Shown: positions 1 through 64,000 of the stretch, piece after piece
Layout of the letters: each line of letters starts with the position of its first letter
Numbering within the stretch: the stretch's first letter is position 1
Assembly: GCF_013401515.1 (NCBI RefSeq)
Contig: NZ_CP058532.1
Span: forward strand, 1-64,000
Length of the DNA stretch: 64,000 nucleotides
From: Halorarum halophilum
GTDB taxonomy: Archaea > Halobacteriota > Halobacteria > Halobacteriales > Haloferacaceae
Direction of reading: 5' to 3'
Position numbers and translations under genes: made by a program
Notes under the pieces: model-generated
What the model was told of the DNA's origin: nothing
Databases searched by the model: none
Seen by the model: only the letters and a program-made list of their open reading frames with translations

Positions 1-1266
1 CAGTGGATACTCGAGAGCGACGAACCAGTCGTTGTCTTTGCACAGCCAACGGGCGACTACCGGCCGCTCTTTCCAGCGTCGACAGAGCTGTTCGGCATTC
101 CGTCCGGCGATGCTCACGTCATCGCTCTGGAGGACAACACCACGATCACGAAGTACGAATCCGACGGGACGACGAGTACGACGACGCTCAATCGCGGTGC
201 GTGGTGGGCTCCTGGTGGCACAGGGTCGCAGTTCGCAGGTGCCTCACTGAGACTGGTCGCTGACAAGCCAATCGCCGCTGAATCACAGGCCGATGCCGAC
301 GGGGGCGACATGACGACATTCCACGACCGCGAAGGGATGGCGACGCACTTCGTCCTCCCACACAATGCCGAGTTCGTCTCGTTCGTCGGGATGGATTCGG
401 ACGCGACGGTCGACGTGTACGACGGAACGGGCGCGTACGTGGACACGAAGACCGTCTCCGGAGGAGCGAACGCGGATGAGCCAACGACGCTCAAAATCGA
501 TGCCCCCAGCGAGACGTACACGCTCGACGCCGGCTACAAGTTCGTCTGTTCGTCCCCCCAGTGGGCGATGTTCGAGAACCTGGGGAACGACGATGAGACG
601 ACGTTCTTCGGGTCGTCCCTCACTGGGAACTTCTACGGCCCCGGAACGGAGCTCCCGTCGGACACGGGGATCGTGACCACTGGCGAGCTCGTCGAACGGG
701 GTGCAGAGTCACCGATGTCCACAGGCCCGGCTCACGAGAACGTCCTGGCTGATGGGGCGGTCAACGATGGCGTGCTCCAGGTCCCGTACGACAACGCTAT
801 TCGTGGAACCCTCTCGATCGTCGAGGCTCCAACGATGTTCGGTCGGTATGCGGTCAAGCACGAAGCGACGGATGCAGATTCGTATACGAATACCGGTTAT
901 ACGAACGACCCCGCCGCATGGCCCGAGAAGAATGCTCACCCGGGAGAAGACTGGACCGGGTCAGTGTACGTCAAAGCCGACAGTGGTACGGTAGACGTTC
1001 AGCTCCACGTCTTCGCGGGGAACGCGTCGAGCTTCGAACTCGATAGTAGTACGACTGGGCTTACGGTCGGAACCGAGTGGACGCGACTGGAGGTGACGCA
1101 CACGATGCCTGCAAACACCGAATGGGTCACGATGCGGGTCGATAACGATGGCGGGGCTGGAGCGATCGTCTATTGGAACGGCTTCCAGCTCGAACACGGG
1201 AGCACCGCCAGAGCGTTCTCGGAGGGCGATCTCCGGCTCGCAGCCCAGTTCTCGGAGGTCGTATGA
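1..1266 (+). CDS. Virion tail/adhesin protein, 5' end outside window
   Basis: The reading frame is open from base 1, so the start lies upstream; about 421 codons are visible. The C-terminal third (roughly bases 830-1230) reads like the carbohydrate-binding jelly-roll modules common in tail proteins: a run of beta-strand sequence with GSVYVKADSG, WTRLEVTHTM and the closing YWNGFQLEHGS, the usual end of CBM_4_9-like domains. The earlier part is Thr/Gly/Asp rich without a motif I recognise. It overlaps the next gene by ATGA, and the two following genes carry LamG-like domains, so a role in the tail tip or receptor binding is inferred from context. No catalytic residues were identified. Confidence 0.75.
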   Translation, partial: QWILESDEPVVVFAQPTGDYRPLFPASTELFGIPSGDAHVIALEDNTTITKYESDGTTSTTTLNRGAWWAPGGTGSQFAGASLRLVADKPIAAESQADADGGDMTTFHDREGMATHFVLPHNAEFVSFVGMDSDATVDVYDGTGAYVDTKTVSGGANADEPTTLKIDAPSETYTLDAGYKFVCSSPQWAMFENLGNDDETTFFGSSLTGNFYGPGTELPSDTGIVTTGELVERGAESPMSTGPAHENVLADGAVNDGVLQVPYDNAIRGTLSIVEAPTMFGRYAVKHEATDADSYTNTGYTNDPAAWPEKNAHPGEDWTGSVYVKADSGTVDVQLHVFAGNASSFELDSSTTGLTVGTEWTRLEVTHTMPANTEWVTMRVDNDGGAGAIVYWNGFQLEHGSTARAFSEGDLRLAAQFSEVV

Positions 1267-1946
1267 ACCTTCAACGCGGGCTCGTCGGTCACTACGTCAC
1301 GCCCGGATCGATCGGGGATACCGTCCTGCACGACGAAACCGGGAACGACTACCACGCCACCGGAGGCACGGTGACAACAGATCCGAACGGAGTGATCGAT
1401 ACGGCCGTCCTCCAAGATGGCTTGGATGCCACCACTAACGCACCGGCGATCAAGGACGCGATAGAAGCGGCCATGTTCACCGTCGCGGTCTGGTGGCGAC
1501 AGGACCTCCACAACAACGCCCAGGACTGGAGAGACCTGATCAAATGGAATGATGGGTCAACGAAACAAGCAGTGAAGCGACTCGAGCGGTCGAACGCAGA
1601 TGAGAGCCCGAACTCCGACTACTGGTGTAACTTCGGGATGGAGCCGACGACTACCAAGGGGAGCATGGCGTCATCCGATATTGGAGTTGCTGGAGGTGAG
1701 TGGTTCCATTTGACGATCATCGTCGACGGAGATGCAGATAGTTTCCGTATCTTAGTCAACGCTGAAGTCGATCAGATCGGCACGGTTGATACAGCCGAGA
1801 TTAACCGCCCGATCTCGGATATTCGCATTGGTCCAGATGATGGGGGAGCCGCGTTTGAGGATCTCCGGTTCTATAACCGAGTCCTCAGTAACGGCGAGGC
1901 CGATGCCCTTGTCAACCAACGGTCCGCGCAGGTGATGCGCGTATGA
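1263..1946 (+). CDS. LamG/concanavalin-A-like tail protein
   Basis: 227 residues starting at the ATG of an ATGA overlap; in-frame codons upstream lie within the previous gene. The layout is that of a LamG (ConA-like lectin/glucanase) domain: opening GLVGHYVTPG, a DETGNDYHAT strand, FTVAVWWRQD, EWFHLTIIVDGD in the centre, and the closing FEDLRFYNRVLSNGEADAL, which is the conserved end of LamG_3 modules. Such domains bind glycans or proteins in tail fibres and virion decorations. It sits between another adhesin-like gene and a second, longer LamG gene, suggesting tandem receptor-binding components. No signal peptide, as expected for a virion protein. Confidence 0.8.
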   Translation: MNLQRGLVGHYVTPGSIGDTVLHDETGNDYHATGGTVTTDPNGVIDTAVLQDGLDATTNAPAIKDAIEAAMFTVAVWWRQDLHNNAQDWRDLIKWNDGSTKQAVKRLERSNADESPNSDYWCNFGMEPTTTKGSMASSDIGVAGGEWFHLTIIVDGDADSFRILVNAEVDQIGTVDTAEINRPISDIRIGPDDGGAAFEDLRFYNRVLSNGEADALVNQRSAQVMRV

Positions 1947-3331
1947 GCCTCTCCAAAGGGCTCGTAGGGTACTGGACGATGGACGACGTCGATGTCGATA
2001 GCGGTGTGGTCCGCGATCGAAGTGGGAACGACAACCACGCGAACATCGTCAACGGGACGTATATCACGCAGTCGGTCTCGGGGAAGATCAACGAGGCGTT
2101 CGAGTTCGAAAACCGAGCGTACGCCGCAGGAAACGGCTATCTGGAGGTCCCGCACGATGAGTCGCTCGACATCACCGAGGAGATCTCTATCTGTGCATGG
2201 TGCCGGATCGATGAGGACCCGGACGCGCCTGATTCGGCGGTTAACAGCTGGAGAGGTGTCTGTAAACGAGGGTCGTCACCGTACAGGCTCTTGCTCGAAA
2301 CATCTGGGAGGTTCTCGGGAAGCGTCTACGTCGACGGAGCTCGTCAGAAGACCGATGCTCCGTCGACAACATTCAATGGCCCAGGAGTTTGGCACTTCGT
2401 CGTCTACACCTACCGATCGGTCGATGGACGAGCACGGATGTACGTCGATGGTGAACTGGGAATAGAACAGACGAAGAGCATCGGTCCGATCGAAACGAAC
2501 ACGAGTTCGTTCCAGATTGCAAACACTGGAGGTTCGGGGTCGTCGTGGCATGGGCCGATCGACGAGGTACGACTGTATCGCCGAGAGTTAACGCCGACGG
2601 ACGTGAAGCAGCTCTCCCACTTCCGGACGATGAGGACGTCGAGCATTGACCCGTTCAAGTTCCGCCCGCGTCCAGGAGACCCGTCGAACATGATGGACTC
2701 GACTACGTGGGTCATTGGGACGAGTGGGAGTCAGGATGGATTCAATCGTAACGGGTCGGTTGATGAGAATGATATCGTCGAAGGGACTGGTCCATATGGA
2801 GATACGGTCGCGCTCTGGTACGGACACAGTGAAGACGACGACACAGGGACCAATGGGCCACGCGCTGATGGTGGGTGGAACTGGTATCACAGCATCGAGA
2901 ATCACGATACGACGATGAAGTACCGATACAGCGTCTGGGCACGGCAAGAGTTCAGATCAGGGACGATCTATCATGGGACGAGGTGTGTCGATAAATTCGA
3001 CGGTGTCTATCGGACGAACCCGTACTACTGGAGTGGCGACCTCCCGACGATGAGTGACTGGTACCTGATTGTCGGGTATAACTACCCAGAACAAGCGACG
3101 CAGGGGAACGAGAGTGCCATTTACGACACGGATGGAAACGTCGTCGAGAAGATCAACGACTACCGATGGGACCCGGATGGTGGGTCAGCGAATATGCGCT
3201 GGCGAACGTACTACTACTACGACTCGAACATCGGTCGGGGAGCACACTTCTGGGACCCGCGACTCGAAGTCTGTGATGGCTCAGAAACGTCGATCACGGA
3301 GCTGCTGAATCCGGCGATCATGAACCAGTGA
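1943..3331 (+). CDS. LamG-domain tail protein with extra C-terminal domain
   Basis: 462 residues, start coupled to the previous gene by ATGA. Residues about 1-230 form a clear LamG-like domain: GLVGYWTMDD, RSGNDNHANI, ISICAWCRID, WHFVVYTYRS with VDGRARMYVDG, and the closing IDEVRLYRRELT. Residues about 240-460 are a separate Trp/Tyr-rich beta domain (many Y-W pairs, e.g. MKYRYSVWARQE and WRTYYYYDS) that I cannot assign; it may be a second carbohydrate-binding module. Paralogous in its N-terminal half to the upstream LamG gene. Likely a receptor-binding or decoration protein of the tail. Confidence 0.8.
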   Translation: MSLSKGLVGYWTMDDVDVDSGVVRDRSGNDNHANIVNGTYITQSVSGKINEAFEFENRAYAAGNGYLEVPHDESLDITEEISICAWCRIDEDPDAPDSAVNSWRGVCKRGSSPYRLLLETSGRFSGSVYVDGARQKTDAPSTTFNGPGVWHFVVYTYRSVDGRARMYVDGELGIEQTKSIGPIETNTSSFQIANTGGSGSSWHGPIDEVRLYRRELTPTDVKQLSHFRTMRTSSIDPFKFRPRPGDPSNMMDSTTWVIGTSGSQDGFNRNGSVDENDIVEGTGPYGDTVALWYGHSEDDDTGTNGPRADGGWNWYHSIENHDTTMKYRYSVWARQEFRSGTIYHGTRCVDKFDGVYRTNPYYWSGDLPTMSDWYLIVGYNYPEQATQGNESAIYDTDGNVVEKINDYRWDPDGGSANMRWRTYYYYDSNIGRGAHFWDPRLEVCDGSETSITELLNPAIMNQ

Positions 3332-3336
3332 TAGCA

Positions 3337-3414
3337 ATGAGGAACTACCAGATTCACAATACGTTTAAGGTGAGCGACCCAGTATGCTACATCACCGAAC
3401 GACTGGGGATCTGA
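3337..3414 (+). CDS. Possible 25-residue ORF
   Basis: ATG six bases after the LamG gene stop, 25 codons, stop four bases before the tail-fibre gene. It fills the junction exactly, which is why it is listed, but composition is uninformative and it may simply be spacer. Confidence 0.25.
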   Translation: MRNYQIHNTFKVSDPVCYITERLGI

Positions 3415-3417
3415 GCA

Positions 3418-5130
3418 ATGGCAAAACTCTACGATACGACGATCTACGGGTCGCTCCACATCCCCGGAGTGGCACGATTCACCGCGACGTCCAGTGGCAT
3501 CGAGCTCATGAAGACGATCGATCTCGCAGGCAACGATCTCGTCGATGGTGGCTCGACAATCTGGGATTCGAGCGCCGGCAACGTCCCACAAAGCTCTCTC
3601 GGAGGCCCCGCGAGCTCGCTCTCAACTTTCCCCCTCGCGAACGCCGATCTCGCGAACTCAGACGTTACTATCACTGCGGGGAACGCACTCACGGGCGGCG
3701 GGTCGATCGCCCTCGGCGGAAGCACCACTCTCAATGTGAACGAGTCTGCGATCGACCACTCGAATCTGGCCGGGGTTGGTGCATCGGACCACCACGCCAG
3801 GTACACGGATACGGAAGCGGTCGCTGCGGTCAATGCGGAGACATCCCTCTCGGTGGATATTACTGGCGACGCTGACACGCTCGATGGCAACCACGCCAGT
3901 GCGTTCGCCACAGCCGGGCACCACCACGATAACGACTATCTCAGCGATAACGGGGATTCTCTCAGTGGGAACTACTCACTCAGTTCGTTCTACACGTTCA
4001 CCGTCAATTCTGACGCGGAGGTACGAATGGAGCCAGGGTCGGCTTCCGAGTACATCTATGACATGTCATCCGGTACATCGAAGTTACGACGAAACATCCT
4101 GTCTTGGTACAATCAGGCGACATCGAGTACGAGTCACGAACTGGGCTTCCGATCTGGAACTGGATTCCATGTTCGAAACAACGTCGACGGAGTCGATTTC
4201 GTCTTTGGAAGCGACCTCCAGACCGTTGATCACTCATCGTCGACGGTAAACACGTACGCGACCCAATCATGGGTAAACTCGTCCGCAGACGTTCCGAACG
4301 CCGACTACGCGGATAACGCTGGTCAGCTCGGTGGGACAGATGCGTCTGAGTACCTCTCGGCGGGCTCGAACGCGTTCATCAGCGGGACGTGGACGTTCAA
4401 CAACGGCTTGCGTACTGACGAGGACGCCCCAATCGCGCTTGGTAACGGAGAATTTGAGATGGAAGTCGAGGGAGTGTCGGGACGACTCCTGCTCAATCGG
4501 GGTTCGACACGTGTCTTTGACGTCGATTCCAACGCGCAAGTTCGGTTCAATCGACACATTCTCTCCAGTAGTGGAGACGTCATCTACGACTCGAGTAGTA
4601 ACCACGTTCCCTCGGCTCGTGTGCAATCGTCGGGGCTCGATGCCGACACGGTCGACGGCCAGCACGCGTCAGCTCTCGGTGGCCTCGCACACTACATCGC
4701 CAACTCGTCGATCGGGATCAACATCAACCAAACATCATGGACCGCAGTCCCCTTCGATGTTACCGAGGAAAACAGCGACACCAGCATGTTCATACCCGGA
4801 CCGTTTAGTTCGGATTACACCACGATCAACGAAGCGGGGGTCTATCTGATCCAAGCATCGCTGTTCTTCCAATCGAGTGGTCAATCGCGTGCAGCACCGA
4901 TGGCCCGAATTACGTCGAACGGAACTGAAATCGGTGGACGAGCGGCCACTGGTTACATGCGGGACACTGAATCGCACGACCACGCGAGCTTACATCCGAT
5001 GGCGGTCGTCAATGTCAGCAGCGGTAATTCAGCGCAGATCTCCGTCGAAACACAGGCTGATGGAGACACGTCTGGGAGTGTGATCCTGACCGCGGACAGG
5101 AACCAGTTCCAGATCTTCAAAATCGGATAG
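3418..5130 (+). CDS. Tail fibre protein with HxH/DADTLDG module
   Basis: 570 residues of low-complexity beta/Gly/Ser sequence typical of trimeric fibres. A module at about residues 130-185 reads AVNAETSLSVDITGDADTLDG, then a His-rich AGHHHDNDY; the same module occurs twice in the 705-residue gene at 8227. HxH boxes of this kind coordinate metal along the trimer axis in T4-type fibres. Near the end there is a second His cluster, SHDHASLHPM, and an Ile/Val-rich C-terminus consistent with a trimerisation or receptor-binding head. The repeated ATQSWVNSSADV stretch is also shared with the paralog. Host-range determinant by inference. Confidence 0.8.
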   Translation: MAKLYDTTIYGSLHIPGVARFTATSSGIELMKTIDLAGNDLVDGGSTIWDSSAGNVPQSSLGGPASSLSTFPLANADLANSDVTITAGNALTGGGSIALGGSTTLNVNESAIDHSNLAGVGASDHHARYTDTEAVAAVNAETSLSVDITGDADTLDGNHASAFATAGHHHDNDYLSDNGDSLSGNYSLSSFYTFTVNSDAEVRMEPGSASEYIYDMSSGTSKLRRNILSWYNQATSSTSHELGFRSGTGFHVRNNVDGVDFVFGSDLQTVDHSSSTVNTYATQSWVNSSADVPNADYADNAGQLGGTDASEYLSAGSNAFISGTWTFNNGLRTDEDAPIALGNGEFEMEVEGVSGRLLLNRGSTRVFDVDSNAQVRFNRHILSSSGDVIYDSSSNHVPSARVQSSGLDADTVDGQHASALGGLAHYIANSSIGININQTSWTAVPFDVTEENSDTSMFIPGPFSSDYTTINEAGVYLIQASLFFQSSGQSRAAPMARITSNGTEIGGRAATGYMRDTESHDHASLHPMAVVNVSSGNSAQISVETQADGDTSGSVILTADRNQFQIFKIG

Positions 5131-5247
5131 ACACTCCACTCGACGTACCATACAGAATGTATATCGAATATGGGATTTTTACAGTAATACGGACGTAATC
5201 CCCAATTCGCTCACATGCCACCACCGACGGTGCCCTCGCAAATCCCC

Positions 5248-5284
5248 CGTACGTACATATACACGCGTACGTACGTACGTGCAC
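5248..5284. repeat. TACG-rich tract, copy 1
   Basis: Alternating GTAC/ACGT steps around a central catatacacg. A stretch of about 35 bases is identical to the tract at 36727-36763. It lies about 35 bp upstream of a promoter; GTAC is self-complementary, so the tract can fold or bind a dimeric protein. Confidence 0.7.
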
Positions 5285-5316
5285 AAGATCTTGCATACCT
5301 CGGCCAGAACATCTGA

Positions 5317-5330
5317 GAAAACTGGTATAT
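5317..5330 (+). promoter_or_regulatory. Class I promoter GAAAACTGGTATAT
   Basis: BRE-like GAAAAC followed by TATA-like TGGTATAT, ending 27 bases before the ATG at 5357, so the transcript should be leaderless. The exact 14-mer recurs at 11147, 12451 and 60757, with a variant at 42377. Confidence 0.75.
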
Positions 5331-5356
5331 ATCGCCCCACGTGTCTTTCCAGCTGA

Positions 5357-5734
5357 ATGGGCGAGCTGAAGGACCGAAAGACGTTGGCACTGACCGCCAG
5401 CGGTGACATCGAAGAAAACTCGCTGCACCAGTGGGAGTGGCTCTACGGTCACGACGCTGTCGTGCAGGGCATCAAGGTCACGCTCAAAACGATCAAGGGA
5501 GAAGACCCGTTCGACGATGAGCACGGCTTCGACGTGTTCGAAGGAACGGGTGCAGGAGAGGGCGCGCTCAAGCTCAATCTCGCTGATGCCATCCTTCAGG
5601 CCCACGGTGAAGACATCAAGAAGATAGACGATATCGAGCTGGACGCATCGCCCGACGCCGGTCGATCGGTTGACGTGACGATCACGGTGACGCTCGTTGA
5701 CGAGTCGACACACGTTATCCGAGGAGGGCTGTAA
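5357..5734 (+). CDS. Baseplate wedge protein, gp25/W-like
   Basis: 125 residues. The segment GEDPFDDEHGFDVFEG followed by an amphipathic helix and a C-terminal VDVTITVTLVDEST strand matches the gp25/GPW family of small baseplate wedge proteins, which sit next to gpJ in contractile-tailed phages; here gpJ follows with no spacer (stop TAA directly followed by ATG). The gene is first behind a class I promoter and should be translated from a leaderless mRNA. It probably nucleates the sheath at the baseplate. Assignment rests on motif plus gene order. Confidence 0.72.
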   Translation: MGELKDRKTLALTASGDIEENSLHQWEWLYGHDAVVQGIKVTLKTIKGEDPFDDEHGFDVFEGTGAGEGALKLNLADAILQAHGEDIKKIDDIELDASPDAGRSVDVTITVTLVDESTHVIRGGL

Positions 5735-7018
5735 ATGGCATACGGAGTCCAGGACGACGGGTCGTTCGACCGCAAGTTCGTCGACGACATCATCGCGGAT
5801 CTGGAGACGAAGATTAGGCAAGAGGCCGGCAACGACGTCGACCTCGGTCAGAGTTCTCCAGTCAAGCAGATCCTCGACACGGTCGCGATCGAGCTCGCAG
5901 AGCTCTGGGCGGCCCAGGAAGAGAACTACTACGCGTCGTACTTCGAGGACGCGTTCGGTGACCACCTCGACAAGCTCCTCAAGCTGGCCGGTGTGTCACG
6001 GATTCCCCGTCGCCCAGCGACCGGAGAAGTGACGTTCTCGACCGGATCGGCCAATGCGAGTGACGTGACGATCCAGAAGGGGACCGAAGTAACGACTGCT
6101 CCAACGGAGAACGCACCGGCGATCCCGTTCAAGACGACGGAGAGTGCCACCCTCACGGCTGGCTCGACCGACGTCACGGTCTCGATCAAAGGGCTCCAGC
6201 CCTGGGAGACGGACGTCGACGAGGAGTACCTCGGTGACCAGACGAACGTCGCATCAAACACGGTCACGATCATTTCGAACCCGATCTCTGGGATCGATTC
6301 TGTTACGAACCAGAACGCGACGGGCGACGTCGCGCAGGGATACGTTGCAGGTCGTGATCGAGAGACTGATGCTGAGTTCAAGGTTCGCTACCGGAACACG
6401 CTCTCACAAGCCGGGAGCTCCACACTCGATGCGATCAAGTCCGAGATCTACAACGCGCACGAAGACATCACCGCGGTGTCGATGGACGAGAACACCTCGA
6501 TCACGGATAACACCGGGTCGGGAGGACTCCCCGGGAAGTCGTTCTCAGCAACAGTTCAGTACACCGGGGCGCTCGAGGATACGATCGCGCAGGCGATTTT
6601 GGACTCGCGTCCGGCCGGTATCCAGGCGTACGGTTCGACTGATGGGACGGCGACAGACGACGACGGCGAGACATACACCCAGTCGTTCGAGGAAGCGACG
6701 GCTGTCGACATCTACGTCGACGTAACGGCCACTGGTGATGGCACTGAGAGCGGGAGTGCAGACACGTCCATCGAGGACAAGATCATCGCGTACATCGGCG
6801 GGACCGACAACAACGGACTGGACCTCCCCGGCCTGGAGATCGGCGACGACGTCATCTACGACCAGGTGTTCGCCGCGGCGCTCAACGTCGACGGGATTCA
6901 GGAGGCCGACGTCACGATCGGGCTGGCCGACAACCCGAGTGGAACAGCGAACCTCACAATCGCGGCTGACGAGATCGCCCGGTCCGACCTCGCCAAGATC
7001 GACGTGACGGTGAACTAA
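5735..7018 (+). CDS. Baseplate J-like protein
   Basis: 427 residues, the usual size of gpJ/gp47 proteins. Visible family traits: an N-terminal FVDDIIADLETKIRQEAG helix, the YFEDAFGDHLDKLLKLAGV segment with the following RRPATGEVTFS, the central GSGGLPGKSFSATVQY and the C-terminal VDIYVDVTATG and LPGLEIGDDVIY repeats. GpJ forms the wedge ring that links tail tube and fibres, so the virion should have a contractile tail. It lies between gp25-like and gpI-like genes, the canonical order. Confidence 0.88.
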   Translation: MAYGVQDDGSFDRKFVDDIIADLETKIRQEAGNDVDLGQSSPVKQILDTVAIELAELWAAQEENYYASYFEDAFGDHLDKLLKLAGVSRIPRRPATGEVTFSTGSANASDVTIQKGTEVTTAPTENAPAIPFKTTESATLTAGSTDVTVSIKGLQPWETDVDEEYLGDQTNVASNTVTIISNPISGIDSVTNQNATGDVAQGYVAGRDRETDAEFKVRYRNTLSQAGSSTLDAIKSEIYNAHEDITAVSMDENTSITDNTGSGGLPGKSFSATVQYTGALEDTIAQAILDSRPAGIQAYGSTDGTATDDDGETYTQSFEEATAVDIYVDVTATGDGTESGSADTSIEDKIIAYIGGTDNNGLDLPGLEIGDDVIYDQVFAAALNVDGIQEADVTIGLADNPSGTANLTIAADEIARSDLAKIDVTVN

Positions 7019-7019
7019 G

Positions 7020-7637
7020 ATGGTGGACACGCCACGCGACCGGTTGGGTGCCAACCTCAAGACACCCTACCCTGACGATGATGGGACGTGGTGGGACCAC
7101 TTACTCACCACGATCGGTGACGAGATGGACGATCTCGAAACTGTTCGGCAAGTCGTTCTCGATTCGAAGTTCCTCGAGACGGCGACTGATGCCCAGCTCG
7201 ATCGACTCGGTGAGCTCGTCCAGCTCCCTCGGGAGAAGGGCGAGACGAACCCGCATTACCGAGGTCGCCTCACTGTCGAGCTTCGTGCGAAGCTTAGCAC
7301 GGCGACGGTCAAGGAGATCAAAGATACTGCTGCGACGATCCTCGAAGTCGAATCAGCAGATATCGGGTACTCCGAGGACTTCAGCGTCGAGGCGGCGCGG
7401 TTCATCCTCGATATCGATGAGAACGTTCTCTCATCAGCGGGTGTGTCGGGCTCTGAGTTCGTGACGTTCATCGACCGGGTTCGAGGAGCCGGTATCCGGG
7501 CGGAGATCCGCACGAAGGGAACCTTTACGTATCGCTCCGAACAAGAGTATATCAGCGGGACGAACAATCCAGCGAACGGATACTATGATTCCGCCGATGG
7601 AATCACGAACGGCACGTACGCTGGTCTCGTCCAGTGA
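7020..7637 (+). CDS. Tail protein I-like (DUF2313/gpI type)
   Basis: 205 residues. The N-terminal half carries the helical pattern of phage gpI/YmfQ proteins: DLETVRQVVLDSKFLETAT followed by QLDRLGELVQLPREKGETN and YRGRLTVELR. GpI connects baseplate wedge and fibres; the gene lies directly after gpJ, as in P2-like and other haloviral tail clusters. The C-terminal 60 residues are variable and likely contact the fibre protein. Confidence 0.75.
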   Translation: MVDTPRDRLGANLKTPYPDDDGTWWDHLLTTIGDEMDDLETVRQVVLDSKFLETATDAQLDRLGELVQLPREKGETNPHYRGRLTVELRAKLSTATVKEIKDTAATILEVESADIGYSEDFSVEAARFILDIDENVLSSAGVSGSEFVTFIDRVRGAGIRAEIRTKGTFTYRSEQEYISGTNNPANGYYDSADGITNGTYAGLVQ

Positions 7638-7642
7638 CACCA

Positions 7643-8200
7643 ATGACAGACGACAGCCAGAACCAGGAACGCGACGTTGACCTCTCGACCGACGACGAGC
7701 ACGACGTTGACGAGCTCGTAGAGGAACTCGCCGACGAGTCTGATGAGTCCGAGGCCGACGAGTTCGACCCAGTCGAGGAAGGCAAGGAGGAGGCGAAGCG
7801 CGTTCTCAAGGAGATGGACGGCGACGACGACGTCGAGCGAGCCGATGCCGCGATCTTCCAGAAGCAGCAATCGCTCCAGAACATGGTCCAGCAGAACCAG
7901 GCCGCCCAGCAGAACATCGGCGCGTTCGAACAGCGGCTCGAAGGGCTCGAACACACGCTCGCCCGCCTCGACGAGAACGAGGAGGGTGCGGTGTTTCAGT
8001 CGCTCGAAGGTGGCGTGATCATGGAAGTGACTGGCGACACGGACGACGTCGCTGAGGATATCGCAGACGCGAAGGACCGCCTCGAAGAACAGAAAGAACA
8101 GCTGGAAGGCCAACTGGACGCACTCGAGCGGGGTGTGCAAAAGAACCAGGCGGCCATCCAGCACCTCCAGAGCTACCGCGACATGATCGCGGACGAGTAA
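7643..8200 (+). CDS. Prefoldin beta-like coiled-coil protein
   Basis: 185 residues from ATG 7643 (an in-frame GTG at 7634 overlaps the previous stop; I prefer the ATG). The first 60 residues are an acidic tail. Residues about 70-185 follow the prefoldin beta plan: a long helix ending GLEHTLARLDENEEG, the hairpin AVFQSLEGGVIMEVTGDT, then a second helix AKDRLEEQKEQLEGQLDALE. Archaeal prefoldin beta has the same A-V-(Y/F)-x-x-(V/L)-G-G hairpin between two coiled-coil helices. Set between baseplate and fibre genes, it may act as a chaperone for fibre folding or trimerisation. A plain coiled-coil structural protein is the alternative. Confidence 0.65.
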   Translation: MTDDSQNQERDVDLSTDDEHDVDELVEELADESDESEADEFDPVEEGKEEAKRVLKEMDGDDDVERADAAIFQKQQSLQNMVQQNQAAQQNIGAFEQRLEGLEHTLARLDENEEGAVFQSLEGGVIMEVTGDTDDVAEDIADAKDRLEEQKEQLEGQLDALERGVQKNQAAIQHLQSYRDMIADE

Positions 8201-8226
8201 CCCCGTACAGTCCCCGCTGACGTATC

Positions 8227-10344
8227 ATGGCCGACGCAATCACCACCAACAGTTGGATTTGGACCGACACCGGAACCGAGCCTACGCCGGGCGATGAGAA
8301 CTACGTCGCTGGCGACCAGCCAATCGCTGAGTACGATAACTGGGCGATGTGGGCGGTCACGAGCGACGTCGACGCGCTGAACGCGAAGCTCGGTTCACAC
8401 GCATCATTCCACGAAGCTGGTGGGCAAGACGAGCTCGATCTCGTCGACATGAGCGTCGGCACGGCGATCACGCTGGCGGAACCGACCGCAGGCACGTTCG
8501 AGCTCCAGACTCCGGGTGGGACGAGCCTCGCAACGCTCGATACCGCTGGTAATGCGTGGACGACCTTCCCCGATATCGATTCGGATGTCACGTTCAAGGA
8601 CGGACTGACGCTCGGTGGGAGCACGTCGATCACGTTCAGCGACGATGCAGGGACGCAAACGCTCGCCGATCTGAGCGTCACGTCCACGCCGGCTTCGGGG
8701 ACAGAAGAGTCCTACTCGTTCGCTGTTGATGGCACTGACATCATCAAGCTGTACGCCGAAGCTGATGGAGTTGGAGGGATTCAGAACGCTGAGTTCGCCG
8801 TCCTGGAGGAGCTCACGATCGCGACTGGAAAGACGGTCACCCTGGGCGACGATCTCGTTGCTGCTGATGGGGAAGTCATCTGGGATGAGTCGGCTGGAGT
8901 GATCAATGGTGCCGCACTCGAGGACGGGGAGATCACACTCACGGCTGGCAATGCGTTGACCGGCGGTGGGACGATCCCGCTCGGCGGGAGTGCATCGATC
9001 GGTGTCGCTTCGGACTCGATCCAGACGAGCGAGCTCGATCTCTCGATCACGCCAACGTGGACAGGGACGCACGTGTTCGACTCGGGTCTTCGGCTGGGCG
9101 ACGGTCAGTCGATCAAGTTCGTCAACAACGCTGGCGCCGAGCACCTGGCGCAGATGAACGTCACTGCGTCGGTGGCGGCTGGAACGGAAGAGTCGATGGC
9201 GTTCCGATTCAACGCAACCGACGTCCTCAAACTGTACACTGAGTCCGACGGGTCCGGCGGGATTCAGAACACGGCGATCCAGGCGCTCGTCCCGCTCGAT
9301 ATGTCGAGCACTGACCTCGTCGACGGCGCAACGACCATCTGGGATGCGAGCGCCGGGCACGTTCCAGCAGCATCGGTCGAAGACGCCTGGGTCGACGTCG
9401 GCGGCGATACGATGTCGGGAGATCTCAACCTGGGTGGGAACAACATCACCGGACTCGGAACGGTCGACGGTGTCGATGTTTCCGCCCATGCGGGTGACAC
9501 GAGTGCCCACCACGCCAAGTACACCGATAGCGAGGCGGTTGCAGCAGTCAACGCTGAATCGTCGCTCTCGGTCAGCATCACGGGAGACGCTGACACGGTG
9601 GACGGGTGGCACGCGAACTCGTTCGTCCGCGACAACACCAATAACGTACTCGATGGAAGTCTCGAGATCGTGGGAGTCGCCGGTGCGTTCACCATGGGGC
9701 TGGGGACAGATACGCGGCTTCGCTACGATAGTTCCTCAGGGACGTCATCGCACAGAGACGCGTTCTTCCAGTTCCACAATGATTTCAACGACACCAACGC
9801 GTTCAGGATGGGAGTCGTTGGCGGGGAGTTCGAGCTCACCAACTACGTCGACGGAACGACGTTCACGTTCAACACCGGGATCGACATCTACAACGAGAGC
9901 ACGTTATCGACGGAGACGGTCGCCACCCAGCAGTGGGTCGAATCAGACGCGACGGTAACGAATGCCGATGACGCCGATACGCTCGACGGGTTCCACTCGA
10001 CCTACTTCGCACCCAAGAGCGGTTTCGACTCCCACACGGGAGACACGAACAACCCGCACGGTGTGACCGCTTCGCAAGTCGGTGTCGTCGCCGCGGTGAA
10101 CGCAGAGAGTGTACTGACGGTCGACATCGACGGCGATGCGGACACGCTCGATGGGTCGCATGCCAGCGCGTTCGCTACGGCCGGCCACAACCACGATTCG
10201 GAGTACGTCGACCTGAACGGCGACATCATGGCGGGGACGCTCAACATGGACCAGAACGAGACGACGAACTTCGTCCTCGAGAACCGGACGAGCGATCCCG
10301 CATCCCCGGTGGAAGGCCAGATGTGGGTACGGTCGGACCTGTAG
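8227..10344 (+). CDS. Large tail fibre protein, paralog of 3418 gene
   Basis: 705 residues. N-terminal segment includes the SHASFHEAGGQDELDLVDMS box typical of halovirus fibres. Two copies of the module AVNAE-xx-L(S/T)VxI-x-GDAD(T)xDG occur (about residues 440-465 and 620-650), the second followed by AGHNHDSEY; the same module is in the fibre at 3418. Long regular beta repeats (GGTIPLGGSASIGV) suggest a trimeric beta-helix or triple-spiral shaft. Ends with a short NRTSDPASPVEGQMWVRSDL motif common at fibre C-termini. Probably one of two alternative or stacked fibres. Confidence 0.8.
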   Translation: MADAITTNSWIWTDTGTEPTPGDENYVAGDQPIAEYDNWAMWAVTSDVDALNAKLGSHASFHEAGGQDELDLVDMSVGTAITLAEPTAGTFELQTPGGTSLATLDTAGNAWTTFPDIDSDVTFKDGLTLGGSTSITFSDDAGTQTLADLSVTSTPASGTEESYSFAVDGTDIIKLYAEADGVGGIQNAEFAVLEELTIATGKTVTLGDDLVAADGEVIWDESAGVINGAALEDGEITLTAGNALTGGGTIPLGGSASIGVASDSIQTSELDLSITPTWTGTHVFDSGLRLGDGQSIKFVNNAGAEHLAQMNVTASVAAGTEESMAFRFNATDVLKLYTESDGSGGIQNTAIQALVPLDMSSTDLVDGATTIWDASAGHVPAASVEDAWVDVGGDTMSGDLNLGGNNITGLGTVDGVDVSAHAGDTSAHHAKYTDSEAVAAVNAESSLSVSITGDADTVDGWHANSFVRDNTNNVLDGSLEIVGVAGAFTMGLGTDTRLRYDSSSGTSSHRDAFFQFHNDFNDTNAFRMGVVGGEFELTNYVDGTTFTFNTGIDIYNESTLSTETVATQQWVESDATVTNADDADTLDGFHSTYFAPKSGFDSHTGDTNNPHGVTASQVGVVAAVNAESVLTVDIDGDADTLDGSHASAFATAGHNHDSEYVDLNGDIMAGTLNMDQNETTNFVLENRTSDPASPVEGQMWVRSDL

Positions 10345-10356
10345 AAGGTTTCTGAC

Positions 10357-11133
10357 ATGGCACAACTCAGCACGATCCGAATGGAGCACGGTGGACAGAC
10401 GTACGACGTTCCAGTCTTCGACCCAGCCGATCTCCCACCGGGGTACCGGTTTTTCAGAACTGGAGCAGCTGGCGGCACCGTCGGTGTCCTCCCCGTCAAA
10501 CCCGTCGCCACAGATCCAGCGTACCCGTTCATCCGCGGGTATCACAGTGGAACGACGTACGGGCTCCACGATTCAGCCCCGACCGTTATCGAGGACTTCG
10601 AAAGTGGGCTAACCAATTGGAACGGGGATACACAGGACGCGACGACGGTCAGCTCGCCGAGCGTGAGCGGGAGCGCGCTCGCGATGATCAACTCCAACTT
10701 CAACGAGGTCTGGAATACCACGATCACGGTCCAGCAAGGAGACGTCATCATCGCACACATCAGAGGTGCGTCCGCGTCGTTCCAGTTCGGAGTCGTTCAA
10801 ACGGGCTCTGGAGACAGGGAGGGATACGCGCTCCGGCACAACCAGGAAGACCAGATCGGCCCGAACACCACGCTCCTGTACCGGATGGATGAAGATATCG
10901 TGGACCCCACGCTCGCTACGTTCGATTCGTCAGTTCTGAACGCGAATGAGTTCTTCACGTACGTGATCGCGTGGGGGACGGACGACACCATCAGAGTGAA
11001 CGCCTACGATTCGGCCGGAACGTTCGCCGGTGGGCTGAACGCAACCGATCCGACGCACACCAGTGGTGGCATCGGGTTCCGTCGTGGTGCGAGTGATATG
11101 GACGTGTACCTCGACGAAGTCATGACGCTGTAG
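10357..11133 (+). CDS. Tail-tip adhesin, beta-sandwich domain
   Basis: 258 residues. Residues about 1-70 are a connector, and from VIEDFESGLTNW onwards the sequence has the signature of a concanavalin-like beta-sandwich (DFE..L..W opening, ITVQQGDVIIAHIRG centre, GGIGFRRGASDMDVYLDEV end), as in glycan-binding modules. It is the last gene of the fibre block, 12 bases after the large fibre gene, so it is likely co-expressed and may be the receptor-binding tip. Specific ligand unknown. Confidence 0.65.
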   Translation: MAQLSTIRMEHGGQTYDVPVFDPADLPPGYRFFRTGAAGGTVGVLPVKPVATDPAYPFIRGYHSGTTYGLHDSAPTVIEDFESGLTNWNGDTQDATTVSSPSVSGSALAMINSNFNEVWNTTITVQQGDVIIAHIRGASASFQFGVVQTGSGDREGYALRHNQEDQIGPNTTLLYRMDEDIVDPTLATFDSSVLNANEFFTYVIAWGTDDTIRVNAYDSAGTFAGGLNATDPTHTSGGIGFRRGASDMDVYLDEVMTL

Positions 11134-11146
11134 TCGACGGACGCAG

Positions 11147-11160
11147 GAAAACTGGTATAT
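11147..11160 (+). promoter_or_regulatory. Class I promoter GAAAACTGGTATAT
   Basis: Exact 14-mer ending 26 bases upstream of the ATG at 11187. Starts a two- gene unit separate from the fibre genes. Confidence 0.75.
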
Positions 11161-11186
11161 CGCTTCTCTCGTGTATCACCGGACTG

Positions 11187-11630
11187 ATGAGTGACGAACA
11201 GCGTTGGGAGCCACACGTCGAGCGCCGGGACACGTCGTGGGTCCAGGGCGAACTGGCCAGGGACTTCCCACACTTCCCCCGGGGCGGACTGTCGCGCGTC
11301 TCGCTCGACTCCCGCTACTACCTCACCACCCCTGACGACTTTTCGAAGATCGTCGAGGAGACCGTCATCGGCCATCGCTACTTCCGCCGCTCTAAGTTCG
11401 ACTGCGAGAACTTCGCCGTCGCCTTCCAGAGTATCGTCGCCCAACGATACGGTGTGAACAGCGTCGGCGTCGTCGTCAATCACGCCGGAACCCGCGCGTT
11501 CAACGTCGTGATGTACGAAGACGGAACGACCGAACTGTTCGACCCGGACACAGAACACCTCGTCGTCACGGGCGACACGCGAGCCGACACCAAGGCGTAC
11601 AGTCTCTCGCAGGGCCTCATCATTCTATGA
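11187..11630 (+). CDS. Papain-fold/MOA-lectin C-domain-like protein
   Basis: 147 residues. A Cys-His arrangement is visible: RSKFDCENFAVAF (Cys about 73) and, about 30 residues on, VVNHAGTRAFNVVMYEDG with His, then LFDPDTE. The FDC(D/E)xFA ... HAxNVV ... P-x-T pattern is that of Agglutinin_C-like papain-fold domains annotated as 'lectin MOA-related' in several phages. It could be a cysteine peptidase acting on the host surface or a structural relic of that fold. First of a two-gene unit behind a class I promoter; overlaps the following membrane protein by ATGA. Confidence 0.55.
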   Translation: MSDEQRWEPHVERRDTSWVQGELARDFPHFPRGGLSRVSLDSRYYLTTPDDFSKIVEETVIGHRYFRRSKFDCENFAVAFQSIVAQRYGVNSVGVVVNHAGTRAFNVVMYEDGTTELFDPDTEHLVVTGDTRADTKAYSLSQGLIIL

Positions 11631-12241
11631 GCACCGCGGCCCTGCTCTGGATCGCCGTCGTGCTGCTGGTGGTGGCACTGACGAGCTGGGTCATCGGCGT
11701 CGTTGCAGGGCGGCTCATGTACGGAACATCGGCCCGCTGGTGGTCGCCACTTCGTCGAACCCTCTGGCCGCTGCTCCACACGACACTCGTTCGATTCGGT
11801 GGGTTCTCCCTCTCGCACGTCGGACCTGAGCAGTTCGCCGGGCGAATCACGGTGAGTTCTCGCGAGCTCGACCAGCTCTTCACGTCGCTCGGCTTCCGTC
11901 GGAACCCATGGGCGGCGCTCAAACGTCGCTTCGGAACGATGGATGTCTCGGAGGGCTCGTGGGTGTGGCGCGATTCGGGCCGGTGGTACATCCCGAACTG
12001 GCTGGCCCCGATGCAGCTCCACATCACGGTGTTCGAGAACAGGGACGGAACGTTCGACGTCTACGCACACTGGGAAGACAACTACTGGGTCCGCCCACGC
12101 GCGCACCTGGATGGGACGAACTTCGATGCACCCACGGGCGTTCGGAAAGCCCAGGGACTCCTGAGTTCGGCCGGTGTGATCATCGCTCGAGTCGGGAACC
12201 CGCCCCGGCGGGGTCTCGATGCGAAGAATGCTGTCAAATAG
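11627..12241 (+). CDS. Membrane-anchored protein of unknown function
   Basis: 204 residues. One N-terminal transmembrane helix (about residues 6-30, LLWIAVVLLVVALTSWVIG) with a following Arg-rich stretch, then a soluble domain rich in Trp and beta sequence (WVWRDSGRWYIPNW, DVYAHWEDNYW). ATGA-coupled to the papain-fold gene. The pair could act at the cell envelope during lysis or exclusion; this is a guess from topology only. Confidence 0.6.
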   Translation: MSTAALLWIAVVLLVVALTSWVIGVVAGRLMYGTSARWWSPLRRTLWPLLHTTLVRFGGFSLSHVGPEQFAGRITVSSRELDQLFTSLGFRRNPWAALKRRFGTMDVSEGSWVWRDSGRWYIPNWLAPMQLHITVFENRDGTFDVYAHWEDNYWVRPRAHLDGTNFDAPTGVRKAQGLLSSAGVIIARVGNPPRRGLDAKNAVK

Positions 12242-12260
12242 CGGATGATGAACGCATCCG

Positions 12261-12300
12261 ACCCCGTCTTCGAGCCATGACCCCTACCCTCTACGGGGTG
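12261..12300 (+). repeat. GCCATG-CCCCTACCCTC element, copy 1
   Basis: Reads gtcttcgagccatgaccc then ctaccctctacgggg, just past the stop of the membrane protein gene. Related copies: 20843, 30502, 32812, 42251, 60688, 62236. Confidence 0.6.
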
Positions 12301-12450
12301 CAAACACCCCTCCACGTGCTTTGGCCAAAATCGGGCCTCTACGCCCCTCTATACGAAGGTTTCAGAGCTTCTCCCCCCGCATCAGATCGGCACTCGCACT
12401 CACATGCCACCACAAACATTCGTCCCCTCAGACAGTAATCCCATGTTCAG

Positions 12451-12464
12451 GAAAACTGGTATAT
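12451..12464 (+). promoter_or_regulatory. Class I promoter GAAAACTGGTATAT
   Basis: Exact 14-mer ending 22 bases before ATG 12487 (and 25 before the second ATG 12490). Confidence 0.75.
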
Positions 12465-12486
12465 CTGGACTTCGGTGTAGATAGAG

Positions 12487-12876
12487 ATGATGGCGGGATT
12501 TGCTGAGTGGGGTACCCTCGGGAGCTTCCTGAGCGGTGTTGCCGCAACGCTCGCCCTCCTCGGTGGTCTCGCATACTGGACGGTCCGTCGCGCGGTGAAG
12601 GTTGCGACGAAATCATACGTAAAGAGCACTGTCGATGCAAAGATCGAACCGATCGAGGAGCGGCTGGACCATGCGACACGGGACGTAGAGGCGAACCAGG
12701 AAGATCTGCGCGCGCTGACTGACCTGCTGGAAGGTGGCAACTCGCAGTTCGAGAAGGGAATGATGGATTTCCTGGAAGAGAACATCGACCGGACGGTCGA
12801 GATCCAGGAGGACCTGACGGAGATCAAAGGGCGGCTCACAGAGCTCAGATCGCGCGTTGAGACCGACGACGAGTAG
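12487..12876 (+). CDS. Small membrane protein with coiled-coil tail
   Basis: 129 residues; ATG 12487 and ATG 12490 are both possible. One N-terminal transmembrane helix (LGSFLSGVAATLALLGGLAYW), a basic stretch, then about 85 residues of coiled coil (IEPIEERLDHATRDVEANQEDL, TEIKGRLTELRSRVE). This plan resembles phage holin-like or spanin-like components, but also generic membrane anchors. Sits alone behind its own class I promoter. Function unknown. Confidence 0.6.
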   Translation: MMAGFAEWGTLGSFLSGVAATLALLGGLAYWTVRRAVKVATKSYVKSTVDAKIEPIEERLDHATRDVEANQEDLRALTDLLEGGNSQFEKGMMDFLEENIDRTVEIQEDLTEIKGRLTELRSRVETDDE

Positions 12877-12911
12877 ATCAGACAGTTCGTAAACTCCCTT
12901 TTACCAGTATC

Positions 12912-12944
12912 TGTACATATGTATGTGCGGGTATGTACATACGC
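12912..12944. repeat. TACG-rich tract, copy 2
   Basis: Degenerate tract (tgtacatatgtatgtgcggg and so on) roughly 45 bp upstream of the AATCTTATAAC promoter of the SSB operon. Confidence 0.55.
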
Positions 12945-12981
12945 TATTTAGCTGTTTCCGAAGGGTAGAGAGCCGCTGAAT

Positions 12982-12996
12982 AGGAAATCTTATAAC
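12982..12996 (+). promoter_or_regulatory. Promoter of the replication operon
   Basis: AGGAAATCTTATAAC: BRE-like GGAAA followed by TATA TTATAA. Predicted start near 13018, giving a leader of about 105 nt before ATG 13124. Confidence 0.55.
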
Positions 12997-13060
12997 AGCA
13001 TGGTGACTACTATAGAAGTACCCTCAGAGAATCGGTAGGTTATGTGGCACGAGCGAGACT

Positions 13061-13084
13061 GGTCGGGGCGTGGAACCGAGTACC
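13061..13084 (+). promoter_or_regulatory. UGGAA-loop leader hairpin A
   Basis: In the 5' leader of the candidate SSB gene: TCGG (13063-13066) pairs with CCGA (13076-13079), loop ends in TGGAA; outer GG/CC pair. Shares the GCGTGGAACCG core with leaders at 18484, 21057, 43517 and 61055. Confidence 0.5.
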
Positions 13085-13123
13085 TGGGGTCCGTCTCTCG
13101 GAAGAGAGAAGTGAAACGAAACA

Positions 13124-14053
13124 ATGGCAAGCGCAAACAAGGAAGAGGAGCTTCTGAGCTTCCTCACCGACACGATCGGAATGGACGAGGACGAAGTAGA
13201 GGCCGAGGCGCAGGAGATGCTCGACAACGATGAGGTACTCCTGACGGTGAACGCCTACGAGAAGATCAAGGAGGAGAACGTCGCCCAGCCGCAGGAGGCG
13301 AGCGACATCGACGGTGCGTACCTCGGCCAGCACGCTCGGACGCGTGACGGAGAAGTGACCGGGTACGTCACCTGGGTGTTCTCGGAGGCCGACCACAGCG
13401 TGGTCCGCGTCAACTCCGACGACCCCATCGTCAACGGCGACCACCGCCAGTTCACGCAGGTCACCCTGACCGGCGTCGAGCGGTGGGAGAACCTCGAGTC
13501 CGGCTACGAGTGGCTCCAGGCAACCGACGACAGTGCGGCCGAGTTCGACGACGACGAGCTCGCCATCGACCTGGTGCTCGACTTCGCCCAGACGGTCGGC
13601 GAGGTCGACGAGGACGACTCCTACCTGGTGATCGCGGAGGTCGCCGAAGTCGACACCCTCGGCGAGTTCCACCAGGACACCGGGGACTACCTCGGGCGGA
13701 AGCCCGTCATCGAAGACGAGGACAACGCCAACATCCGGCTCGTGCTGGAAGAGGCGCGCTCTGGCGAGCAGGCGACCATCAAGCTCCAGGACCCGCGTGA
13801 CATCGCGGCCCTCTCGGGCATCGAGTTCGAACGGCTGATGAAGATCGCCGCCCAGTCGGACGCCCAGGAGATGTCCCAGCAGCTGTACACGGTGCTGGAG
13901 GGCGAGACGGTCGTCGTCTTCGGCCGTGGCTCCGCCTACGTCAACGGCGAGGAAGTCACCGACGGCGACGGCAACCGCCGCCCGTGGCTCACCCTGTCGA
14001 ACTTCGACGTCGGGTTCATCACGTCCCTCGACGAACTGGAAGCCAGCGCGTGA
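13124..14053 (+). CDS. Candidate single-stranded DNA-binding protein (OB-fold-like)
   Basis: 309 residues, strongly acidic. The N-terminus has a short helical region; residues about 65-180 alternate short strands (GEVTGYVTWVF, FTQVTLTGVERW, SYLVIAEVAEVD) as in OB-folds, and a second strand-rich segment ends the protein (GETVVVFGRGSAYVNGEE, WLTLSNFDVGF). No zinc motif. It is first in an operon with RadA-like, MCM-like and exonuclease genes, the usual place of an SSB/RPA in haloviruses. Assignment is by context and secondary-structure impression, not a diagnostic motif. Confidence 0.5.
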   Translation: MASANKEEELLSFLTDTIGMDEDEVEAEAQEMLDNDEVLLTVNAYEKIKEENVAQPQEASDIDGAYLGQHARTRDGEVTGYVTWVFSEADHSVVRVNSDDPIVNGDHRQFTQVTLTGVERWENLESGYEWLQATDDSAAEFDDDELAIDLVLDFAQTVGEVDEDDSYLVIAEVAEVDTLGEFHQDTGDYLGRKPVIEDEDNANIRLVLEEARSGEQATIKLQDPRDIAALSGIEFERLMKIAAQSDAQEMSQQLYTVLEGETVVVFGRGSAYVNGEEVTDGDGNRRPWLTLSNFDVGFITSLDELEASA

Positions 14054-14076
14054 GTACCACGAGGTAATCACACGCA

Positions 14077-14253
14077 ATGGAATCGTCCAACAAGACGCGG
14101 GCGAATCACGCCTTCGTCGTCCGAGGCACGCTTCAAGCGAGCGACGACCTGATCGAGGCGATCGACGATCACCCCGACATCGAGCTCGTCTACCAGAAGC
14201 ACTCGGCGGCGAAGCTGTACATCCGCGCCGAAGACGAGGAGACGGACGAGTAG
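14077..14253 (+). CDS. Small protein, 58 residues, unknown
   Basis: ATG 14077 to TAG, three bases before the RadA-like gene. Sequence pattern NHAFVVRGTLQASDDLIEAI, then IELVYQKHSAAKLYIRAED: a beta-alpha-beta-beta pattern of a compact small domain. Acidic C-terminus. Located between candidate SSB and recombinase genes, so probably a replication/recombination accessory factor. Confidence 0.65.
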   Translation: MESSNKTRANHAFVVRGTLQASDDLIEAIDDHPDIELVYQKHSAAKLYIRAEDEETDE

Positions 14254-14256
14254 ACG

Positions 14257-15084
14257 ATGGTCCGTGGGAAACCAGTCGACGGTCAGCGTCAAGCACGCTA
14301 CGACCTGGGGTCGTTCTTCCAGTATGAGAGCGACAAGGTCCTGAAGCGCGTCGTCACCGACGACGACGTTCAAGGCGAGTTCCCTCGCCTCGAGCTCTAC
14401 GGTGACCTGAACGATGCGTTCGGCGGTGGTCTCCCGCGTGGACTCACTACGTTCTACGGCGAAGGCGGCTCAGGGAAGTCGAAGATCTGTCGCGAAATCG
14501 CAACCTCGGTTGCGGGCTCGCACGGCGACAAGGGGCCGGTCGTGTACGTCGGCGCCGAAGCGATCACGGACATCCCTCAGCACAAGAACATCATCGGTCT
14601 GAAGTACACCGAGAACAAGCCGAAGTACAACAAAGCGGTCGACGAGGTACTGGGGTTCTGTCAAGAACAGCAGCCCACGCTCCTCGTGATCGACAGTGCG
14701 ACGAAACTGTTCTCGAAGACCGACAAAGCCGTCGAGGAAGCCGACGTGCGCTCTGCGCTCAGCCAGATCGAAGAGCGAACCGAAGGCCACCTCGCGACGA
14801 TCGCCACCTCGGAAGTTCGCGGCTCCCCCGGCTGGGAATACCCGGCTGGGGGCCAAGCGGTCGCGCACGCCTGTGCCATGCTGGTACGGATGCGCCGCCA
14901 CGAAGCCACGTCCGAACGAGAAGCACGAGAGCTCGGAGAGTCCATCGGGACGATCACGTGGACGATGAGCATCGAGAAGGACAGAGAGAACCAAGCCGAC
15001 ACCGCACACCTGTTCAAGCCAGAGTACACTCGCCGTGGACTCAAACTTAGCAAGTGGGAGTCGGACACAGACGTGGACCAGTAG
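14257..15084 (+). CDS. RecA/RadA-superfamily recombinase ATPase
   Basis: 275 residues, one RecA core. Walker A GEGGSGKS (about residues 68-75) followed by KICREIATSVAG; Walker B region TLLVIDSATKLF (about 139-150); the SEVRGSPGWEYPAGGQAVAHACAM region matches the RadA/RadB motif after loop 1 (ggxxxxHxxxxxxR). It lacks the N-terminal helix-hairpin-helix domain of full RadA, so RadB-like or a phage UvsX-like recombinase is likely. Role: strand exchange or recombination-dependent replication, in the cytoplasm, with the upstream SSB-like protein. Confidence 0.82.
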   Translation: MVRGKPVDGQRQARYDLGSFFQYESDKVLKRVVTDDDVQGEFPRLELYGDLNDAFGGGLPRGLTTFYGEGGSGKSKICREIATSVAGSHGDKGPVVYVGAEAITDIPQHKNIIGLKYTENKPKYNKAVDEVLGFCQEQQPTLLVIDSATKLFSKTDKAVEEADVRSALSQIEERTEGHLATIATSEVRGSPGWEYPAGGQAVAHACAMLVRMRRHEATSEREARELGESIGTITWTMSIEKDRENQADTAHLFKPEYTRRGLKLSKWESDTDVDQ

Positions 15085-15222
15085 ATGGAGCAGGAGCACA
15101 CACTCATAGGGCACGCGCCACGCTCCCAGCCTCCAGGCTCACCGTCCACGGTTCTCGTCACCGGTGATACCCGCGGCACCGCGACTGAACCGGAATCCAA
15201 GCGAACGGAGTGTCACCGATGA
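15085..15222 (+). CDS. Small protein, 45 residues, unknown
   Basis: ATG lies directly after the RadA-like stop (TAG-ATG) and its TGA overlaps the ATG of the next gene (ATGA at 15219), so it closes the gap and couples translation. Pro/Ser/Thr rich, no hydrophobic core visible; may be a translation-coupling peptide rather than a folded protein. Confidence 0.5.
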   Translation: MEQEHTLIGHAPRSQPPGSPSTVLVTGDTRGTATEPESKRTECHR

Positions 15223-16403
15223 GTACGATAGACCTGTTCACAGACTACATCGACTACCTGGAATCGAAAGAGATCGCCTACGCGGAGACGTACATCCCGT
15301 ACTACCTCTGCTCGGTCGGATGCCACATGCTGAACATCCGCCAACAGCGCCTCAAGAAGCGCGGCGAGAAAGGCATCTACGCCGAGCTCGGGTCGTACCC
15401 GAACCTCCGGCTGAACACCATGATGGTCGCCCCACCAGGGTTCAGTAAGACCTTCTTCATGGAGCTGATGCTCGACCCCGACATCGGCATCATCGGCGGG
15501 ACGACGATCCCGACGAAGATGGTTCAGAACATGACCGAGGCGGCGTTCGTCGGCTCGGACGGTGGTGGCGACGAGGACGACTACGACATGGGGCTCGCAG
15601 AGAAGTACAAGGACGGTATCCTTGGCTGTGAGGAGTTCGACTCCCTGGCGAAGGTCATGCAGACCGACCACTCAGGGAACCTCGACAACATGCTCCTCAC
15701 CGCGCTCGACTCCGGGCGCGTCCGGAAGGACATGGCCCACGCGAACATCAACTACGACACGAACGTCTCGCTGTTCGCGGCCACCCAGCCCATGCGGATG
15801 GACCTGACGTCCGGGTTCGCCCGGCGGTTCATGTTCCTCAAGTTCTACCCGTCGCCCGAGCAGATCGACGAGATGCGCGCCTCCCGCCGCCGCGGTCGGG
15901 GGCACGACGCTGACTTCGACCAGCTCCAGACGTTCAAGAACGAGCTCGGCCTCAAGTTCAGCGAGAAAGTCGCCGGGATCGACCAGGTCCGTGGCGTCGA
16001 GAAGCTCGACTCGATCTTCGACGACGTGGGAGTGCCCCACTTCGAAGAGAAAGTGTACGAGCGGATGGCCATGGGCTACTCGGTCCTGAAAGCCGACTCG
16101 ATCGTCACCGAGGGCGGGACGACCTACCTCGACATCCAGCCGACGCGCGAGCTTCGCCACCTGCTCCGGCAAGCGATGGAGTGGCGCGACTCGCTCATGC
16201 AGGACGTCGAGGGCGACCAGATCCTCTCGGTCCTCCGGAACACGTCGCAGGGCTCAATGGAGAAGGAGGAGCTCAAGAAGTTCCTCCAGATGTATTCCAT
16301 GACGCACGCGGAAGCCGAGCACATCCTGAAACGGCTCCGGCGGAACCGGATGGTCGAGTACAACCGTGACAAGAACCAGACGGCGACGGTGCACCTGACG
16401 TAG
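15219..16403 (+). CDS. MCM-like AAA+ ATPase (replicative helicase candidate)
   Basis: 394 residues from ATG 15219. A degenerate Walker A, APPGFSKTFF (about residues 70-79), is of the MCM type (PPG-x-x-K-T rather than GxxGxGK). Residues about 130-145 (GILGCEEFDSL) stand where Walker B and its acidic pair are; then SVSLFAATQPMRM corresponds to sensor 1 and SGFARRFMFLKF to the Arg-finger region (MCM: LxxRFDLxF). The C-terminal 60 residues (SMEKEELKKFLQM, AEHILKRLRRNRMVEYN) form a winged helix as in MCM. The MCM N-terminal zinc/OB domain is missing, so this is a reduced form. Predicted to unwind DNA ahead of PolB. Confidence 0.65.
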   Translation: MSTIDLFTDYIDYLESKEIAYAETYIPYYLCSVGCHMLNIRQQRLKKRGEKGIYAELGSYPNLRLNTMMVAPPGFSKTFFMELMLDPDIGIIGGTTIPTKMVQNMTEAAFVGSDGGGDEDDYDMGLAEKYKDGILGCEEFDSLAKVMQTDHSGNLDNMLLTALDSGRVRKDMAHANINYDTNVSLFAATQPMRMDLTSGFARRFMFLKFYPSPEQIDEMRASRRRGRGHDADFDQLQTFKNELGLKFSEKVAGIDQVRGVEKLDSIFDDVGVPHFEEKVYERMAMGYSVLKADSIVTEGGTTYLDIQPTRELRHLLRQAMEWRDSLMQDVEGDQILSVLRNTSQGSMEKEELKKFLQMYSMTHAEAEHILKRLRRNRMVEYNRDKNQTATVHLT

Positions 16404-16418
16404 GGAGCTCACGCTCAC

Positions 16419-16505
16419 ATGCCACCAGTAACGCCCGACGACTACCCCTGGGGCCCGGGTGACCGGCCCCGCACGAACACGCAGAGCAACAGCACCCGCA
16501 ATTGA
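16419..16505 (+). CDS. Possible 28-residue ORF
   Basis: ATG coincides with an RTGCCACCA motif and the TGA ends one base before the exonuclease ATG. Pro/Asp/Arg composition, no fold visible. Listed because of its exact fit between two operon genes. Confidence 0.3.
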   Translation: MPPVTPDDYPWGPGDRPRTNTQSNSTRN

Positions 16506-16506
16506 A

Positions 16507-17319
16507 ATGAAGACAGTAGCAATCGATATCGAGACGACTGGGTTGGCCGCGACAGACGAAGTGACCGTCGTCGGCCTCGGAGACGACGAAACGTACGAGA
16601 TCCACTACAACGCAGATGGCGGCCGGACCCACGTCGACCAGGACGAGTTCGAATGGGAGTCGAACGACCGCGAGATCGAACTGTACGGCTGGCCGAGCGA
16701 AGAACGCCTCCTCACCCGGCTGAACACGGCCGTGAACCGGTTCGAGCTGAACATCGAAGGGACGCTCCTCGTCGGGTTCAACGTCGACGGGTTCGACTTC
16801 CCGATGATGCGGACGCGGTCGATGGTGAACGACGTCCCGTGGCCGTTCAGCGGCTGTCAGTACCTGGACGTGCAGAACGCGTTCAAGTACGATCTCCAGA
16901 CGAAGAAGCAGGACATCATGGGGTTCAACAAGGGCCCGCTCAAGGAGTTCGGCGACTACGTCGACGCGAACTACAAAGCGTCGTGGCGAAAAGAGCAGAT
17001 CAAGGAGGCAATCCACGAGAAGGGATTCGAGACGGCCGACGTGATGGACTTCGCCGGAGAGAACGGCTACGACAACCCGACGAACGACCAGGGCAAACAG
17101 TACCAGATTCACCAGCTGTACTGCGAGCTCGGCGTCCTGGACGACCACCCGCACGATCCGCTGGGTCACAAGTCCGAGCTGTGTGTCTCTCGGTGGGCCG
17201 AGGGAGACATGGAATCGATCATCCAGCACAACCTCGCCGACCTGAAAATGACACTGGACCTCGTCGGGCTCCTCCCCGCGTACATCCACGAGAGCGAACT
17301 TCGCACGACGCGGCTCTGA
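16507..17319 (+). CDS. DnaQ/RNase T-type 3'-5' exonuclease
   Basis: 270 residues; start ATG 16507, since in-frame codons upstream belong to the leader. DEDD motifs: Exo I AIDIETTG (residues 5-12), Exo II LVGFNVDGFDFPMM (about 89-102) and Exo III QHNLADLKMT near residue 240, the last with H-x3-x-D spacing compatible with DEDDh/y enzymes. A large insert between Exo II and III (about 130 residues) is similar to PolB exonuclease-like proteins that lack a polymerase domain. Follows the MCM-like gene, so a replication proofreading or recombination nuclease is likely. Confidence 0.75.
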   Translation: MKTVAIDIETTGLAATDEVTVVGLGDDETYEIHYNADGGRTHVDQDEFEWESNDREIELYGWPSEERLLTRLNTAVNRFELNIEGTLLVGFNVDGFDFPMMRTRSMVNDVPWPFSGCQYLDVQNAFKYDLQTKKQDIMGFNKGPLKEFGDYVDANYKASWRKEQIKEAIHEKGFETADVMDFAGENGYDNPTNDQGKQYQIHQLYCELGVLDDHPHDPLGHKSELCVSRWAEGDMESIIQHNLADLKMTLDLVGLLPAYIHESELRTTRL

Positions 17320-17326
17320 TATGCCG

Positions 17327-17389
17327 TCGAAATGCTTATGCGCTTGTCATAACAAATATCGGATACATACCGGCGCCATGGGGGGCCGG
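17327..17389 (+). promoter_or_regulatory. Promoter and leader hairpin of PadR gene
   Basis: TCGAAATGCTTATGC supplies BRE/TATA at about 17327-17341. The predicted 5' end is close to a hairpin in which CCGGCGCC (17370-17377) pairs with GGGGCCGG (17382-17389) with one mismatch, 10 bases before ATG 17400. No UGGAA loop. Confidence 0.45.
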
Positions 17390-17399
17390 AACCGATACC

Positions 17400-17840
17400 A
17401 TGAACGGCGACAAGGACATCGATGTCGCACATCAGAGCGACGACAGGACAGACAACCCGACCGAAATCACGGACGTGACGATCCTCCACCCGGACGATTT
17501 CGCGGCCAAGATGGACGAAGCGACGCTGTTTCAAGTGACAGTGCTGCTGGCGATACAGAACCTCTCGGTTCGGGGCGAACAGTGCTACGGGCTGGCGATC
17601 AAGGGCGAGCTCGAGAAGATCTACCGGACCGCCGAGATCCACCACGGACGGCTGTACCCGAACCTCGACACGCTCAAGGAGCGGGACCTGATCGTCAAGA
17701 AGCCGATCGACGATCGCGCCAACTCCTACCAGCTCACCCCCGGCGGCAAGGGGCTGCTGAAGCGGTACGCCGAGATGGTCGTCGGCCTGATCAACGGGGT
17801 CGAGTACGACGACATCGTCAACGACGGCCGAGTCGCATAG
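17400..17840 (+). CDS. PadR-family winged-helix regulator
   Basis: 146 residues; ATG 17400 follows a leader hairpin. The core is a PadR winged helix: LFQVTVLLAIQNLSV, YGLAIKGELEKIY and the hallmark EIHHGRLYPNLDTLKERDLI followed by the wing. An acidic 40-residue N-terminal extension precedes it. A second PadR gene lies at 44743 (minus). PadR proteins are usually repressors that bind a palindrome at their own promoter; here a target could be the replication operons around it. Confidence 0.85.
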   Translation: MNGDKDIDVAHQSDDRTDNPTEITDVTILHPDDFAAKMDEATLFQVTVLLAIQNLSVRGEQCYGLAIKGELEKIYRTAEIHHGRLYPNLDTLKERDLIVKKPIDDRANSYQLTPGGKGLLKRYAEMVVGLINGVEYDDIVNDGRVA

Positions 17841-17849
17841 AATCGTCTG

Positions 17850-17975
17850 ATGTCGGATCGCTGTTTCCACTGCGGGCACACCGGTCCCTGTTGGTGCGTG
17901 TGTTGCGAGAATAAACCGAATCAAAATGACGACGAGATACGCGAAGGCGAAGGAGATTGGCTTCGAAGAGTCTGA
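17850..17975 (+). CDS. Small Cys-rich (zinc) protein
   Basis: 41 residues, ATG 9 bases after the PadR stop, overlapping the next gene by 50 bases in another frame. C-x2-C, C-x-C and C-C groups (CFHCGHTGPCWCVCC) suggest a zinc knuckle. The long overlap lowers confidence. Confidence 0.45.
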   Translation: MSDRCFHCGHTGPCWCVCCENKPNQNDDEIREGEGDWLRRV

Positions 17976-18456
17976 GACGAATCCGGGCCTCCTCTGGTGG
18001 TTCGTCCCCCAGGGCGGCTACAAGATCTTCATGGACTTCCGCACGAAGAACGACGACGGTGAGTATGACGGCTACGAACCGGACATGCCACCACGAACCT
18101 ACGGCGCGGACGAAGACGACGAAGGGAACACTGTCTGGATAAACTCGTCCGGCGATACGCGAGATCGCTGGAAAGAGGATATCGAAGGCCACTGGGTCGT
18201 CAAGAAAGTCGAACGCGAGAGCGGTCTCGACCAGGACCGCGGGCAAACGGGCCTCGACTGGTTCGCGACTGATGGCATGGCTGAGCAGGAATGTCGGCTG
18301 TGTGGAGACGAGTACGCCGTTTCGGAACTGGAGAACGGACTATGCTTCGGAGATGATACGAACGGGTGTTACTTCGAGGAGAATCCCGCCGAGTTGTTCC
18401 GCCAAGCTCGCCGCCGTAAAGAGGAAATCAGAAGTGAGCGCCGACAAGAACCTTAA
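17926..18456 (+). CDS. Unknown protein with C-terminal zinc motif
   Basis: 176 residues. N-terminal half has Trp/Gly-rich beta sequence (GLLWWFVPQGGYKIFMDF); the C-terminal quarter has C-x2-C ... C-x7-C (CRLCGDEYAVSELENGLC and C at NGC), a treble-clef-like zinc site. Positioned between PadR and primase genes. No family recognised. Confidence 0.6.
   Translation: MTTRYAKAKEIGFEESETNPGLLWWFVPQGGYKIFMDFRTKNDDGEYDGYEPDMPPRTYGADEDDEGNTVWINSSGDTRDRWKEDIEGHWVVKKVERESGLDQDRGQTGLDWFATDGMAEQECRLCGDEYAVSELENGLCFGDDTNGCYFEENPAELFRQARRRKEEIRSERRQEP
18442..18456 (+). promoter_or_regulatory. Primase promoter
   Basis: GACAAGAACCTTAATATC, AT-box CTTAATA at about 18451. Predicted transcript start near 18480, right at the hairpin. 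Confidence 0.5.
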
Positions 18457-18483
18457 TATCAGTTCCCTGTGTATTCATCCCTA

Positions 18484-18504
18484 CACCTCCCGTGGAACGG
18501 GGTG
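18484..18504 (+). promoter_or_regulatory. UGGAA-loop leader hairpin E
   Basis: CACC (18484-18487) pairs with GGTG (18501-18504) and CCG with CGG around the loop TGGAA (18493-18497), 6 bases before the primase ATG. The hairpin is at the very 5' end of the predicted mRNA. Confidence 0.6.
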
Positions 18505-18510
18505 CCAGGA

Positions 18511-19701
18511 ATGAGTACAGTGAACCACGATGAACTGGGCGTCAGCGTCCCGTTGTACCTGGACCTGTTCAAAACGCGCGACGACTGCTTCGCAGTCCAG
18601 CGCATGGATGGGTCGTACGGGCCGCTGAACATCGAGTTCGAAGAAAAGCACGTCGAGCAGCACATCAACGGCGAGCGGACGTACGGTCAGTACCTCGTCG
18701 ACCCGGTCGACAACACCGTCCGCTTCGCGGCGATCGACAACGACATCGACGACGACTCGAACGCGCCACTGGAGAACGCGCTGGAAGCCGCCGTCCTCGA
18801 AAAGCAACGGGCGCTCGAGTTCGGGCTCCGCGACAATCAGGTGTGGCTCGAGTTCTCCGGTCGCCGAGGATACCACACGTGGTTCTTCTTCGACCCGCCT
18901 GTGAAGGCGACGCTCGCGAAACAGCTCCTCGAGTACATCGTTGGCGGAACGCCCGAGGAGCGTGACGCGTACACCGAGCAGATCAACGACGGGGCCGACC
19001 CGGACGATCTCGACACGCCCGGTGTCGACATCCCCGGCGGTCACACGGAGGTATTCCCGAAGCAAGTCGGACTCAGCACTGGGGAGTACGGAAACCTGAT
19101 CAAGACGCCGTTCGGCCTTCACCAGAAGACGGGCAATCGGATGTTGTTCGTTGACGAGACGGGTGAGCCGTATTCTGATCAGGCGTCGATCATCCGGGCG
19201 GCGATTCGAAATCGCATCCACCCGGACGTCGCTGGTGGCATCCTCGAGGAGTTCGGGGATGATACGGAGCACCTGGTCGAAGAAGCAGAACAACGAGCGG
19301 CCGGTCGGGGTCGCGACCTGGAGGACATCGTCTCCGAAGGGATGGACATCCGGCCATGTATCGAAGCGGCGATCACGGGTCAGAAGGGGAACCTCTCGGG
19401 CGAAGAAGGGCACCACATGCGGCTGGCGGCGGCCGCCGAGCTGCTGGCGAACGGCTACTCGGTCGAGGAAGCCCACGAGTTCTTCAAGGCGTTCCCGAAC
19501 TACGACCCGAAGATCACAGAGGAGAAGCTCCGTGAAGTGCAGAGCAACCTCCCGCGCCCGTGGGCGTGCTCGACGATCAAAGACAAGTGCGGCTCGCTGG
19601 TGACGGATTGCCCGTGCCCGGCGACGTCGGACATAGACCTGGTAACATCAATGGAGCTGAATCACCAACGCTACGGCCACGTATGGAAGAACGATGAATG
19701 A
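18511..19701 (+). CDS. Archaeo-eukaryotic primase, PriS core fused to PriL-like Fe-S domain
   Basis: 396 residues from ATG 18511; an upstream in-frame ATG (18469) lies in the leader hairpin and is rejected. Catalytic AEP motifs: D-x-D in FAAIDNDIDD (D76, D78), the sxH motif in EFSGRRGYHTWFFF (S116, H122), and the nucleotide-binding GNLIKTPFGLHQKTG. The C-terminal 120 residues look like the PriL iron-sulphur domain: PCIEAAITG, then GHHMRLAAAAELLANGYSVE, then PWACSTIKDKC and C-P-C, giving Cys 283, 353, 360, 367 and 369, four of which could hold a [4Fe-4S] cluster. A single chain would thus replace the cellular PriS/PriL dimer. Makes primers for PolB. Confidence 0.82.
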   Translation: MSTVNHDELGVSVPLYLDLFKTRDDCFAVQRMDGSYGPLNIEFEEKHVEQHINGERTYGQYLVDPVDNTVRFAAIDNDIDDDSNAPLENALEAAVLEKQRALEFGLRDNQVWLEFSGRRGYHTWFFFDPPVKATLAKQLLEYIVGGTPEERDAYTEQINDGADPDDLDTPGVDIPGGHTEVFPKQVGLSTGEYGNLIKTPFGLHQKTGNRMLFVDETGEPYSDQASIIRAAIRNRIHPDVAGGILEEFGDDTEHLVEEAEQRAAGRGRDLEDIVSEGMDIRPCIEAAITGQKGNLSGEEGHHMRLAAAAELLANGYSVEEAHEFFKAFPNYDPKITEEKLREVQSNLPRPWACSTIKDKCGSLVTDCPCPATSDIDLVTSMELNHQRYGHVWKNDE

Positions 19702-20206
19702 CGAGAACAACACGAAGACGGTCAACATCCGAGTAAACGCGACGGACTGGGAGAACCTCTCCGACGAGAATCGATCCGAGATCTGTCGCGAGGCACTCCG
19801 CTCGGCCTCACAGATGAAGCGTGACGCTGGAAAGGCGCTCCGCTACGCGGGTGAGTACGAGAAGTCGCTCGCGAAACTGGACAAGGCACAGGCGGAAGTG
19901 AAAGTGAACAAGACGATGATGGAGAACGAGCTCGAGGCGTACGGCTATCACGAGCTCGTCACCGCCGATGAGCTCCCCGATCAGTTCTCCCTGTTCGAGG
20001 AGATGCTGGTCTACTCCGGCAAGTACGCGAACTCGTACATGGAAGCCGGTCGCGGCTACGAGTGGATCGTGAACGCGATCATGCAGGACATGCGTGACGA
20101 GGGGAAGGTGCTCCCGGTCGGGATCGCCGAATGGATCGTCGGCATCGTCGAGGACAACTTCGAAACCGAGGACGAGGACGACGAGGAGGAGACGGTCGAA
20201 GTATGA
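19694..20206 (+). CDS. Ribbon-helix-helix-like protein with helical domain
   Basis: 170 residues, overlapping the primase stop by 8 bases. The N-terminus TVNIRVNATDWENLSDENRSEICREALRS has the strand-helix-helix form of RHH DNA-binding proteins. Residues 45-90 are coiled coil, the remainder helical with an acidic end (EDEDDEEE). Translationally coupled to primase, so perhaps a regulator or a primase accessory factor. Confidence 0.5.
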   Translation: MNDENNTKTVNIRVNATDWENLSDENRSEICREALRSASQMKRDAGKALRYAGEYEKSLAKLDKAQAEVKVNKTMMENELEAYGYHELVTADELPDQFSLFEEMLVYSGKYANSYMEAGRGYEWIVNAIMQDMRDEGKVLPVGIAEWIVGIVEDNFETEDEDDEEETVEV

Positions 20207-20544
20207 GCACGACGCGCGTCGAGCAGACGGTTCACGGCGACGTGAAGTACGAGACGTTCACGTGCTCGGGCTGTGATTCGGAAGCGATCGTTGGGACGGA
20301 GCACGACCTGTACGATCTGAACATCAAGCACCGGTACGACGACGACGAAGACGTCGTGTTTCGCGTCGGACCACATTACACGCTGTTCCAGTTCTGTGAA
20401 GTGTGTCAGAACCAGCCCGGCCCGACCGCACGACTCGCCCTCCAGAAGGCGAACTATAAACGCCGGCTTCAGGGGAAGTACACGGCCTGGGCAACGTTGC
20501 TCCTCATCGCCGAGGCGCTGTTCATCTGGTGGGCGTTCCTGTGA
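20203..20544 (+). CDS. Zinc-ribbon membrane protein
   Basis: 113 residues from ATG 20203 (ATGA overlap). Two CxxC pairs, CSGC and CEVC, spaced by about 45 residues, form a zinc ribbon; a C-terminal hydrophobic helix (WATLLLIAEALFIWWAFL) would anchor it in the membrane with the zinc domain in the cytoplasm. Function unknown. Confidence 0.65.
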   Translation: MSTTRVEQTVHGDVKYETFTCSGCDSEAIVGTEHDLYDLNIKHRYDDDEDVVFRVGPHYTLFQFCEVCQNQPGPTARLALQKANYKRRLQGKYTAWATLLLIAEALFIWWAFL

Positions 20545-20602
20545 GCGCCAACGTACCAGTTAACGGATAGCTTTTGCCGGTCCATGGTGTATCGATTACT
20601 GA

Positions 20603-20797
20603 GTGAGTCGTCAGTTCAAGAAGATAGTCTTCCCTCATGAGTACGTCGACCATCGTGGAGCCTACGCGCTCTTCTGCGGTGGCTGCTGGACGCCGCTCAA
20701 GATCAACTGGGGAAACAACTCAACCGGCTACGCTATCTGCTCTTGCGGGCACCGCTACGGGTACAAATACGTCTACGAGAAGTTCGTACGGGCCTAA
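20603..20797 (+). CDS. Small zinc-ribbon protein
   Basis: 64 residues with a GTG start 33 bases behind a TATA-like GATAGCTTTT. C-x2-C (CGGC) and C-x-C (CSC) pairs about 20 residues apart. Tyr-rich and basic, unlike its acidic neighbours, so possibly nucleic-acid binding. Confidence 0.6.
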   Translation: MSRQFKKIVFPHEYVDHRGAYALFCGGCWTPLKINWGNNSTGYAICSCGHRYGYKYVYEKFVRA

Positions 20798-20842
20798 TTC
20801 GAGAGTTTCAGAGCGTCTCACGGGCACTCTCATTCGCATTTT

Positions 20843-20886
20843 CGACGCCTGTCGCTCCGGGCCATGGCCCCTACCCTCGATGGGCT
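20843..20886 (+). repeat. GCCATG-CCCCTACCCTC element, copy 2
   Basis: cgacgcctgtcgctccgggc then catggcccctaccctcgatg; follows the stop of the zinc-ribbon gene by about 45 bases. Confidence 0.55.
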
Positions 20887-21007
20887 GCAAACGTGTTTCC
20901 GCGAGGCGTATCAGACAGTTTTTCGAGAGGAAGAATAGAATAGAAGCCTCCCGACAGGGTAGAAACCGCAGTACTGGGGCCTCTTCGGTGCTTGATGTAT
21001 CAGATAA

Positions 21008-21020
21008 AGAAACACTTATC
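21008..21020 (+). promoter_or_regulatory. Class II promoter AGAAACACTTATC
   Basis: BRE AGAAAC directly followed by TATA CTTATC; predicted start about 21040, leader about 69 nt. The same core occurs at 28175, 47494 and 59111. Confidence 0.65.
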
Positions 21021-21056
21021 TTAGTATTCCACGTACAATAGGTTACCCACAGTCAT

Positions 21057-21076
21057 CCGGCCTTGGAACGGACCGG
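21057..21076 (+). promoter_or_regulatory. UGGAA-loop leader hairpin B
   Basis: CCGGCC (21057-21062) pairs with GG-A-CCGG (21070-21076, one bulged A) around loop TTGGAAC. Ends 32 bases before ATG 21109. Confidence 0.55.
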
Positions 21077-21108
21077 CTGGCATCGACGTGGGACGGAGTA
21101 ATCGGTAA

Positions 21109-24033
21109 ATGAGCAAGAACGAAACCGACGCAAGTTCTGATTCCGGCGCGACGGAGGATGCGCTGGACGGATCGATGCTTGACACCATCGAGCCGGTAGA
21201 GACTGGGTTGGCGACAGACGAAGAACCCGAACCTGAGTTCCAGAAGGCCCGCCACGAGGTCGGCCAGAAGAACCTCCAGGCCACCGGGAGCGAGCACCCG
21301 CTCGCGATCGCCTCGGGGTCCACCGCTTCAATCGAGCAGCGCGTGGACAACGAGGTCGTCCTCGACTACCTGTCGGACAAGATCTACGGGGGTCCTGATT
21401 CGACGATTCGAGAGTACCTCGCCAACGCAGAGACGGCCTGTATCCGTGCAGCGGAAGTGCTGCTCAAGGACGAGGCCGGGTTCGACGAAGACGACTTCTG
21501 GGTCGTCGACGACGAACACCCCGACTACCACCCCGACAAGCGCGAGCACCGCCAACCAGTACGGCGGCTGTTCCCCAAGGAGATCCTCGACGCGGCCCAG
21601 GCCCACTGTGGCTACGAGCCGACGATCGAGGTCGAATGGCACGAGGGCGACAACCTCCTCGTGATCGCCGAGAACGGGGTCGGCTTCACACCGCGTGAAG
21701 TCACCGACGTCCTCGCAGTGACGGGCCACTCCGGGGTTCGCGACCGCGGCGATGTCTCCGGCCAGTTCGGGATGGGCGTGATGTCGGCCCACAAGGTGGT
21801 CGGCAAGGAGGGTGCGTACACGCTGATCACGCGCACCCGCCGCACGGACATCCCCGACTGGGCCCAGGAGTCGTTCGCCGCCTACTGCTACCTGGGTGGC
21901 TACGACATGATCGAGGGGTCGCTCCCGGACGGAAGCTACGGCACGCGCTTCGAGCTCCCGATCAAGGAGAACCTCGACGACAACCACGGGTCGCGCTACG
22001 ACGACACCCCGGTCATCACGAAATGGGTCGGCAAGTACGCCGAGTACATGCGAGTCCCTGTCCTGTACCACCACTTCAACGATGGTGACACGGTGCACGA
22101 CGACGAGTTCGGGGACAAGGAGTTCGCCGACGACTACAACGGCGCGGTCCTGACGATCGACCGGCCCGAGTTCATCGCGAAGTCCTACCCTTCGGCGAGC
22201 AACGACACGCTGCTGCTGTCGATGCCCATCAAGCGGAACTACCGCTACTCGCCGCCCGATGCCCCGTGGAGCGTGGACATCCGGCTTCGCAACGAGGGTG
22301 GTATCGTCATCGAAGGGCCGAACCGCGGCCTGATGCCCGTCGAGGACGCCGAGTACGAGAACATGGAGGACGACCGGCGCGAGAAGTTCGTCCGGAAGTC
22401 CGACCTGGAAGACGAGGACATCACGCTCCCCGAGCCGACGGCCTCGCGCGACGAGCTCCAGAAGAACGAGCCGTTCTGGAAGTGGATCGGTGGCGAGTTC
22501 GACCAGCTCTACAAGGACGAGATCAAACGCTTCGTGGCGTCGGTCTCGGACCTCGACGATCTCGAGGACCTGGCCTCCGACGACCCGAACGGGTTCTCGT
22601 TCCTGATGGTCGGGCTCTCGAAATTCAAGTCCTACAAGGTCAGCGACGGCGCTGATTTCCAGGACGTGATCGAAGAGAAGCTCGAGACGACGCTGGACGA
22701 AGAGTTCTGTGACCAGCTCCTGCTGCTCATGACGAACGTCGAGCTCGCACCACGCGGACGCTCTGGCGTTCGGCTGAAGAACAACCGCACCAAGGAGAAG
22801 ACCTGGCGCATCTTCCGCGACGCCGCCGACGGCGACGTCTACATGGGCGTCAACATCAACGAGAAGCGGACGAAAGTGGTCTGGGCGACGCACGATGCGA
22901 ACCAGGTCGCCCGCGTCAGCAAGTCGGGCAAGTACAAAGAGTACGAGCAGCTCGGCTGGAAGCGCCTCGCCGACGTCCCCTACTCGTCGGGTGCGGAGAA
23001 CGCGAGCCAGTTCACCATCCCGTCCGACCTGAAGAGCTCGGGCTCGGCTGGCGGGAAATCGAACGCCGGCAAGGACGCGGCCGACCGACAGCTCACAGTA
23101 CGGCGGTCGAGTGACCGCGGTGACTGCGAGAACCACACAGCGAGTTCGATCAAGGACAGCCTGGAGCTGTACGACCAGGGGAAGGGCGACGGCGTGAAGG
23201 TGAGCTGGAACAAGCACGTTCACGAGATCGTTCTGTTCCCGAGCAGTACCGACCGGCGAATGACCGATTGGTACGATGTAATCAAACCCCACAAGGGGCG
23301 GGGCTGCGCCACCTGCATCAACGGCGTCTACGAGTACCTGAAGGACGTACCTGGAATCATGCACATCGACGACCTGATCGCGGATAGCGACGACGTAACG
23401 CTCACGACCAGCGAAGGCGACATGACCGTCTCCGACGCCGGCGACGAACTACTGGTCCACCTGGTGAACGCGGACTACCTCGACCGGTTCCGCGAGCCCG
23501 AGATCATGACTCGGCTGGCCGAGCTGCTCCACGACGAGCTCGAGGAGCACTGCGACGACTTCAGCTGGGACTACGAGGAAGAGATGTACCCGGACAAGTT
23601 CATCTACGCACCCGTCGACAAGAACGCCTGGCGGCGTATCCAGCCCGGGAGCTTCGAGTCTGACTACGTAGTGATCGCGGGCGACCTGCGGGTGACGAAC
23701 GTCGGCGCGACTCACACGCACGGCTACCAGTCGGACGCCGAGCTGTACGCAATGGGGCGGTTCTACAACTGGGACGCCGACTCGCCCGAGATCACCTCGC
23801 TCAAGTCGCTGGTCACGAGCCGCGACCCCGAGCAGGCGTTCGCCCTGATCGACACGCTGGCGATGCTCCACGACAACGGCGTGAAGCCCTCGTCCGCACA
23901 GAACGGTCAGATCGTGAAGCTCACGGTCGAACAGCAGGCATCACTCGACGACACCTCGGACTCGGATGCCACCAGCGACGGCGGCACGGACACGCCGGAA
24001 CACGAGGCGCTGGCCGACGGCGGAGAGGAGTGA
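21109..24033 (+). CDS. GHKL-superfamily ATPase (rIIA/HSP90/MORC-like)
   Basis: 974 residues. Bergerat-fold motifs: N box STIREYLANAETACIRAAE (about 97-115), G1 VIAENGVGFTPREV (about 185-198; the usual D is E-N-G), G2 GQFGMGVMSAHKVVG (about 217-231) and G3 GTRFELPIKE. The remaining 700 residues are acidic, with an alpha/beta transducer-like region and no recognised end domain. Phage T4 rIIA and many giant-phage proteins have this plan; topoisomerase VIB and MORC are alternatives. It heads an operon of four more unknown genes. The Asp of G1 seems replaced, so ATP hydrolysis should be tested rather than assumed. Confidence 0.7.
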   Translation: MSKNETDASSDSGATEDALDGSMLDTIEPVETGLATDEEPEPEFQKARHEVGQKNLQATGSEHPLAIASGSTASIEQRVDNEVVLDYLSDKIYGGPDSTIREYLANAETACIRAAEVLLKDEAGFDEDDFWVVDDEHPDYHPDKREHRQPVRRLFPKEILDAAQAHCGYEPTIEVEWHEGDNLLVIAENGVGFTPREVTDVLAVTGHSGVRDRGDVSGQFGMGVMSAHKVVGKEGAYTLITRTRRTDIPDWAQESFAAYCYLGGYDMIEGSLPDGSYGTRFELPIKENLDDNHGSRYDDTPVITKWVGKYAEYMRVPVLYHHFNDGDTVHDDEFGDKEFADDYNGAVLTIDRPEFIAKSYPSASNDTLLLSMPIKRNYRYSPPDAPWSVDIRLRNEGGIVIEGPNRGLMPVEDAEYENMEDDRREKFVRKSDLEDEDITLPEPTASRDELQKNEPFWKWIGGEFDQLYKDEIKRFVASVSDLDDLEDLASDDPNGFSFLMVGLSKFKSYKVSDGADFQDVIEEKLETTLDEEFCDQLLLLMTNVELAPRGRSGVRLKNNRTKEKTWRIFRDAADGDVYMGVNINEKRTKVVWATHDANQVARVSKSGKYKEYEQLGWKRLADVPYSSGAENASQFTIPSDLKSSGSAGGKSNAGKDAADRQLTVRRSSDRGDCENHTASSIKDSLELYDQGKGDGVKVSWNKHVHEIVLFPSSTDRRMTDWYDVIKPHKGRGCATCINGVYEYLKDVPGIMHIDDLIADSDDVTLTTSEGDMTVSDAGDELLVHLVNADYLDRFREPEIMTRLAELLHDELEEHCDDFSWDYEEEMYPDKFIYAPVDKNAWRRIQPGSFESDYVVIAGDLRVTNVGATHTHGYQSDAELYAMGRFYNWDADSPEITSLKSLVTSRDPEQAFALIDTLAMLHDNGVKPSSAQNGQIVKLTVEQQASLDDTSDSDATSDGGTDTPEHEALADGGEE

Positions 24034-24036
24034 GCC

Positions 24037-24399
24037 ATGAGCCTGGACGAGCTCCAGATGGATCTGGAGAAGTGCCGGTTCAGAGAGATCAACACCAAGC
24101 GGAACGACGACGGGAGTCTTCGCCGCGTCGAGGTGATGATCCAGCTCTCCACCGCGAACAGCGGGTCGCCGGTCACGTTCAAGTACGCCGTTCGGGGAGA
24201 CGACGACCGGCTGAAACTCACGCAAGTGGTGGACACGGGGACGACCATGACGATCTCGAAGTTCATCTACATGAACGTGTTCGCCGAGCACATGCTCCCG
24301 AAGCGCATTCCGGATGTCGAGTCGGTCGAGTCCGTCGAAGAGAAGCTGCTCGCCGCGCGGAAGCTGGTCGAAGGTGGGGCGCTTGAGGACGAGGAGTGA
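24037..24399 (+). CDS. Unknown acidic protein
   Basis: 120 residues, three bases after the GHKL gene. Pattern: beta strands (RRVEVMIQLST, VTFKYAVRGDDDRL) followed by a helix (ISKFIYMNVFAEHML) and an acidic C-terminal helix. Operon partner of the GHKL ATPase; no family recognised. Confidence 0.65.
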   Translation: MSLDELQMDLEKCRFREINTKRNDDGSLRRVEVMIQLSTANSGSPVTFKYAVRGDDDRLKLTQVVDTGTTMTISKFIYMNVFAEHMLPKRIPDVESVESVEEKLLAARKLVEGGALEDEE

Positions 24400-24402
24400 G
24401 CC

Positions 24403-24846
24403 ATGAGTGACATCCGGGTCCAGAGTCCGATGTACGAGGACGAGTACACGATGGAGTCGCCGGACCACCACGCCGACGATCCCCAGCCCGGCGATATCGT
24501 TCGACTCGGCAACGATACGATCGTTCGAATCGTCGCGGCCAAGGACGAAGGTGCGGACCGCCCGCCGCTGTACACCGTCGCGCTCGAGCGAACGATCGGC
24601 GTCCACCCCGACAACGGGGAGCTCGAAGACATCAGTGGCTACGGGATCGCCGACGTCCTCGTCCACCGCGAGTCAGCGGCGGTCCTCAAGGACACGATGG
24701 CGCATCTGGCGTACGTGAACGTCCTGGAGGAGATGGGGTTCGACGAGGCGGCCGAGCTCGTCGGACACGTGAAGAGCCTCACGTTCACGAAAGTGCGAGG
24801 CTGGTCCATCCCGAAGACGCCCGAGCACGAGGTGTTCGACGAATGA
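24403..24846 (+). CDS. Unknown acidic protein
   Basis: 147 residues. A small beta-barrel-like segment (PGDIVRLGNDTIVRIVAAKD, PPLYTVALERT) is followed by helices. The PGDIVRLGN phrase resembles SH3-like barrels but nothing diagnostic is present. Overlaps the following gene by ATGA. Confidence 0.65.
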   Translation: MSDIRVQSPMYEDEYTMESPDHHADDPQPGDIVRLGNDTIVRIVAAKDEGADRPPLYTVALERTIGVHPDNGELEDISGYGIADVLVHRESAAVLKDTMAHLAYVNVLEEMGFDEAAELVGHVKSLTFTKVRGWSIPKTPEHEVFDE

Positions 24847-25802
24847 GTTCTGGTGAAGTATCAGAAACCTTAACATCTCACGGCTCCAACTCAGGTCACA
24901 CTACGAGAAGTGAAATGACAGAAACGAACAATTCCGATGAGACGGTCGACGTGCCTGCAAAGAACGGTGCGCTCCAGACCGTGGAGGAAGGGCGGAGCGT
25001 GGAGAAGATCGACGAGACGCCAGTCAACCTGCTCCTCCGTGTCCACACGGACGAGGGCTGGGAGACGCGAAACGTGACCAAGACCAACCGCAACGTGCTC
25101 CTGTACGAGCACGGGCTGTACGACCTGGTCTACGGGTCGGGCAACGAGATTCTGGAACTGAGCCAGACGCCGTACGCCGCCGTAGCCTCGCACGAGCAGG
25201 AAGGGACGTTCACGGTCTGGGTCAACGACGAACCACCGATCGAGACGCCCCCGAGAATGGAGGAGGACGTGCTCGAGGCGGTCAGGGAGATCCTCGACAA
25301 CGAGCGGCGAACGATCGCCCCGCTGACCGAGATCCACAAGACCATCCTCGATACGCAGGTCCGCCGGCACGTCATCAATCGGCTCCTCGACGAGGCACCG
25401 TTTTCGGCATTCACCGAGCGGGGCCTGATCGACACTGAATCACGGGGCTGGCTACTCTACGATCAGCTGCTGCTGACGTGGGAGGGCGAGTTCCGGAACC
25501 AGTCGAACGAGGATCGTCGGTACGAAGTGTCGGGCTCGGGCGTCCGGCAAGTCGAGAGTGTCAACGAGGCGTTCAGCCTCTCCCGCCGCGGTCAGCAAGA
25601 CGTGACCGAGTACGGCGAGGATGGCGAGCAGACGACGAACGACCGTATCACGGTCGAGTTCGGGGATGTGACGCACACCTTCGGTGAGAAGGAAGTGGCG
25701 TTCATCTCCCGCGTCGTCTGGGCGCTGAAGAACGTCCGCCCCCGCGGTTCCCGCACTGAGAACACCCCCTCCGAGTCACCTGATCAGGAGACAACAGAAT
25801 GA
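24843..25802 (+). CDS. Unknown protein with helical middle
   Basis: Up to 319 residues from the ATGA-coupled ATG; an alternative start is ATG 24915 (295 residues), because a class II-like promoter TATCAGAAACCTTAACATC lies within the first 10 codons (24859-24877). The first 70 residues are low complexity. The core has strands (NLLLRVHTDEGWETRNV, TFTVWVNDEP) and helices. Last large gene but one of the GHKL operon. Confidence 0.6.
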   Translation: MSSGEVSETLTSHGSNSGHTTRSEMTETNNSDETVDVPAKNGALQTVEEGRSVEKIDETPVNLLLRVHTDEGWETRNVTKTNRNVLLYEHGLYDLVYGSGNEILELSQTPYAAVASHEQEGTFTVWVNDEPPIETPPRMEEDVLEAVREILDNERRTIAPLTEIHKTILDTQVRRHVINRLLDEAPFSAFTERGLIDTESRGWLLYDQLLLTWEGEFRNQSNEDRRYEVSGSGVRQVESVNEAFSLSRRGQQDVTEYGEDGEQTTNDRITVEFGDVTHTFGEKEVAFISRVVWALKNVRPRGSRTENTPSESPDQETTE

Positions 25803-26332
25803 GCTACGACTTCATCGACGACAACGCACGGCCAGACAACTACACGTACGGGCATGAGGTTCATGACCCGTCGTGGTGGGGTCTCGGCACGCACAGAGAA
25901 GACGATGGTACCGACTGGGACGCAGTCCTCGAGGACGTAGAAGACGTCGTCGCGGACGTCCCCGGAATGAACAACCTGCTGAACGAGGCCGAGCGGATCG
26001 CCGACTCGTACCGAGACTTCGGCTTCGAGTGCCCCGTGTGCGGTCTCCGCCACGGCCACAGCTCGGACAAGCACGACGTCCGCGACTTCTTCGCCGTCAC
26101 CGAAGAGTTCGTCGACAAGATGCACAAGTCGCCGTACTGTCACTGCGGCGTCCACGAACTCGCCCGCCTGCTGAACTACTTCCGATCGATCGAGATCCAA
26201 GTGTTCGAAGACCAGGACGAGGACGGGTTCGACATCGACTCGCGCAAGCGCCAGGTCAAGTCCGCCGCCGGCTCCGCGCCGATCCCTGACCGGGTCCGCA
26301 ACGAGCTCGACGACCAGCTCGGCCCGGCATAG
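25799..26332 (+). CDS. Unknown zinc-binding protein
   Basis: 177 residues, ATGA overlap. C-x2-C (ECPVCGLRHGHSSDKHD) and, 40 residues on, C-x-C (YCHCGVHELARLL) with nearby His residues form a probable zinc site. Acidic N- and C-termini. Ends the GHKL operon; 165 bases of spacer follow. Confidence 0.6.
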   Translation: MSYDFIDDNARPDNYTYGHEVHDPSWWGLGTHREDDGTDWDAVLEDVEDVVADVPGMNNLLNEAERIADSYRDFGFECPVCGLRHGHSSDKHDVRDFFAVTEEFVDKMHKSPYCHCGVHELARLLNYFRSIEIQVFEDQDEDGFDIDSRKRQVKSAAGSAPIPDRVRNELDDQLGPA

Positions 26333-26497
26333 CTCCGTCCCTCGCGACCACACACGCACCTTTTTCGCAGAAACATCCTTTCCCCCAGCCGACGGCTCCG
26401 ATCGCTCTCAACGCAATCTCCGGCCTCTCACAGCATCCACCCATCAGCTCACACATGCCACCACGAGCATTCCGCTTTCACGCACCGTCCCGCTCCG

Positions 26498-26884
26498 TTA
26501 AATCGGACTCGCGGCTGCTGGCACCTCGACTGCGCCAGGTGCAATGTAACAGACATCGGCCGACTCGATCGGGCGCTTCGTCCCCGAAAACACGAAGTGA
26601 TTGTACACGTACGGATTGTAGACGACGAACCGGGTCGGCTCACCCTCGATGAACGCATCGTCCCGGTCGGCCTCGTCGAACCAGTTGCCACGAGCGAAGG
26701 CGTGGACGTTCTTGCGCCCTTCATCCCTCACTCGTTCGCGTCCAGCAGGCTGAACGACGAAGTCCACATCACGGAGGACGATCTCGTCGACGTGGGCGAT
26801 CACCCGCCCGTATCGCTCGTACGGTTCCCGAGAGCGGACGCTCAGACAGTCCATGTGGAGGTTCTGATACACGTCCACCTTCAT
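26498..26884 (-). CDS. Unknown protein, only minus gene in its region
   Basis: 128 residues. Arg/Asp-rich N-terminal half, aromatic C-terminal half (FVVYNPYVYNHFVFSGT). Divergent from the ParB-like gene and sharing its TATA box (26908-26915): the ATG at 26884 is 28 bases from the box centre. Its opposite orientation suggests early or antagonistic regulation. Confidence 0.6.
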   Translation of the reverse strand: MKVDVYQNLHMDCLSVRSREPYERYGRVIAHVDEIVLRDVDFVVQPAGRERVRDEGRKNVHAFARGNWFDEADRDDAFIEGEPTRFVVYNPYVYNHFVFSGTKRPIESADVCYIAPGAVEVPAAASPI

Positions 26885-26907
26885 ACATGATGGTGGGTAC
26901 CCGGAAG

Positions 26908-26915
26908 CTATAAAG
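26908..26915. promoter_or_regulatory. Shared bidirectional TATA box CTATAAAG
   Basis: The box is nearly palindromic. Its centre is 27 bases from the + gene ATG (26939) and 28 bases from the - gene ATG (26884), the archaeal spacing for two leaderless transcripts. Confidence 0.55.
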
Positions 26916-26938
26916 TGACCGTTCGATTATAATACCAT

Positions 26939-27964
26939 ATGGCTGATACTGAAGAGCTGGAATCGGGTGATGACGGAGAGGAGTTCGATGACATCGACTT
27001 CGATGAAATCGAGGACATGTCACTCGAAGATCTCCAGGCCGACATCGAAGACGAGGTTGGCTTCGACTCGGGCATCACCGTCTACGACCCGGTGTACCTC
27101 CCGCTGAACCGGCTCTCAGCAAACAACTGGAACCCGAACGAGATGAGCTCGGACGAGTTCAACCGACTCTGCGAGAACATCGAAGACGACGGGTTCCTCG
27201 CGCCGATCCAGGCCGTTCCCGTCGACGAAGACGGTGAGAACCTCCAGTTCGACGACGACGTGACCGCTGAAGAGATGGCTGAAGAGATGGACCACGCCCG
27301 CATCGTCGGGGGTGAACACCGCTGGTCCGCCTCCAAGGTCGTCGGGCTCACCGAGCTTCCCGTCATGCTCGTCCCGAACAAGGACAAGGAGTGGGAGAAG
27401 CAGGCGACCGTTCGCATGAACAGCATCAGCGGGTCGATGGACCCGATTCAGTTCGCCGAGCTCGTCGAAGAACAGCGGAAGAAGTACGACGACGACCAGC
27501 TCAAGCACATGCTCGGGTTCGCCGGCGACGACACGCTGTTCGACTCCGTCCTCGAGGACATCAAAGAGAGTGTCCCGGAGAACGTTCGCGAAGAGCTCGA
27601 AGAAGCAGAAGACGAGATGGAGACGATCGAGGACCTCTCCGAAGTGCTGAACCGTATCTTCCGCGAGAACGGTGACCAGCTCGATCACCACTTCATCACG
27701 TTCGCCTACGGCGGCGAAGAGAACGTGCTGTACCGGACGGACGACGATCTGTGGGCCCGCGTGGTCGACATGAACGAGCGGATCGAGGCGCTGGACGCCT
27801 CGGCGATGGAAGTGCTTCGCTACCTCCTGACGGAGGGTCCACTTGACGATGCGCTCGAACAGGCTGAGGGAACGGCCGAGGTGAGCGACGAAGACGTCGC
27901 CGACGATCCCGAGGAGCAGGTGGGTGACCTGGAGCCGGGCGACCTGGACCACTCCGATGAGTGA
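26939..27964 (+). CDS. ParB/Srx-fold nuclease-domain protein
   Basis: 341 residues. After an acidic 45-residue leader, residues about 50-150 are a ParB N-terminal domain: LPLNRLSANNWNPNEMS, then LCENIEDDGFLAPIQAVPV, and the hallmark ARIVGGEHRWSASKVVGLTELPVMLV (box II, GEHR). An insert of acidic sequence splits the two boxes. A helical second half lacks an obvious ParB HTH. Many phages encode such proteins as DNA-modification or partition factors; the plasmid-like parA is far away (51914), so partnership is unproven. Confidence 0.78.
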   Translation: MADTEELESGDDGEEFDDIDFDEIEDMSLEDLQADIEDEVGFDSGITVYDPVYLPLNRLSANNWNPNEMSSDEFNRLCENIEDDGFLAPIQAVPVDEDGENLQFDDDVTAEEMAEEMDHARIVGGEHRWSASKVVGLTELPVMLVPNKDKEWEKQATVRMNSISGSMDPIQFAELVEEQRKKYDDDQLKHMLGFAGDDTLFDSVLEDIKESVPENVREELEEAEDEMETIEDLSEVLNRIFRENGDQLDHHFITFAYGGEENVLYRTDDDLWARVVDMNERIEALDASAMEVLRYLLTEGPLDDALEQAEGTAEVSDEDVADDPEEQVGDLEPGDLDHSDE

Positions 27965-28118
27965 GATCGACCCCACGGCGGTACGGGGATTCCTGGAGAA
28001 GGTCGAGCGGGCTGGCGAGATCATGAAGCGTTCGAGCGATGCTGCGACACACCGGGCGGGAGCGGCGTTCACCCGAGCGGCCACTGAGTTCCGCGAGGAG
28101 ATCGAAGACGACGAGTGA
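27957..28118 (+). CDS. Small helical protein
   Basis: 53 residues, overlapping the ParB-like stop by 8 bases. Two amphipathic helices (AVRGFLEKVERAGEIMKRSS, AGAAFTRAATEFREEIE). Unknown function. Confidence 0.55.
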   Translation: MSEIDPTAVRGFLEKVERAGEIMKRSSDAATHRAGAAFTRAATEFREEIEDDE

Positions 28119-28174
28119 CGGCCGTTCGTGGTGGCATCAGGCTGGATTAGTATAGATACTGAACAGTCTGTCAA

Positions 28175-28231
28175 AGAAACACTTTTTACTAATAACGCCC
28201 TACATAAGGTATCCAACCCGGCGTGGTTGGA
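28175..28231 (+). promoter_or_regulatory. Class II promoter and leader hairpin C
   Basis: AAGAAACACTTTTTACT gives BRE and TATA; predicted start about 28209. The leader immediately forms TCCAACC (28212-28218) with GGTTGGA (28225-28231), a perfect 7-bp stem with loop CGGCGT. No UGGAA. ATG at 28242. Confidence 0.55.
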
Positions 28232-28241
28232 GTGTTAACGA

Positions 28242-28385
28242 ATGAGCTGTCGAGATATTGAACCAGAACGAGACGGAGAGCTTCTCGTCGAGAACGAGCT
28301 CGACCGGCGTGAATCGGAGGATCAGCGCCTGCTCGACGCCGAGGAGGAGTACGCCCGTCAGCAAGACTGGGTGGAGGAGCGATGA
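28242..28385 (+). CDS. Small acidic protein, 47 residues
   Basis: First gene of a run of about ten small coupled genes. Highly charged single helix (DGELLVENELDRRESEDQRL). ATGA overlap with the next gene. Confidence 0.6.
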   Translation: MSCRDIEPERDGELLVENELDRRESEDQRLLDAEEEYARQQDWVEER

Positions 28386-28570
28386 GCAACCTCCCACCCG
28401 GGACGACGCACGCAGACATCGACCGTCACTTCGGCCCACCGCAGGTGTGTCGCGGTTGCAACCGCCAGACGCCTGAGATCGAAGACAAGGGCCACGAGGA
28501 AGGGTGCGAGTTCAGCGACCCGGACCGCCCCTTCTGGTGGGACCCGCAGATGCTCGTGGAGGGCTACTGA
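28382..28570 (+). CDS. Small zinc protein, 62 residues
   Basis: C-x2-C (VCRGCNRQTPE) followed by H-x5-C (GHEEGCEF), a compact CCHC-like zinc knuckle. The stop and next start overlap as TGATG. Confidence 0.6.
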   Translation: MSNLPPGTTHADIDRHFGPPQVCRGCNRQTPEIEDKGHEEGCEFSDPDRPFWWDPQMLVEGY

Positions 28571-29241
28571 TGCGCGATCGCGGGATTCGCATCGGTGGTC
28601 TTGGCGACCCGGTCGCTCAGAACATCCGGAACGAGCAGAACGCGGACGCGATGCCCTCACCCGACGAGGTAGCGCGCGCGAAGCGCCAGCACCAGGTCGA
28701 GCACGCACAGTACAAGGCCGCGGTCGCGTTCCTCCATCACTACGAGGAGCCGACTGGACGGTTCAGGGTCCGCGCCGCCGCCGAGTTCCTCGGCTTCAAG
28801 GCGCTCGCGAGCACGCTCCGCGGGAGGCTGGTCGACTATGGTGCGTTCAAGTACGAGCACCATGAGCCCCACGAGCGCGGAGAACACTCGGACCCACGGT
28901 ACGGACCGCCGACAGTCGTCGACGACGAGATCCGCGAGCTCAAGCGCGGAACGTTCACCACCGTTCAGGAGGCCATCGATCGTGTCGCGGACATCCGGTC
29001 GGCGAGGCGGCGGCTGGCTCCGTTTGGCTCGAGCGTGGCGACAGCCATGATCATCGAGCTCACGACTGCTCGCCACGTGGACGCCCACCAAGAGCGGGTC
29101 GTGTATACGAACGCGACCTGGGAGAAGGCGATGCACGCCGGCAACTGGTCGGACCGGTACACCCCCGAGCGGATTCGAGAGTACCAGGACGAGCTGGGCG
29201 AACGCTTCATGATCGCCATGGAGGACCGATCATGCGACTGA
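28570..29241 (+). CDS. Unknown helical protein
   Basis: 223 residues from ATG 28570. Mostly helical with many Arg/His/Glu; a segment FRVRAAAEFLGFKALASTLRG resembles a helix-turn-helix. No family recognised. Overlaps the next gene. Confidence 0.6.
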   Translation: MRDRGIRIGGLGDPVAQNIRNEQNADAMPSPDEVARAKRQHQVEHAQYKAAVAFLHHYEEPTGRFRVRAAAEFLGFKALASTLRGRLVDYGAFKYEHHEPHERGEHSDPRYGPPTVVDDEIRELKRGTFTTVQEAIDRVADIRSARRRLAPFGSSVATAMIIELTTARHVDAHQERVVYTNATWEKAMHAGNWSDRYTPERIREYQDELGERFMIAMEDRSCD

Positions 29242-29399
29242 ACGGCATTCACGCCGAGCAAGGTCCGGTCGACGAAGAGATCGACCGCTACCACACCGAC
29301 CAGTACGACACGTACGTCGTGCTCGCGAATGGCACGCGGGTCGATCTGGCGGGTAACAACTGGACTGAGCTCGACATCACGGAGGACGACGATGAGTGA
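29232..29399 (+). CDS. Small acidic protein, 55 residues
   Basis: ATG inside the end of the previous gene; ends in an acidic tail overlapping the next ATG by 8 bases. Pattern YDTYVVLANGTRVDLAGNNW is beta-like. Unknown. Confidence 0.55.
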   Translation: MRLNGIHAEQGPVDEEIDRYHTDQYDTYVVLANGTRVDLAGNNWTELDITEDDDE

Positions 29400-29556
29400 T
29401 GAGATCGACCCGGAGGTCGTCAACGAGGTTCGGGACATGCTGGACGCCGGCATCAATCTCGTGAGCCAGGGCATGCACATCACGCAGACGGACATCCTCG
29501 AAGAAATGAGCGACGAGCTCACGGCCGAGCTGGAACGAATCGGGTACGACGAATGA
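29392..29556 (+). CDS. Small helical protein, 54 residues
   Basis: Two helices (EVVNEVRDMLDAGINLVSQG, TQTDILEEMSDELTAELERI). ATGA-coupled to the next gene. Unknown. Confidence 0.55.
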   Translation: MSDEIDPEVVNEVRDMLDAGINLVSQGMHITQTDILEEMSDELTAELERIGYDE

Positions 29557-29915
29557 AGGCCGTCAAAGAAATCCTCCAGGCGCACGGCTACGACTCAGCC
29601 GACGAGATGGAGATCGGAGATCGCGTCACCGTCGACGGCGGCGCGCTGATGGACCTGACGGTCGAGAAGATCGGCGAAGACCGCCTCAGTGTCGCCCACT
29701 ACTTCACGCAACTGGGCGACCTGATGTCGGACCCGGAGATCGTCTTCGACCTCGCCGACGGCGTGTGGCGCCCGATCAGGTACACCCAGCATCCTCACGT
29801 TCACGAGTACAACACGGATGGGCTCCCGAGCGTTGGAGACTTCGCCGAGCAGTGGAGTGAGAACCTCCGGTCACAGGGGTTCGTCGAGCGAGCCCAGGAG
29901 AAAACGGATGAGTAA
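29553..29915 (+). CDS. DUF6908-like protein
   Basis: 120 residues. The central phrase LSVAHYFTQLGDLMSDPEIVFDLADG followed by W-x-P-I-x-Y-T-Q matches the DUF6908 pattern (HYY.q.GDLm.DPem.f.....W.P..y.q) common in phages and plasmids. A small beta-rich domain of unknown role. Assignment is from pattern memory. Confidence 0.55.
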   Translation: MKAVKEILQAHGYDSADEMEIGDRVTVDGGALMDLTVEKIGEDRLSVAHYFTQLGDLMSDPEIVFDLADGVWRPIRYTQHPHVHEYNTDGLPSVGDFAEQWSENLRSQGFVERAQEKTDE

Positions 29916-30507
29916 GCAGGACGAGCCGTGGATTCGGTACCCGTTCGACGAAATGCACCGGTGTATGGTGTGCCGGAAGAAGACGCAGTCACACGCGTTC
30001 CCGGCCGACGTCGACGACGAGACGTTCGTCCTGAGTGATGCGCCTGACCCGGAGTTTGCGTTTACTGTGTGCCACACGTGTTACACGGAACACACGCCAC
30101 AGGACGTCCTCGACCTGCTCAACGCGCGCTACGACGAACTGAGCGAACGAACCGGGACGACGTTCACCGACTTCGATCGGGCACTCAGCGACGAAGCGAG
30201 TTCTGATCGAATCAAGGTCTTCACCAACGACCGCGCCCGTGTGATCATCGACCACCTCGATCAGGGTGCTGTCGTCGAGATCAACGAGGACCGAGAGTGG
30301 GTGCTCGTCGGCAACCCGGAGGATGGCGGCGATACTGAAGTCGAAGTCGTCTGGGGCCTCGTCGAACGCCGACCACCCGGGAACAACGGGCGGGGCGGCG
30401 CGATCACCAAGAGCAGTAAGCCGCTCGACTCCCGGTACATGATCGCCTACCAGAATGGCGACGGCTTGGACTTCGAACCCATCGAGACGGTGGAGGTTAT
30501 GGGATGA
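29908..30507 (+). CDS. Unknown protein with N-terminal zinc ribbon
   Basis: 199 residues from ATG 29908. C-x2-C (RCMVCRKKTQSHAF) and C-x2-C (VCHTCYTEH) pairs about 45 residues apart. The rest is acidic, with a beta C-terminal region (VEVVWGLVERRPP). No family recognised. Confidence 0.6.
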   Translation: MSKQDEPWIRYPFDEMHRCMVCRKKTQSHAFPADVDDETFVLSDAPDPEFAFTVCHTCYTEHTPQDVLDLLNARYDELSERTGTTFTDFDRALSDEASSDRIKVFTNDRARVIIDHLDQGAVVEINEDREWVLVGNPEDGGDTEVEVVWGLVERRPPGNNGRGGAITKSSKPLDSRYMIAYQNGDGLDFEPIETVEVMG

Positions 30508-30541
30508 CGAACGCGTCCTCGAGCCATGGCCCCCACCCCGA
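30502..30541 (+). repeat. GCCATG-CCCCTACCCTC element, copy 3
   Basis: gacgaacgcgtcctcgagcc then atggcccccaccccgacc, straddling the stop at 30507. A 20-codon ORF (30504-30566) coupled by ATGA at both ends covers it. Confidence 0.5.
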
Positions 30542-30562
30542 CCACGACAATCAGAGACACCA

Positions 30563-30769
30563 ATGAGTGAATGTAGACTACCCGGCTGTACAGAGGAATC
30601 GCGAGCACGAGGAGACCCAGAGCGCCCGAACAACCCCGACGGCCCCACGGTGGGCGTCTTCGGCGCGAAGTTCTGCTCGGTCATGCACGAGCTGAAGTAC
30701 GAACACATCAAGGCGGACGCGGAAGACGCCCGTCGCGCCGACATCGCGGAGGCTCGCAATGGAGAATGA
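30563..30769 (+). CDS. Small Cys-containing protein, 68 residues
   Basis: ATG 30563. CRLPGC near the N-terminus and FGAKFCSVMHELKYEH 25 residues later suggest a C-x4-C ... C-x3-H zinc site like those in phage TRASH/MYND-like peptides. Overlaps the next gene by 11 bases. Confidence 0.55.
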   Translation: MSECRLPGCTEESRARGDPERPNNPDGPTVGVFGAKFCSVMHELKYEHIKADAEDARRADIAEARNGE

Positions 30770-30977
30770 GTTGCTCGGCTGTCCGGACTGTGAAGAGCCG
30801 ACGTCGTTCCGACTGGAGATCCACGGGCAACAGGAGAAGGCGACCTTCAGCCTCATCGACGGCCAACCGAAGGTCGTCGAATCAGGAAGCGTCTACGTCC
30901 AAGGACACGATCCCGAGCGGATCTGCTGTCAGTCGTGCGGCCTCGTCATGACCGAGGACGACCTGGTGGTAGTCTAA
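30759..30977 (+). CDS. Small zinc-ribbon protein, 72 residues
   Basis: CPDC and CQSC pairs 45 residues apart with beta sequence between, the plan of a zinc ribbon. TAATG overlap with the next gene. Confidence 0.62.
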   Translation: MENELLGCPDCEEPTSFRLEIHGQQEKATFSLIDGQPKVVESGSVYVQGHDPERICCQSCGLVMTEDDLVVV

Positions 30978-31372
30978 TGGTCGACCCCGAACCCAAGACG
31001 AAGCTCCCCTCCTACTGGGAACAGGGCGAGCTGTACATGAAGAACAAGCTGGCGTACGACGCGATGCAGGTGTTTCACTACTACGGGCGCGATGTTCACG
31101 GAAGCCGGATCGATGCTGACCGTCAGCAGGCGGCGGTCACGCTGGCACTCGAACAGGCCGACGGATTCGAGATGGACGGAATGCTCGCCAAACACGTCCG
31201 CGTCCCGTTTGCCCGAGAGTGCGGGAAGGTGATGCTGGCGATCGACTTCCTCGAACGGCGTCTCGGTGCTTACGCCGATCCCACCGCGAACGGGATTCCG
31301 TTTCGTATCCGGATGTATCGAGACGAGCTGGCTCGCCAGCACAAGAAGGTGGGACCAGGGGATACCGAGTAA
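30977..31372 (+). CDS. Unknown helical protein
   Basis: 131 residues from ATG 30977. Mixed charge, mainly helical (RQQAAVTLALEQADGFEM, ECGKVMLAIDFLERRLGAYA). No recognised motif. The next ATG follows the stop directly. Confidence 0.6.
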   Translation: MVDPEPKTKLPSYWEQGELYMKNKLAYDAMQVFHYYGRDVHGSRIDADRQQAAVTLALEQADGFEMDGMLAKHVRVPFARECGKVMLAIDFLERRLGAYADPTANGIPFRIRMYRDELARQHKKVGPGDTE

Positions 31373-31690
31373 ATGGACCGCGTACTTGATCGAATCCGAG
31401 AGGTGTGGGGCGACTACGACGACTTCGAGCGAGGTGGGTTCGAGTACGTCGAGTTCCTGATCCGGTGTGACCTCGACGATATCCGTCAGGACGACTACGA
31501 TCGCGAAGAGTCGATCGAAGAGTTAGCCGATATCGCGTCCAACGCGATCCGTGCGATTGACGAGCTCGGTGAGACAGACCCCGAGTCAGCAATCCTCGAC
31601 CGCCTTGCTACCAGACACTACGGCGAGCAAGCGGAGATCATCGAGCAGTACCAGGAGCGATACGTCGCGGCCGGGAACACGCTCGAGTAA
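31373..31690 (+). CDS. MazG-like helical protein (tentative)
   Basis: 105 residues. The phrase ESIEELADIASNAIRAIDELG resembles the metal-binding helix of all-alpha NTP pyrophosphatases (E-E-x-A-D-x-x-x-x-x-x-R/D), followed by RHYGEQAEIIEQYQERY. If real it would hydrolyse nucleotides. The second E-x-x-D motif is not clear, so the call is tentative. Last of the small-gene run. Confidence 0.4.
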   Translation: MDRVLDRIREVWGDYDDFERGGFEYVEFLIRCDLDDIRQDDYDREESIEELADIASNAIRAIDELGETDPESAILDRLATRHYGEQAEIIEQYQERYVAAGNTLE

Positions 31691-31760
31691 CACGTTCATT
31701 CGATAACGCTGTCAACTTCGCCAGCCGAGCGGTACAATCCGCCTCGCGTAGCCCGATGAG

Positions 31761-31775
31761 CAGAATAGCTTATGG
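31761..31775 (+). promoter_or_regulatory. Promoter of sugar-nucleotide operon
   Basis: CAGAATAGCTTATGG: CTTATG box about 29 bases before ATG 31800, leaderless. Downstream 25 bases are unusually AT rich. Confidence 0.5.
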
Positions 31776-31799
31776 TTCTGGATTATTTATATATTCATA

Positions 31800-32801
31800 A
31801 TGGTACATGCTCTGGTGACAGGTGGTGCCGGGTTCATCGGGAGCCACCTCGCTGGTGCGCTCCTCGAACGTGGCCACGAGGTAACCATCCTCGACAACCT
31901 CGACCCGTACTACGATGTCACCATCAAGGAACGGAACCTGGAGACCCTCGAATCGATCAGTGCCACCACAGACGGTGAGCTCACCGTAATCAAGGGAAGC
32001 ATCCTGAACGAGAAGGCGCTCGGCACCGCCATGCGCGGAGCGGACATCGTCTACCACCACGCGGCGAAAGCCGGTGTCGGCCCGAGCGTTGATAACCCAC
32101 AGGAATACACCGACGTGAACGTCCAGGGGACGCTGAAGGTCCTCGACATGGCCCGGCGGTTCCCCCGTGAGATCCGCGTCGTGAACGCATCCTCGTCGTC
32201 CGTGTACGGCCCGGCTGATTACACTCCGATCGACGAGGAGCACCCGACGAGGCCGCTCTCGCCGTACGCCCTCACGAAGCTCACGACCGAGCACTACTGT
32301 CGGTTATACACCGAGCTCCACAACGTCCCGACCGTCAACCTCCGCTACTTCACAGTGTACGGACCTCGGATGCGGACTGGAATGGCGATCCCGGACTTCA
32401 CGGCCAGAGCCGTCGACGACGATGCGACGTTCACGTGTCTGGGCGACGGGTTCCAGTCTCGCGACTTCACCTACGTCGACGACGTCGTCCAGGCGAACCT
32501 CGCGATCCTCGAGACGGACATGGCCGATGGGGAGACGATAAATATCGGCTCTGGTGGCAACGTCACTGTCGCGGAACTAATCGAGTACGTCCAGGAGAGC
32601 CTGTTCGTCGACAAGGAGATCGAGTATCTCCCCGCACGAGAAGGCGGATCGCGACACACCCACGCCGACTACGAGAAGGCACGCAGGCTCCTCGGCTACC
32701 GCCCCCGGACGAACATCTGGAAGGGTGTCGACGAGTTCGTGGACTGGTATCTGGAGAATATCGAATGGTATCACCCACTCGCGCTCAAGGAGGCGGTCTA
32801 A
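31800..32801 (+). CDS. NAD-dependent sugar-nucleotide epimerase/dehydratase
   Basis: 333 residues, full-length extended SDR. Rossmann motif ALVTGGAGFIGSHLAG at residues 3-18, DNL after strand 2, the HHAAKAGVGPS segment, and catalytic S-Y-x3-K (NASSSSVYG; SPYALTKLTTEHY, Y156, K160). LRYFTVYGPRMR is typical of UDP-glucuronate or UDP-glucose 4-epimerases. Start ATG fits a leaderless transcript. With the dehydrogenase that follows it could make a UDP-uronic acid or its 4-epimer for the glycosyltransferase. Confidence 0.88.
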   Translation: MVHALVTGGAGFIGSHLAGALLERGHEVTILDNLDPYYDVTIKERNLETLESISATTDGELTVIKGSILNEKALGTAMRGADIVYHHAAKAGVGPSVDNPQEYTDVNVQGTLKVLDMARRFPREIRVVNASSSSVYGPADYTPIDEEHPTRPLSPYALTKLTTEHYCRLYTELHNVPTVNLRYFTVYGPRMRTGMAIPDFTARAVDDDATFTCLGDGFQSRDFTYVDDVVQANLAILETDMADGETINIGSGGNVTVAELIEYVQESLFVDKEIEYLPAREGGSRHTHADYEKARRLLGYRPRTNIWKGVDEFVDWYLENIEWYHPLALKEAV

Positions 32802-32802
32802 C

Positions 32803-34068
32803 GTGGCGGCCCGACGCGGTTCCGACGCCACGACTCCCACCCTCGACGGGGAGACATCGGACTCCTGCAACGTGTGTATCATCGGCGGGGCCGGATACAT
32901 GGGTCTCCCGTTCTCTCTCGCGGTCGCGACGGGCGGCCACGACGTCACAATCGTGGATATCGACGAAGATCGTCTCGCCCAGGTCGACGATGGCGTGTTC
33001 CCGTTCTCCGAACGCGGGGGACAGGAACTCCTCGACGAGGTCGAGATCACGACGTCCACGGAACACGATGTCGTCGCTGATGCGGACGTGGTCGTGCTCA
33101 CCGTCGGGACGCCGGTCGACAAGTACCAGACCCCGGATATGAGCATCGTCTTCGCCGTGATGGACGCGATCAGTCCGTACACGAACGAAGACCAGCTGTT
33201 GATTCTTCGGTCGACGGTCGCCCCCGGCGTCGGGGATGCAGTCGCGAACAGGACGGACGCGGCGGTTGTGAACGCCCCGGAGCGCGCTCGTCAGCACTAC
33301 ATGATCGAGGACACGATCAACGTGCCCCAGCTCCTGGGAGCGCCTACGCAGCGGTCGTACGAGCAGGCCAAGTCGTTCTTCGAGACGTTCATGGACGCGG
33401 ACGTCATGCCACGGCTCTCACGGCGTGAGGCCGAGCTCGCGAAGATCTTCGGCAACGTCTTCCTGTACGTCACGTTCGCACTCGGGAACGAGTACTGGGC
33501 GCTCACGGAGCACCACGGCGACGGTGACAACGTCCATCGCATCCTCGAAGTCGCGAGTAAAGGGATCGACTGGTTCAACCCGCCAGGACCGGGCGCAAAT
33601 ACGGGCGGGCCGTGCCTCCGGAAGGACGGCTGGTTCGTCTCGACGGCGTTCCCCGCGACCGAGTTGTACGAGACGGCCTCGTCGATCAATAACGCGATGC
33701 CGAGTCGGGCGCTCGACGGACTCGAAGAACGAGAGGGGTGGCCCCCTGAGAAGATCGCGGTGCTCGGCATGACGTTCAAGGCCGACGCCGACGACATGCG
33801 GGGCTCGCTGGCGGACCAGATGCACTACGAGATCGAGCGGCGCGGCTACGGTGATCGGACGGTATTCGTCGACCCGCACAACGACGCGTACGATGAGCTC
33901 GATGCAATCGACGGCGCCGACTGGGTGCTGATCCTCACGCCACACTCGGCGTTCGAGGACTTCGAAGCCGTATCCGACGCGGTTGGTGGCACAGCCTGGT
34001 ACTGTGATATCTGGGGGCTGTGGAACCGGACGCACGAACGCAGTGACAACGGCTACTTCAAGTACTGA
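32803..34068 (+). CDS. UDP-glucose/UDP-ManNAc 6-dehydrogenase family
   Basis: 421 residues. Start GTG 32803, preceded by AAGGAGG at 32787; the longer upstream frame runs into the epimerase gene. Rossmann motif IIGGAGYMGLPFSLA (about 26-40), VLTVGTPVDKY, the central STVAPG, and the catalytic Cys in NTGGPCLRKDGWF (C271). C-terminal VLGMTFKADADDMRGS is the family signature. Oxidises a UDP-hexose to a uronic acid with two NAD+. The first 20 residues contain part of a dispersed DNA element (32812-32850), which may explain their poor conservation. Confidence 0.88.
   Translation: MAARRGSDATTPTLDGETSDSCNVCIIGGAGYMGLPFSLAVATGGHDVTIVDIDEDRLAQVDDGVFPFSERGGQELLDEVEITTSTEHDVVADADVVVLTVGTPVDKYQTPDMSIVFAVMDAISPYTNEDQLLILRSTVAPGVGDAVANRTDAAVVNAPERARQHYMIEDTINVPQLLGAPTQRSYEQAKSFFETFMDADVMPRLSRREAELAKIFGNVFLYVTFALGNEYWALTEHHGDGDNVHRILEVASKGIDWFNPPGPGANTGGPCLRKDGWFVSTAFPATELYETASSINNAMPSRALDGLEEREGWPPEKIAVLGMTFKADADDMRGSLADQMHYEIERRGYGDRTVFVDPHNDAYDELDAIDGADWVLILTPHSAFEDFEAVSDAVGGTAWYCDIWGLWNRTHERSDNGYFKY
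32812..32850 (+). repeat. GCCATG-CCCCTACCCTC element, copy 4 (degenerate)
   Basis: gacgcggttccgacgccacg then actcccaccctcgacggg, inside the 5' end of the dehydrogenase gene. Confidence 0.4.
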
Positions 34069-34071
34069 ACC

Positions 34072-34215
34072 ATGAAAGTCGAACAGACATACACGACGGA
34101 CGAGGACGAGCAGCGGTGGCTCGTGGACATGACGAACGATGAGTACCAGGCGGTGCGGAAGCTGCTGGCGGCCGAGATGGAGTATCAGGAGGTGAGCACC
34201 GATGCCAACCGGTAA
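34072..34215 (+). CDS. Small protein, 47 residues
   Basis: ATG three bases after the dehydrogenase stop, overlapping the glycosyltransferase gene by 14 bases. Acidic, one amphipathic helix (NDEYQAVRKLLAAEMEYQEV). Probably a coupling peptide or small subunit. Confidence 0.55.
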   Translation: MKVEQTYTTDEDEQRWLVDMTNDEYQAVRKLLAAEMEYQEVSTDANR

Positions 34216-35827
34216 CGAGATCGCGAAGGACACGCCCGTCGAGAGCGACGAGCACTGGGACTTCGACAACGGGCTCCGCATCATGGTGTACCCGGTGCTC
34301 GCGGCGAACACGATGATCGAGGCGAGTCCGGCGTATCAGCACCTCAAGCAGACGATGCGCTGGTTCGATGCCCACTACGACTTCCCTGTGTTCTGGCACA
34401 TCCTCTGGCCGAAGACGGGGAACGACGAAGCCCGCTACCGCTACCGCTGGAAGAATCACTCCGAGCGGCTGTGGCTCGAGCGCCGGGACGACGTCGAGCT
34501 GATCGAGACGACGTTCCACGCGTGCCAGACCACGGACATGGGGCTGTGCAATCGCGAGCTGCGCGAGGTGATCAACCAGTCGGAGGGCACGCGGTTCTTC
34601 GATTTCATCTTCAACCAGAAGCCCGGCGCCGCCGCGGAGATCATGGACACCGTGCGCGGGCGGCGTGAAGAGGACGCGCTGTGCCCGGCGATCATGAACA
34701 CGCACTGCATGCCGCCGACCTGGGACAAGACGTTCGGCGACTACTACCGGCTCCGGATGGCATCCGGGATGGTCGGCCCAGTGACGCACAACTTCTTCCA
34801 GACCGACCACCAGCTTCAGAACACGCTGAAGGCGCTCCGGTCGTACTTCAACGGGAAGACGCTCCAGCAGTTCCAGAACCAGTCATCGGTGATGGGGACC
34901 GGCGTCGACGTCGACTACGTCGATGGGTTCGCCTCCGAGCTCGACGGTGGTGAGGGCGATCTGGCCGAAGAAGATCCCTTCATCGTGACGTTCAACTCGA
35001 AGGTGTACAAGGAGCGCAACTACGAGGAGTCCTGGCGCATCCTCGATACGCTCCACTCCTCGCCTGTGAACTGCAAGGTGCAGCTGGTCGTCCCGAACCT
35101 CGGCCAGGGGAAGCTCCTGACGCCGGTCGAGTACTCGTCGACGGCCGAGCACTTCGACACGTACTCCGGGCTGAAGAAGTCGGAGTACCTCGAGCAGTCG
35201 GCGAAGGCGAAGATGTCGCTCAACTCGGTGATCAAGACGGACTTCAACCAGACGCTCGCCGAGGTCGCGTACGTCGGGGCGCTCCCGGTCATGCGCCGGG
35301 CTGACTGGTCCGAGTTCATGTTCGGGAAGGACTACCCGTTCCTGTACAGCGGCGAAGAGCACGGCAAGAAGATGGCGCTCCACGTCGCCGCCAACATCGA
35401 CGAGTACCGCGCGGAGTGGATTCCCGAGCTCCGGACACGGCTCCGTGAGCGGCACCACGCGGCGATGTACTTCAAGGAGATCCTCGAGCAGGTCCACCGG
35501 CTCCGCGAAGAGGTGACCTGGGGGAACGAATGGTTCGATCTCCCGCCGATGCACAACCGGTACGAGATGAACGAGAACAGCGGGCGCGTGACCCGCGAGG
35601 CGGTCGTCCTCCAGGCGCTCCGGCGCTGTGACGACGTGTTCACGATGGAGGACTTCGCCGAGAAGTACCGCCAGGTGAGCGAGTCGAGCGCGAAACTCCT
35701 CGAGCCGCACGACGGGCGGTCGCCGGCGCCGCACCTCTCGTACTACCTCGCGCTGAAGAAGTACGGGGTCAAGGACCTGTGCGACGGCCCGCTCCCGGTT
35801 CTGGACAAGAGCGACCTCGAAAACTGA
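34202..35827 (+). CDS. GT-B-like glycosyltransferase (probable)
   Basis: 541 residues. The second half has a GT-B C-terminal lobe pattern: PFIVTFNSKVYKERNYEESW, KVQLVVPNLGQ, then the donor-site-like EYLEQSAKAKMSLNSVIKTDFNQTLAEVAYVGALPVMRRADW (S..E.FG..L.EA...G.PV in GT1/GT4). The first half has Trp/His-rich helices. It follows two enzymes that make a UDP-uronic acid, so it probably transfers that sugar to viral DNA, virion proteins or a host surface glycan. No GT-A DxD motif seen. Confidence 0.6.
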   Translation: MPTGNEIAKDTPVESDEHWDFDNGLRIMVYPVLAANTMIEASPAYQHLKQTMRWFDAHYDFPVFWHILWPKTGNDEARYRYRWKNHSERLWLERRDDVELIETTFHACQTTDMGLCNRELREVINQSEGTRFFDFIFNQKPGAAAEIMDTVRGRREEDALCPAIMNTHCMPPTWDKTFGDYYRLRMASGMVGPVTHNFFQTDHQLQNTLKALRSYFNGKTLQQFQNQSSVMGTGVDVDYVDGFASELDGGEGDLAEEDPFIVTFNSKVYKERNYEESWRILDTLHSSPVNCKVQLVVPNLGQGKLLTPVEYSSTAEHFDTYSGLKKSEYLEQSAKAKMSLNSVIKTDFNQTLAEVAYVGALPVMRRADWSEFMFGKDYPFLYSGEEHGKKMALHVAANIDEYRAEWIPELRTRLRERHHAAMYFKEILEQVHRLREEVTWGNEWFDLPPMHNRYEMNENSGRVTREAVVLQALRRCDDVFTMEDFAEKYRQVSESSAKLLEPHDGRSPAPHLSYYLALKKYGVKDLCDGPLPVLDKSDLEN

Positions 35828-35870
35828 TAGACGGAAACCGCCATACGTTGTCGGGGTCAAACGTAGACCC

Positions 35871-35886
35871 ACCAGAATACTTACCA
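35871..35886 (+). promoter_or_regulatory. Promoter of RarA-C gene
   Basis: CCAGAATACTTACCAT: ACTTACC box about 30 bases before ATG 35914. Confidence 0.45.
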
Positions 35887-35913
35887 TCGCTTCAGTCGTA
35901 TTAAGAATTGCAT

Positions 35914-36699
35914 ATGGGAAATGACGAAAGCGCCCAGACAACGTTTGGTGACGGCGGCGAGATCCAGACGCCTGAGCCCACGTCGACCGACGAGGACGAT
36001 TCCAGCCTCAAGGACGACGGGACAGAAATGAAGAAGTACGATACGAAAGGCGGCCTCGACCAGTACATCGTCGGCTCCGCACTCCAGAAAGCCATTCGGC
36101 GGAGCGACGAGGAGCTCGCGGCGTGGTCAGCCTGGGAGCTGGTCCGCTCCGGCTACGGCTGGTGGTTCTGGAACCGGCTGGCAATCATCGCGGTCGAAGA
36201 GGCCGTCTCGGAAGACCAGACGCTGGTCCTGGTCGACACGCTCGAACGCCTCGCCAAGAAGAAGTGGTCGATGGACGAGTGGGAAGGCATCGTGTGTGCG
36301 ATCCGCGCGGCGATCGCCTGCGCTCGCATGCCCAAGTCGCGCGAGCACGTCCACGGCAACCGGGTGTTCACGGCGATGAAGAACGAGCGCGTCGCCGCCG
36401 AGCAAGAAGACCGCAAACCGCGGTACGACTTCCCCGAGATCCCGGACGAAGCGTACGATCAGCACACGCTCATGGGCCGCAAGCAGGGTCGCGGGTTCAA
36501 GCACTTCATGGTCCACTCGGGCCGACTCGACAACGAGACGGAGATGGGCGCTGAGTTCAAGGAGTTCCTGATGAACAACGTCGAGATGGCATACCCGGAC
36601 AAGGACATCAGCCAGAGCGACATCTCGCGATCGGACATCAAGCGCGCCACGACACCAGTCGAACCCGGTGAGCACGACAAGAAGTTCCACGACCAGTAA
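35914..36699 (+). CDS. RarA/MgsA C-terminal-domain protein without ATPase domain
   Basis: 261 residues from ATG 35914. Residues about 42-165 match the tetramerisation/clamp-loader-like C-domain of RarA (MgsA): YDTKGGLDQYIVGSALQKAIRRSDEELAAWSAWELVRSGYG, WFWNRLAIIAVEEA and AIACARMPKSREHVHGNRVF correspond to the family's 'TKRGYD..EV.SALQKAIRRGD ... L.IIS.EDIG' pattern. The AAA+ module is absent. Such stand-alone domains occur in many phages and may engage a clamp or SSB. Low-complexity acidic N-terminus. Confidence 0.7.
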   Translation: MGNDESAQTTFGDGGEIQTPEPTSTDEDDSSLKDDGTEMKKYDTKGGLDQYIVGSALQKAIRRSDEELAAWSAWELVRSGYGWWFWNRLAIIAVEEAVSEDQTLVLVDTLERLAKKKWSMDEWEGIVCAIRAAIACARMPKSREHVHGNRVFTAMKNERVAAEQEDRKPRYDFPEIPDEAYDQHTLMGRKQGRGFKHFMVHSGRLDNETEMGAEFKEFLMNNVEMAYPDKDISQSDISRSDIKRATTPVEPGEHDKKFHDQ

Positions 36700-36726
36700 G
36701 GTCGTCCTGTAACACCTCTGAAATCC

Positions 36727-36763
36727 TGTACGTACATATACACGCGTACGTACGTACGTGCAA
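36727..36763. repeat. TACG-rich tract, copy 3
   Basis: About 35 bases identical to 5248-5284. Followed 25 bp later by the promoter of the next gene (GTCAGAATACTTATAG). Confidence 0.7.
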
Positions 36764-36823
36764 CCGCCGTCACCCGGTTTCGGTCAGAATACTTATAGTA
36801 CCAGATAGGCAATATGTGGTCAG

Positions 36824-37168
36824 ATGAAGCACCGCACGGTTCGTGTTGCTGACGACGACCTCGCAGACCACGTCCGATCGAGAATCTCCAACGACGAGCT
36901 CCTCGACGACGTCCTCCCCATGTTCAGACGGTTCATCCTCTGGCGGCGCGAAGACGAAAGTGGTGTGAGCGGAACCGGCCCGGTCGCGGTCGGCGTCCAG
37001 TTCCCCGATGGTGCGGTCGCGATCGAGTGGCTGAACGAGCAGAACCCTCGCGTCGACACCGCCCGAAACGGCTGGGCGCTCTACCCGTCGGTCGAGGGTA
37101 TCGCTGACGCCGAGAAGGTCCATGGCCACGGTGGTCGAACGATCATCGTCTGGATCGACGCCGAGTGA
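36824..37168 (+). CDS. Unknown protein, 114 residues
   Basis: Leaderless behind TCAGAATACTTATAG (36784-36798). Helical N-terminal half and beta C-terminal half (VAVGVQFPDGAVAIEWLNEQ, GGRTIIVWIDAE). Monocistronic; the TACG tract is its only upstream neighbour. No family recognised. Confidence 0.6.
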   Translation: MKHRTVRVADDDLADHVRSRISNDELLDDVLPMFRRFILWRREDESGVSGTGPVAVGVQFPDGAVAIEWLNEQNPRVDTARNGWALYPSVEGIADAEKVHGHGGRTIIVWIDAE

Positions 37169-37324
37169 CACGGGCTTCTATGCCTCTCACCCGAGGTATT
37201 TCACCCATCCTCATATTACTTACATACGTCTGAGAAACAAAGTCCTACGTTCACTCTCGGGCTCTCACGTTAACTAACTCAGCGACACCCTTATGCTCTG
37301 ATAGTGAGTACTTTTTGATAAGAA

Positions 37325-37783
37325 ATGGCGCTCGACATCAAGGTCGACGATCGCGAACCCAAACGGGTGCAGGAGATGGCGAAGACGGTGTTCGGAGACG
37401 AGCGGGTCGAGATCGAGCGCATGAAGTCTGGCGATTTCGTCGCCCGTGGCGCCCAGGCCGCCGCCGAGCGAAAGCAGATCTCGGATTTCCTCGGGTCGAT
37501 CGGGGACAAGCGCATCTGGAAGCAGACGGACGGGATGGGCCAGCAGTACGAACACAACTGCGTCGTCGTCGAAGGCTCGCACATCGAGGACTTCGTCGCT
37601 GACATCTACGGCGGTCACGCCGCGGCGATCCGCAAGGTGATCGGCGTGGTCGCCTGGCTCAATCACCAGGACGGCTGGTCGGCGATGTGGTTCCCGCAGG
37701 ACGGCGACGAGGGGACGCGCCTGCTGATGAACTACCTGGAGGCGTGGTTCCGTCAGGCGGACAAGAAGAACAAATCGAAATAG
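37325..37783 (+). CDS. ERCC4/XPF-type nuclease
   Basis: 152 residues, the size of a bare ERCC4 nuclease domain. V-D-D-R-E (residues 6-11), ERMKSGDFVARG, then the active-site E-R-K-x3-D in AAERKQISDFL (about 46-56) and the KRIWKQ helix; YEHNCVVVEGSHIEDF corresponds to the following strand. Family enzymes cleave branched or flap DNA; without HhH domains this one may need a partner. Cellular homologues are Mus81/Hef; several haloviruses encode similar short forms. Own promoter upstream (ACCCTTATGC). Confidence 0.8.
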   Translation: MALDIKVDDREPKRVQEMAKTVFGDERVEIERMKSGDFVARGAQAAAERKQISDFLGSIGDKRIWKQTDGMGQQYEHNCVVVEGSHIEDFVADIYGGHAAAIRKVIGVVAWLNHQDGWSAMWFPQDGDEGTRLLMNYLEAWFRQADKKNKSK

Positions 37784-37809
37784 GGGGACGTCGTAGCTGT
37801 CTGACCTAT

Positions 37810-37869
37810 CAGAAACTTTTATCTTATCTCCAGCCCAATTCTCAAGCATCCCTATCAAGGGATTGATAG
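37810..37869 (+). promoter_or_regulatory. Class II promoter and leader hairpin I
   Basis: CAGAAACTTTTATCTT gives BRE/TATA at 37810-37825. Leader ends in CTATCA (37852-37857) pairing perfectly with TGATAG (37864-37869), loop AGGGAT, one base before ATG 37871. Confidence 0.55.
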
Positions 37870-37870
37870 T

Positions 37871-38134
37871 ATGGAATCCGAAGCGAACGGAGTGTCGCTG
37901 GTGCCGCAGCTGTCGTACAACGACGAGCTTGGAGGAGCTCGCGTTCGGTCCCAGGGCGTAAACTGTACGCTCACCTGGGAGATGTTCGAAATCGCGCTCA
38001 CGAAAGGCGGGATCGAGCTGACGACAGACGTTCCGCACCAGGACCTCGAAGCGTTGTTCGGCGCTACCCTCGGCCAAGATTGCCGAGTGTGCGTCAGTAT
38101 CGAACCCACCGAGGAGGACCTCGATGGCGAATAG
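37871..38134 (+). CDS. Unknown protein, 87 residues
   Basis: First gene of the 37871-42198 operon. Mixed alpha/beta (VNCTLTWEMFEIALTKGGIEL), acidic end, overlapping the next gene by 11 bases. No motif. Confidence 0.6.
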   Translation: MESEANGVSLVPQLSYNDELGGARVRSQGVNCTLTWEMFEIALTKGGIELTTDVPHQDLEALFGATLGQDCRVCVSIEPTEEDLDGE

Positions 38135-38777
38135 AGGACAGAAGACGAACTACACGGGCAAGGACACGTCAGTCTCGATCACGCAGATACAGGCCGCTGG
38201 CCAGTCCCAGTCCACGCTCACGAACAACCGACTCCGAGGTGAGTGGTCACCTCGAGCGATCGTCGAGCGACGGTACGACCACACGTTGCCGCGATCGTGG
38301 GACACGGTGTTCATCCCGATCAGTCCGCGCGGGCCGCTCTACGGAATCAAACCAGAGCACGGTGACTCGTTCATCGTCGGCTACGCACTGGTTCGTCCGA
38401 AAACGCAAGCAGAGAGTACGTACGACGACAAAGCCGCCATGTTCGAGCAGTTCGCCGATAAGGACGAAGCGTACGTCTGGGAGAAGAAGCAGCCGACGTA
38501 CATCCCGCCGGAGAAGCTCACGCCACGGTTCATCATCGAACCGTACTACTCGTCTCACATCAACCCCGCCAAGTCGGGGTGGGCTGGAATGTACTACGTC
38601 GAGCCGACACACTCGATGCTCTCCGGACGTGACGGCTTCCGTATCGTCGCAGTCGCAGAGGTGCCACCAGGAACGGAGTTCGCGTATCCGTTCGGAAGCA
38701 TCCAGAAGCTGAAAGACGGGCTCGACGACCGGGATGCCGAGTACACGATCGATCCGCGATTCGAGAGGATTGCATGA
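38124..38777 (+). CDS. Unknown protein, 217 residues
   Basis: Beta-rich and less acidic than its neighbours; phrases such as TVFIPISPRGPLYGIKPEHGD and AGMYYVEPTHSMLSGRDGF are distinctive but not assigned. ATGA-coupled to the next gene. Confidence 0.6.
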   Translation: MANRGQKTNYTGKDTSVSITQIQAAGQSQSTLTNNRLRGEWSPRAIVERRYDHTLPRSWDTVFIPISPRGPLYGIKPEHGDSFIVGYALVRPKTQAESTYDDKAAMFEQFADKDEAYVWEKKQPTYIPPEKLTPRFIIEPYYSSHINPAKSGWAGMYYVEPTHSMLSGRDGFRIVAVAEVPPGTEFAYPFGSIQKLKDGLDDRDAEYTIDPRFERIA

Positions 38778-39289
38778 GCTCGACCGACTACGTCCAGATC
38801 ACGAAGGACGAGTTCGACGAGTTCGTCGCTGACGAGCTCCCGCGCGAGTTCGAAGAGAAGGAGTGGAACTGGACGCAGGAAGCGGTGTACGACTGCGAGC
38901 TCCCGCGAGGAGAGCACACGTTCGTCCTGCGTATCTGGTCCAGTGTCGACGTCCGAGACGGCTACGGTCGGAAGAAGGGCGGTGACGCGATCCGTGTGCA
39001 GTGCCTCGTCGTCGACGAGGACAAGGGGCCTGGAAGCTGGAAGCCCATCGTCCACCACAGTCAGCTCCCCGACGACTGTGGCTCACACATCAAACGGACG
39101 GACGGCTGGAAGGACCGCGTGAAGCGACACTTGATCGCGCTCGAATCGATCGTTGGCGGAGAGCAGTACCAGGAGTGTATCTGGTGCGACCGGCCGATGA
39201 TCGTGCGGACGAACAAGTCTACCGGGGACGAGTTCTTCGGCTGCTCGGGCTTCCCGGACTGTCGCCACACGGAGGCGATCAATGGGTGA
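38774..39289 (+). CDS. Protein with topoisomerase-type zinc ribbon
   Basis: 171 residues. The last 40 residues, ECIWCDRPMIVRTNKSTGDEFFGCSGFPDCRHTEAI, form a type IA topoisomerase C4 zinc finger (C-x2-C ... F-x-G-C-S-x-F-P-x-C). The N-terminal 125 residues have beta sequence (HTFVLRIWSSVDVRDGYG) without a nuclease or topoisomerase motif. Probably binds single-stranded or damaged nucleic acid. Confidence 0.7.
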   Translation: MSSTDYVQITKDEFDEFVADELPREFEEKEWNWTQEAVYDCELPRGEHTFVLRIWSSVDVRDGYGRKKGGDAIRVQCLVVDEDKGPGSWKPIVHHSQLPDDCGSHIKRTDGWKDRVKRHLIALESIVGGEQYQECIWCDRPMIVRTNKSTGDEFFGCSGFPDCRHTEAING

Positions 39290-39512
39290 GAAGACCGGTG
39301 TCCAACGCGCGTTAGAATCGCTCGAGTGCGTCACGGACACCGTCGACAGGGAAGAGGGATCATCGTTCGAGATCCACGTCAGGTCCGACACGACCATCGA
39401 CGACTTCAGCATGATACTCGTGGCGCTCCCGGCGCTCATGTTCCCGATGAGAATCTCAGAGACCGACGACGGCTACGTCGTCCACTGTCTCCAGTACGAA
39501 GAGGTGCGATAG
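39282..39512 (+). CDS. Small protein, 76 residues
   Basis: Overlaps the previous stop by 8 bases. Helix followed by strands (SFEIHVRSDTTIDDFSMILV). Unknown. Confidence 0.55.
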   Translation: MGEKTGVQRALESLECVTDTVDREEGSSFEIHVRSDTTIDDFSMILVALPALMFPMRISETDDGYVVHCLQYEEVR

Positions 39513-39513
39513 C

Positions 39514-39681
39514 ATGGCCAACATCTACACAGTAATGTTCAACATCGACGGAGAGGGATCGACCGCTCGATTCGAGTTCGAGTCAAGTGCATGGGCGCTC
39601 GTCGACGCCCTGGAGGATGCCGGCTACGAGGCCAGCGTCCACGACGAGTTCAAACGCAAGGAGCTCACCCGTGGCGATTAG
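39514..39681 (+). CDS. Small protein, 55 residues
   Basis: ATG 39514, one base after the previous stop. IYTVMFNIDGEGSTARFEF followed by a helix (AWALVDALEDAGYEA) gives a compact beta-beta-alpha form. Unknown. Confidence 0.55.
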   Translation: MANIYTVMFNIDGEGSTARFEFESSAWALVDALEDAGYEASVHDEFKRKELTRGD

Positions 39682-39859
39682 CTGTGTCCTGTTCGGGCAC
39701 AAGATGGTCAGTGGGTTCTACATCGATACGGACGCGGACGTAGTCCTCCCGATCAAGCTCTGTGACCGTGATTGCGGACACACAGTCCTCGACCTGGGAG
39801 CGTACAAGAAACAGAAGCAGTGGCAAAAGGAGCAAGATAATGAAGCACAAGAAGCGTGA
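39671..39859 (+). CDS. Small Cys-containing protein, 62 residues
   Basis: GTG start 39671 preceded by AAGGAG at 39658. CVLFGHK, then LCDRDCGHTVLDLG, giving a Cys/His set fit for one zinc. Overlaps the previous gene by 11 and the next by 20 bases. Confidence 0.5.
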   Translation: MAISCVLFGHKMVSGFYIDTDADVVLPIKLCDRDCGHTVLDLGAYKKQKQWQKEQDNEAQEA

Positions 39860-39998
39860 CCCGATCTTCGACACGGACACAGTAGCAGACGCACGAGAGA
39901 TACTCCAGAACGGCGAGCGGAACTGGGACTACCTCGACGGAGAGGAACGGTACGGGACGGTCGTCGAGGCGCTCCAGCTGCTCGAAGAGGTTCTCTGA
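39840..39998 (+). CDS. Small protein, 52 residues
   Basis: ATG 39840 with AAGGAG at 39828. Basic start, then acidic helix (TVVEALQLLEEVL). Unknown. Confidence 0.5.
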   Translation: MKHKKRDPIFDTDTVADAREILQNGERNWDYLDGEERYGTVVEALQLLEEVL

Positions 39999-40003
39999 GG
40001 GCG

Positions 40004-40249
40004 ATGGGCGATCGAATCGAGCCGTCAGAGCTGAGCCAGGAGGAGATCGTCGACGAGATCGACCGACTTGCGTGCCACACGGGGTACACGTGTGATTCGC
40101 GTGGTACGGAAGCCCGGCGCCGAGATGAGAAGCGGATCGAGGCGCTCAAAGCAGAGCTCGACGGCGAGTATGAACACGACCCCGACTCGTGCGACCAGTG
40201 CGAGGTCGAGGCGCAGCTGCTGGCCACCTCGGAGGGCGACGATGAGTGA
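40004..40249 (+). CDS. Small Cys-containing protein, 81 residues
   Basis: CHTGYTC and CDQC pairs flank a helical stretch; possible zinc site. Ends overlapping the next gene by 8 bases. Confidence 0.5.
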   Translation: MGDRIEPSELSQEEIVDEIDRLACHTGYTCDSRGTEARRRDEKRIEALKAELDGEYEHDPDSCDQCEVEAQLLATSEGDDE

Positions 40250-40493
40250 CGTCGACGAGTGGAAGGAGAACAACGAGTCGTTCTCCTACGACCCGCCGGA
40301 TGCGGACCCGGAGATGTGGTCCCCCGAGGAGTTCACAGAGCTGTACGACCGGGTGATCGGCCGTCAGGTCAAGTGGATATGCGAGCACTGCTCGCAACCG
40401 TTCCCGAGCCTCGATGCAGCGAGACGACACGTCCGGACTCAGCACTCGGTGTACCTGATCGGCCAGGCAAAGCTCGCGAGGGACGATGACTAA
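40242..40493 (+). CDS. Single C2H2 zinc-finger protein
   Basis: 83 residues from ATG 40242. C-terminal classical finger CEHCSQPFPSLDAARRHVRT followed by QH: C-x2-C-x12-H-x4-H with the conserved F and L. Acidic N-terminal half. Small C2H2 proteins are frequent in haloarchaeal viruses and usually bind DNA or partner proteins. Confidence 0.72.
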   Translation: MSDVDEWKENNESFSYDPPDADPEMWSPEEFTELYDRVIGRQVKWICEHCSQPFPSLDAARRHVRTQHSVYLIGQAKLARDDD

Positions 40494-40626
40494 GTACCGC
40501 GTTACCTGCGAAAAGTGCGGCCTCGACCGGACGTTTGACAAATGGGACGACGCACACGCAGTCGTTATGTCGCACTGGAGGAAGCCCGGCCACGAGGAGG
40601 TTGAGTGCAACCGGGTGACCGACTGA
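40486..40626 (+). CDS. Small zinc-finger protein, 46 residues
   Basis: ATG 40486 overlaps the previous stop by 8 bases. C-x2-C (CEKCGL), W and H-x5-H-like groups and a late C: a degenerate C2H2/C2HC finger. TGATG overlap with next gene. Confidence 0.55.
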   Translation: MTKYRVTCEKCGLDRTFDKWDDAHAVVMSHWRKPGHEEVECNRVTD

Positions 40627-40964
40627 TGAGCCCGACTACTGCTGCTGGTGGCATTCAGTCCTCAGGTGAGGGATGGGACTCGGTCGACGACGACTGTATG
40701 CTCTGTGAAATGGAGCAGTGTACTCACTGGTACTACGAAGACGACGAGCTCGTAATCGCCGACAACCTGGTCGGGCGCCCGTTCGTCATCTGGAAGGACC
40801 ACAAGCAGTCAGTTAGCATCGACGAGCTCCAGACGGTGCAGCACCGTGTCAGGGGCATCTTCAGCGACCACGAGCTCCAGGTGATCATGAACATGGTCCC
40901 AGACCACTGGCACGCTCATATCGTCGAGCCCGGAGGAGACCGGGCATACCTGAGGTTCGAATGA
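40626..40964 (+). CDS. HIT-like protein
   Basis: 112 residues from ATG 40626. CMLCEMEQCTHWYYED resembles the N-terminal C-x2-C of HIT proteins, FVIWKDHKQSVSIDEL the strand after it, and NMVPDHWHAHIVEPGG the histidine triad (H-x-H with D in place of the first His). HIT enzymes are nucleotide hydrolases or transferases. The partly lost triad makes catalysis uncertain. Confidence 0.55.
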   Translation: MSPTTAAGGIQSSGEGWDSVDDDCMLCEMEQCTHWYYEDDELVIADNLVGRPFVIWKDHKQSVSIDELQTVQHRVRGIFSDHELQVIMNMVPDHWHAHIVEPGGDRAYLRFE

Positions 40965-41488
40965 CTGACGAGTTCAGCTTCGCCGATGTTGTTCCCCGAG
41001 ACCGGGACTTGTATACGTCGACCGACCACCTGATGAAACGCGTCCGGATGAACGGACGGTTCATCACCGAGGAGCTGGTTCGCGACCTGATCGCGACGGG
41101 CGACATCTGTGGGAACCGACCCGGGAAGGGCGGCTGGGTGTTCGAGAAGCAGTACGACGGCGTACAGTTCAAGCTGATCTGTGACATCGGCGCGGACCTC
41201 GAACCGCGCATCGTCACTGGCGTCTCCGAGATCGTCGACCGGGATGAGGCTCTCGGCTCCGACCGCTGGAACGAATCGACGGTCCATCAGGTCGAGCTCC
41301 GAACGGCGCTCAGTCGAGACGCCCACGAGGTCGCACCAGAACGGATGCTCGAGCTCGAATCGCTCACGCCGATCGACGTGAAGGGCCACCGGGTGATCAC
41401 GGACGACGCGTGGGATTACGTCGAGTGCGTCGACTGTGGAATGCGGACCCGGTCGAAGGCCGACCTCTCGTCGACCGCCTGCAACTGA
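40961..41488 (+). CDS. Unknown protein with C-terminal Cys cluster
   Basis: 175 residues, ATGA overlap. Mixed alpha/beta; final 20 residues have CVDCGMRTRSKADLSSTAC, a possible zinc site. No family recognised. Confidence 0.55.
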   Translation: MTDEFSFADVVPRDRDLYTSTDHLMKRVRMNGRFITEELVRDLIATGDICGNRPGKGGWVFEKQYDGVQFKLICDIGADLEPRIVTGVSEIVDRDEALGSDRWNESTVHQVELRTALSRDAHEVAPERMLELESLTPIDVKGHRVITDDAWDYVECVDCGMRTRSKADLSSTACN

Positions 41489-41496
41489 CCCCACCC

Positions 41497-42198
41497 ATGC
41501 CTCGACAATTATACACGGCGAGTGGCCACGCTGACTCGTGCGACTGTCCGATCCATCGCGACGGGACGGCGCCGACGGTCCCGCTCGGAATCGAGTTCGC
41601 CGACCGGGTGACCATCACGGAGATCGACCGAGAGACGGCGCTCGGCGTTTACCAGGCGCACCACTCGTACTGCAAAGACGTCGCCCAGACGAACATCGCC
41701 CACCACGGGATCGAGTTCGACGGCCACCTGGTCGGCGCCGTCACCTGGCGCCAGCCCCTCCTGAACGAGCTCCGCCTGTGGACGCTCCCCGGCGGTGGGC
41801 TCACTCGTAACTCCGAATTGGGCGTGGACACGTTCAAGATCAGTGGCGGCCAGATCGCGGAAGCGAATCGGATCTGTATCGGCGTGCCGACGCGGAACCT
41901 CGCATCGTGCGGGTTCGCCAAGTCGATGGACCGATTCGTCGACGAGCACGTCGGCCGGCTCGATCTCGAGTGGTTGCTGACGTTCATCCGGGTCGATCAC
42001 GTCGGGTCGATGCTCCGAGCACTGCTCGATCGGGACTGGGAGCTCGTCGGGATCAGCGAACCGAAGGAACCGGGCAACCGACCGACCCGTGAAATCCATT
42101 CGTGGGCGAAACACCGGTGGTTGTGTCCGCTAATCGACTACCAGTCGAAATTCCAGTCACACCAAGCGCCTCTCGTACGGGCTGACGGGGGTCTATGA
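41497..42198 (+). CDS. Mom-like/GNAT-fold protein (tentative)
   Basis: 233 residues from ATG 41497. The central region GHLVGAVTWRQPLLNELRLW, EANRICIGVPTRNLASCGFAKSM and LEWLLTFIRVDHVGSMLRALLDRDW follows the GNAT pattern (strand, helix after R-x-x-x-G/A, strand, helix) seen in phage Mom DNA-modification proteins and their relatives, where N-A-S and the 'DxxxGH/GSM' step recur. If correct it modifies adenine in viral DNA to block restriction. A generic acetyltransferase is the alternative. Last gene of its operon. Confidence 0.45.
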   Translation: MPRQLYTASGHADSCDCPIHRDGTAPTVPLGIEFADRVTITEIDRETALGVYQAHHSYCKDVAQTNIAHHGIEFDGHLVGAVTWRQPLLNELRLWTLPGGGLTRNSELGVDTFKISGGQIAEANRICIGVPTRNLASCGFAKSMDRFVDEHVGRLDLEWLLTFIRVDHVGSMLRALLDRDWELVGISEPKEPGNRPTREIHSWAKHRWLCPLIDYQSKFQSHQAPLVRADGGL

Positions 42199-42415
42199 GC
42201 CTTCTATCGCCCGATTTCGAGGGTTTCGGGGGCCAGTTTTTCACCAACCCCGTCCAGGGCCATCTTCGGGCCTTTTCCCCTACCCTCTACGGGCCCAACA
42301 TGCCCCTCCGCGAGGAGCAATTTACTGATACCTCACTCGCACATGCCACCACCGGCGTTGGGTTAGAACTTGTGGAGAAAGTGGTATATATTCAGAGCAC
42401 GACTTGTCAATTAAG
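42199..42415 (+). other. Intergenic region with dispersed repeats and promoter
   Basis: Contains a GGTTTCGGGGGCC box, a GCCATG-like/CCCCTACCCTC element (42251-42292), RTGCCACCA (42343-42351) and a class I promoter variant (42377-42389). Same order of parts as 12242-12486. Confidence 0.55.
42377..42389 (+). promoter_or_regulatory. Class I promoter variant GAAAGTGGTATAT
   Basis: Ends 26 bases before ATG 42416, which sets that start rather than the upstream in-frame TTG at 42404. Confidence 0.7.
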
Positions 42416-43258
42416 ATGGGCGTGTCGTACGACGTGTCGGAACGAGGGAGGATTCAGCCGCCGATGGAGCTGATCCGTAAAACGAACGCCTACTTCACCG
42501 AGGATGGTGACGGGCTTCGCGTCTACGAACACCCCGAGACAGGACAGGAGCTGTTTTCTGTGACGTCAGTCCAGACGGTCGTGAACGAGGACGCCGCGGC
42601 GCTGGTGGCATGGCGTCGACGCGATCCAAAATGGGCCGACTACTGGACGCGCTACACGCAGATCCGCGGCACCCTGATCCACGAGCAACTGCTGGGCAAG
42701 TTCGCCGACAGACCGATGCCTGGATACGACCTTCCATCCGAGATCGACAAGGAGGCGATCATCGCCGACGACGGCGAGGAGAACCACATGATCAGCGCGA
42801 AAGACTTCGTGAAGATCGAGGAGGACGTCGAACGGGCGAAGAACATGTGGGCGAAGATCTGGTCCTCAGAGGGCTACTCGTTCGGCGACGTGCAGGGTGT
42901 CGAGGTGAAGGTGTGGCGACCGGACTACGGATACGCCGGAACGTTCGACTTGCTGATGCGGCTCAACGGGAAGCTCACACTGTGCGACTTGAAGACGAGC
43001 AAGGCGTACCGGCCCAAGTACGCCGAACAGTTGGCCGCCTACTGGGACGCCGCCGAGGAGATGTACGACCTGGAGATCGAGCAGGCGTGCGTCTTCCGGC
43101 TGTGTCCCGACCAGCGACACAACCCGTTCCTGAAACCCGAGCTCCACTTCGTCCCTGACGAACGCGAGGAGTGGCGAGCGAAGTGTACTAAGTTCCTCAC
43201 GGAATACCTCCCGAACTTAGACACGTCTGGCGATCCTGAAGCTGACGAAGTGCAATAG
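42416..43258 (+). CDS. PD-(D/E)XK nuclease (RecB/Cas4-like)
   Basis: 280 residues. Core motif: Y-A-G-T-F-D-L-L (D near residue 178), then K-x-x-L-x-D-L-K-T-S (D/LK near 191-194) and the helix YAEQLAAYWDAAEEMY with the conserved Q and Y of RecB nucleases. An upstream RGTLIHEQLLG supplies the H of motif I. Lacks the Cys residues of Cas4 Fe-S enzymes. Likely a 5'-3' exonuclease working with the recombinase, or a degrader of host DNA. Leaderless behind a class I promoter. Confidence 0.82.
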   Translation: MGVSYDVSERGRIQPPMELIRKTNAYFTEDGDGLRVYEHPETGQELFSVTSVQTVVNEDAAALVAWRRRDPKWADYWTRYTQIRGTLIHEQLLGKFADRPMPGYDLPSEIDKEAIIADDGEENHMISAKDFVKIEEDVERAKNMWAKIWSSEGYSFGDVQGVEVKVWRPDYGYAGTFDLLMRLNGKLTLCDLKTSKAYRPKYAEQLAAYWDAAEEMYDLEIEQACVFRLCPDQRHNPFLKPELHFVPDEREEWRAKCTKFLTEYLPNLDTSGDPEADEVQ

Positions 43259-43550
43259 GGCGGCTACTATGTGTTCGTTCGATTACAGTGACAAAGACCC
43301 GGAAGGTTAATATGTTCTTCATCCGTAGGTTAGCGTGACGCTACACGACAGGCGTCACACCTCCCCAGACACCCGGGTGGGACCCGCTACCCAGTCAGGT
43401 CGTTCCCCCACTCGGACCTTCCCACTTGCTGAGCAGTAGTCTTCAAAACTGTGAGACTGCGGTCCGGTCGGACGTGACAGATAGGTTTATGTTCTGATGG
43501 CGTCAACTTGGTATGCCGCCCCGTGGAACGGGCGTCGATTAGAGCCTGAC
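43259..43550 (+). other. Structured leader/non-coding region before dcd
   Basis: 292 bases without a gene. A promoter-like GGAAGGTTAATATG (43303-43316) is followed by a perfect stem GTGACGC (43335-43341)/GCGTCAC (43352-43358) and by AGTCT (43438-43442)/AGACT (43454-43458), then a second promoter GATAGGTTTATG (43480-43491). The first promoter could make a small RNA or a long leader. Confidence 0.45.
43517..43534 (+). promoter_or_regulatory. UGGAA-loop leader hairpin F
   Basis: CGCCCCG pairs with CGGGCG (one bulged C) around loop TGGAA (43524-43528), 16 bases before the dcd ATG and at the predicted 5' end of the mRNA. Confidence 0.6.
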
Positions 43551-44120
43551 ATGATTCTGTCTGATCGGGACATCAAAGCGGAGATCGAGCGCGGGAATCT
43601 CGTTGTTACCCCGCTCGACGATACTGACCTCCAGATACAACCCGCGAGTGTCGACGTTCGGCTCGGCGACGAGATCATCGAGTTCGACGATCGGGACGAA
43701 CCGCTCAACCCGCACGAAGTCGACCCGGAGGACGTCACGACTCGAATCCCGTTCGAGACCTACGTGATCGAGCCTGGAGAGTTCGTCCTCATGACCACCT
43801 ACGAGTACGTCGGCATCCCGGACGAGCTGATCGGCTTCGTCGAAGGACGGTCGTCCTGGGGGCGATGGGGAATCAAAGTCCACAGCACGGCCGGGCTGAT
43901 CGATCCCGGCTACAAGGGAATGGTCACGCTCGAGGTCTCGAACGAGGGGAAGATCCCGATCGTGCTGACGGCCGGCGACCGGATCGCACAGCTCACGTTC
44001 CAGCGCCTCACGAGTCCGTGCGAACGGCCGTATGGAGAAGAGCGCGGATCGAAGTACCAGAACCAGGCTGGGCCACAGGTGTCTCGACTCGACCGTGAAA
44101 ATACAGCGACGAGCGATTAG
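43551..44120 (+). CDS. dcd: dCTP deaminase (Dcd/DUT family)
   Basis: 189 residues from ATG 43551, where MILSDRDIKAEIERGNLVV matches the usual archaeal Dcd N-terminus; the longer in-frame ORF from 43497 only translates the leader hairpin. Family motifs: SVDVRLGDEI, the active-site VEGRSSWGRWGI (about 96-107), HSTAGLIDPGYKGMVTLE and AGDRIAQLTF. Makes dUMP/dUTP for dTTP synthesis; archaeal members are often bifunctional deaminase-dUTPases. Stop overlaps the convergent gene at 44117. Confidence 0.9.
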   Translation: MILSDRDIKAEIERGNLVVTPLDDTDLQIQPASVDVRLGDEIIEFDDRDEPLNPHEVDPEDVTTRIPFETYVIEPGEFVLMTTYEYVGIPDELIGFVEGRSSWGRWGIKVHSTAGLIDPGYKGMVTLEVSNEGKIPIVLTAGDRIAQLTFQRLTSPCERPYGEERGSKYQNQAGPQVSRLDRENTATSD

Positions 44121-44638
44121 CTGTCGAACGACTGGAGGGCCTCGCCGAGCTGTTCTTGTCCCTCCTTGACGTCGATCTCTTCGTCGACGAACGTCTCGAC
44201 CGCTTTCTCCGCGTGGTACTGTTCGAACTGGTGGGTCTCGATCACGACCTTCCCGTTGAACGCACCGGAGATCCGCGACGGGATCGGCATCGTGTGATTG
44301 AGCTGGAGATACTCGACGTCGTTGTAGTCGTAGTCACCGTTCGTATCGATGCGTGACTCGAACATGGCGACTCCAGTGCGACGGAGCTCGACAGGGTAGC
44401 CTCGGTAGAGGTACCGAATCGTGTTCTCGTCGACCTGCTCGGCCCACTCGTAGTCCTCGGCCTCTCCCTCGAACGACCACCACTCAGGGACTTCGGCGCC
44501 CTCGTGGAAGTCGTCGGGACCGACGAACTCGCGGTCGAGGAACTCCTCTTTCGTCTCGTAGTTGTCGGCGACATCTTCCCACCTGAGTTCATTTGAGGAG
44601 GGCGCGTCGTCTGCTACTTCCGGGGATTCTTCTCCCAT
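44117..44638 (-). CDS. Unknown acidic protein
   Basis: 173 residues, convergent with dcd and overlapping it by 4 bases. Strongly acidic with aromatic phrases (VPEWWSFEGEAEDYEW, NTIRYLYRGYPVELRR). A TATA-like TTATACTT on the minus strand lies about 28 bases before the ATG. No family recognised. Confidence 0.6.
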   Translation of the reverse strand: MGEESPEVADDAPSSNELRWEDVADNYETKEEFLDREFVGPDDFHEGAEVPEWWSFEGEAEDYEWAEQVDENTIRYLYRGYPVELRRTGVAMFESRIDTNGDYDYNDVEYLQLNHTMPIPSRISGAFNGKVVIETHQFEQYHAEKAVETFVDEEIDVKEGQEQLGEALQSFDS

Positions 44639-44742
44639 ACATGATATATGAAGCTATCTGAAAGTATAAGACACCGGATAGCAGAAGCTGATGCCGGTAG
44701 AATTAGCGAGCTGACATAACCGCGGTGTTCAGAAAAAAGGGG

Positions 44743-45033
44743 TTACGCGGGGATGTTACTTTGTTCGAGGTACTGATCTTGCCATTCACTGCGAGCCTCG
44801 ATCTCGCGCCGACCACGCTTTGTGATCTTGTACTCGTTCGTTCTGCGATCACGTTCGCTCTTCTCAACGAGTCCCTTCTCAACGAGGGTATCGAGATTTG
44901 GGTATAGACGGCCGTGATGGATTTCTTTCTCGTAGTATCCTTCGAGCTCGTCTTTGATCGCGAGTCCATGCGGCTCCTCCAGTCCAGCAGTGACGTACAG
45001 CAGGTCACGCTGGAACCCAGTCAGGTCGTACAT
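44743..45033 (-). CDS. PadR-family winged-helix regulator, haloarchaeal type
   Basis: 96 residues taking the ATG at 45033 (three codons upstream, 45042, is also possible). MYDLTGFQRDLLYVTAG and AIKDELEGYYEKEIHHGRLYPNLDTL are nearly the consensus of small chromosomal haloarchaeal PadR proteins, much closer to host proteins than its paralog at 17400. Suggests recent acquisition from a host. Divergent from the HAD gene at 45163. Confidence 0.88.
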   Translation of the reverse strand: MYDLTGFQRDLLYVTAGLEEPHGLAIKDELEGYYEKEIHHGRLYPNLDTLVEKGLVEKSERDRRTNEYKITKRGRREIEARSEWQDQYLEQSNIPA

Positions 45034-45162
45034 TGTGACCATTTGTGTTTTAGCGCCTGGTCATGTTAAGGGTTCCGATATGTTCGATAAGCTTAAGAGA
45101 AATAACCCAGCCCCGTCGCTGTGTGCGGAATGGTTATTATATACGATCGGGTATGGGAGAAC

Positions 45163-45738
45163 ATGGTAAGTGACAAAAAAATAGCACTCGACATCGAAGG
45201 CGTCTGTGCAGATACGCACGCCGCCGCGATCGAACGATGCGAGCTGATCGACGACGTTCCCGATCAGTACGACTTCGCCTCCCCCGACCAGCTCGACGAG
45301 TACCTCGACGTGAGTGCCACCATCTGGGAGCACGAACCAGAGATCGTCCCGCCGTGCGACCCGGATATCGCTGACCACGTCAACATGCTTCGCGAGAGCC
45401 ACACAGTCGAGGTTCTCACGAACCGGTACGGCGTCGACGACCAGGTCCAGCAGTGGCTGAACAAGTACGGGATCGACGTCGACGGGTTCCAGGCCAATCC
45501 GCCGACGACGAAGAAGGAAGGGTTCGAGAAGAGCAACACGTACCCGAACGGGTTCGACTACTTCATCGACGACAATCCGAAGCTCGCGTTCAAAGTCGAG
45601 CGCCTGTTCCTCGTCGACCAGTCGTGGAACCAGAACGTCGACGACGACGATGAGCAGGTGATCCGCGTGGGAGACCGTGGTGCTGGTGCCCTGATCGAGG
45701 TCGTGAACGATCTGTACGCCGGCCCCGTTCGCGAATAG
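45163..45738 (+). CDS. HAD-superfamily phosphatase (5'-nucleotidase-like)
   Basis: 191 residues from ATG 45163, 28 bases after TTATTATATACG (leaderless). HAD motifs: IALDIEGVCADTH (motif I D-x-E, so the usual second Asp is Glu), VLTNRYG (motif II Thr) and FIDDNPKLA (motif IV D-D). This pattern is common in NT5C-like nucleotidases and uncharacterised phage HAD proteins. The D-x-E variation could reduce phosphatase activity. Confidence 0.7.
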   Translation: MVSDKKIALDIEGVCADTHAAAIERCELIDDVPDQYDFASPDQLDEYLDVSATIWEHEPEIVPPCDPDIADHVNMLRESHTVEVLTNRYGVDDQVQQWLNKYGIDVDGFQANPPTTKKEGFEKSNTYPNGFDYFIDDNPKLAFKVERLFLVDQSWNQNVDDDDEQVIRVGDRGAGALIEVVNDLYAGPVRE

Positions 45739-45802
45739 CAACGTATCAGTATTCCAGAAAGGGCAAATGCTATTACCTGGTAGTGCTAACTACCTGTTAG
45801 GT

Positions 45803-46051
45803 ATGTCCGTTGTCACGTACAAGAACGCCGGGTTCAAAGAGAGAGTCGAGGAGCTGTGCGAGGCGATCGCGGAGGACCCGCAGCGATCCGTGTACGTGAA
45901 GCCGCGGACGATGAAGAAGGCCATGCGCGAGGACTTCCCCGAGATGACCGACGGCCAACTGGGGAACAATATCGGACGAGTGCTGCGCGAGCTCGACTAC
46001 GCTGAGCGATGGGGCGGCGAGACGTACATGCTACTGGTCGATCGAATGTGA
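45803..46051 (+). CDS. Small winged-helix-like protein
   Basis: 82 residues from ATG 45803. Helix (FKERVEELCEAIAED), helix (RTMKKAMREDFP), helix (LGNNIGRVLRELDYAERWG) then strands, the order of a winged helix. The leader contains competing stems GGTAG/CTACC and CTAAC/GTTAG. Possibly a regulator. Confidence 0.55.
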   Translation: MSVVTYKNAGFKERVEELCEAIAEDPQRSVYVKPRTMKKAMREDFPEMTDGQLGNNIGRVLRELDYAERWGGETYMLLVDRM

Positions 46052-46057
46052 CGCCTG

Positions 46058-46089
46058 CATGTACGGACGCGTATGTACGTACGTACGCC
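46058..46089. repeat. TACG-rich tract, copy 4
   Basis: catgtacggacgcgtatgta followed by cgtacgtacgcc, 15-20 bp upstream of the first tRNA-cluster promoter. Confidence 0.6.
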
Positions 46090-46105
46090 TGTTCTGACCT
46101 ATAGT

Positions 46106-46122
46106 GACAGAAACATTTATCA
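46106..46122 (+). promoter_or_regulatory. Promoter of tRNA cluster 1
   Basis: ACAGAAACATTTATCAC: BRE ACAGAAAC and TATA TTTATC, about 110 bases before tRNA-Phe. Confidence 0.55.
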
Positions 46123-46224
46123 CTGTCAACCGTCTCTTTCAGGATACCCACATGATCCCGATCTCCGGCACGTTGGGTTCGCTATCGTCTCGCCTTAGTT
46201 CATTTTAAGGCGATAGTGGAGAGT

Positions 46225-46297
46225 GCCGGGGTAGCTTAACTGGGAAAGCACGGGACTGAAGATCTCGCGTTGCTGGTTCGAGTCCGGCCCCACGGCA
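46225..46297 (+). tRNA. tRNA-Phe(GAA), imperfect acceptor stem
   Basis: D, anticodon (loop CTGAAGA) and T arms are intact. The acceptor GCCGGGG pairs with CCACGGC only if one base (46289) is bulged and one G-A mismatch allowed. CCA not encoded. Confidence 0.7.
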
Positions 46298-46330
46298 TCC
46301 GAAACTTTCGCTGACGAGCAAGATCAATAC

Positions 46331-46417
46331 GGGCCCGTGGGAGAGTGGCCGATTCCAACAGTCTCAGGAACTGTGCCGTAGGGCTAAACATCGCTGGTTC
46401 GAATCCAGCCGGGTCCA
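46331..46417 (+). tRNA. tRNA-Leu(CAG)
   Basis: Class II. Acceptor GGGCCCG/CGGGTCC, anticodon stem ACAGT/ACTGT with loop CTCAGGA, long variable arm, T loop TTCGAAT. Confidence 0.88.
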
Positions 46418-46430
46418 TCCGGAGGTGAAC

Positions 46431-46532
46431 ATGACCGATCAGATCCGTCACGATCTCCAGTCTGTGTGGGCGAGGGGCCCACAAACTGTAGATGATGACA
46501 CGAAATTCAGTGATAATATCAGTCGGGATTAA
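46431..46532 (+). CDS. Small protein within tRNA cluster, 33 residues
   Basis: ATG preceded by a full Shine-Dalgarno GGAGGTGA (46421-46428). Sequence begins MTDQIRHDLQSVWARG. Unknown; the strong ribosome site is the main support. Confidence 0.5.
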   Translation: MTDQIRHDLQSVWARGPQTVDDDTKFSDNISRD

Positions 46533-46543
46533 GTAGTACGCAT

Positions 46544-46648
46544 ATGACGGCGCAACCGAGGGACGAAGGAACCAGTGATGCTGACTGGGCATCTGGGGAG
46601 GTGCTCTTCCACTGGTCCAGCGTCTCTCACCCCACTCTGGGAGGGTAA
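46544..46648 (+). CDS. Possible small protein, 34 residues
   Basis: ATG 46544 to TAA; acidic start (MTAQPRDEGTSDADW). No promoter or ribosome site of note. Confidence 0.35.
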   Translation: MTAQPRDEGTSDADWASGEVLFHWSSVSHPTLGG

Positions 46649-46725
46649 CTGCGCGGTCCCGCATACTACTCGACTCGACATGCCACCAAAAGCGTCGGCC
46701 ATGGACGCACACTGAAAGTAAAGAT

Positions 46726-46813
46726 GCCGTGACAAGGGGACCGGTGACCCTCACCGAGCTGCTACCTCGGCTCCGCTGTCATGCGATTTCCAGTTCGAAT
46801 CTGGATCACGGCG
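46726..46813 (+). tRNA. tRNA-Ser(GCT)
   Basis: Class II. Acceptor GCCGTGA/TCACGGC, anticodon stem CCGAG/CTCGG with loop CTGCTAC, T loop TTCGAAT. Confidence 0.88.
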
Positions 46814-46874
46814 TACGGCCCACACGGGTCGTCCGTAGGATGCGTGTCCTACGGGAAGCACGCACCACACGTAT

Positions 46875-46959
46875 GCCGAGGCACGGGGACAGGCGACCCT
46901 ACCGGTCTTGAAAACCGTCGTCCCGCAAGGGCTTGGGAGTTCGACTCTCTCCCTCGGCG
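46875..46959 (+). tRNA. tRNA-Ser(TGA)
   Basis: Class II. Acceptor GCCGAGG/CCTCGGC, anticodon loop CTTGAAA, variable arm, T loop TTCGACT. Confidence 0.87.
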
Positions 46960-46961
46960 CT

Positions 46962-47009
46962 GTCTCAAAACAGGCAACGGTTATATAAAACAGTTGCCGA
47001 AAATGAGAC
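46962..47009. promoter_or_regulatory. Two-part stem-loop with TATA box between Ser tRNAs
   Basis: GTCTCA...TGAGAC encloses GGCAAC...GTTGCC, whose loop holds GGTTATATAAAACA, a likely promoter for the next two tRNAs. Confidence 0.5.
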
Positions 47010-47014
47010 ATTTG

Positions 47015-47102
47015 GCCGTCGTTACCGTAGTCTGGCCAACGGACCTCGTTGGAGACGAGGAGGGCTTTCGGGTCTTCGCCGGTTCGAATCCGGCCGACGG
47101 CG
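47015..47102 (+). tRNA. tRNA-Ser(GGA)
   Basis: Class II. Acceptor GCCGTCG/CGACGGC, anticodon stem CCTCG/CGAGG with loop TTGGAGA, T loop TTCGAAT. Confidence 0.88.
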
Positions 47103-47105
47103 CTC

Positions 47106-47196
47106 ACCACCGTGGCGAAGTGGCTGAACGCGCCCGTCTTAAAATCGGGTATGCTCCGAGGGAGCTCGATCGCGGGTTCGAATCCCGCCGGTGGTA
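47106..47196 (+). tRNA. tRNA-Leu(TAA)
   Basis: Class II. Acceptor ACCACCG/CGGTGGT, anticodon loop CTTAAAA (last stem pair T-T), variable arm, T loop TTCGAAT. Only 3 bases from tRNA-Ser(GGA). Confidence 0.86.
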
Positions 47197-47530
47197 CTCT
47201 AACAGGAAAAGAATAGGCGTGAACCAGCGTGGGATTATAAATATGCAATTGTATCGACATAGTTATATCTCAACAAAGATAAATAGAAAATCAGCCACCG
47301 TGCAATGCGGCTGAAACAGGAGCGCACATCTCCCCAGAGTGGGATGCGAAACAGAAACCCAGCCTCCAGATTCGGCTGCTACTGGGTGCCCAGTGGCGTA
47401 CAAAGCCTCCCCACGGTTTTCGAAGTGGACGTTCGACGTTCGTGCTGGCATGAGTCTGAGCACGGGTCGTCCTCGAGGGATATGACAGATACAAGAAACA
47501 CTTAATATCGTATCATGTCTACTTTTAGAT
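47197..47530 (+). other. AT-rich intergenic region and promoter
   Basis: 334 bases without a gene or tRNA. The first 100 bases are markedly AT rich (gggattataaatatgcaatt onwards), the next 150 GC-normal and unassigned. Ends with a class II promoter AAGAAACACTTAATATC (47493-47508), 22 bases before ATG 47531. Confidence 0.5.
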
Positions 47531-47821
47531 ATGGCACCTCCCCAGGACGGCTACGTTCACGACAGCGGCGGCGTCTACCAGGGTCCAGACGGCGGTCGAT
47601 GGATGGACCGCGACGTCATCATCGCGTTGCAGGTAGAAGATGGAGACGACCCGATCCAGGCTGAGAAGGCACTCGACGAGCTCATCGCGAACGGGACGCT
47701 CCGAGAGGACGATTCCGGACAGTACGTGCAGATGGAGACGACGTTCGCGGCGTTCAAGAACACCGTCCAGCTCATGGGCGCGGCGAAGATCGACTCGATC
47801 AAGAACCGTCTCGCCCGCTAA
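47531..47821 (+). CDS. Unknown protein, winged-helix-like
   Basis: 96 residues, leaderless behind AGAAACACTTAATATC. RDVIIALQVEDGDDPIQAEKALDELIANGTLRED has the helix-helix-wing rhythm of a winged helix. Followed directly by the next gene (TAATG). Confidence 0.55.
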   Translation: MAPPQDGYVHDSGGVYQGPDGGRWMDRDVIIALQVEDGDDPIQAEKALDELIANGTLREDDSGQYVQMETTFAAFKNTVQLMGAAKIDSIKNRLAR

Positions 47822-48246
47822 TGAGCTTCTCCGATCTCCCGGACGCTGCGCGAGAGGAAATGATCGAAGAGATGGAGCGGACGGAGACCGGCGTCTTCTT
47901 CGGCCCGTTCGATCCGCCTGAGTATTGCGACTTCGAGTACGGTGGGATCGAGACGCTCTGTGGCGACGATGCGACGCACAAGCTCACGTTCGAGCTCGAC
48001 GATGTGACTGATGAACTCGTTCGGTGTGATGAACACGGCTTCCCCTGGGTCGTCCGGACCCGGCGAGAACAGCAGCTTGGCCACCCGCTCTGTCAGGTCT
48101 GTCAGCACCGGGAGTTCACGGGGTTCATCAGCCCGAACGACCCCGTCGGGACGGCGAAGATGCTGTACAAGGACGGCGAAGAGCGGGAAACGTACGTGTG
48201 CGAGGAGTGCGCTGACGAGTACGATTTGGACCTCGACCCGCTATGA
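47821..48246 (+). CDS. Unknown zinc-ribbon protein
   Basis: 141 residues. Cys pairs CQVC and CEEC about 40 residues apart near the C-terminus, plus earlier C and CDEHGF. Acidic. ATGA-coupled to the next gene. Confidence 0.6.
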   Translation: MSFSDLPDAAREEMIEEMERTETGVFFGPFDPPEYCDFEYGGIETLCGDDATHKLTFELDDVTDELVRCDEHGFPWVVRTRREQQLGHPLCQVCQHREFTGFISPNDPVGTAKMLYKDGEERETYVCEECADEYDLDLDPL

Positions 48247-48440
48247 GAGTCCGGATTCCGGATGATCCGGAGGAGGCGTACAAGAGGTACCGGGATGATC
48301 CGTTGTTTTGGGAGCTCGTGAACACGGTCGCTCAGTTGGAGGACGGCATCGAAGAGGTCGACATCCTCGAGGGAGTCCACGCCCGCGTGTACGACGTTCC
48401 CGATGAATTGCTCGGGATCAGCGAGAGACGTATCCCTTGA
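48243..48440 (+). CDS. Small protein, 65 residues
   Basis: Charged, helical (DPEEAYKRYRDDPLFWELVNT). Convergent with, and overlapping by 23 bases, the minus gene at 48418. Unknown. Confidence 0.55.
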   Translation: MRVRIPDDPEEAYKRYRDDPLFWELVNTVAQLEDGIEEVDILEGVHARVYDVPDELLGISERRIP

Positions 48441-48846
48441 ATCGGCCGCTGTAGCTGATGTCGCCCTGGTTCTGAAGATCCTGGAGGACGTCGTCGACGA
48501 TCGTCTCCAGGTCGGCGGTGATCACGTCGACGAGCTCGTCCCAGTCGAGGGAGTCGTTGTTTTCGAGCGCGGTCGTGATTCGTGCTTCGAGATCGAGCAC
48601 GTGGTCGTCAGTCGCCGGTTGCGCGGTGAGGTCGAGGTCGCGACGGCCAGCCTGGACCATACAGCGGATGAACTCGCTGCGGTTCATGTCGAGCCGATCG
48701 GCGTGGTCGACCCACTCGGTCTTCTGGTAGGCGGGGAGGTAGACTTTCATCGACTCGCGGGATTGGTCGACGTCGGGGTCGTCCCCCTGGGGGTGGGCGT
48801 CCATGGGGCGGTCGTCTCGGGCGGGCCTCTTAGCTGTTGGTGACAC
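48418..48846 (-). CDS. DUF5805 haloarchaeal protein
   Basis: 142 residues (start could also be the internal Met at 48804). KVYLPAYQKTEWVDHADRLDMNRSEFIRCMVQAGRRDLD and the ending QNQGDISYSGRFKGYVSR match the DUF5805 family, found next to integrases and in plasmids of haloarchaea. The first half is a ribbon-helix-helix-like DNA-binding unit. Marks the edge of the plasmid-like cassette. Confidence 0.75.
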   Translation of the reverse strand: MSPTAKRPARDDRPMDAHPQGDDPDVDQSRESMKVYLPAYQKTEWVDHADRLDMNRSEFIRCMVQAGRRDLDLTAQPATDDHVLDLEARITTALENNDSLDWDELVDVITADLETIVDDVLQDLQNQGDISYSGRFKGYVSR

Positions 48847-48876
48847 GAGTGAGTATTAGAGACATAAGCCGCGCTG

Positions 48877-49020
48877 ATGGCACCCGATCGGTGGAGTAAG
48901 TACCCCGGCGTAGTCTATCGAATCCGGCCGAACTACAGGCTCGTGTCACCCGGTCCCGGCAAAACTTGCGTGCGGACGTCGCTCGATTCGTGTCTGTCCC
49001 GAGGGAGATACACTGCATGA
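48877..49020 (+). CDS. Possible small basic protein, 47 residues
   Basis: ATG 48877 to TGA in the 235-base gap between two minus genes. Basic and Tyr/Arg rich (WSKYPGVVYRIRPNYRL), so unlike the neighbours. A weak TATA (TATTAG) lies 23 bases upstream. Confidence 0.35.
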   Translation: MAPDRWSKYPGVVYRIRPNYRLVSPGPGKTCVRTSLDSCLSRGRYTA

Positions 49021-49081
49021 CGCTATACGAAGTCTGACCCCCTGTAGGGGTGTCCTACCGTCGAATAGTGAGAAGGCCGCC

Positions 49082-49414
49082 TCAGAGCGTATCCGCCCGC
49101 TTGATGATCTTGTCGAGATCCCGGTCGTAGGTGTTCTTCCGCTCCCCGACGCCAATGCACCAGAGCGTATCGCCGTCTCGAACGAAGTACGAGCGTAAGT
49201 CACCGACTCGGCGGCGATACACGGTATGGGGGCCGTCAGTGGTCAGTGTCCCGAGGCTCTGGTTCAGATATCGGTTCCATGTGGTCAACTGTTCTCTGAG
49301 CTCGTCGACGTCGTCGAGAACGTCCTCTTTATCCTGGTCGGAGAATTTCGACGATGAAAGATCGGAGAACACGTACTCCGTGTGGAGGGTAACCTCAGAG
49401 ACAGTCAACGGCAT
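49082..49414 (-). CDS. RelE/ParE-like toxin
   Basis: 110 residues. The C-terminal 45 residues, VYRRRVGDLRSYFVRDGDTLWCIGVGERKNTYDRDL, have the RelE core (R-x-R-x-G-x-x-R ... I-x-V-G-x-R-K-x-x-Y). The preceding helices fit the family. RelE proteins cleave mRNA on the ribosome, but the catalytic residues were not checked. A 47-residue acidic gene 43 bases upstream is the likely antitoxin. Located beside the replication origin, as in plasmid stability modules. Confidence 0.7.
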   Translation of the reverse strand: MPLTVSEVTLHTEYVFSDLSSSKFSDQDKEDVLDDVDELREQLTTWNRYLNQSLGTLTTDGPHTVYRRRVGDLRSYFVRDGDTLWCIGVGERKNTYDRDLDKIIKRADTL

Positions 49415-49457
49415 ACAGTAGTCCGAGAAACAAAACGAGCCGACTTAAAACGTCCTG

Positions 49458-49601
49458 TTACAGGTCGAGAAGGTCGCGCATCTCGTCCGTCGAGGACGAG
49501 TCGGCGGATTCGAGATCGAGATCGTCGAGCCGGTCACTGAGACGGTCCCCGTTCCCCAGTTCGGGATCTTCGTTGAGCTCGACGTCGTGGTCTGCGGCCA
49601 T
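49458..49601 (-). CDS. Candidate antitoxin of RelE-like toxin
   Basis: 47 residues, very acidic (DDLDLESADSSSTDEMRDLL). Upstream of and in the same direction as the RelE-like gene. Lacks a visible DNA-binding domain, as in several haloarchaeal RelE partners. Function inferred from position. Confidence 0.5.
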   Translation of the reverse strand: MAADHDVELNEDPELGNGDRLSDRLDDLDLESADSSSTDEMRDLLDL

Positions 49602-49650
49602 GAGCGTGGGAACGTTACCTCACCGTAAAACTCTTTGGACCGTGAGAGAC

Positions 49651-49670
49651 ACCCCACCGTTTCAAGTGTT
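49651..49670 (+). repeat. ORB repeat 1
   Basis: ACCCCACCGTTTCAAGTGTT. Other same-direction copies: 49686-49710 (diverged), 49732-49753, 49782-49803, 49829-49850, 49900-49921. Confidence 0.85.
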
Positions 49671-49899
49671 ACAGACGGTGAAGGGACACCCCCCACTTTT
49701 CACGAGTGTTTTCAACAGACGGCTCCGGGAGACACCCCACTGTTTCAAGTGTTCTCGTAGCTCGATCAGCGGGCATTCCCCACACCCCAGTGTTTCAAGT
49801 GTTAGTCGTCAGCAGCGGATCACGAGACACACCCCACCATTTCAAGTGTTCATCGGAGTCGATCGGGCGGTGTGACGAGACCAGAACCTCGGGGGTCCC

Positions 49900-49921
49900 C
49901 CACCCCACTGTTTCAAGTGTT
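49900..49921 (+). repeat. ORB repeat 6
   Basis: Last copy before the unwinding region; contains CCCCACTGTTTCAAGTGTT. Confidence 0.85.
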
Positions 49922-50090
49922 ACACGGGGGTGGCGGTAGGCGGAACCCGCGTCCTCACGCGCTCTCCGACCAACATCCGAACACACCGCATTGAGTTTTC
50001 CCCACTGCGGGTTTGGTTTTAGAGTATGAGAGATAAAGGTTTCTACTTGGAATAGGTCTCCGTGGAGGGGGTCCCCCACGTTCGACCTGA

Positions 50091-50148
50091 AACACTTGAA
50101 ACAGTGGGGGGTGGGTGTCGGGACAGATGAAACACTTGAAGGGGGTGG
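50091..50148 (-). repeat. Two inverted ORB repeats
   Basis: AACACTTGAAACAGTGGGG (50091-50109) and a shorter AAACACTTGAAGGGGGTGG (50130-50148), opposite in direction to the first six. Confidence 0.82.
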
Positions 50149-50186
50149 TCCTCGGGTTTTATGGTCTCGGGTGTGGACGGGCCGCC

Positions 50187-51431
50187 ATGGAGCGCCTCAC
50201 GCCCGAAGACGAGATCTTCCAGAACGAAGACGCGCTCCGCGATCACTACCCCGACCGGATACTCGAGCGAGACGAGAAGTTGACCGAGTACCAGAACAAG
50301 TTCAAGGAGGTCGTTCGGAACAAGCGTCCTCGAAACGTGTTCGTGTACGGGCCGACTGGCGTCGGGAAGACGATTGGGACCAAAGCCGTTCTCCAGAACA
50401 TCCAGGACAGCATCGATGAGTTCGACTACGCTGACTCACGGTTCGAAGAGCCGAGTCTCCGGGCTGTCCACCTCGAGTGCAAGGACCTGAACACGTCCTA
50501 CCAGGTAGCCGCTCACCTCGTCAACCAGCTCCGACTGGGCACTGATCGCGACCAGATCAACACGACAGGCTACCCCGAGGGACGAATCTACCAGATGCTG
50601 TTTGACGAGCTCCAGAACGTCGAGGAGTCCCACGTGCTGATCGCGCTCGACGAGATCGACAACATCGGCGGCGACGACAACATCCTGTACAAGCTCCCCC
50701 GGTGTAACAACGACAACTCGGCGAACCACGTCGACCCCGATGACACGAAGGTCGGCGTGATCGGCGTCACGAACGACGGGACGTTCAAGGACACGCTCGA
50801 CCCACGGGCGAAGTCGACACTGTGTGACCGCGAGATCCACTTCCCGCCGTACAACGCAAACGAGCTCCAGACGATCATGCGGGACCGTGCACGGGTCGCG
50901 TTCCACGACGGCGTCCTCACCGACGACGTGATCCCACTCGCAGCCGCGCTCGCTGCACAACGGTCGGGATACGCGCGCACCGCACTCGATCTCCTGTACG
51001 AAGCGGCCGACCGAGCCCGTGACTCAGACGAGGGGATCATCGAGGCGCGTCACGTTCGTGAAGCAGAGGAGGGGATTCAGCAAGGAGCGATCGTGAAGGA
51101 GGTGAAGGGCCTCTCGTCCCAGGGAACGCTCGTGAGCTACGCGATGGTCAGGCTGGATGAAGAACACGAGCTCCCGGCGAAGTTAGACAAGGTGTACGCC
51201 TGGTACGAACGATTCGCAAAGCAGATCGACGCGGACACAGTGACGCCCAGGACGGTTCATACGACGCTGAACGACTTGATGATCAACGGCGTAGTTACCT
51301 CTCGCGAAGTGAACAAAGGCGTCAGCGGTGGGCGTCACTACGAGTACGAGCTGGGCTGTCCGAAAGAGCTCGTCATGGACGGGATGGAAGGCAACTCCCG
51401 TCTCTCGGATATCGACGATCGGCTCAGTTAG
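50187..51431 (+). CDS. Orc1/Cdc6 replication initiator
   Basis: 414 residues from ATG 50187, 27 bases after TATA GGGTTTTATGG; an upstream in-frame ATG at 50115 lies in the ORB repeats and is rejected. AAA+ motifs: Walker A GPTGVGKTIG (about 55-64), Walker B LIALDEIDNI (about 150-159), sensor 1 VIGVTNDG, sensor 2 RSGYARTALDLLYEAA. The C-terminal winged helix ends the protein (VTPRTVHTTLNDLMINGVVTSRE). Binds the ORBs upstream and opens the origin. Haloarchaeal type. Confidence 0.92.
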   Translation: MERLTPEDEIFQNEDALRDHYPDRILERDEKLTEYQNKFKEVVRNKRPRNVFVYGPTGVGKTIGTKAVLQNIQDSIDEFDYADSRFEEPSLRAVHLECKDLNTSYQVAAHLVNQLRLGTDRDQINTTGYPEGRIYQMLFDELQNVEESHVLIALDEIDNIGGDDNILYKLPRCNNDNSANHVDPDDTKVGVIGVTNDGTFKDTLDPRAKSTLCDREIHFPPYNANELQTIMRDRARVAFHDGVLTDDVIPLAAALAAQRSGYARTALDLLYEAADRARDSDEGIIEARHVREAEEGIQQGAIVKEVKGLSSQGTLVSYAMVRLDEEHELPAKLDKVYAWYERFAKQIDADTVTPRTVHTTLNDLMINGVVTSREVNKGVSGGRHYEYELGCPKELVMDGMEGNSRLSDIDDRLS

Positions 51432-51595
51432 ACGAGGGGAAGCGGTTCTTGGACGGGAGAGGATTCGAGTGGGTAGAGTCGGAGAAGATCCCCACAGCCA
51501 GGACACGTCAGTCGGAGACCAGTCGTTCCGTCGTCCGTGTCGGTCCATTCGGCTTCGTATCGTTCGAACTCGGCGTCGCAGGTGTTGCAGTTCAT
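51428..51595 (-). CDS. Small zinc-ribbon protein
   Basis: 55 residues, convergent with orc1 (4-base overlap) and starting inside the stop of the CopG-like gene. C-x2-C pairs CNTC and CPGC. Common as a tail gene of haloarchaeal par loci. Confidence 0.65.
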   Translation of the reverse strand: MNCNTCDAEFERYEAEWTDTDDGTTGLRLTCPGCGDLLRLYPLESSPVQEPLPLV

Positions 51596-51921
51596 GATTC
51601 GTATTCCTCCATGATGTACTCGTCCAGGTCAGGGTGGTCGAGACCGGCGCGTACCAGACCCTCGAGGAAGTGCTTGTGCTTTTCCACTTCGTCGTCACCA
51701 TCGAGCGTCCGCTTGGCGTTGTACCGTTTGAACGTCCGATCGAGGTCGCCCTGAAGTTGCTCACTCAGATACATCGGACATTGGCTCCGAGATCGAGTCG
51801 ACTCCTCTGAAGTGCCACCACCAGCGTCCGTACCGGTTTCACGCTCCGCCCCGTCGTCCTCTTCACGCCGATGGCGCTGCTTCATCATGCTGGCGAGCTC
51901 GTCGTCGTCTTCTTCAGGCAT
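51592..51921 (-). CDS. CopG-like partner of ParA
   Basis: 109 residues from ATG 51921. Acidic, low-complexity N-terminus; the C-terminal half, CPMYLSEQLQGDLDRTFKRYNAKR then EKHKHFLEGLVRAGLDHPDL, matches small proteins encoded after parA in haloarchaeal plasmids. Predicted ribbon-helix-helix centromere binder or ParA regulator. Overlaps parA by 8 bases. Confidence 0.7.
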   Translation of the reverse strand: MPEEDDDELASMMKQRHRREEDDGAERETGTDAGGGTSEESTRSRSQCPMYLSEQLQGDLDRTFKRYNAKRTLDGDDEVEKHKHFLEGLVRAGLDHPDLDEYIMEEYES

Positions 51922-52708
51922 GGTTCGTCTCCAGGTGGTCAGCGAGGCTCGCGTAGATCTCGCGAACTTCCGTCGCCTTCTTCTCGCGGTGATTATTGTC
52001 CGGGTCGTAGCCGAAGATCGACCGCTGCTGGTCGAACGCGCCTTCGATCGCGACAGTGTCCGGGACCTGGAAGACACGGTCTTCGCCCATGTTCTCGTTG
52101 AACCAGGCGATTCGCTCCTCGCTGATGCTGTTGCGAGAGGTTGCGTTGACGACGACCCCCGCGTAGTCGATCGGCCGACGGTACTCGTCGATGAGTCCAT
52201 CGACCTCTCGGCGCATCAGGTTCATCGAGAACGTCGCGATCGAGTCGGGACGAGTGACGAACAGGAGGTTCCCAGCGGCCAGCAGTGCGCCATCACAGAG
52301 TGGCCCGAGATTCGGCGGCGCGTCGATGAGCACGTAGTCGTAATCGTGCTCGATCTCATCGAGTGCGAGGCGGAGGCGTTCGTTACGCCGGTTCATCGTG
52401 TGCATGTCGTCCTCGAGCTCGAAGAACGACCCATGGGCCGGGAGGAGATCGTATTCCTCGTGCTCGACGATCACGTCGTTGATCTCGTCGAAGCGGTTGA
52501 CGTCACGCAGGATCTGTCCCATCGTATCTTCGCGCGAGCTCACGTAGTAATCGCGAAAGCCGAGTGTGATCGTCGGGAACCCTTGCGGGTCACTGTCGAC
52601 GAGCAGGACGTCGTTGGTGGCATCTGCGAGTGCGCCGGCGAGGTTGATCGTCGTCGTGGACTTCCCAACGCCCCCCTTCGCGTTCGCGAGTGCAAGTCTG
52701 AACGTCAC
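51914..52708 (-). CDS. ParA partition ATPase
   Basis: 264 residues with a GTG start at 52708. Deviant Walker A KGGVGKSTTT (about 10-19) with the signature lysine, DSDPQG (Walker A'), and Walker B VLIDAPPN. Typical of plasmid ParA/Soj. A perfect 8-bp inverted repeat (52716-52732) sits between promoter and start, a likely operator or parS. With the origin it implies maintenance as an episome. Confidence 0.9.
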   Translation of the reverse strand: MTFRLALANAKGGVGKSTTTINLAGALADATNDVLLVDSDPQGFPTITLGFRDYYVSSREDTMGQILRDVNRFDEINDVIVEHEEYDLLPAHGSFFELEDDMHTMNRRNERLRLALDEIEHDYDYVLIDAPPNLGPLCDGALLAAGNLLFVTRPDSIATFSMNLMRREVDGLIDEYRRPIDYAGVVVNATSRNSISEERIAWFNENMGEDRVFQVPDTVAIEGAFDQQRSIFGYDPDNNHREKKATEVREIYASLADHLETNHA

Positions 52709-52715
52709 TCATATC

Positions 52716-52732
52716 ACCCGTGTCACACGGGT
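52716..52732. promoter_or_regulatory. Inverted repeat ACCCGTGT-C-ACACGGGT
   Basis: Perfect 8-bp arms with one central base, 8 bases upstream of the parA start on its coding side. Confidence 0.65.
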
Positions 52733-52795
52733 CATCCGTGGGATATTAAACCTACGTCAGACACGCAGTCCACGGACCAGACAGGTCAGACCCCC

Positions 52796-52832
52796 TGTAC
52801 GTACGTACGTACGCGCACATATGTACGTACAG
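52796..52832. repeat. TACG-rich tract, copy 5
   Basis: Runs of TACG around cgcacatatg, 30 bp upstream of the tRNA cluster 2 promoter. Confidence 0.6.
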
Positions 52833-52882
52833 CTCCCGTCGTGCGATTGGGTGTCAGTCGCACGATAGCTTTAAGGTGAATG

Positions 52883-52904
52883 GACGTATTTATTCTGATA
52901 CGTC
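52883..52904. repeat. Inverted repeat GACGTAT-8-ATACGTC
   Basis: Perfect 7-bp arms, 8-base AT-rich spacer, just downstream of a promoter; operator-like. Confidence 0.55.
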
Positions 52905-52905
52905 A

Positions 52906-52995
52906 ATGTCACTGACTGCGGATACACCCGGCAATCCGCCCCTGGCGCGATGCTGGCACTACGGAGTGCCAGAACGCGTCAAAGCTCAACAGTGA
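52906..52995 (+). CDS. Possible 29-residue ORF
   Basis: ATG about 35 bases behind CTTTAAGG, stop 14 bases before tRNA-Asn. No recognisable features. Confidence 0.3.
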   Translation: MSLTADTPGNPPLARCWHYGVPERVKAQQ

Positions 52996-53009
52996 CAGCA
53001 CTCTTTCGT

Positions 53010-53083
53010 GCCGGGAAGTCCCCCTTGGTGGGGGTATCAGACTGTTAATCTGACCGTGGAAGGTTCGAATCCTTCTCCCGGCG
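53010..53083 (+). tRNA. tRNA-Asn(GTT)
   Basis: Acceptor GCCGGGA/TCCCGGC, anticodon stem TCAGA/TCTGA, loop CTGTTAA, T stem GAAGG/CCTTC. Confidence 0.9.
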
Positions 53084-53164
53084 CTCCAGAGTGGGCGCAT
53101 GTCAGAATACCAGAAACTATAATACCGTATCAGGTAAAGGATAAGACACAACAACATGGCAACA

Positions 53165-53238
53165 GGACTCGTGGTCCAGTCTGGCTACGACGGTCGCCTC
53201 CAAAGCGACATACGGGGGTTCGAATCCTTCCGAGTCCA
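53165..53238 (+). tRNA. tRNA-Trp(CCA)
   Basis: Acceptor GGACTCG/CGAGTCC, anticodon stem GTCGC/GCGAC, loop CTCCAAA. A separate promoter-like CCAGAAACTATAATACC lies at 53110. Confidence 0.9.
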
Positions 53239-53325
53239 CTTGGGCCGCCCGCGGGAGTGGGATAGGTCCAACGCACACCTGGGGAGGTGCTGACGCCCAC
53301 CCCTTCCCCGGTGGGAGTTGTGAGA

Positions 53326-53398
53326 TGCCGCGCGGTCCGCTGGGACGGACGCCGCCCTGACATGGCGGAGACGGGAGGTTCGACTCCTCCTGTGGCAA
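53326..53398 (+). tRNA. tRNA-Val(GAC)
   Basis: Acceptor TGCCGCG/TGTGGCA with G-T pairs, D stem GTCC/GGAC, anticodon stem CCGCC/GGCGG, loop CTGACAT. Confidence 0.87.
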
Positions 53399-53482
53399 TG
53401 AGGGATTCGTTCCCTCAGGTGAACCCGGTCGAGGTGCGATCTCGACCATCTACCCTCACGGCTCCGTTTGGCCACGGAGCCA
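53398..53482 (+). other. Three tandem hairpins between Val tRNAs
   Basis: TGAGGGA/TCCCTCA, GGTCGAG/CTCGACC and GGCTCCGT/ACGGAGCC stems follow one another with 5-7 base loops. All perfect. Confidence 0.65.
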
Positions 53483-53484
53483 TC

Positions 53485-53558
53485 TGGCGCGTAGGTCAGT
53501 CTGGTAGACCGCCTCGCTTACATCGAGGATGGCCGCGGTTCGAATCCGCGCGCGCCAA
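53485..53558 (+). tRNA. tRNA-Val(TAC)
   Basis: Acceptor TGGCGCG/CGCGCCA, anticodon stem CCTCG/CGAGG, loop CTTACAT. Confidence 0.9.
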
Positions 53559-53676
53559 CTCGGGCGCGAGCTCACCCCCGGTCCCGTGAGCTCACGACCA
53601 GTTAGGAAACGGTCGGGGAAGCGCCCGACAGAGAAATGGGACCCCGGTCCCCCTTCGGGGGATCGTTAGCAAGCAA

Positions 53677-53751
53677 GTGCCCGTAGTTCCAATCTGGTAG
53701 AACGGCTCCTTTGCAAGGAGAAGGCTCGGAGTTCGAATCTCCGCGGGTACA
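53677..53751 (+). tRNA. tRNA-Ala(TGC)
   Basis: Acceptor GTGCCCG/CGGGTAC, anticodon loop TTTGCAA, T stem CGGAG/CTCCG. Confidence 0.88.
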
Positions 53752-53839
53752 TCGGTCACGGTAAGGAAGCATACCCGGTCCGCCGGTGACGTCCTCTATC
53801 GGAAGTGCCCAGCGAGGGAAGCACGCAAGACACCCACGA

Positions 53840-53914
53840 GGGCCGGAGCCCAGTCTCGGACGACGGACAGAGCTCTTAACTCTGCAAGAGTGAGTTCAAA
53901 TCTCACCCGGCCCT
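53840..53914 (+). tRNA. tRNA-Lys(CTT)
   Basis: Acceptor GGGCCGG/CCGGCCC, anticodon stem CAGAG/CTCTG, loop CTCTTAA. Discriminator T. Confidence 0.88.
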
Positions 53915-54065
53915 CTCAGGGACATCCCGTTTAGACGCGGAGTCGACGGCTTGATCAGCCAATGTCGGCGAAGGCTCCAGGCGGACGACTGGAGTGAGAA
54001 TAGTCCCGGGCGGATATGCAGCATACCGCCTCATATGGCCCGTATCGTCCAGGGCAAGCTGCTAT

Positions 54066-54143
54066 GGGCCGAAGTTCGCGATTAGGATGCGAGACTGGAC
54101 TTTTAATCCAGACACATCGCGGGTTCGAATCCCGCTCGGCCCT
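54066..54143 (+). tRNA. tRNA-Lys(TTT)
   Basis: Acceptor GGGCCGA/TCGGCCC, anticodon stem CTGGA/TCCAG, loop CTTTTAA. Discriminator T. Confidence 0.88.
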
Positions 54144-54271
54144 CTGTGCCGTATCCGACGGCCAGACAAAGACGGGTCGCTACCGTCATCGGTGTCAGGA
54201 CTTCACCTGACGTTGTACCGTGTAGATACCATCACTGACATCGCACGAGGGGCTGAAAGATGCCTCCGTGT

Positions 54272-54345
54272 GGCTTTGTAGCTCAACTCGGGAGAGCGCG
54301 ATCCTCGTAAGATCGAGTGTGGGGGTTCGAGTCCCTCCGAAGCCT
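54272..54345 (+). tRNA. tRNA-Thr(CGT)
   Basis: Acceptor GGCTTTG/CGAAGCC, anticodon stem CGATC/GATCG, loop CTCGTAA. Confidence 0.88.
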
Positions 54346-54500
54346 TCCGCGGCCTGCGTCCTGAGCCGCACTGACTCGGTAGTGCCGAGCCACAAACCAG
54401 TATTGGGACGCGAACAGTCAACAGAACCCGTCGACGGTTTCGAGCGCCCCCGCGACATACCCTGACGAGGGGAGGAAGCACGCGGCGCTATACAAATCAG

Positions 54501-54573
54501 ACGAGAGTAAGTCTCAGTGGAAGAGCTGGGAGTACGAGACTCCTGAGTTCGGGTTCAAATCCCGGCTCTCGTC
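54501..54573 (+). tRNA. tRNA-like element, isotype unclear
   Basis: Acceptor ACGAGAG/CTCTCGT and T arm (loop TTCAAAT) are perfect. The best anticodon stem GGGAG/CTCCT leaves loop TACGAGA, with A rather than U at position 33; the triplet would be CGA, or ACG with a poorer stem. D stem is weak. Could be a decaying or unusual tRNA. Confidence 0.6.
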
Positions 54574-54644
54574 CTTGGGTGCTGGCGAGAAGTGACCCGT
54601 GTTCAGACTCATCGGTCGACCGGGTAGCCAGTTAACCCATTCAC

Positions 54645-54717
54645 CCGTTCAAGCTCACGTGGGAGTGAGACTCGCCTGTAGAGCGAGCCGTTCCAAGTTC
54701 GAATCCTGGTGAACGGA
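54645..54717 (+). tRNA. tRNA-Tyr(GTA)
   Basis: Acceptor CCGTTCA/TGAACGG, D stem CTCA/TGAG, anticodon stem CTCGC/GCGAG, loop CTGTAGA. T stem has one mismatch. Confidence 0.87.
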
Positions 54718-54936
54718 CTCGGGGTTCAACACCGGTAGTAGCCGGTTCCGTTGCCCCTTGGGTAGTGACCGTAGCCCTTCGCGAGGGACGTCAGCTCCGG
54801 ACTGGCGACCCGTCTGGAGCGTAAACGGTTCGAGGGTGGATGCCTCGTACAAACAACTTCCATCGTCTGACATCAGGATTCAGTTCCTGTCTGTCGACAT
54901 GCCGGGCGTCGGGCGGCCCGAGATCCACGCCCCCGA

Positions 54937-55008
54937 GCCGAGTTGGTGTAGTGGCTATCATCGTGGCTTGTCACGCCACGGACACGGGTTCGAGTCCCGT
55001 ACTCGGCG
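54937..55008 (+). tRNA. tRNA-Asp(GTC)
   Basis: Acceptor GCCGAGT/ACTCGGC, anticodon stem GTGGC/GCCAC, loop TTGTCAC. Confidence 0.9.
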
Positions 55009-55162
55009 CTTCCCGGACCAGCGAAACTGCTGGCCGGGCACGGCGGCCTGCTCGAGAGTCGTCGTGAACATCATGGGTGCGTCCAAGGCCGAGGCGTGCC
55101 ACGGCCATGGAGCCGATCGAGAACCGGACTGGGGCCCCGGATACCCAAAGGCCCTCACCTGT

Positions 55163-55238
55163 AGCGGGGTAGCATAGTCTGGCCCATTGCACCGCCCTCA
55201 TGAGGCGGACGTCGACGGTTCGAATCCGTCTCCCGCTA
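55163..55238 (+). tRNA. tRNA with CAT anticodon (Met or Ile2)
   Basis: Acceptor AGCGGGG/TCCCGCT, anticodon stem CCGCC/GGCGG, loop CTCATGA. A1-U72 is an initiator trait, but the GGG/CCC anticodon stem of initiators is absent. Confidence 0.85.
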
Positions 55239-55319
55239 TCGAGGCGGCCTGAAATCCCACGGCGCGGAGAAAGGTCATTGCCGTAATCCGCACGAATGCC
55301 GAGATGGTCGCCTCACCCT

Positions 55320-55395
55320 GCTCTCGGAGTCTCCGCTGGCGAGAGATGCGAGACTTTCAATCTCGAGGTCGAGGGTTCAATTCCCTTCGAGAGCA
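55320..55395 (+). tRNA. tRNA-Glu(TTC)
   Basis: Acceptor GCTCTCG/CGAGAGC, anticodon stem CGAGA/TCTCG, loop CTTTCAA. Confidence 0.9.
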
Positions 55396-55470
55396 TCACA
55401 CGTATGGCACGTGTCCCACCGGACACGCACGCAGTACGTGGAATGGTGTGTCCCACAGGGCACACGTATC

Positions 55471-55545
55471 GTACGGTTAGTGTAGTCTGGCTAACCACGC
55501 CTCGATGCCATCGAGGAGACACCGGTTCGAATCCGGTACCGTGCA
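55471..55545 (+). tRNA. tRNA-Gly(GCC)
   Basis: Acceptor GTACGGT/ACCGTGC, anticodon stem CCTCG/CGAGG, loop ATGCCAT. Confidence 0.88.
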
Positions 55546-55546
55546 T

Positions 55547-55639
55547 ATGGTCACCCGACCAGAACCGGATGTCTCGTACGACGAGCGCGTCCGGCGCCTA
55601 ATCGAGGAGCACCGGGAGTCGCTCGATCTCCTGGGTTAG
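55547..55639 (+). CDS. Possible small helical protein, 30 residues
   Basis: ATG two bases after tRNA-Gly, TAG at 55637. Amphipathic helix YDERVRRLIEEHRESLDLL with haloarchaeal-like composition. Confidence 0.4.
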   Translation: MVTRPEPDVSYDERVRRLIEEHRESLDLLG

Positions 55640-55676
55640 CCGGGTGCGGCTGGACGCCGCGCTCGGTCTACAACCC

Positions 55677-55982
55677 ATGACCGACTACAGACTCGACGAC
55701 GTGGTGGAAACCACGCGTATGATCGGACCGGAAGGCGAGTACGTGAAGGGCATCTGCAAGTCCTGTAGCACCCAGCGAAAAGTCACGCGCGACGAGTTCG
55801 TGATCGACGGCTGGCACCGGATCGTCGACGGCGGACGGGTCCCGCTGATCCCCCGAGACGTCGACCAGGACGTGCTCGAATACGTCGCCGTCATGCGGTC
55901 CTGGAACTGCTGCTACGAGGGAGAGGAACCGCTCGACGGACTCCCGGAGCAGCCCGACGTGAGCCAGATCGAGTTCGAGTAA
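55677..55982 (+). CDS. Unknown Cys-containing protein
   Basis: 101 residues from ATG 55677. CKSC near the N-terminus and SWNCCYEGEE near residue 80 form a possible zinc site. Strand-rich centre (RVPLIPRDVDQDVLEYVAVM). Embedded in tRNA cluster 2. No family recognised. Confidence 0.55.
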   Translation: MTDYRLDDVVETTRMIGPEGEYVKGICKSCSTQRKVTRDEFVIDGWHRIVDGGRVPLIPRDVDQDVLEYVAVMRSWNCCYEGEEPLDGLPEQPDVSQIEFE

Positions 55983-56001
55983 GGCTCACGACCACCGTTC
56001 A

Positions 56002-56072
56002 GCGTCAGTGGTCCAATGGTAAGATAGCGGCCTTCCAAGCCGTAGATCCCGGTTCGATTCCGGGCTGTCGCA
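56002..56072 (+). tRNA. tRNA-Gly(TCC)
   Basis: Acceptor GCGTCAG/CTGTCGC with one T-T, anticodon stem GCGGC/GCCGT, loop CTTCCAA, T stem CCCGG/CCGGG. Confidence 0.87.
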
Positions 56073-56199
56073 CTCGGTAGATTGGCTCTCTACCGTCACG
56101 CAAAAACGAGCAAGGGACCATCGTAGGTCTTAGCTTCGGACCACCCGCGTAATCCGGGAGAGGACGGAGACACCACTGTACAGCGGTGGTCCCGACCGA

Positions 56200-56272
56200 A
56201 GTCCCCTGGTGTAGTGGACAATCATAACGGCCTTTGGAGCCGTTGACGGCGGTTCGAATCCGCTGGGGACTA
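56200..56272 (+). tRNA. tRNA-Gln(TTG)
   Basis: Acceptor AGTCCCC/GGGGACT, anticodon stem ACGGC/GCCGT, loop CTTTGGA. Confidence 0.9.
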
Positions 56273-56326
56273 CTCGGGCATGCGATTAGTTGAAGTACCA
56301 CCGACGTGATATTTCAAGTAACGCAG

Positions 56327-56884
56327 ATGTCCACCATCTGGTCTGACGACGAGCTGGCTATGCTTCGGGAACAGTACCCGAAAGGATCGATCGACGATCT
56401 CGCCGCCGAGCTCGGTCGGACCAGGGAAGCGGTGATGAAGAAGGCGAACGCGATCGGTATCGCTCGCCACGAGGACGCTGGGATCATCGAGCGGATCGAT
56501 GTCGAGAACAGACCCTCGTTCCGCGACGACGCGTTCGCTCACTTCATCTCGGGCTTCGTCGCCGGTGAAGGGTCGTTCAACGTCTCGCTCAACGACGATG
56601 CGAGACCATCGTTCCGATTCTGCATCGGTCTCGACGCTGACGATGTTCTGATCCTCGAGGAGATCCACGAGTTCCTCGGCGTCGGGTCGGTGTGCCTCTC
56701 CACGCAGGGAGACGGCCGGAACGACCTGGCGCAGTACACCGTCCAAAGTGTCGCCGATCACGTCCTGGTGACGGTCCCGTTCTTCGACGAGTACGGGCTC
56801 CAGTCGACGTTGAAGCAGCGACAGTACGACGACTGGCGAGCGCGTCTGTTCGACCACTACGACGTCGAGCAGTACGTCGTATAG
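56327..56884 (+). CDS. LAGLIDADG homing endonuclease with N-terminal HTH
   Basis: 185 residues from ATG 56327. Residues 1-45 are a SANT/HTH-like unit (WSDDELAMLREQYPKGSIDDL, TREAVMKKANAIGI). HFISGFVAGEGSF (about 72-84) is the LAGLIDADG helix with catalytic E/D, followed by FRFCIGLDADDVLILEEIHEF and later QYTVQSVADHVLVTVPFFDEY, the usual one-motif fold that works as a dimer. Free-standing between tRNA-Gln and tRNA-Glu(CTC), its stop sharing a base with the latter. It may cut tRNA-linked sites and spread this locus. Confidence 0.85.
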   Translation: MSTIWSDDELAMLREQYPKGSIDDLAAELGRTREAVMKKANAIGIARHEDAGIIERIDVENRPSFRDDAFAHFISGFVAGEGSFNVSLNDDARPSFRFCIGLDADDVLILEEIHEFLGVGSVCLSTQGDGRNDLAQYTVQSVADHVLVTVPFFDEYGLQSTLKQRQYDDWRARLFDHYDVEQYVV

Positions 56885-56959
56885 GTTCTGGAGTCTCCGC
56901 TGGCGAGAGATGCCACGTTCTCAGCGTGGAGGTCGCGGGTTCGATTCCCGTCAGAACCA
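56884..56959 (+). tRNA. tRNA-Glu(CTC)
   Basis: Acceptor GGTTCTG/CAGAACC, anticodon stem CCACG/CGTGG, loop TTCTCAG. Its D arm is identical to that of tRNA-Glu(TTC). Confidence 0.9.
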
Positions 56960-57140
56960 CTCAGGGGCTGTCCGTGGCCCCGACCACTCGGCGACGAAAT
57001 CCCCGCCGACATCCGGGATGGACGGGTAACGCCCTGACTGAGACCACCGCGGTCGAGGAAAACACGCGACTGAGGTCGTCGGCCCCGAGAGTAAGAAACC
57101 GGCCGCCGGGTGCTCCACGGCGTGAGGATCACGGAGCAGC

Positions 57141-57216
57141 AGTCCCGCGGCGTCTGTTGGCGAGACGTGCCGCCCTCTGGAGGCGGAGATCGGGGGTTCG
57201 ATTCCCCTCGGGACAA
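57141..57216 (+). tRNA. tRNA-Gln(CTG)
   Basis: Acceptor AGTCCCG/CGGGACA (terminal A-A mismatch), D stem GTCT/AGAC, anticodon stem CCGCC/GGCGG, loop CTCTGGA. Confidence 0.85.
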
Positions 57217-57312
57217 TGCGGTTGGACCCCACCAGACGGCGGGCTGAGGGTCCCGGATGGGCATCGACGTGCACCCAGACGTTAGAGCACACAGCCGCAC
57301 CCGCCACCTCGT

Positions 57313-57386
57313 GTCCGGGATCGTCTAACTGGAGAAGATTCGACACTGTGACTGTCGAGATGCGGGTTCGATCCCCACTCCCGGAC
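57313..57386 (+). tRNA. tRNA-His(GTG)
   Basis: Extra G at -1 (57313) opposite C73 (57386), the His identity pair. Acceptor TCCGGGA/TCCCGGA, anticodon stem CGACA/TGTCG, loop CTGTGAC. Confidence 0.9.
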
Positions 57387-57390
57387 CTTG

Positions 57391-57480
57391 GGGACAGACC
57401 AGCGCAAGCCGGACCGACAGGGTCCCAGTCGGTGACCCCCGGCACGCGGGGTTCTGCGAGTTCAAGTCTCGCCTGTCCCA
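57391..57480 (+). tRNA. tRNA-like element with odd core
   Basis: Acceptor GGGACAG/CTGTCCC and T arm GCGAG/CTCGC (loop TTCAAGT) are perfect, but the middle is about 17 bases too long and holds two alternative stems (ACCGAC/GTCGGT and ACCCC/GGGGT) with no loop having U33. Could be a class II derivative, an intron-bearing gene or a decayed tRNA. Confidence 0.4.
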
Positions 57481-57517
57481 CTGCGACCCGCTGGGTAGGG
57501 GTACTGAGCGGGTCCGA

Positions 57518-57591
57518 GTGCTCGTAGTTCCAACTGGAAGAACGCTCCCGTGGCACGGGAGAGGCTGCGTGTTCGAATCACGCCGAGTACA
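57518..57591 (+). tRNA. tRNA-Ala(GGC)
   Basis: Acceptor GTGCTCG/CGAGTAC, anticodon stem CTCCC/GGGAG, loop GTGGCAC. Confidence 0.88.
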
Positions 57592-57694
57592 TGGGGGGTG
57601 ACGGATGGCCCTCGTCACCACATGAATAGCCGTCGACGCCTTGCGCTGGCGCTGGCGGTAAGTGGTATTCCCCACCGAGGTAGAGCTTGGCCGC

Positions 57695-57772
57695 TGGGTG
57701 GTCGCGTAGCCTGGTTTATCGCGCCCGCTTTGGGAGCGGGAAATGTCGTCGGTTCGAATCCGACCCACCCAA
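57695..57772 (+). tRNA. tRNA-Pro(TGG)
   Basis: Acceptor TGGGTGG/CCACCCA, anticodon stem CCCGC/GCGGG, loop TTTGGGA. Touches the phosphatase start. Confidence 0.89.
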
Positions 57773-57774
57773 TG

Positions 57775-58203
57775 ATGGACAGACTAACAGACAGCCTCTG
57801 GATTGGCGACATCCAAGACGCCAGAACGAGGCCACTGGCTGACCTTGGTATCGATCACGTCGTGACGGTGTGTCAGAACCGTGTCGACGACAACCTCCCG
57901 GACTCGATGGCGTACACGCACATCGACATCGACGACGGTCCCCACGACTACGAGGAGTTCAAGCGCGGTGTCGACACAGTGGTCGAGGCGATCGACAACG
58001 GCGAGACCGTCTTCGTCCACTGTCACGCCGGCATGTCGAGATCGACCTGTACGTGCACGGCCGCGATCGCCGTCCGGCGCGGGCTGAAGTGGACGGAAGC
58101 AGTCCAGTTCATGCACGACCGCTACCACCGGATGATGCCAAGCGTCGAGCTCGCTCGAAGCGGCGGTCGATACGTCCTCGACCACATGGCCGCGACGCGG
58201 TGA
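57775..58203 (+). CDS. Dual-specificity phosphatase
   Basis: 142 residues from ATG 57775 (ATG 57772 overlaps the last base of tRNA-Pro). LWIGDIQDARTRPLADLGIDHVVTVC is the DSP N-terminal pattern; HIDIDDGPHD carries the general acid Asp; the P-loop is VFVHCHAGMSRSTCT (H-C-x5-R-S, all key residues present). May dephosphorylate proteins or RNA 5' ends (some DSPs are RNA phosphatases), which would fit its place in a tRNA cluster. Confidence 0.85.
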   Translation: MDRLTDSLWIGDIQDARTRPLADLGIDHVVTVCQNRVDDNLPDSMAYTHIDIDDGPHDYEEFKRGVDTVVEAIDNGETVFVHCHAGMSRSTCTCTAAIAVRRGLKWTEAVQFMHDRYHRMMPSVELARSGGRYVLDHMAATR

Positions 58204-58331
58204 TACATGATACGTGATACACGGCTCACGCGTAGGATGCGTGTGACACGGGACGCCTGTAGCACCCAGAGTATCACGTGTGAGACGGGCAACGTGGCGC
58301 TTATCCATCACCCGCGGGTGACCCAGACATA

Positions 58332-58571
58332 ATGGCACCGCAGTCAACGGAGATCTTCGACGAGATGGTCGAGCTCCTCTATCAGCAGCGCGAGTTCACG
58401 ATCGGCGACTTCACCGTCGACCCGGGCAAGTACGAGTACGTCAAGACCACGCTCAACGAGCTCGAGGAGCTCGGCTGGGTCGACCGGCTCGATCCCGGCC
58501 ACCCCGATCCGTCGTGGGGGCCCGGTGAGAAAGCGAAGCTCCTGATGGACCTCCCCGACGAGGACTCCTGA
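58332..58571 (+). CDS. Small winged-helix-like protein
   Basis: 79 residues, leaderless about 30 bases behind GCGCTTATCC. Helix-helix-wing rhythm (IFDEMVELLYQQREFTIGDF, YVKTTLNELEELGWVDRL). Probable regulator. Confidence 0.6.
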   Translation: MAPQSTEIFDEMVELLYQQREFTIGDFTVDPGKYEYVKTTLNELEELGWVDRLDPGHPDPSWGPGEKAKLLMDLPDEDS

Positions 58572-58598
58572 TCAGGTGCCACCACCAGCGGAAGTATC

Positions 58599-58671
58599 GC
58601 TCCTGTAGTTCAGCGGCCAGAGCATCCGCCTTCTAAGCGGAGAGTCGTCGGTTCGAATCCGACCAGGAGTA
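58599..58671 (+). tRNA. tRNA-Arg(TCT)
   Basis: Acceptor GCTCCTG/CAGGAGT, anticodon stem TCCGC/GCGGA, loop CTTCTAA. Confidence 0.9.
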
Positions 58672-58674
58672 TGT

Positions 58675-58750
58675 GCCCTTGTAGCTCAGCCCGAACAGAG
58701 CATCGGCCTTCGAAGCCGAGTTGTCGGCGGTTTGAATCCGTCCAGGGGCG
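58675..58750 (+). tRNA. tRNA-Arg(TCG)
   Basis: Acceptor GCCCTTG/CAGGGGC, anticodon stem TCGGC/GCCGA, loop CTTCGAA, T loop TTTGAAT. Confidence 0.88.
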
Positions 58751-58794
58751 TGAAGTACCAGAACTGTGATATACGTGCTATACGTAGGATACGT

Positions 58795-58938
58795 ATGAAG
58801 TGTAACATGTGTGGCGGGCCCATGGTACGAAAACGCGGACGGGTCGGCATCGAGGGGACGCGGCGATACTTCTTCCGCTGCTTCATGTGCGGGAAGATCC
58901 ACGTCCCCCGGGACGAGAACGATCTCACACCACTGTAG
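58795..58938 (+). CDS. Small zinc-ribbon protein, 47 residues
   Basis: ATG 58795, 28 bases behind GTGATATACG (leaderless). CNMC and CFMC pairs around a basic hairpin (GGPMVRKRGRVGIEGTRRYFF), a nucleic-acid-binding zinc ribbon. Sits between tRNA-Arg and tRNA-Ile. Confidence 0.7.
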   Translation: MKCNMCGGPMVRKRGRVGIEGTRRYFFRCFMCGKIHVPRDENDLTPL

Positions 58939-58958
58939 ACGTTGCTCGTCCACTCTGC

Positions 58959-59030
58959 ACGCTCGTAGCTCACTGGTAGAGCACTCCGCTGATAACGGAG
59001 GGGAAGCTGGTTCAATTCCAGTCGGGCGTA
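58959..59030 (+). tRNA. tRNA-Ile(GAT)
   Basis: Acceptor ACGCTCG/CGGGCGT, anticodon stem CTCCG/CGGAG, loop CTGATAA. Confidence 0.89.
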
Positions 59031-59034
59031 CTGT

Positions 59035-59106
59035 GTCCTGGTGGCCGAGTGACTACGCACCGCGCAGCAGACGCGGAGGACCCCGGTTTGAATCCGGGCC
59101 AGGGCT
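59035..59106 (+). tRNA. tRNA-Cys(GCA) with A33
   Basis: Acceptor GTCCTGG/CCAGGGC, anticodon stem CCGCG/CGCGG, loop CAGCAGA: position 33 is A instead of U. T stem CCCGG/CCGGG. Confidence 0.82.
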
Positions 59107-59110
59107 TTCG

Positions 59111-59125
59111 AAGAAACACTTAACC
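59111..59125 (+). promoter_or_regulatory. Class II promoter of DNA ligase
   Basis: AAGAAACACTTAACC, box centre about 30 bases before ATG 59149; leaderless. Confidence 0.65.
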
Positions 59126-59148
59126 ATTTTACACGTCAATATACATAC

Positions 59149-60681
59149 ATGGACTTGACGGAGTTTGGAGCGCATCTTGAAGAGCTCCAGGCCGGCGAGA
59201 AATCGAAAGACGACGTTATCCTACGTGCGCTCAGGGACATCAACCCGAGTAGCAAGCACTTCTCCGGTGCTATCGCACTTCTGACGCGAAAGCCCTTCGA
59301 CGATATCGGCGTCGGGAAGAAGTCGCTCCGGAAGCTCGCGACCACCTGCTTCGACGTGACCCACGACGAGCTCCGCGACCTGGAGCGAGAGTACGGCGAT
59401 CTCCCGAGCGCGATCGGTCACGTCGATCTCAAGACGAACACGCTGACCCTGAAGCGGAAGATCACGCTGGGCGAGCTCTACGACGATCTGGAGTACCTGC
59501 GGCGAACGAGCGGTCCCGAGCAGAAGCGCCGCATGAAAGAGATGCTCGGCTACGACTCGCCCAAGTGGGTCGCCCACGCCATGCTCGGCAAGAAAGGTGT
59601 GAGCCTCGGCGTCGGGGAGAAATCGGTCGTGAAGACGCTCGCGATCGAGAATGGCTACGATGAGCACCGGAAGCTCCTATCGCTCAACCCTGACGTAACG
59701 ACGCTGTGCCACAAGCTGACGTCGCCAGACACGGACCCACGCTCCGAGCCTGGAGTCGGCCACCCGTTCCTCCCGATGTTAGCGAAGTCCAAGGAGGTGC
59801 CACCAGACCCGGATGGCGACTGGATGATCCAGCCCAAGTACGACGGTGCTCGCATCCTCGTCCACATCAAGAACGGTGAGCTCCGTCGGGCGTTCAGCCG
59901 GAACGCGAATCGCGTCGACGAGTCGCTCCCGGAACTTCGGGAGTTCGTCGACGACGTGTTCGCCACTGGAGACTGGATTCTCGATGGCGAAGCCATTCCG
60001 TACAAGGACGGCGAGCGTCAGCCATTCCAGGCGATCATGACCCGATTCGGCCGCCAGGAGGCTGTCGACGAGCAAGAGATCGATGTCGAGTTCAAGTTCT
60101 TCGATCTCGTGTACGGTGGCGGCGTGTGCGCTACCTACCCGGGTGATCTCTCGAACGAGACCGCCTCTCGCCGGATTCATCTCCTGCGGGTGCTGTTCGG
60201 CCCAGAGCAGGAGTACGTAGCGCCCACGTATCGGCCCGACACGCACGAGAAGCTGAACGAGTACTATCAGTCGTTCCTCGACGACGGACTCGAGGGCGCG
60301 GTCGTGAAGCACGTCGACGCGCCGTACGAGTTCGACCGCCGATCTCCCAACTGGCGGAAGATGATCCCGACCAAGGAGAACGTCGAGCTTCGCATCACGG
60401 CGGTCCACGAGGGGGAGAACAGCAACGCGGGGAAGGTCGGCGGGATGAAGCTGGAGACAGAAGATGGGGTACCGGTCGGTCACGTCGGTGGTGGCATGGA
60501 AGGTCACAGCGGCATTCCATGGGAGGAGCGGGACGACATCATCGACAAGATCGTCGAGGTATCGTGGCGCGAGCTCCAGGAGAACGACGACGGAACGTAC
60601 GCACTCAGGTTCCCCAGCCTCGAGGGATTCCGGGCTGACAAGGACGAAGCCGACTCACTGGATAAGATCCTGAGCGCCTAA
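59149..60681 (+). CDS. lig: ATP-dependent DNA ligase
   Basis: 510 residues, the size and domain order of archaeal LigI-type enzymes. An N-terminal helical DNA-binding domain (about 1-200; TRKPFDDIGVGKKSLRKLA), nucleotidyltransferase motif I QPKYDGARI (Lys about 229), motif III region FKFFDLVYGGG, motif IV DGLEGAVVK, motif V NWRKMIPTK, then the C-terminal OB domain. Seals Okazaki fragments and recombination nicks. Own class II promoter; followed by a dispersed element. Confidence 0.93.
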   Translation: MDLTEFGAHLEELQAGEKSKDDVILRALRDINPSSKHFSGAIALLTRKPFDDIGVGKKSLRKLATTCFDVTHDELRDLEREYGDLPSAIGHVDLKTNTLTLKRKITLGELYDDLEYLRRTSGPEQKRRMKEMLGYDSPKWVAHAMLGKKGVSLGVGEKSVVKTLAIENGYDEHRKLLSLNPDVTTLCHKLTSPDTDPRSEPGVGHPFLPMLAKSKEVPPDPDGDWMIQPKYDGARILVHIKNGELRRAFSRNANRVDESLPELREFVDDVFATGDWILDGEAIPYKDGERQPFQAIMTRFGRQEAVDEQEIDVEFKFFDLVYGGGVCATYPGDLSNETASRRIHLLRVLFGPEQEYVAPTYRPDTHEKLNEYYQSFLDDGLEGAVVKHVDAPYEFDRRSPNWRKMIPTKENVELRITAVHEGENSNAGKVGGMKLETEDGVPVGHVGGGMEGHSGIPWEERDDIIDKIVEVSWRELQENDDGTYALRFPSLEGFRADKDEADSLDKILSA

Positions 60682-60687
60682 TCGGGG

Positions 60688-60735
60688 TCCGACGCCGGGG
60701 TCTTCGGGCCATACCCCCTACCTTCGACACGGTAG
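60688..60735 (+). repeat. GCCATG-CCCCTACCCTC element, copy 6
   Basis: gacgccggggtcttcgggcc then atacccctaccttcgacac, immediately after the ligase stop. Confidence 0.55.
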
Positions 60736-60756
60736 ATACGGTACCTGTTAAGTTTC

Positions 60757-60770
60757 GAAAACTGGTATAT
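60757..60770 (+). promoter_or_regulatory. Class I promoter GAAAACTGGTATAT
   Basis: Exact 14-mer ending 24 bases before ATG 60795. Confidence 0.72.
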
Positions 60771-60794
60771 ACGTGCGTCACCCATTACCATACG

Positions 60795-60911
60795 ATGGCG
60801 GTGCCAAGCACTGACGGCGACGCCGGAGCCCCGTTTTCAACCACCGATACCTCTCGCGAGGCCATGACAAATCGGTGGTTCGTCCGGCTCGTCGACCCGG
60901 GTGGGTTCTGA
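60795..60911 (+). CDS. Small protein, 38 residues
   Basis: The only ORF at the correct distance behind a perfect class I promoter, so it is probably real. Sequence starts MAVPSTDGDAG and ends NRWFVRLVDPGGF. No fold recognised. Confidence 0.55.
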   Translation: MAVPSTDGDAGAPFSTTDTSREAMTNRWFVRLVDPGGF

Positions 60912-61000
60912 CGACGACTCCCTGAGCGACGACAGGTTGGGTACTGCTGACTGGTCAAGGTTCCTCCGTTTTTCAACATCAGAGAGCTGGTAGGTCTGCT

Positions 61001-61020
61001 AACCAGTAACATTTATTACA
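61001..61020 (+). promoter_or_regulatory. Promoter of PolB operon
   Basis: AACCAGTAACATTTATTACA, TATA TTTATTA; predicted start about 61040, just upstream of hairpin D. Confidence 0.5.
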
Positions 61021-61054
61021 GTATGATGACTATTTCTATACACTAACCTCTGGG

Positions 61055-61077
61055 CTACTGGCGTGGAACGGAGGTAG
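61055..61077 (+). promoter_or_regulatory. UGGAA-loop leader hairpin D
   Basis: CTAC (61055-61058) pairs with GTAG (61074-61077), CG with CG around loop TGGAA (61064-61068); internal loop TGG/GAG. Ends 14 bases before ATG 61092. Confidence 0.58.
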
Positions 61078-61091
61078 TATGTGATAGATCT

Positions 61092-61370
61092 ATGAAGACG
61101 AATGGTCAGATAAAGAGAATGCTGGCGAATCGGCGGAACGCCGGCTTTGAAGATAGCTCAATTGGTGCGAATCGTCAACGCCATATCGAATACAAGCTCT
61201 TGCGACAGATCCTGGAGCTCGAACCGGGCCAGGACGTGTGTCGCGAGTGCGCGGAGATCTCGGACGGAACCGAGCACTGGGATACCGGACTGTGTCCGGC
61301 ATGTTCGGATGATACGGTTCAGCTTCGGCTCACGGCAACCGCTGATGGTGGCACAGGAGGTGATGTGTGA
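61092..61370 (+). CDS. Unknown zinc-ribbon protein
   Basis: 92 residues. C-x2-C (CREC) and C-x2-C (CPAC) pairs in the second half; basic N-terminal helix (GQIKRMLANRRN). First gene of the operon ending in PolB; TGATG overlap with the next. Confidence 0.62.
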   Translation: MKTNGQIKRMLANRRNAGFEDSSIGANRQRHIEYKLLRQILELEPGQDVCRECAEISDGTEHWDTGLCPACSDDTVQLRLTATADGGTGGDV

Positions 61371-61762
61371 TGGGAACCCCGCGGTACTGTCCCTACTGTT
61401 TCGACCGCATCGAACGGACACGCTACTGGTACCGGGATGCTCCCGAGATCGACCTTCCCGACGTGACGCCGGAAGACGCCCAGTACCCGGGATCGGAGAC
61501 CCCGGTGCAAGAAGTCGACGAGATGGTCATGGTCAAGCCCTGCGGCCACTCGTTCGAGGCCGGTCGCTGGTTCGACTACGCTGATGCGTGTACGATGTAC
61601 TCGCTGACGCTCGCCGAGCTCAAGCAGATGATCAGCTCCGACGGGGCACGGTTCCTCTCCGAAGAGCTCGAGCAACACGACATGCGGATGCGGATCAGTG
61701 CGGAGGAGTGCTGCGAGACGATGGAGCGGACACCGCCGGAAGGAGTCTTCTCCGATGCGTGA
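61370..61762 (+). CDS. Unknown protein with N-terminal CxxC
   Basis: 130 residues from ATG 61370, preceded by Shine-Dalgarno GGAGGTGA (61356-61363). CPYC at the start and a KPCGHSFEAGRWF motif in the centre suggest zinc binding. C-terminal half helical. Unknown. Confidence 0.6.
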   Translation: MGTPRYCPYCFDRIERTRYWYRDAPEIDLPDVTPEDAQYPGSETPVQEVDEMVMVKPCGHSFEAGRWFDYADACTMYSLTLAELKQMISSDGARFLSEELEQHDMRMRISAEECCETMERTPPEGVFSDA

Positions 61763-62102
61763 GGAGATCCCGCCGGCCGACGAGTTGGAGTGGATCGAGA
61801 TGAGCATCCACGCCTGGACGCGCTGGAGTCAGTGGACGGACTCGCCCGGAGTCGGCCCGATCATCGCCTGGAACATGGCCGAGTCAATCACCGGCGACCA
61901 CGGGCTCTACTGTGACGAAGCGCGCTACTTCGAACCCGCGAACGTCGTCCTCCTGGTCGCGAAAGACGACGACGTCGACGAGGAGACCCCGCGGACGATG
62001 GTCACGGTCATGACTGGCGCGACGATCAAATCGAAAGCACGAGAGGCGATTCTGCGAATCACCGCGATCGACCCCGTTGACGCTGAGGTCGTTCAATCAT
62101 GA
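61755..62102 (+). CDS. Unknown protein, 115 residues
   Basis: From ATG 61755, overlapping the previous stop by 8 bases. Strand-rich second half (ANVVLLVAKDDDVDEETPRTM, VMTGATIKSKAREAILRI). Unknown. Confidence 0.6.
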   Translation: MREEIPPADELEWIEMSIHAWTRWSQWTDSPGVGPIIAWNMAESITGDHGLYCDEARYFEPANVVLLVAKDDDVDEETPRTMVTVMTGATIKSKAREAILRITAIDPVDAEVVQS

Positions 62103-62221
62103 AACGGCCATCCCTCATCAACCCTCGCCGTGTCACTCTCGTGCGGTATTTCATCAATGACCTGGTGATGCTCCTCGGTGGCACCGTAATCGGCCTCATA
62201 CTCGGGGCGGTGTTCCTATGA
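62099..62221 (+). CDS. Small membrane protein, 40 residues
   Basis: ATGA-coupled at both ends. Basic N-terminus (MKRPSLINPRRV) then one transmembrane helix (LVMLLGGTVIGLILGAVFL). Lies directly before PolB; could tether replication to the membrane or be a holin-like peptide. Confidence 0.6.
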   Translation: MKRPSLINPRRVTLVRYFINDLVMLLGGTVIGLILGAVFL

Positions 62222-64000
62222 CCGAGGAACCGGTGTCGACGAGCTCCTCGGGCCATGACTCCCACCCTGACACGGCCGACATCGAGGTTACACCCGTGGA
62301 GGATTCCGGGATGAAGCCGATGTTGATCACGCAGGTCGATTACACCACCACGACCACTCGTGGGGAGACGCCGGAGCCGGTGATGCACATCTTCGGTCGT
62401 GATGCAGAGAACATCGTCCATCAGGTCGACGTGTACGGTCACGAGCCGTACTTCTACATCCCGACGGAGGCGACCGAAGAGCCCGGCTTCGGCTCAGAAG
62501 AGATCGTATCGGTCCAGCCAGGGTACACATCCATCCGCGGTCGTGAGCTCTCTCGGGTCTACACGCACATCCCGAAGGAAGTCACGAGAATCAGGGACGA
62601 CTACGAACACTACGAGGCGGACGTCGTGTTCCCGAACCGGCTCATGGTCGACTACGAGCTCAAGGACGGGATGCTGATCCCCGATCGTGGGACGCATCAC
62701 ACGTTCGATAGCCCCGAAGAGATCGAGCCATGCACGCCGCCTACAGAGGCGGAGCTCCGTATCCACCACGTGGACATTGAGGTGAACGATCGGAACGGCT
62801 TCCCCGAGAAGGGTGAAGAGCCGATCCTCTGTTTCACCACCTACGACTCGTACGACGAATCATATATCGTATGGTGGTGTAAGGAGAACGCCGACCAGGA
62901 GCTCGACCCCGACCGGAAGGCCGAGCTACTCACCGACCAGGACGCGGGGACCGTCTCACTCCGGTCGTACACGGACGAGGCGAAGATGCTGGATGAGTAC
63001 CTCGACTACGTCGAGGAGACTGATCCCGACCTGATGACGGCGTGGAACATCCCTTTCGACATGCCGTACATCGTCGACCGGCTCAAGAAGCTCGACGCCA
63101 CGTCAATGCGGAATCTCTCGAGAGATCGCCTCTCACGCATCGATGAGGTGTGGGGCGGCCGCGACGTGCCGAACATCAAGGGCCGCGTCGTCTTCGACTT
63201 GCTCCGTGCGTACAAGTTCACGCACTTCAGTGAAGAGGAGAGCTACCGGCTCGAGGCGATCGGTCAGAAGGTGGTCGGCTTCGGCAAGGAGACGTACACT
63301 GGGAAGATCGGCGACCTGTGGGAAGAGGACCCAGACAAACTGCTCGAGTACTCGCTCCAAGACGTCGTGCTCACAGTCGAGATCGACAAGAAGACGGAGA
63401 CCATCGAGTACATCGACTCGCAACGCCGGTTCGTCGGCTCCCGTATCGAGGACTCGATCGTCGCGAACGAAGTCTGCGACATGTACATCCTGCACAAAGC
63501 GCGTGGGAGATTCGTCCTCCCGTCGAAGGGCTCTGAGGACTCCGAGGAATACAGTGGCGGCGCTGTATTCGACGCGTACAGTGGTATCGCCGACATGGTG
63601 GCGGTACTCGACTTGAAGTCGCTGTACCCGATGTGCATGGTCTCGATGAACCTCTCCCCCGAGACGTCGGTCGACCCCGACGTGTACGAGGGAGACACCT
63701 ACGAGTCACCGAACGGGCTCCACTTCCGCAAGGAACCGGACGGAATCATCCGAGAGATCGTCGACGAGCTCCTCGGCGAGCGGGAAGCGAAGAAGTCCGA
63801 GCGCGACGAGCACCACCCCGACTCGGATGCGTACAAGCGCCTCGATCGCCAGCAAGTGGCGGTGAAGGTCGTGATGAACAGCCTGTACGGTGTCCTGGGG
63901 TGGGAGCAGTTCCGCCTCTACGACAAGGACATGGGCGCCGCGGTCACCGCCACCGGACGGGGCGTGATCCAGTTCACCGAGGAGGTCGTCGAAGACCTGG
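62218..64000 (+). CDS. polB: Family B DNA polymerase, 3' end outside window
   Basis: About 594 codons visible, open at the window end. After an N-terminal domain, Exo I HHVDIEV (Asp about 185), Exo II TAWNIPFDMPYI (about 274-285) and Exo III YSLQDVVL give proofreading; Pol A motif LDLKSLYPMCM (about 463-473) and Pol B motif KVVMNSLYGVLG (about 549-560) give synthesis. The Pol C D-T-D motif lies beyond 64000. The first 20 residues cover a dispersed DNA element (62236-62275). Replicates the viral genome with the primase, MCM-like protein and ligase of this window. Confidence 0.95.
   Translation, partial: MTEEPVSTSSSGHDSHPDTADIEVTPVEDSGMKPMLITQVDYTTTTTRGETPEPVMHIFGRDAENIVHQVDVYGHEPYFYIPTEATEEPGFGSEEIVSVQPGYTSIRGRELSRVYTHIPKEVTRIRDDYEHYEADVVFPNRLMVDYELKDGMLIPDRGTHHTFDSPEEIEPCTPPTEAELRIHHVDIEVNDRNGFPEKGEEPILCFTTYDSYDESYIVWWCKENADQELDPDRKAELLTDQDAGTVSLRSYTDEAKMLDEYLDYVEETDPDLMTAWNIPFDMPYIVDRLKKLDATSMRNLSRDRLSRIDEVWGGRDVPNIKGRVVFDLLRAYKFTHFSEEESYRLEAIGQKVVGFGKETYTGKIGDLWEEDPDKLLEYSLQDVVLTVEIDKKTETIEYIDSQRRFVGSRIEDSIVANEVCDMYILHKARGRFVLPSKGSEDSEEYSGGAVFDAYSGIADMVAVLDLKSLYPMCMVSMNLSPETSVDPDVYEGDTYESPNGLHFRKEPDGIIREIVDELLGEREAKKSERDEHHPDSDAYKRLDRQQVAVKVVMNSLYGVLGWEQFRLYDKDMGAAVTATGRGVIQFTEEVVEDL
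62236..62275 (+). repeat. GCCATG-CCCCTACCCTC element, copy 7
   Basis: gtcgacgagctcctcgggcc then atgactcccaccctgacacg, translated here as part of the PolB N-terminus. Confidence 0.5.

Follow-up and report, generated by a model that had tools for sequence, protein, structure and literature searches.

A candidate virus-encoded small RNA complementary to the leaders of replication genes in a large haloarchaeal virus

Several replication genes encoded in a stretch of 64,000 nucleotides (bases 1-64000 of contig C4, here called the window) carry a common short motif in their leaders, which raises the question of what recognises it. A sequence-only reading had suggested a small hairpin with a constant UGGAA loop as a binding site for a protein. 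Contig C4 has 148,857 bp and belongs to an assembly of 4.28 Mb in four contigs. It encodes a terminase, a tape-measure-like protein, PolB, ribonucleotide reductase (RNR), an AEP-TOTE primase and dcd, and furthermore UvrD, a DNA ligase, a GHKL/HSP90-like protein, and a ParB-like protein. Among haloviruses the terminase finds a match in Halogranum tailed virus 1 (25%), and matches to the GHKL protein, at about 28%, come from haloarchaeal tailed viruses. Because of this gene content and the halovirus matches of the two proteins, C4 is a haloarchaeal tailed virus of large size, which may be maintained as a plasmid. The window contains 31 tRNA genes at 46225-59106, an almost full set, comparable to the 36 tRNAs reported for HGTV-1. 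The candidate SSB protein (13124-14053) found no match in Pfam, PHROG or PDB, and its label is unconfirmed. The host encodes an Lsm protein, an archaeal relative of Hfq.

The contigs of the relatives, G170, G171, and G172, were read over their full length. G171 and G170 appear to make up a single co-linear virus, each being half of it, and G172 represents a third virus; a further contig, G429, has the same sequence as part of G172. Searches with the primase, the RecA-like protein, PolB and the terminase yielded only viruses of metagenome 3300027007, an identical copy in 3300000932, and one very distant terminase, and a scan with the GHKL protein added no further relative. Family- and class-wide genome searches with the primase, the terminase and an RNA model returned only the genome of the window itself and very distant terminases.

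Distribution of the leader motif

All five leader motifs named in the sequence-only reading are present as TGGAAC(C/G)G, with TGGAACCG at 13071 and TGGAACGG at 18493, 21064, 43524, and 61064, but the set is larger than five. The motif GTGGAACGG is found in the leaders of the candidate SSB operon, the primase, the GHKL gene, dcd and the PolB operon, and outside the window in those of RNR, the UvrD helicase and about four more genes; the additional genes with sites comprise RNR, UvrD, a 377-aa gene, a Band_7 gene and two smaller genes. The 8-mer by itself shows a modest excess in the window, with 12 matches against 5.3 expected, which was reached by two of 100 shuffles. Of a longer and very specific form, CGTGGAACGGAGT with one mismatch allowed, C4 contains eight sense copies (13069, 18491, 21087, 61062, 72588, 108172, 116672, and 122399), all of them in leaders or upstream intergenic DNA, and a single antisense copy at 72665. 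The remaining 4.13 Mb of the assembly contain eight copies in total; the expectation for C4 is about 0.3 (0.29, presuming a base composition like that of the host). The sole antisense copy in G171 and G172 is an exact one in the orthologous intergenic element, and a single near-match, CGTGGGACGGAGT at 40133, is antisense in G170.

The motif is conserved in orthologous leaders of the relatives: those of SSB, primase, GHKL, dcd, and the 377-aa gene (start 116689) in G170/G171, those of the PolB operon, UvrD, gene 116689 and RNR in G172, and that of RNR in G171 too. Beyond these viruses, matches to the exact motif in viral contigs were mostly due to chance, contig L035 excepted, a scan of genome contigs gave five matches in unrelated bacteria, and the final pattern scan recovered both known viruses together with twelve other contigs, matched by pattern alone.

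The suggestion of a post-transcriptional replication regulon was supported, the motif being conserved, placed downstream of predicted transcript starts and attached mainly to replication and nucleotide genes. The sites follow TATA-like boxes at a distance of 36 to about 72 nt, which leaves about 9-45 nt from the predicted 5' end to the site; the site near 112330 has no clear TATA box and the promoter call for SSB is ambiguous. As the distance from TATA box to site varies, the motif was rejected as a promoter element and is taken as an RNA element.

Two further occurrences were observed. A sense copy, AGTGGAACGGAGT, lies within the promoter region of the intergenic element described below (C4 72588-72600; L001:8588-8600), is absent from G171 and G172 and is not accounted for by the sRNA reading given below. 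The sequence CTCCGTCCC(A/T)CGCG stands directly after a stop codon in both viruses (window 26330-26350; G170 40130-40145, L100:130-145); it is antisense to the GTGGGACGGAG form of the motif and may be a second pairing partner.

A complementary intergenic element and its leader sites

The antisense copy belongs to an intergenic and apparently non-coding element at C4:72,608-72,715 (L001:8608-8715), outside the window, which is found in the same neighbourhood in G171 and G172. Its core, GGACCGACACTCCGTTCCACGCC, consists of 23 nt that are identical in C4, G171 and G172 and run antisense to the motif of the leaders; no other invariant block is as long in this region, which has otherwise diverged except for the neighbouring gene and a palindrome. 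The element is laid out as two hairpins, then the core, then a 3' hairpin with a T-rich tract. Upstream on the + strand lies a conserved BRE/TATA-like sequence, GTRCGAAA..TTATATAGT in the relatives and TTTATGTAG in C4, and in all three viruses the element may have a promoter and a 3' end of its own. This promoter-like sequence and the T-rich tract are the reason for assigning the element to the + strand; folding energy gives no preference for it. The core is mostly unpaired in the folds of G171 and G172, and in C4 its accessibility varies with the assumed 5' end. Covariation within the helices is slight (two pairs with double changes), and as there are effectively two independent versions, C4 versus G171/G172, no covariation between seed and targets was seen. 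An open reading frame is not conserved, the 46-aa frame of C4 having no ATG at that place in G171/G172. It was also considered that the element might be the leader of a minus-strand gene at C4 72282-72482; this was rejected, as the weak protein match stems from a conserved palindromic DNA repeat and no minus-strand TATA box was seen.

None of the 4227 Rfam models matched the element locus up to E 1, only tRNAs being found in the scanned sequence. In virus sequences an RNA model built from the three copies retrieved these copies alone, in 391 genomes of the class it retrieved just C4, and phage and plasmid collections contained no credible homologue. In its promoter the element is closer to the target genes than to the other C4 genes with GAAAACTGGTATA promoters.

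The sites complementary to the core are the following, with duplex energies in kcal/mol; the first GHKL copy is the one of the sequence-only reading.

13066..13093, + strand: SSB operon leader site (gene 13124-14053), GGGCGTGGAACCGAGTACCTGGGGTCCG; duplex -33.3
18490..18510, + strand: primase leader site (AEP-TOTE, start 18511), CCGTGGAACGGGGTGCCAGGA, abutting the ATG; duplex -28.6
21057..21076, + strand: GHKL leader copy 1, UUGGAAC in a covarying stem-loop, only nine core bases matching
21086..21107, + strand: GHKL leader site 2, the stronger one, ACGTGGGACGGAGTAATCGGTA, with the motif at 21087-21099, ending 1 nt before the ATG at 21109; duplex -31.6
43521..43538, + strand: dcd leader site (start 43551); duplex -26.2
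61059..61079, + strand: leader site of the PolB operon (61092...PolB 62218-64866), GGCGTGGAACGGAG, 14 contiguous pairs; duplex about -31
C4 65930-65950, outside the window: UvrD site, paired to the core through its CCGACAC half; -31.4, -26.7, and -28.3 in the three viruses
C4 92145-92168, outside the window: site before a small gene at 92173
C4 108170-108185, outside the window: site upstream of the Band_7 gene
C4 ~112330, outside the window: site of a small gene, UGUGGGAUGGACG in C4 versus CGUGGGACGGAGU in the relatives, mostly G-U compatible
C4 116666-116688, outside the window: site of the 377-aa gene (116689), abutting the ATG; -25.4, -28.7, and -30.6
C4 122400-122414, outside the window: RNR site, CACTCC[TGGAAC]GGAGTG

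Pairing was also seen in orthologous leaders: the SSB leader of G170 gives -37.2 with 17 contiguous pairs, the primase site CGTGGAACGGAGTG gives -28.2, GHKL site 2 (GTGGGACGGAGTGATTCGGTCA) gives -37.4, and the dcd ortholog, overlapping the ATG, gives -27.2 to -29.7. GHKL copy 1 is kept in G170 with an altered stem, and the PolB operon site is retained in G171 and G172. Most duplexes include an SD-like GGAG. The duplex ends 0-5 nt from the AUG in primase, GHKL, 116689, 92173, and Band_7 and 9-15 nt from it in the PolB operon (C4, G172) and RNR; for dcd it ends 12 nt before the AUG in C4 and lies over the AUG in G170, and for SSB and UvrD it is found 25-40 nt before the AUG.

Two leader hairpins were noted besides these sites. 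One lies between the SSB site and the ATG (CTCTCGGAAGAGAG at C4 13095-13112; CTCCCGCAAGGGA at about 27295-27310 in G170), where the stems differ yet pair and the loops are GNRA-like. The other, CCAACC(N6)GGTTGG followed by AGTGT before an ATG, is conserved in both viruses (window 28213; G170 42007), and its leader is a possible extra weak target.

The 23-mer forms duplexes of about -20 to -37 kcal/mol with the leaders; those of SSB and GHKL in G170 reach as many as 17 contiguous pairs and add a second block. Exactly eight genes reach -24 kcal/mol or lower in both orthologs, namely SSB, the PolB operon, GHKL, UvrD, primase, dcd, 116689, and RNR. The core is a conserved, mostly unpaired stretch complementary to remote mRNAs. 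As controls, 400 GC-matched non-coding 23-mers of the same virus were used. At -28 or lower five genes were found for the element and at most three for any control, and at -30 or lower three genes against at most two; at -24, 59 of the 400 control segments equalled the observed number of genes, and mononucleotide-shuffled sRNAs with loose energy cut-offs gave no discrimination. When every 13-mer of C4 was scanned blindly for antisense matches in leaders, the one from the element came first, tied only with a low-complexity GTACGTAC palindrome.

Preferred explanation and alternatives

What is then recognised in these leaders, a hairpin or a linear sequence? The UGGAA-loop hairpin did not withstand comparison with shuffled sequence, as local folds were mostly within the shuffle range: folding z values of the leaders ran from +1.4 to -1.8, except for the PolB operon (about -3) and one relative's Band_7 leader (-2.7). 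The loop, supposed to be constant, is not conserved at the SSB, GHKL-2, 116689, UvrD, and Band_7 sites. Stems that differ but remain complementary were confirmed at dcd, RNR, GHKL site 1 and the first 116689 copy. As most sites have either no hairpin or one that does not surpass shuffled sequence, the hairpin was rejected as the shared element, and the structure with a constant loop in all targets that an operator of the T4 RegA or gp43 type would have was not found. The proposed protein regulator (SSB, PolB or PadR) was likewise not supported, the sites instead matching the reverse complement of the 23-nt stretch with 9-17 contiguous pairs and often a second block. An RNA partner would keep the linear sequence, extend the complementarity past the loop and tolerate mostly those A/C changes which preserve G-U pairs. 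At target A or C positions a G-U pair was indeed kept in 13 of 16 departures from the consensus, which has a probability of about 1e-4 under equal substitutions and about 0.01 with a strong transition bias, the sites being not fully independent.

As judged from the sequences, the leader motif is likely to be the target of a virus-encoded trans-acting sRNA which would repress translation of the replication regulon. We further lean towards the view that one self-encoded sRNA with a single recognition stretch serves about ten leaders and thereby the whole replication and nucleotide regulon of this giant archaeal virus. Conservation, complementarity, the gene set and the promoter-like sequence are established, and from them we infer transcription of the RNA, its pairing in vivo, the repressive direction and the biological purpose. 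The predicted sRNA of about 100-125 nt would be made from C4:72,608-72,715, with two 5' hairpins, an unpaired 23-nt stretch, a 3' hairpin and a T-rich tract. The partners of its recognition stretch would be GGCGUGGAACGGAGUGUCGGUCC-like sequences in the leaders of the SSB operon, primase, GHKL/HSP90-like gene, dcd, PolB operon, UvrD, RNR, and some four others. At sites folded into a small hairpin, the sRNA may first make contact with the UGGAAC loop. In most leaders the predicted duplex would cover the SD-like GGAG and/or end 0-15 nt from the AUG, and for this reason coordinate translational repression is the likeliest outcome; replication and nucleotide genes would be repressed, mRNA decay being optional. 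Direct blocking of the ribosome is less obvious at SSB and UvrD, because these sites are 25-40 nt from the AUG. The purpose might be to limit replication in a plasmid-like carrier state or to shut off early genes late in infection, and feedback on early genes would fit the likeness of the element promoter to the target promoters.

A viral or host RNA-binding protein which binds the UGGAAC motif or hairpin and represses translation, the antisense copy being incidental or regulatory DNA, is an unlikely source of the pattern. It would account for the constant UGGAAC with variable yet complementary stems at the four sites named above and for the purely sense orientation of the leader copies, but the hairpins are neither stable nor conserved at most sites, and it leaves unexplained both the 23-nt antisense block, which is invariant in three viruses and comes with a promoter and a T-rich 3' hairpin, and the extension of pairing into GUGUCGG at UvrD, GHKL-2 and SSB. 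That a viral transcription factor acts on GTGGAACGGAGT as a DNA operator past the start site, the intergenic copy being the same operator reversed, is still less probable: the sites are near promoters, including the C4 copy at 72588 near the promoter of the element, but distances to the TATA box differ by over 30 bp, the leader copies all point the same way, and A-to-G and C-to-T changes preserving RNA pairing predominate at A/C positions. We regard as very improbable an extended ribosome-binding signal (GGAACGGAG plus SD-like GGAG) with the antisense block arising by chance or as a cis element in the leader of gene 72775. GGAG does occur 5-12 nt ahead of several AUGs (116689, Band_7, 92173), but GUGGAAC, the best-kept part, is not SD-like, most virus genes with similar promoters have no motif, and the antisense block is invariant over 23 nt.

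Known systems and other repeats of the virus

In T4, RegA, gp43 and gp32 exert coordinate or autogenous translational control of replication genes as protein repressors; the candidate sRNA resembles them in the translational control of replication genes, whereas the T4 operators work without an sRNA. In Methanosarcina mazei, sRNA154 and sRNA41 are trans-acting RNAs which mask the ribosome-binding sites of their targets (PMC5867862). They too are archaeal intergenic sRNAs that pair with mRNAs and mask the initiation region, but they are cellular and act in nitrogen and related metabolism, whereas the candidate is a viral RNA with viral replication targets and one shared site. Phage lambda PreS and VP882 VpdS (reviewed in PMC12197685) are virus-encoded trans-acting sRNAs tied to replication; they are bacterial and Hfq-dependent, PreS targets host dnaN, not the set of replication genes of the phage itself, and no sequence relation to the candidate is expected. 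The Halobacterium phage phiH encodes the antisense RNA Tant (Stolt and Zillig 1993, as described in PMC4284463), likewise from a haloarchaeal virus and, as far as that description goes, directed against an early lytic transcript; according to the same account Tant is cis-encoded with one target and RNase processing, whereas the candidate would be trans-encoded with about 8-11 targets.

Precedents thus exist for trans-acting sRNAs, for phage sRNAs and, with phiH, for a single cis-antisense RNA, which is the only antisense control of an archaeal virus in the literature covered. Little is known of virus-encoded trans-acting sRNAs with many viral targets, and no report of an archaeal one was found in the literature searched, which took in few subscription papers. 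If the sRNA reading is true, this would to our knowledge be the first sRNA regulon of an archaeal virus, in which one RNA coordinates viral SSB, primase, polymerase, helicase, dNTP, and accessory genes, and it would offer a clean archaeal system for studies of sRNA targeting.

Other repeated sequences were seen in these viruses. A second strong promoter class, GAAAACTGGTATA, stands before about ten genes, which are probably late or structural (C4 5317, 11147, and 12451 in the window, and 65666, 72736, 107303, 127012, and 133230), and is unlike the AGAAACACTTAT-like promoters of many other genes. Dispersed GTACGTAC-rich palindromes occur at window positions 5264, 36745, and 52800 and at C4 72353, 79644, 84689, 100623, and 107687, the one near 72353 being conserved in G171 and G172 within a CATGTCA...TGACATG frame. 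Interspersed TGCCACCAGCAAC / GTTGCTGGTGGCA sequences are found in both orientations at many places in G170/G171 (L093-L100) and G172 (L121-L125), with up to 24-28 inverted partners in the former and 16 in the latter, and similar copies are present in C4.

Follow-up and report, generated by a model that had tools for sequence, protein, structure and literature searches.

A probable haloarchaeal phage-plasmid with an Orc1/ORB and partition cassette at the recombinase locus of its viral relatives

The contig C4 is probably a haloarchaeal phage-plasmid, whose circular genome would be kept by an Orc1/ORB origin and a partition (par) module lying at the locus where relatives of the virus carry a recombinase. 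Most probably the virus is maintained in plasmid form and does not depend on integration. Judged by homology, its maintenance cassette is a composite of an orc1-ORB unit, a parA-partner operon, a toxin-antitoxin (TA) pair with a DUF5805 protein, and a viral zinc ribbon. A phage-plasmid lifestyle was one of two explanations offered by an earlier, sequence-only reading of this DNA, and it is well supported: C4 is a contig of its own, 149 kb long, apparently circular and without an integrase, and both its origin-initiator and its par operon have plasmid homologues and keep their cis-sites. Phage-plasmids as a kind, and the exchange of integration for partition functions, are known already. A 149-kb HGTV-1-like archaeal virus with Orc1/ORB and ParA at a recombinase locus is, as far as found in the literature searched, new, although priority is uncertain.

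The replicon and its virus

The window, that is, the whole stretch of 64,000 nt that was analysed, comprises bases 1-64,000 of C4 (G000:C4, 148,857 bp), which belongs to a haloarchaeal genome of four contigs and 4.28 Mb in all, the chromosome (C1) being 3.68 Mb. C4 has 226 called genes and contains neither a terminal repeat nor Ns. A 988-aa ORF is continuous in frame over the contig ends (147,157 to 1,266), a frame match that on its own is expected by chance one time in three, and tail genes flank the join, with the tape measure (136 kb) and baseplate hub (140 kb) on one side and the baseplate wedge (5.7 kb) on the other. Because of this ORF and of the continuity of the tail module, which carries weight, C4 was read as an arbitrarily opened circle, and it appears to be a separate circular replicon within the host genome. 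Every other replicon of this genome likewise has an Orc1 homologue. The genome's matches to Phage_integrase (PF00589) all lie on C1, with none on C4, and the Recombinase family of large serine recombinases (PF07508) has no match in the whole genome.

Virus genes make up most of the 149 kb. The virion and packaging genes include TerL, tail sheath, tape measure and baseplate genes, together with a putative portal that has a weak phrog match (E 4e-4) and a presumed capsid. The replication and nucleotide genes encode a family B DNA polymerase (PolB), an archaeo-eukaryotic primase, a DNA ligase and a ribonucleotide reductase (RnR). As a whole, the virus genes form an apparently complete set, with open reading frames and a collinear order. 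Of the 226 called genes, about 23 find a match in HGTV-1, with amino-acid identities of roughly 25-53% and little similarity in DNA. By these matches C4 is a distant HGTV-1 relative outside any described species, the kinship being likely at the level of the order and not of the family (Halomagnusviridae). No near relative was found in the phage collection, but three IMG/VR contigs (G001-G003) encode a TerL 83-85% identical to that of C4. Searches of 391 genomes of the class, of GTDB contigs and of PLSDB returned no close TerL match, and only one host genome carries C4.

TerL (L004:16685-18316) is nearer to the terminases of Streptomyces phage BRock and its like (30%) than to HGTV-1 TerL (25%). 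A protein matching the mycobacteriophage L5 gp82 family (Pfam 6e-37) is encoded at 26498-26884 on the minus strand, and a 974-aa protein at 21109-24033 is a homologue of HGTV-1 gp166 (28%) and matches HATPase_c weakly (E 0.01).

Origin, partition operon and accessory genes of the cassette

The DUF5805 protein, the RelE-like ORF with its acidic neighbour, the ORB array, orc1, the zinc ribbon, the small ORF beside parA, parA itself and the palindrome had all been placed in the cassette by the sequence-only reading, and all were confirmed in position. The cassette contains, from left to right:

48418..48846, minus strand: DUF5805 protein (Pfam PF19121, 1e-18) with a weak RHH-like match (RHH_1, 0.048)
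49082..49414, minus strand: RelE-like toxin of the toxin-antitoxin pair (phrog_1213 RelE-like, weak, E 0.034)
49458..49601, minus strand: 47-aa acidic antitoxin, with a homologue directly preceding that of the toxin in L058-L062 (E 2e-8 to 6e-14)
49652..50109, no strand: predicted replication origin, an ORB-type array with direct ORBs at 49652, 49735, 49785, 49832 and 49903 and an inverted one at 50091
50187..51431, plus strand: Orc1/Cdc6 initiator, 414 aa (Pfam Cdc6_lid 6e-20, Cdc6_C 1e-14)
51428..51595, minus strand: zinc-ribbon protein, a virus backbone gene with a homologue at the same locus in the relatives L032 and L033
51592..51921, minus strand: small ParA partner with a presumed ParB-like role, 8-nt overlap with parA
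51914..52708, minus strand: ParA partition ATPase (AAA_31, PF13614, 2e-34)
52716..52732, no strand: palindrome ACCCGTGTCACACGGGT, candidate parS/operator, sole exact copy in C4, just before parA
52746..52765, minus strand: parA promoter box CGTGTCTGACGTAGGTTTA (in three plasmids CGTGTCTGACGTAG and, after a single mismatch, TTTA)

Within 0.46 kb the 19-bp ORB unit (<=2 mismatches) is repeated five times in direct and once in inverted orientation, the origin also containing an A/T-rich stretch at about 49998-50055. Elsewhere in the 148.9 kb of C4 there are zero copies at <=4 mismatches, and about 0.002 would be expected by chance under a uniform-base model. As in haloarchaeal replicons of the Orc1/ORB type, orc1 adjoins both direct and inverted ORBs. 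C4 Orc1 is 63% identical to a protein of a Halorubrum saccharovorum contig. The initiators of pKBTZ03_58, a plasmid of Halobacterium, and of pR1SE share 61.7% and about 60.5% identity with it, respectively, and in the next PLSDB plasmids identity falls to about 45%. The likeness of pKBTZ03_58 and pR1SE to C4 extends from Orc1 (60-62%) to the ORB unit and its layout (direct array, A/T-rich gap, inverted copies beside orc1). However, they are plasmids of about 50-59 kb, and no relative of the C4 TerL was found in PLSDB; pR1SE spreads in vesicles (PMC10818511). A tblastn search of C4 Orc1 against phages gave no match, which excludes only close relatives, as ChaoS9 has a 24%-identical Orc1.

The partition operon resembles those of five haloarchaeal megaplasmids (from Salinirubellus, Salinigranum, Haloplanus, Salarchaeum and Halobaculum), to whose ParA proteins C4 ParA is 59-60% identical. 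Each of the five parA genes is overlapped at its 3' end by a small gene for an acidic protein, which is a homologue of the C4 protein encoded at 51592-51921 (E 1e-19 to 1e-29). This small ORF, for which a single-sequence structure model was uninformative, had been described as CopG-like; it matches no CopG family and is instead the conserved partner of parA. The palindrome, ACCCGT-N5-ACGGGT, recurs upstream of parA with exact half-sites and spacing in the Salinirubellus and Salinigranum plasmids and as degenerate copies in the Haloplanus plasmid. Similarly, the promoter box CGTGTCTGACGTAG-N-TTTA is common to the Salinirubellus and Salinigranum plasmids and partly to that of Haloplanus, so that promoter and palindrome together link C4 only to these three. 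The megaplasmids differ from C4 in being plasmids of 135-272 kb and in having longer upstream arrays of par-like repeats. The right border of the module falls between the promoter box (52746..52765) and position 52797. Since orc1-ORB and parA-partner match different plasmids, two sub-modules from two different plasmid backgrounds are indicated. C4 combines replication and partition genes that have plasmid homologues with virion and packaging genes, as is expected of a phage-plasmid.

The remaining pieces are of other kinds. The toxin has homologues (45-57%) in other haloarchaeal genomes, and its structure model, of low confidence, has a RelE-like order of elements. Toxin and antitoxin recur as a pair, antitoxin first, in five other haloarchaeal genomes, the arrangement of a two-gene operon. 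The earlier view that every piece of the cassette is typical of megaplasmids holds for orc1-ORB and parA-partner but not for the RelE-like ORF and the zinc ribbon, neither of which has a PLSDB match, nor for the DUF5805 protein, which has two PLSDB homologues (42-45%). On these searches the TA pair and DUF5805 are not plasmid-typical, and it is uncertain that the DUF5805 protein belongs to the maintenance module. The zinc ribbon was rejected as a part of the plasmid module, being present in the viral relatives. As to the age of the cassette, the comparison proposed with the flanks revealed no contrast either in GC content (59.6% vs 61.1%) or in codon use (z -0.8 to +0.5), and recent insertion, as a matter of composition, was rejected.

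The locus in viral relatives and the tRNA groups

Two of the related contigs, G002 and G003, cover the locus, and there a tyrosine recombinase takes the place of orc1, the ORBs and parA. In these relatives the tyrosine recombinase gene (+) is followed by the zinc ribbon (-), then by the viral palindromic element and by tRNA-Asn with the remainder of the right tRNA array. C4 has ORB-orc1 on the plus strand, next the zinc ribbon and partner-parA, both on the minus strand, and after them the viral palindromic element and tRNA-Asn. Right flank and zinc ribbon are hence collinear between C4 and two relatives with an integrase-family recombinase, as an exchange of int for par would leave them. The elements bordering the cassette are:

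46225..47197, plus strand: left tRNA group, 6 genes
52797..52834, no strand: viral palindromic element ahead of the right tRNA array, with GTACGTAC half-sites and conserved at this place in relatives
53010..59106, plus strand: right tRNA group, 25 genes; in relatives too the group begins at tRNA-Asn

The relatives' recombinase matches PF00589 (2e-15) and phrog_1 (integrase, 1e-28), and the motif stretches that we take to hold the active-site residues are present in it. At 1e-5 it has no match among phages or plasmids. Presumably it serves integration, although it could instead be an invertase or resolvase, a role argued for the recombinase of HCTV-5 (PMC8651126). In G003, a 212-aa coiled-coil/winged-helix ORF (L033:160-798) overlaps the start of the recombinase gene and may regulate it.

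Searches of G001-G003 with Orc1 and ParA gave no match, and the stretches of the relatives' sequence examined contain no ORBs. G002 and G003 are, however, fragments of ~89 kb that begin at or near the recombinase, so that their left flank and an estimated 70 kb, roughly, are unseen; orc1 or parA could lie in this portion. Queries for the left flank (g60 and g63, the latter including an alignment with HGTV-1) matched only HGTV-1 and one distant virus.

The cassette had been thought to split the tRNA array, which on C4 totals 31 genes. The GTACGTAC element at 46075 precedes the left tRNA group by about 150 bp and that at 52797 the right group by about 200 bp. As each group has a palindromic element of its own, and as relatives start the right group in the same way without the cassette, the groups look like separate transcription units. 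The cassette would thus seem to sit at the boundary of two tRNA units and not to cut one array, which has other interruptions as well: the region 46225-59106 holds ORFs for a LAGLIDADG endonuclease (56327-56884) and a homologue of the HGTV-1 dual-specificity phosphatase (57772-58203). The element has half-sites about 10 bp apart and is found in ~10 copies in C4, mostly intergenic (5249, 36728, 46075, 52797, 72357, 79645, 84693, 87397, 100624 and 107687). The one at 100624 lies before TerL, as does, by position, a similar element in the relatives L019/L020, and in relatives the position of the element is conserved. It has the look of an operator or promoter element used throughout the virus.

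The proposed insertion of a plasmid module stands in part: orc1-ORB and parA-partner are plasmid-derived and stand where close relatives have a recombinase gene. Nothing indicates that the event was recent, and neither the viral zinc ribbon nor the TA and DUF5805 genes fit a module of plasmid origin.

Mode of persistence and comparison with known systems

In the carrier state, a circular 149-kb genome would be replicated from 49.65-50.11 kb. The viral Orc1 would bind the ORB array, open the adjacent A/T-rich stretch and recruit host MCM; ParA and its small partner would segregate the genome via the ACCCGTNNNNNACGGGT site, acting as operator and/or centromere, and the RelE-type TA pair would penalise genome loss. 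The virus group would then swap its persistence mode at one locus, between a tyrosine recombinase and a replication-partition module. Stable episomal inheritance, origin firing and partition activity are predicted for C4 from the protein families concerned. An integrase function of the recombinase, a direction of the exchange and virion production by C4 are points that we infer.

C4 could instead represent a lytic or chronic virus infecting the sequenced culture, its orc1/ORB used for lytic replication and its parA and TA genes being host-derived accessories without a role in inheritance. This is unlikely. A circularly permuted virion genome would likewise assemble as a circle, PolB, primase and ligase are encoded by the virus itself, and Halomagnusviridae are among the eight families without proviruses found (Liu et al., 2021; PMC8651126). 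However, parA, partner, promoter and palindrome are retained as one plasmid-type unit, and in the relatives, which have the ligase and a portion of PolB, no orc1 was detected. The integrase-family gene at the relatives' locus argues in the same direction and renders doubtful the earlier description of the virus as lytic-type. A different role for Orc1, mainly in regulating the lysis-lysogeny decision and not as replication initiator, has a precedent in the Orc1/Cdc6 homologue of the haloarchaeal virus SNJ2, which reportedly controls the viral life cycle (Chen et al., 2023, as cited in PMC10544981), but is improbable for a gene that retains its own ORB array in the layout of a plasmid origin. 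It would be more surprising still if C4 were mainly a plasmid with captured viral genes that no longer produced virions. A circular replicon that carries genes for replication, partition and TA would suit such a plasmid; the apparently intact, largely viral gene content and the fact that the close relatives are IMG/VR viral contigs would not.

The phage-plasmid reading has its closest parallel in cluster A mycobacteriophages, in about 20% of which parABS replaces the integration cassette at a collinear position (PMC7157519). In RedRock and Miko a partition/replication cassette occupies the position that the integrase cassette has in close relatives, and the prophage is extrachromosomal (PMC7157519), which is the state that its sequence suggests for C4. 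C4 differs from them in having an archaeal host and virus, Orc1/ORB and not a RepA or RNA-based origin, and a par system of the haloarchaeal megaplasmid type. It is about as likely as not that a giant tailed archaeal virus lineage alternates between chromosomal integration and a partitioned episome, by swapping a tyrosine recombinase and Orc1-ORB/ParA at one locus as an independently evolved counterpart of the int/parABS swap.

Among tailed haloviruses, phiH1 and phiCh1 (Vertoviridae) have circular plasmids as proviruses and carry parA and repH at the lysogeny region (PMC6471424). They share with C4 the overlap of parA with a small gene and a PIN-domain gene nearby, and their ParA is 35-36% identical to that of C4. 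However, they are 58 kb in size, replicate by RepH and not Orc1/ORB, have an unrelated backbone and carry int2 in the region as well. ChaoS9 (Vertoviridae) is a tailed halovirus with parA and orc1, in addition to repH (PMC6471424), but its orc1 lies about 8 kb from parA, its toxin is of the VapC family, and it also has int2. HGTV-1 (Halomagnusviridae), the nearest isolate, is like C4 a tailed halovirus of large size that carries an extensive tRNA array, but it has no annotated orc1, parA or integrase, and no provirus of it is reported.

The presence of an HGTV-1 relative as a resident replicon of its host suggests that large tRNA-rich haloviruses can be passively carried, and the comparison of the locus offers a testable archaeal case of lifestyle switching through module exchange. 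The compact Orc1/ORB and par unit could also be tried as a shuttle-vector backbone. A PadR-family regulator encoded 3.4 kb to the left of the cassette (44743-45042, minus strand) is a candidate lifestyle regulator, and the phiH1 lysogeny region likewise has a PadR-like gene.
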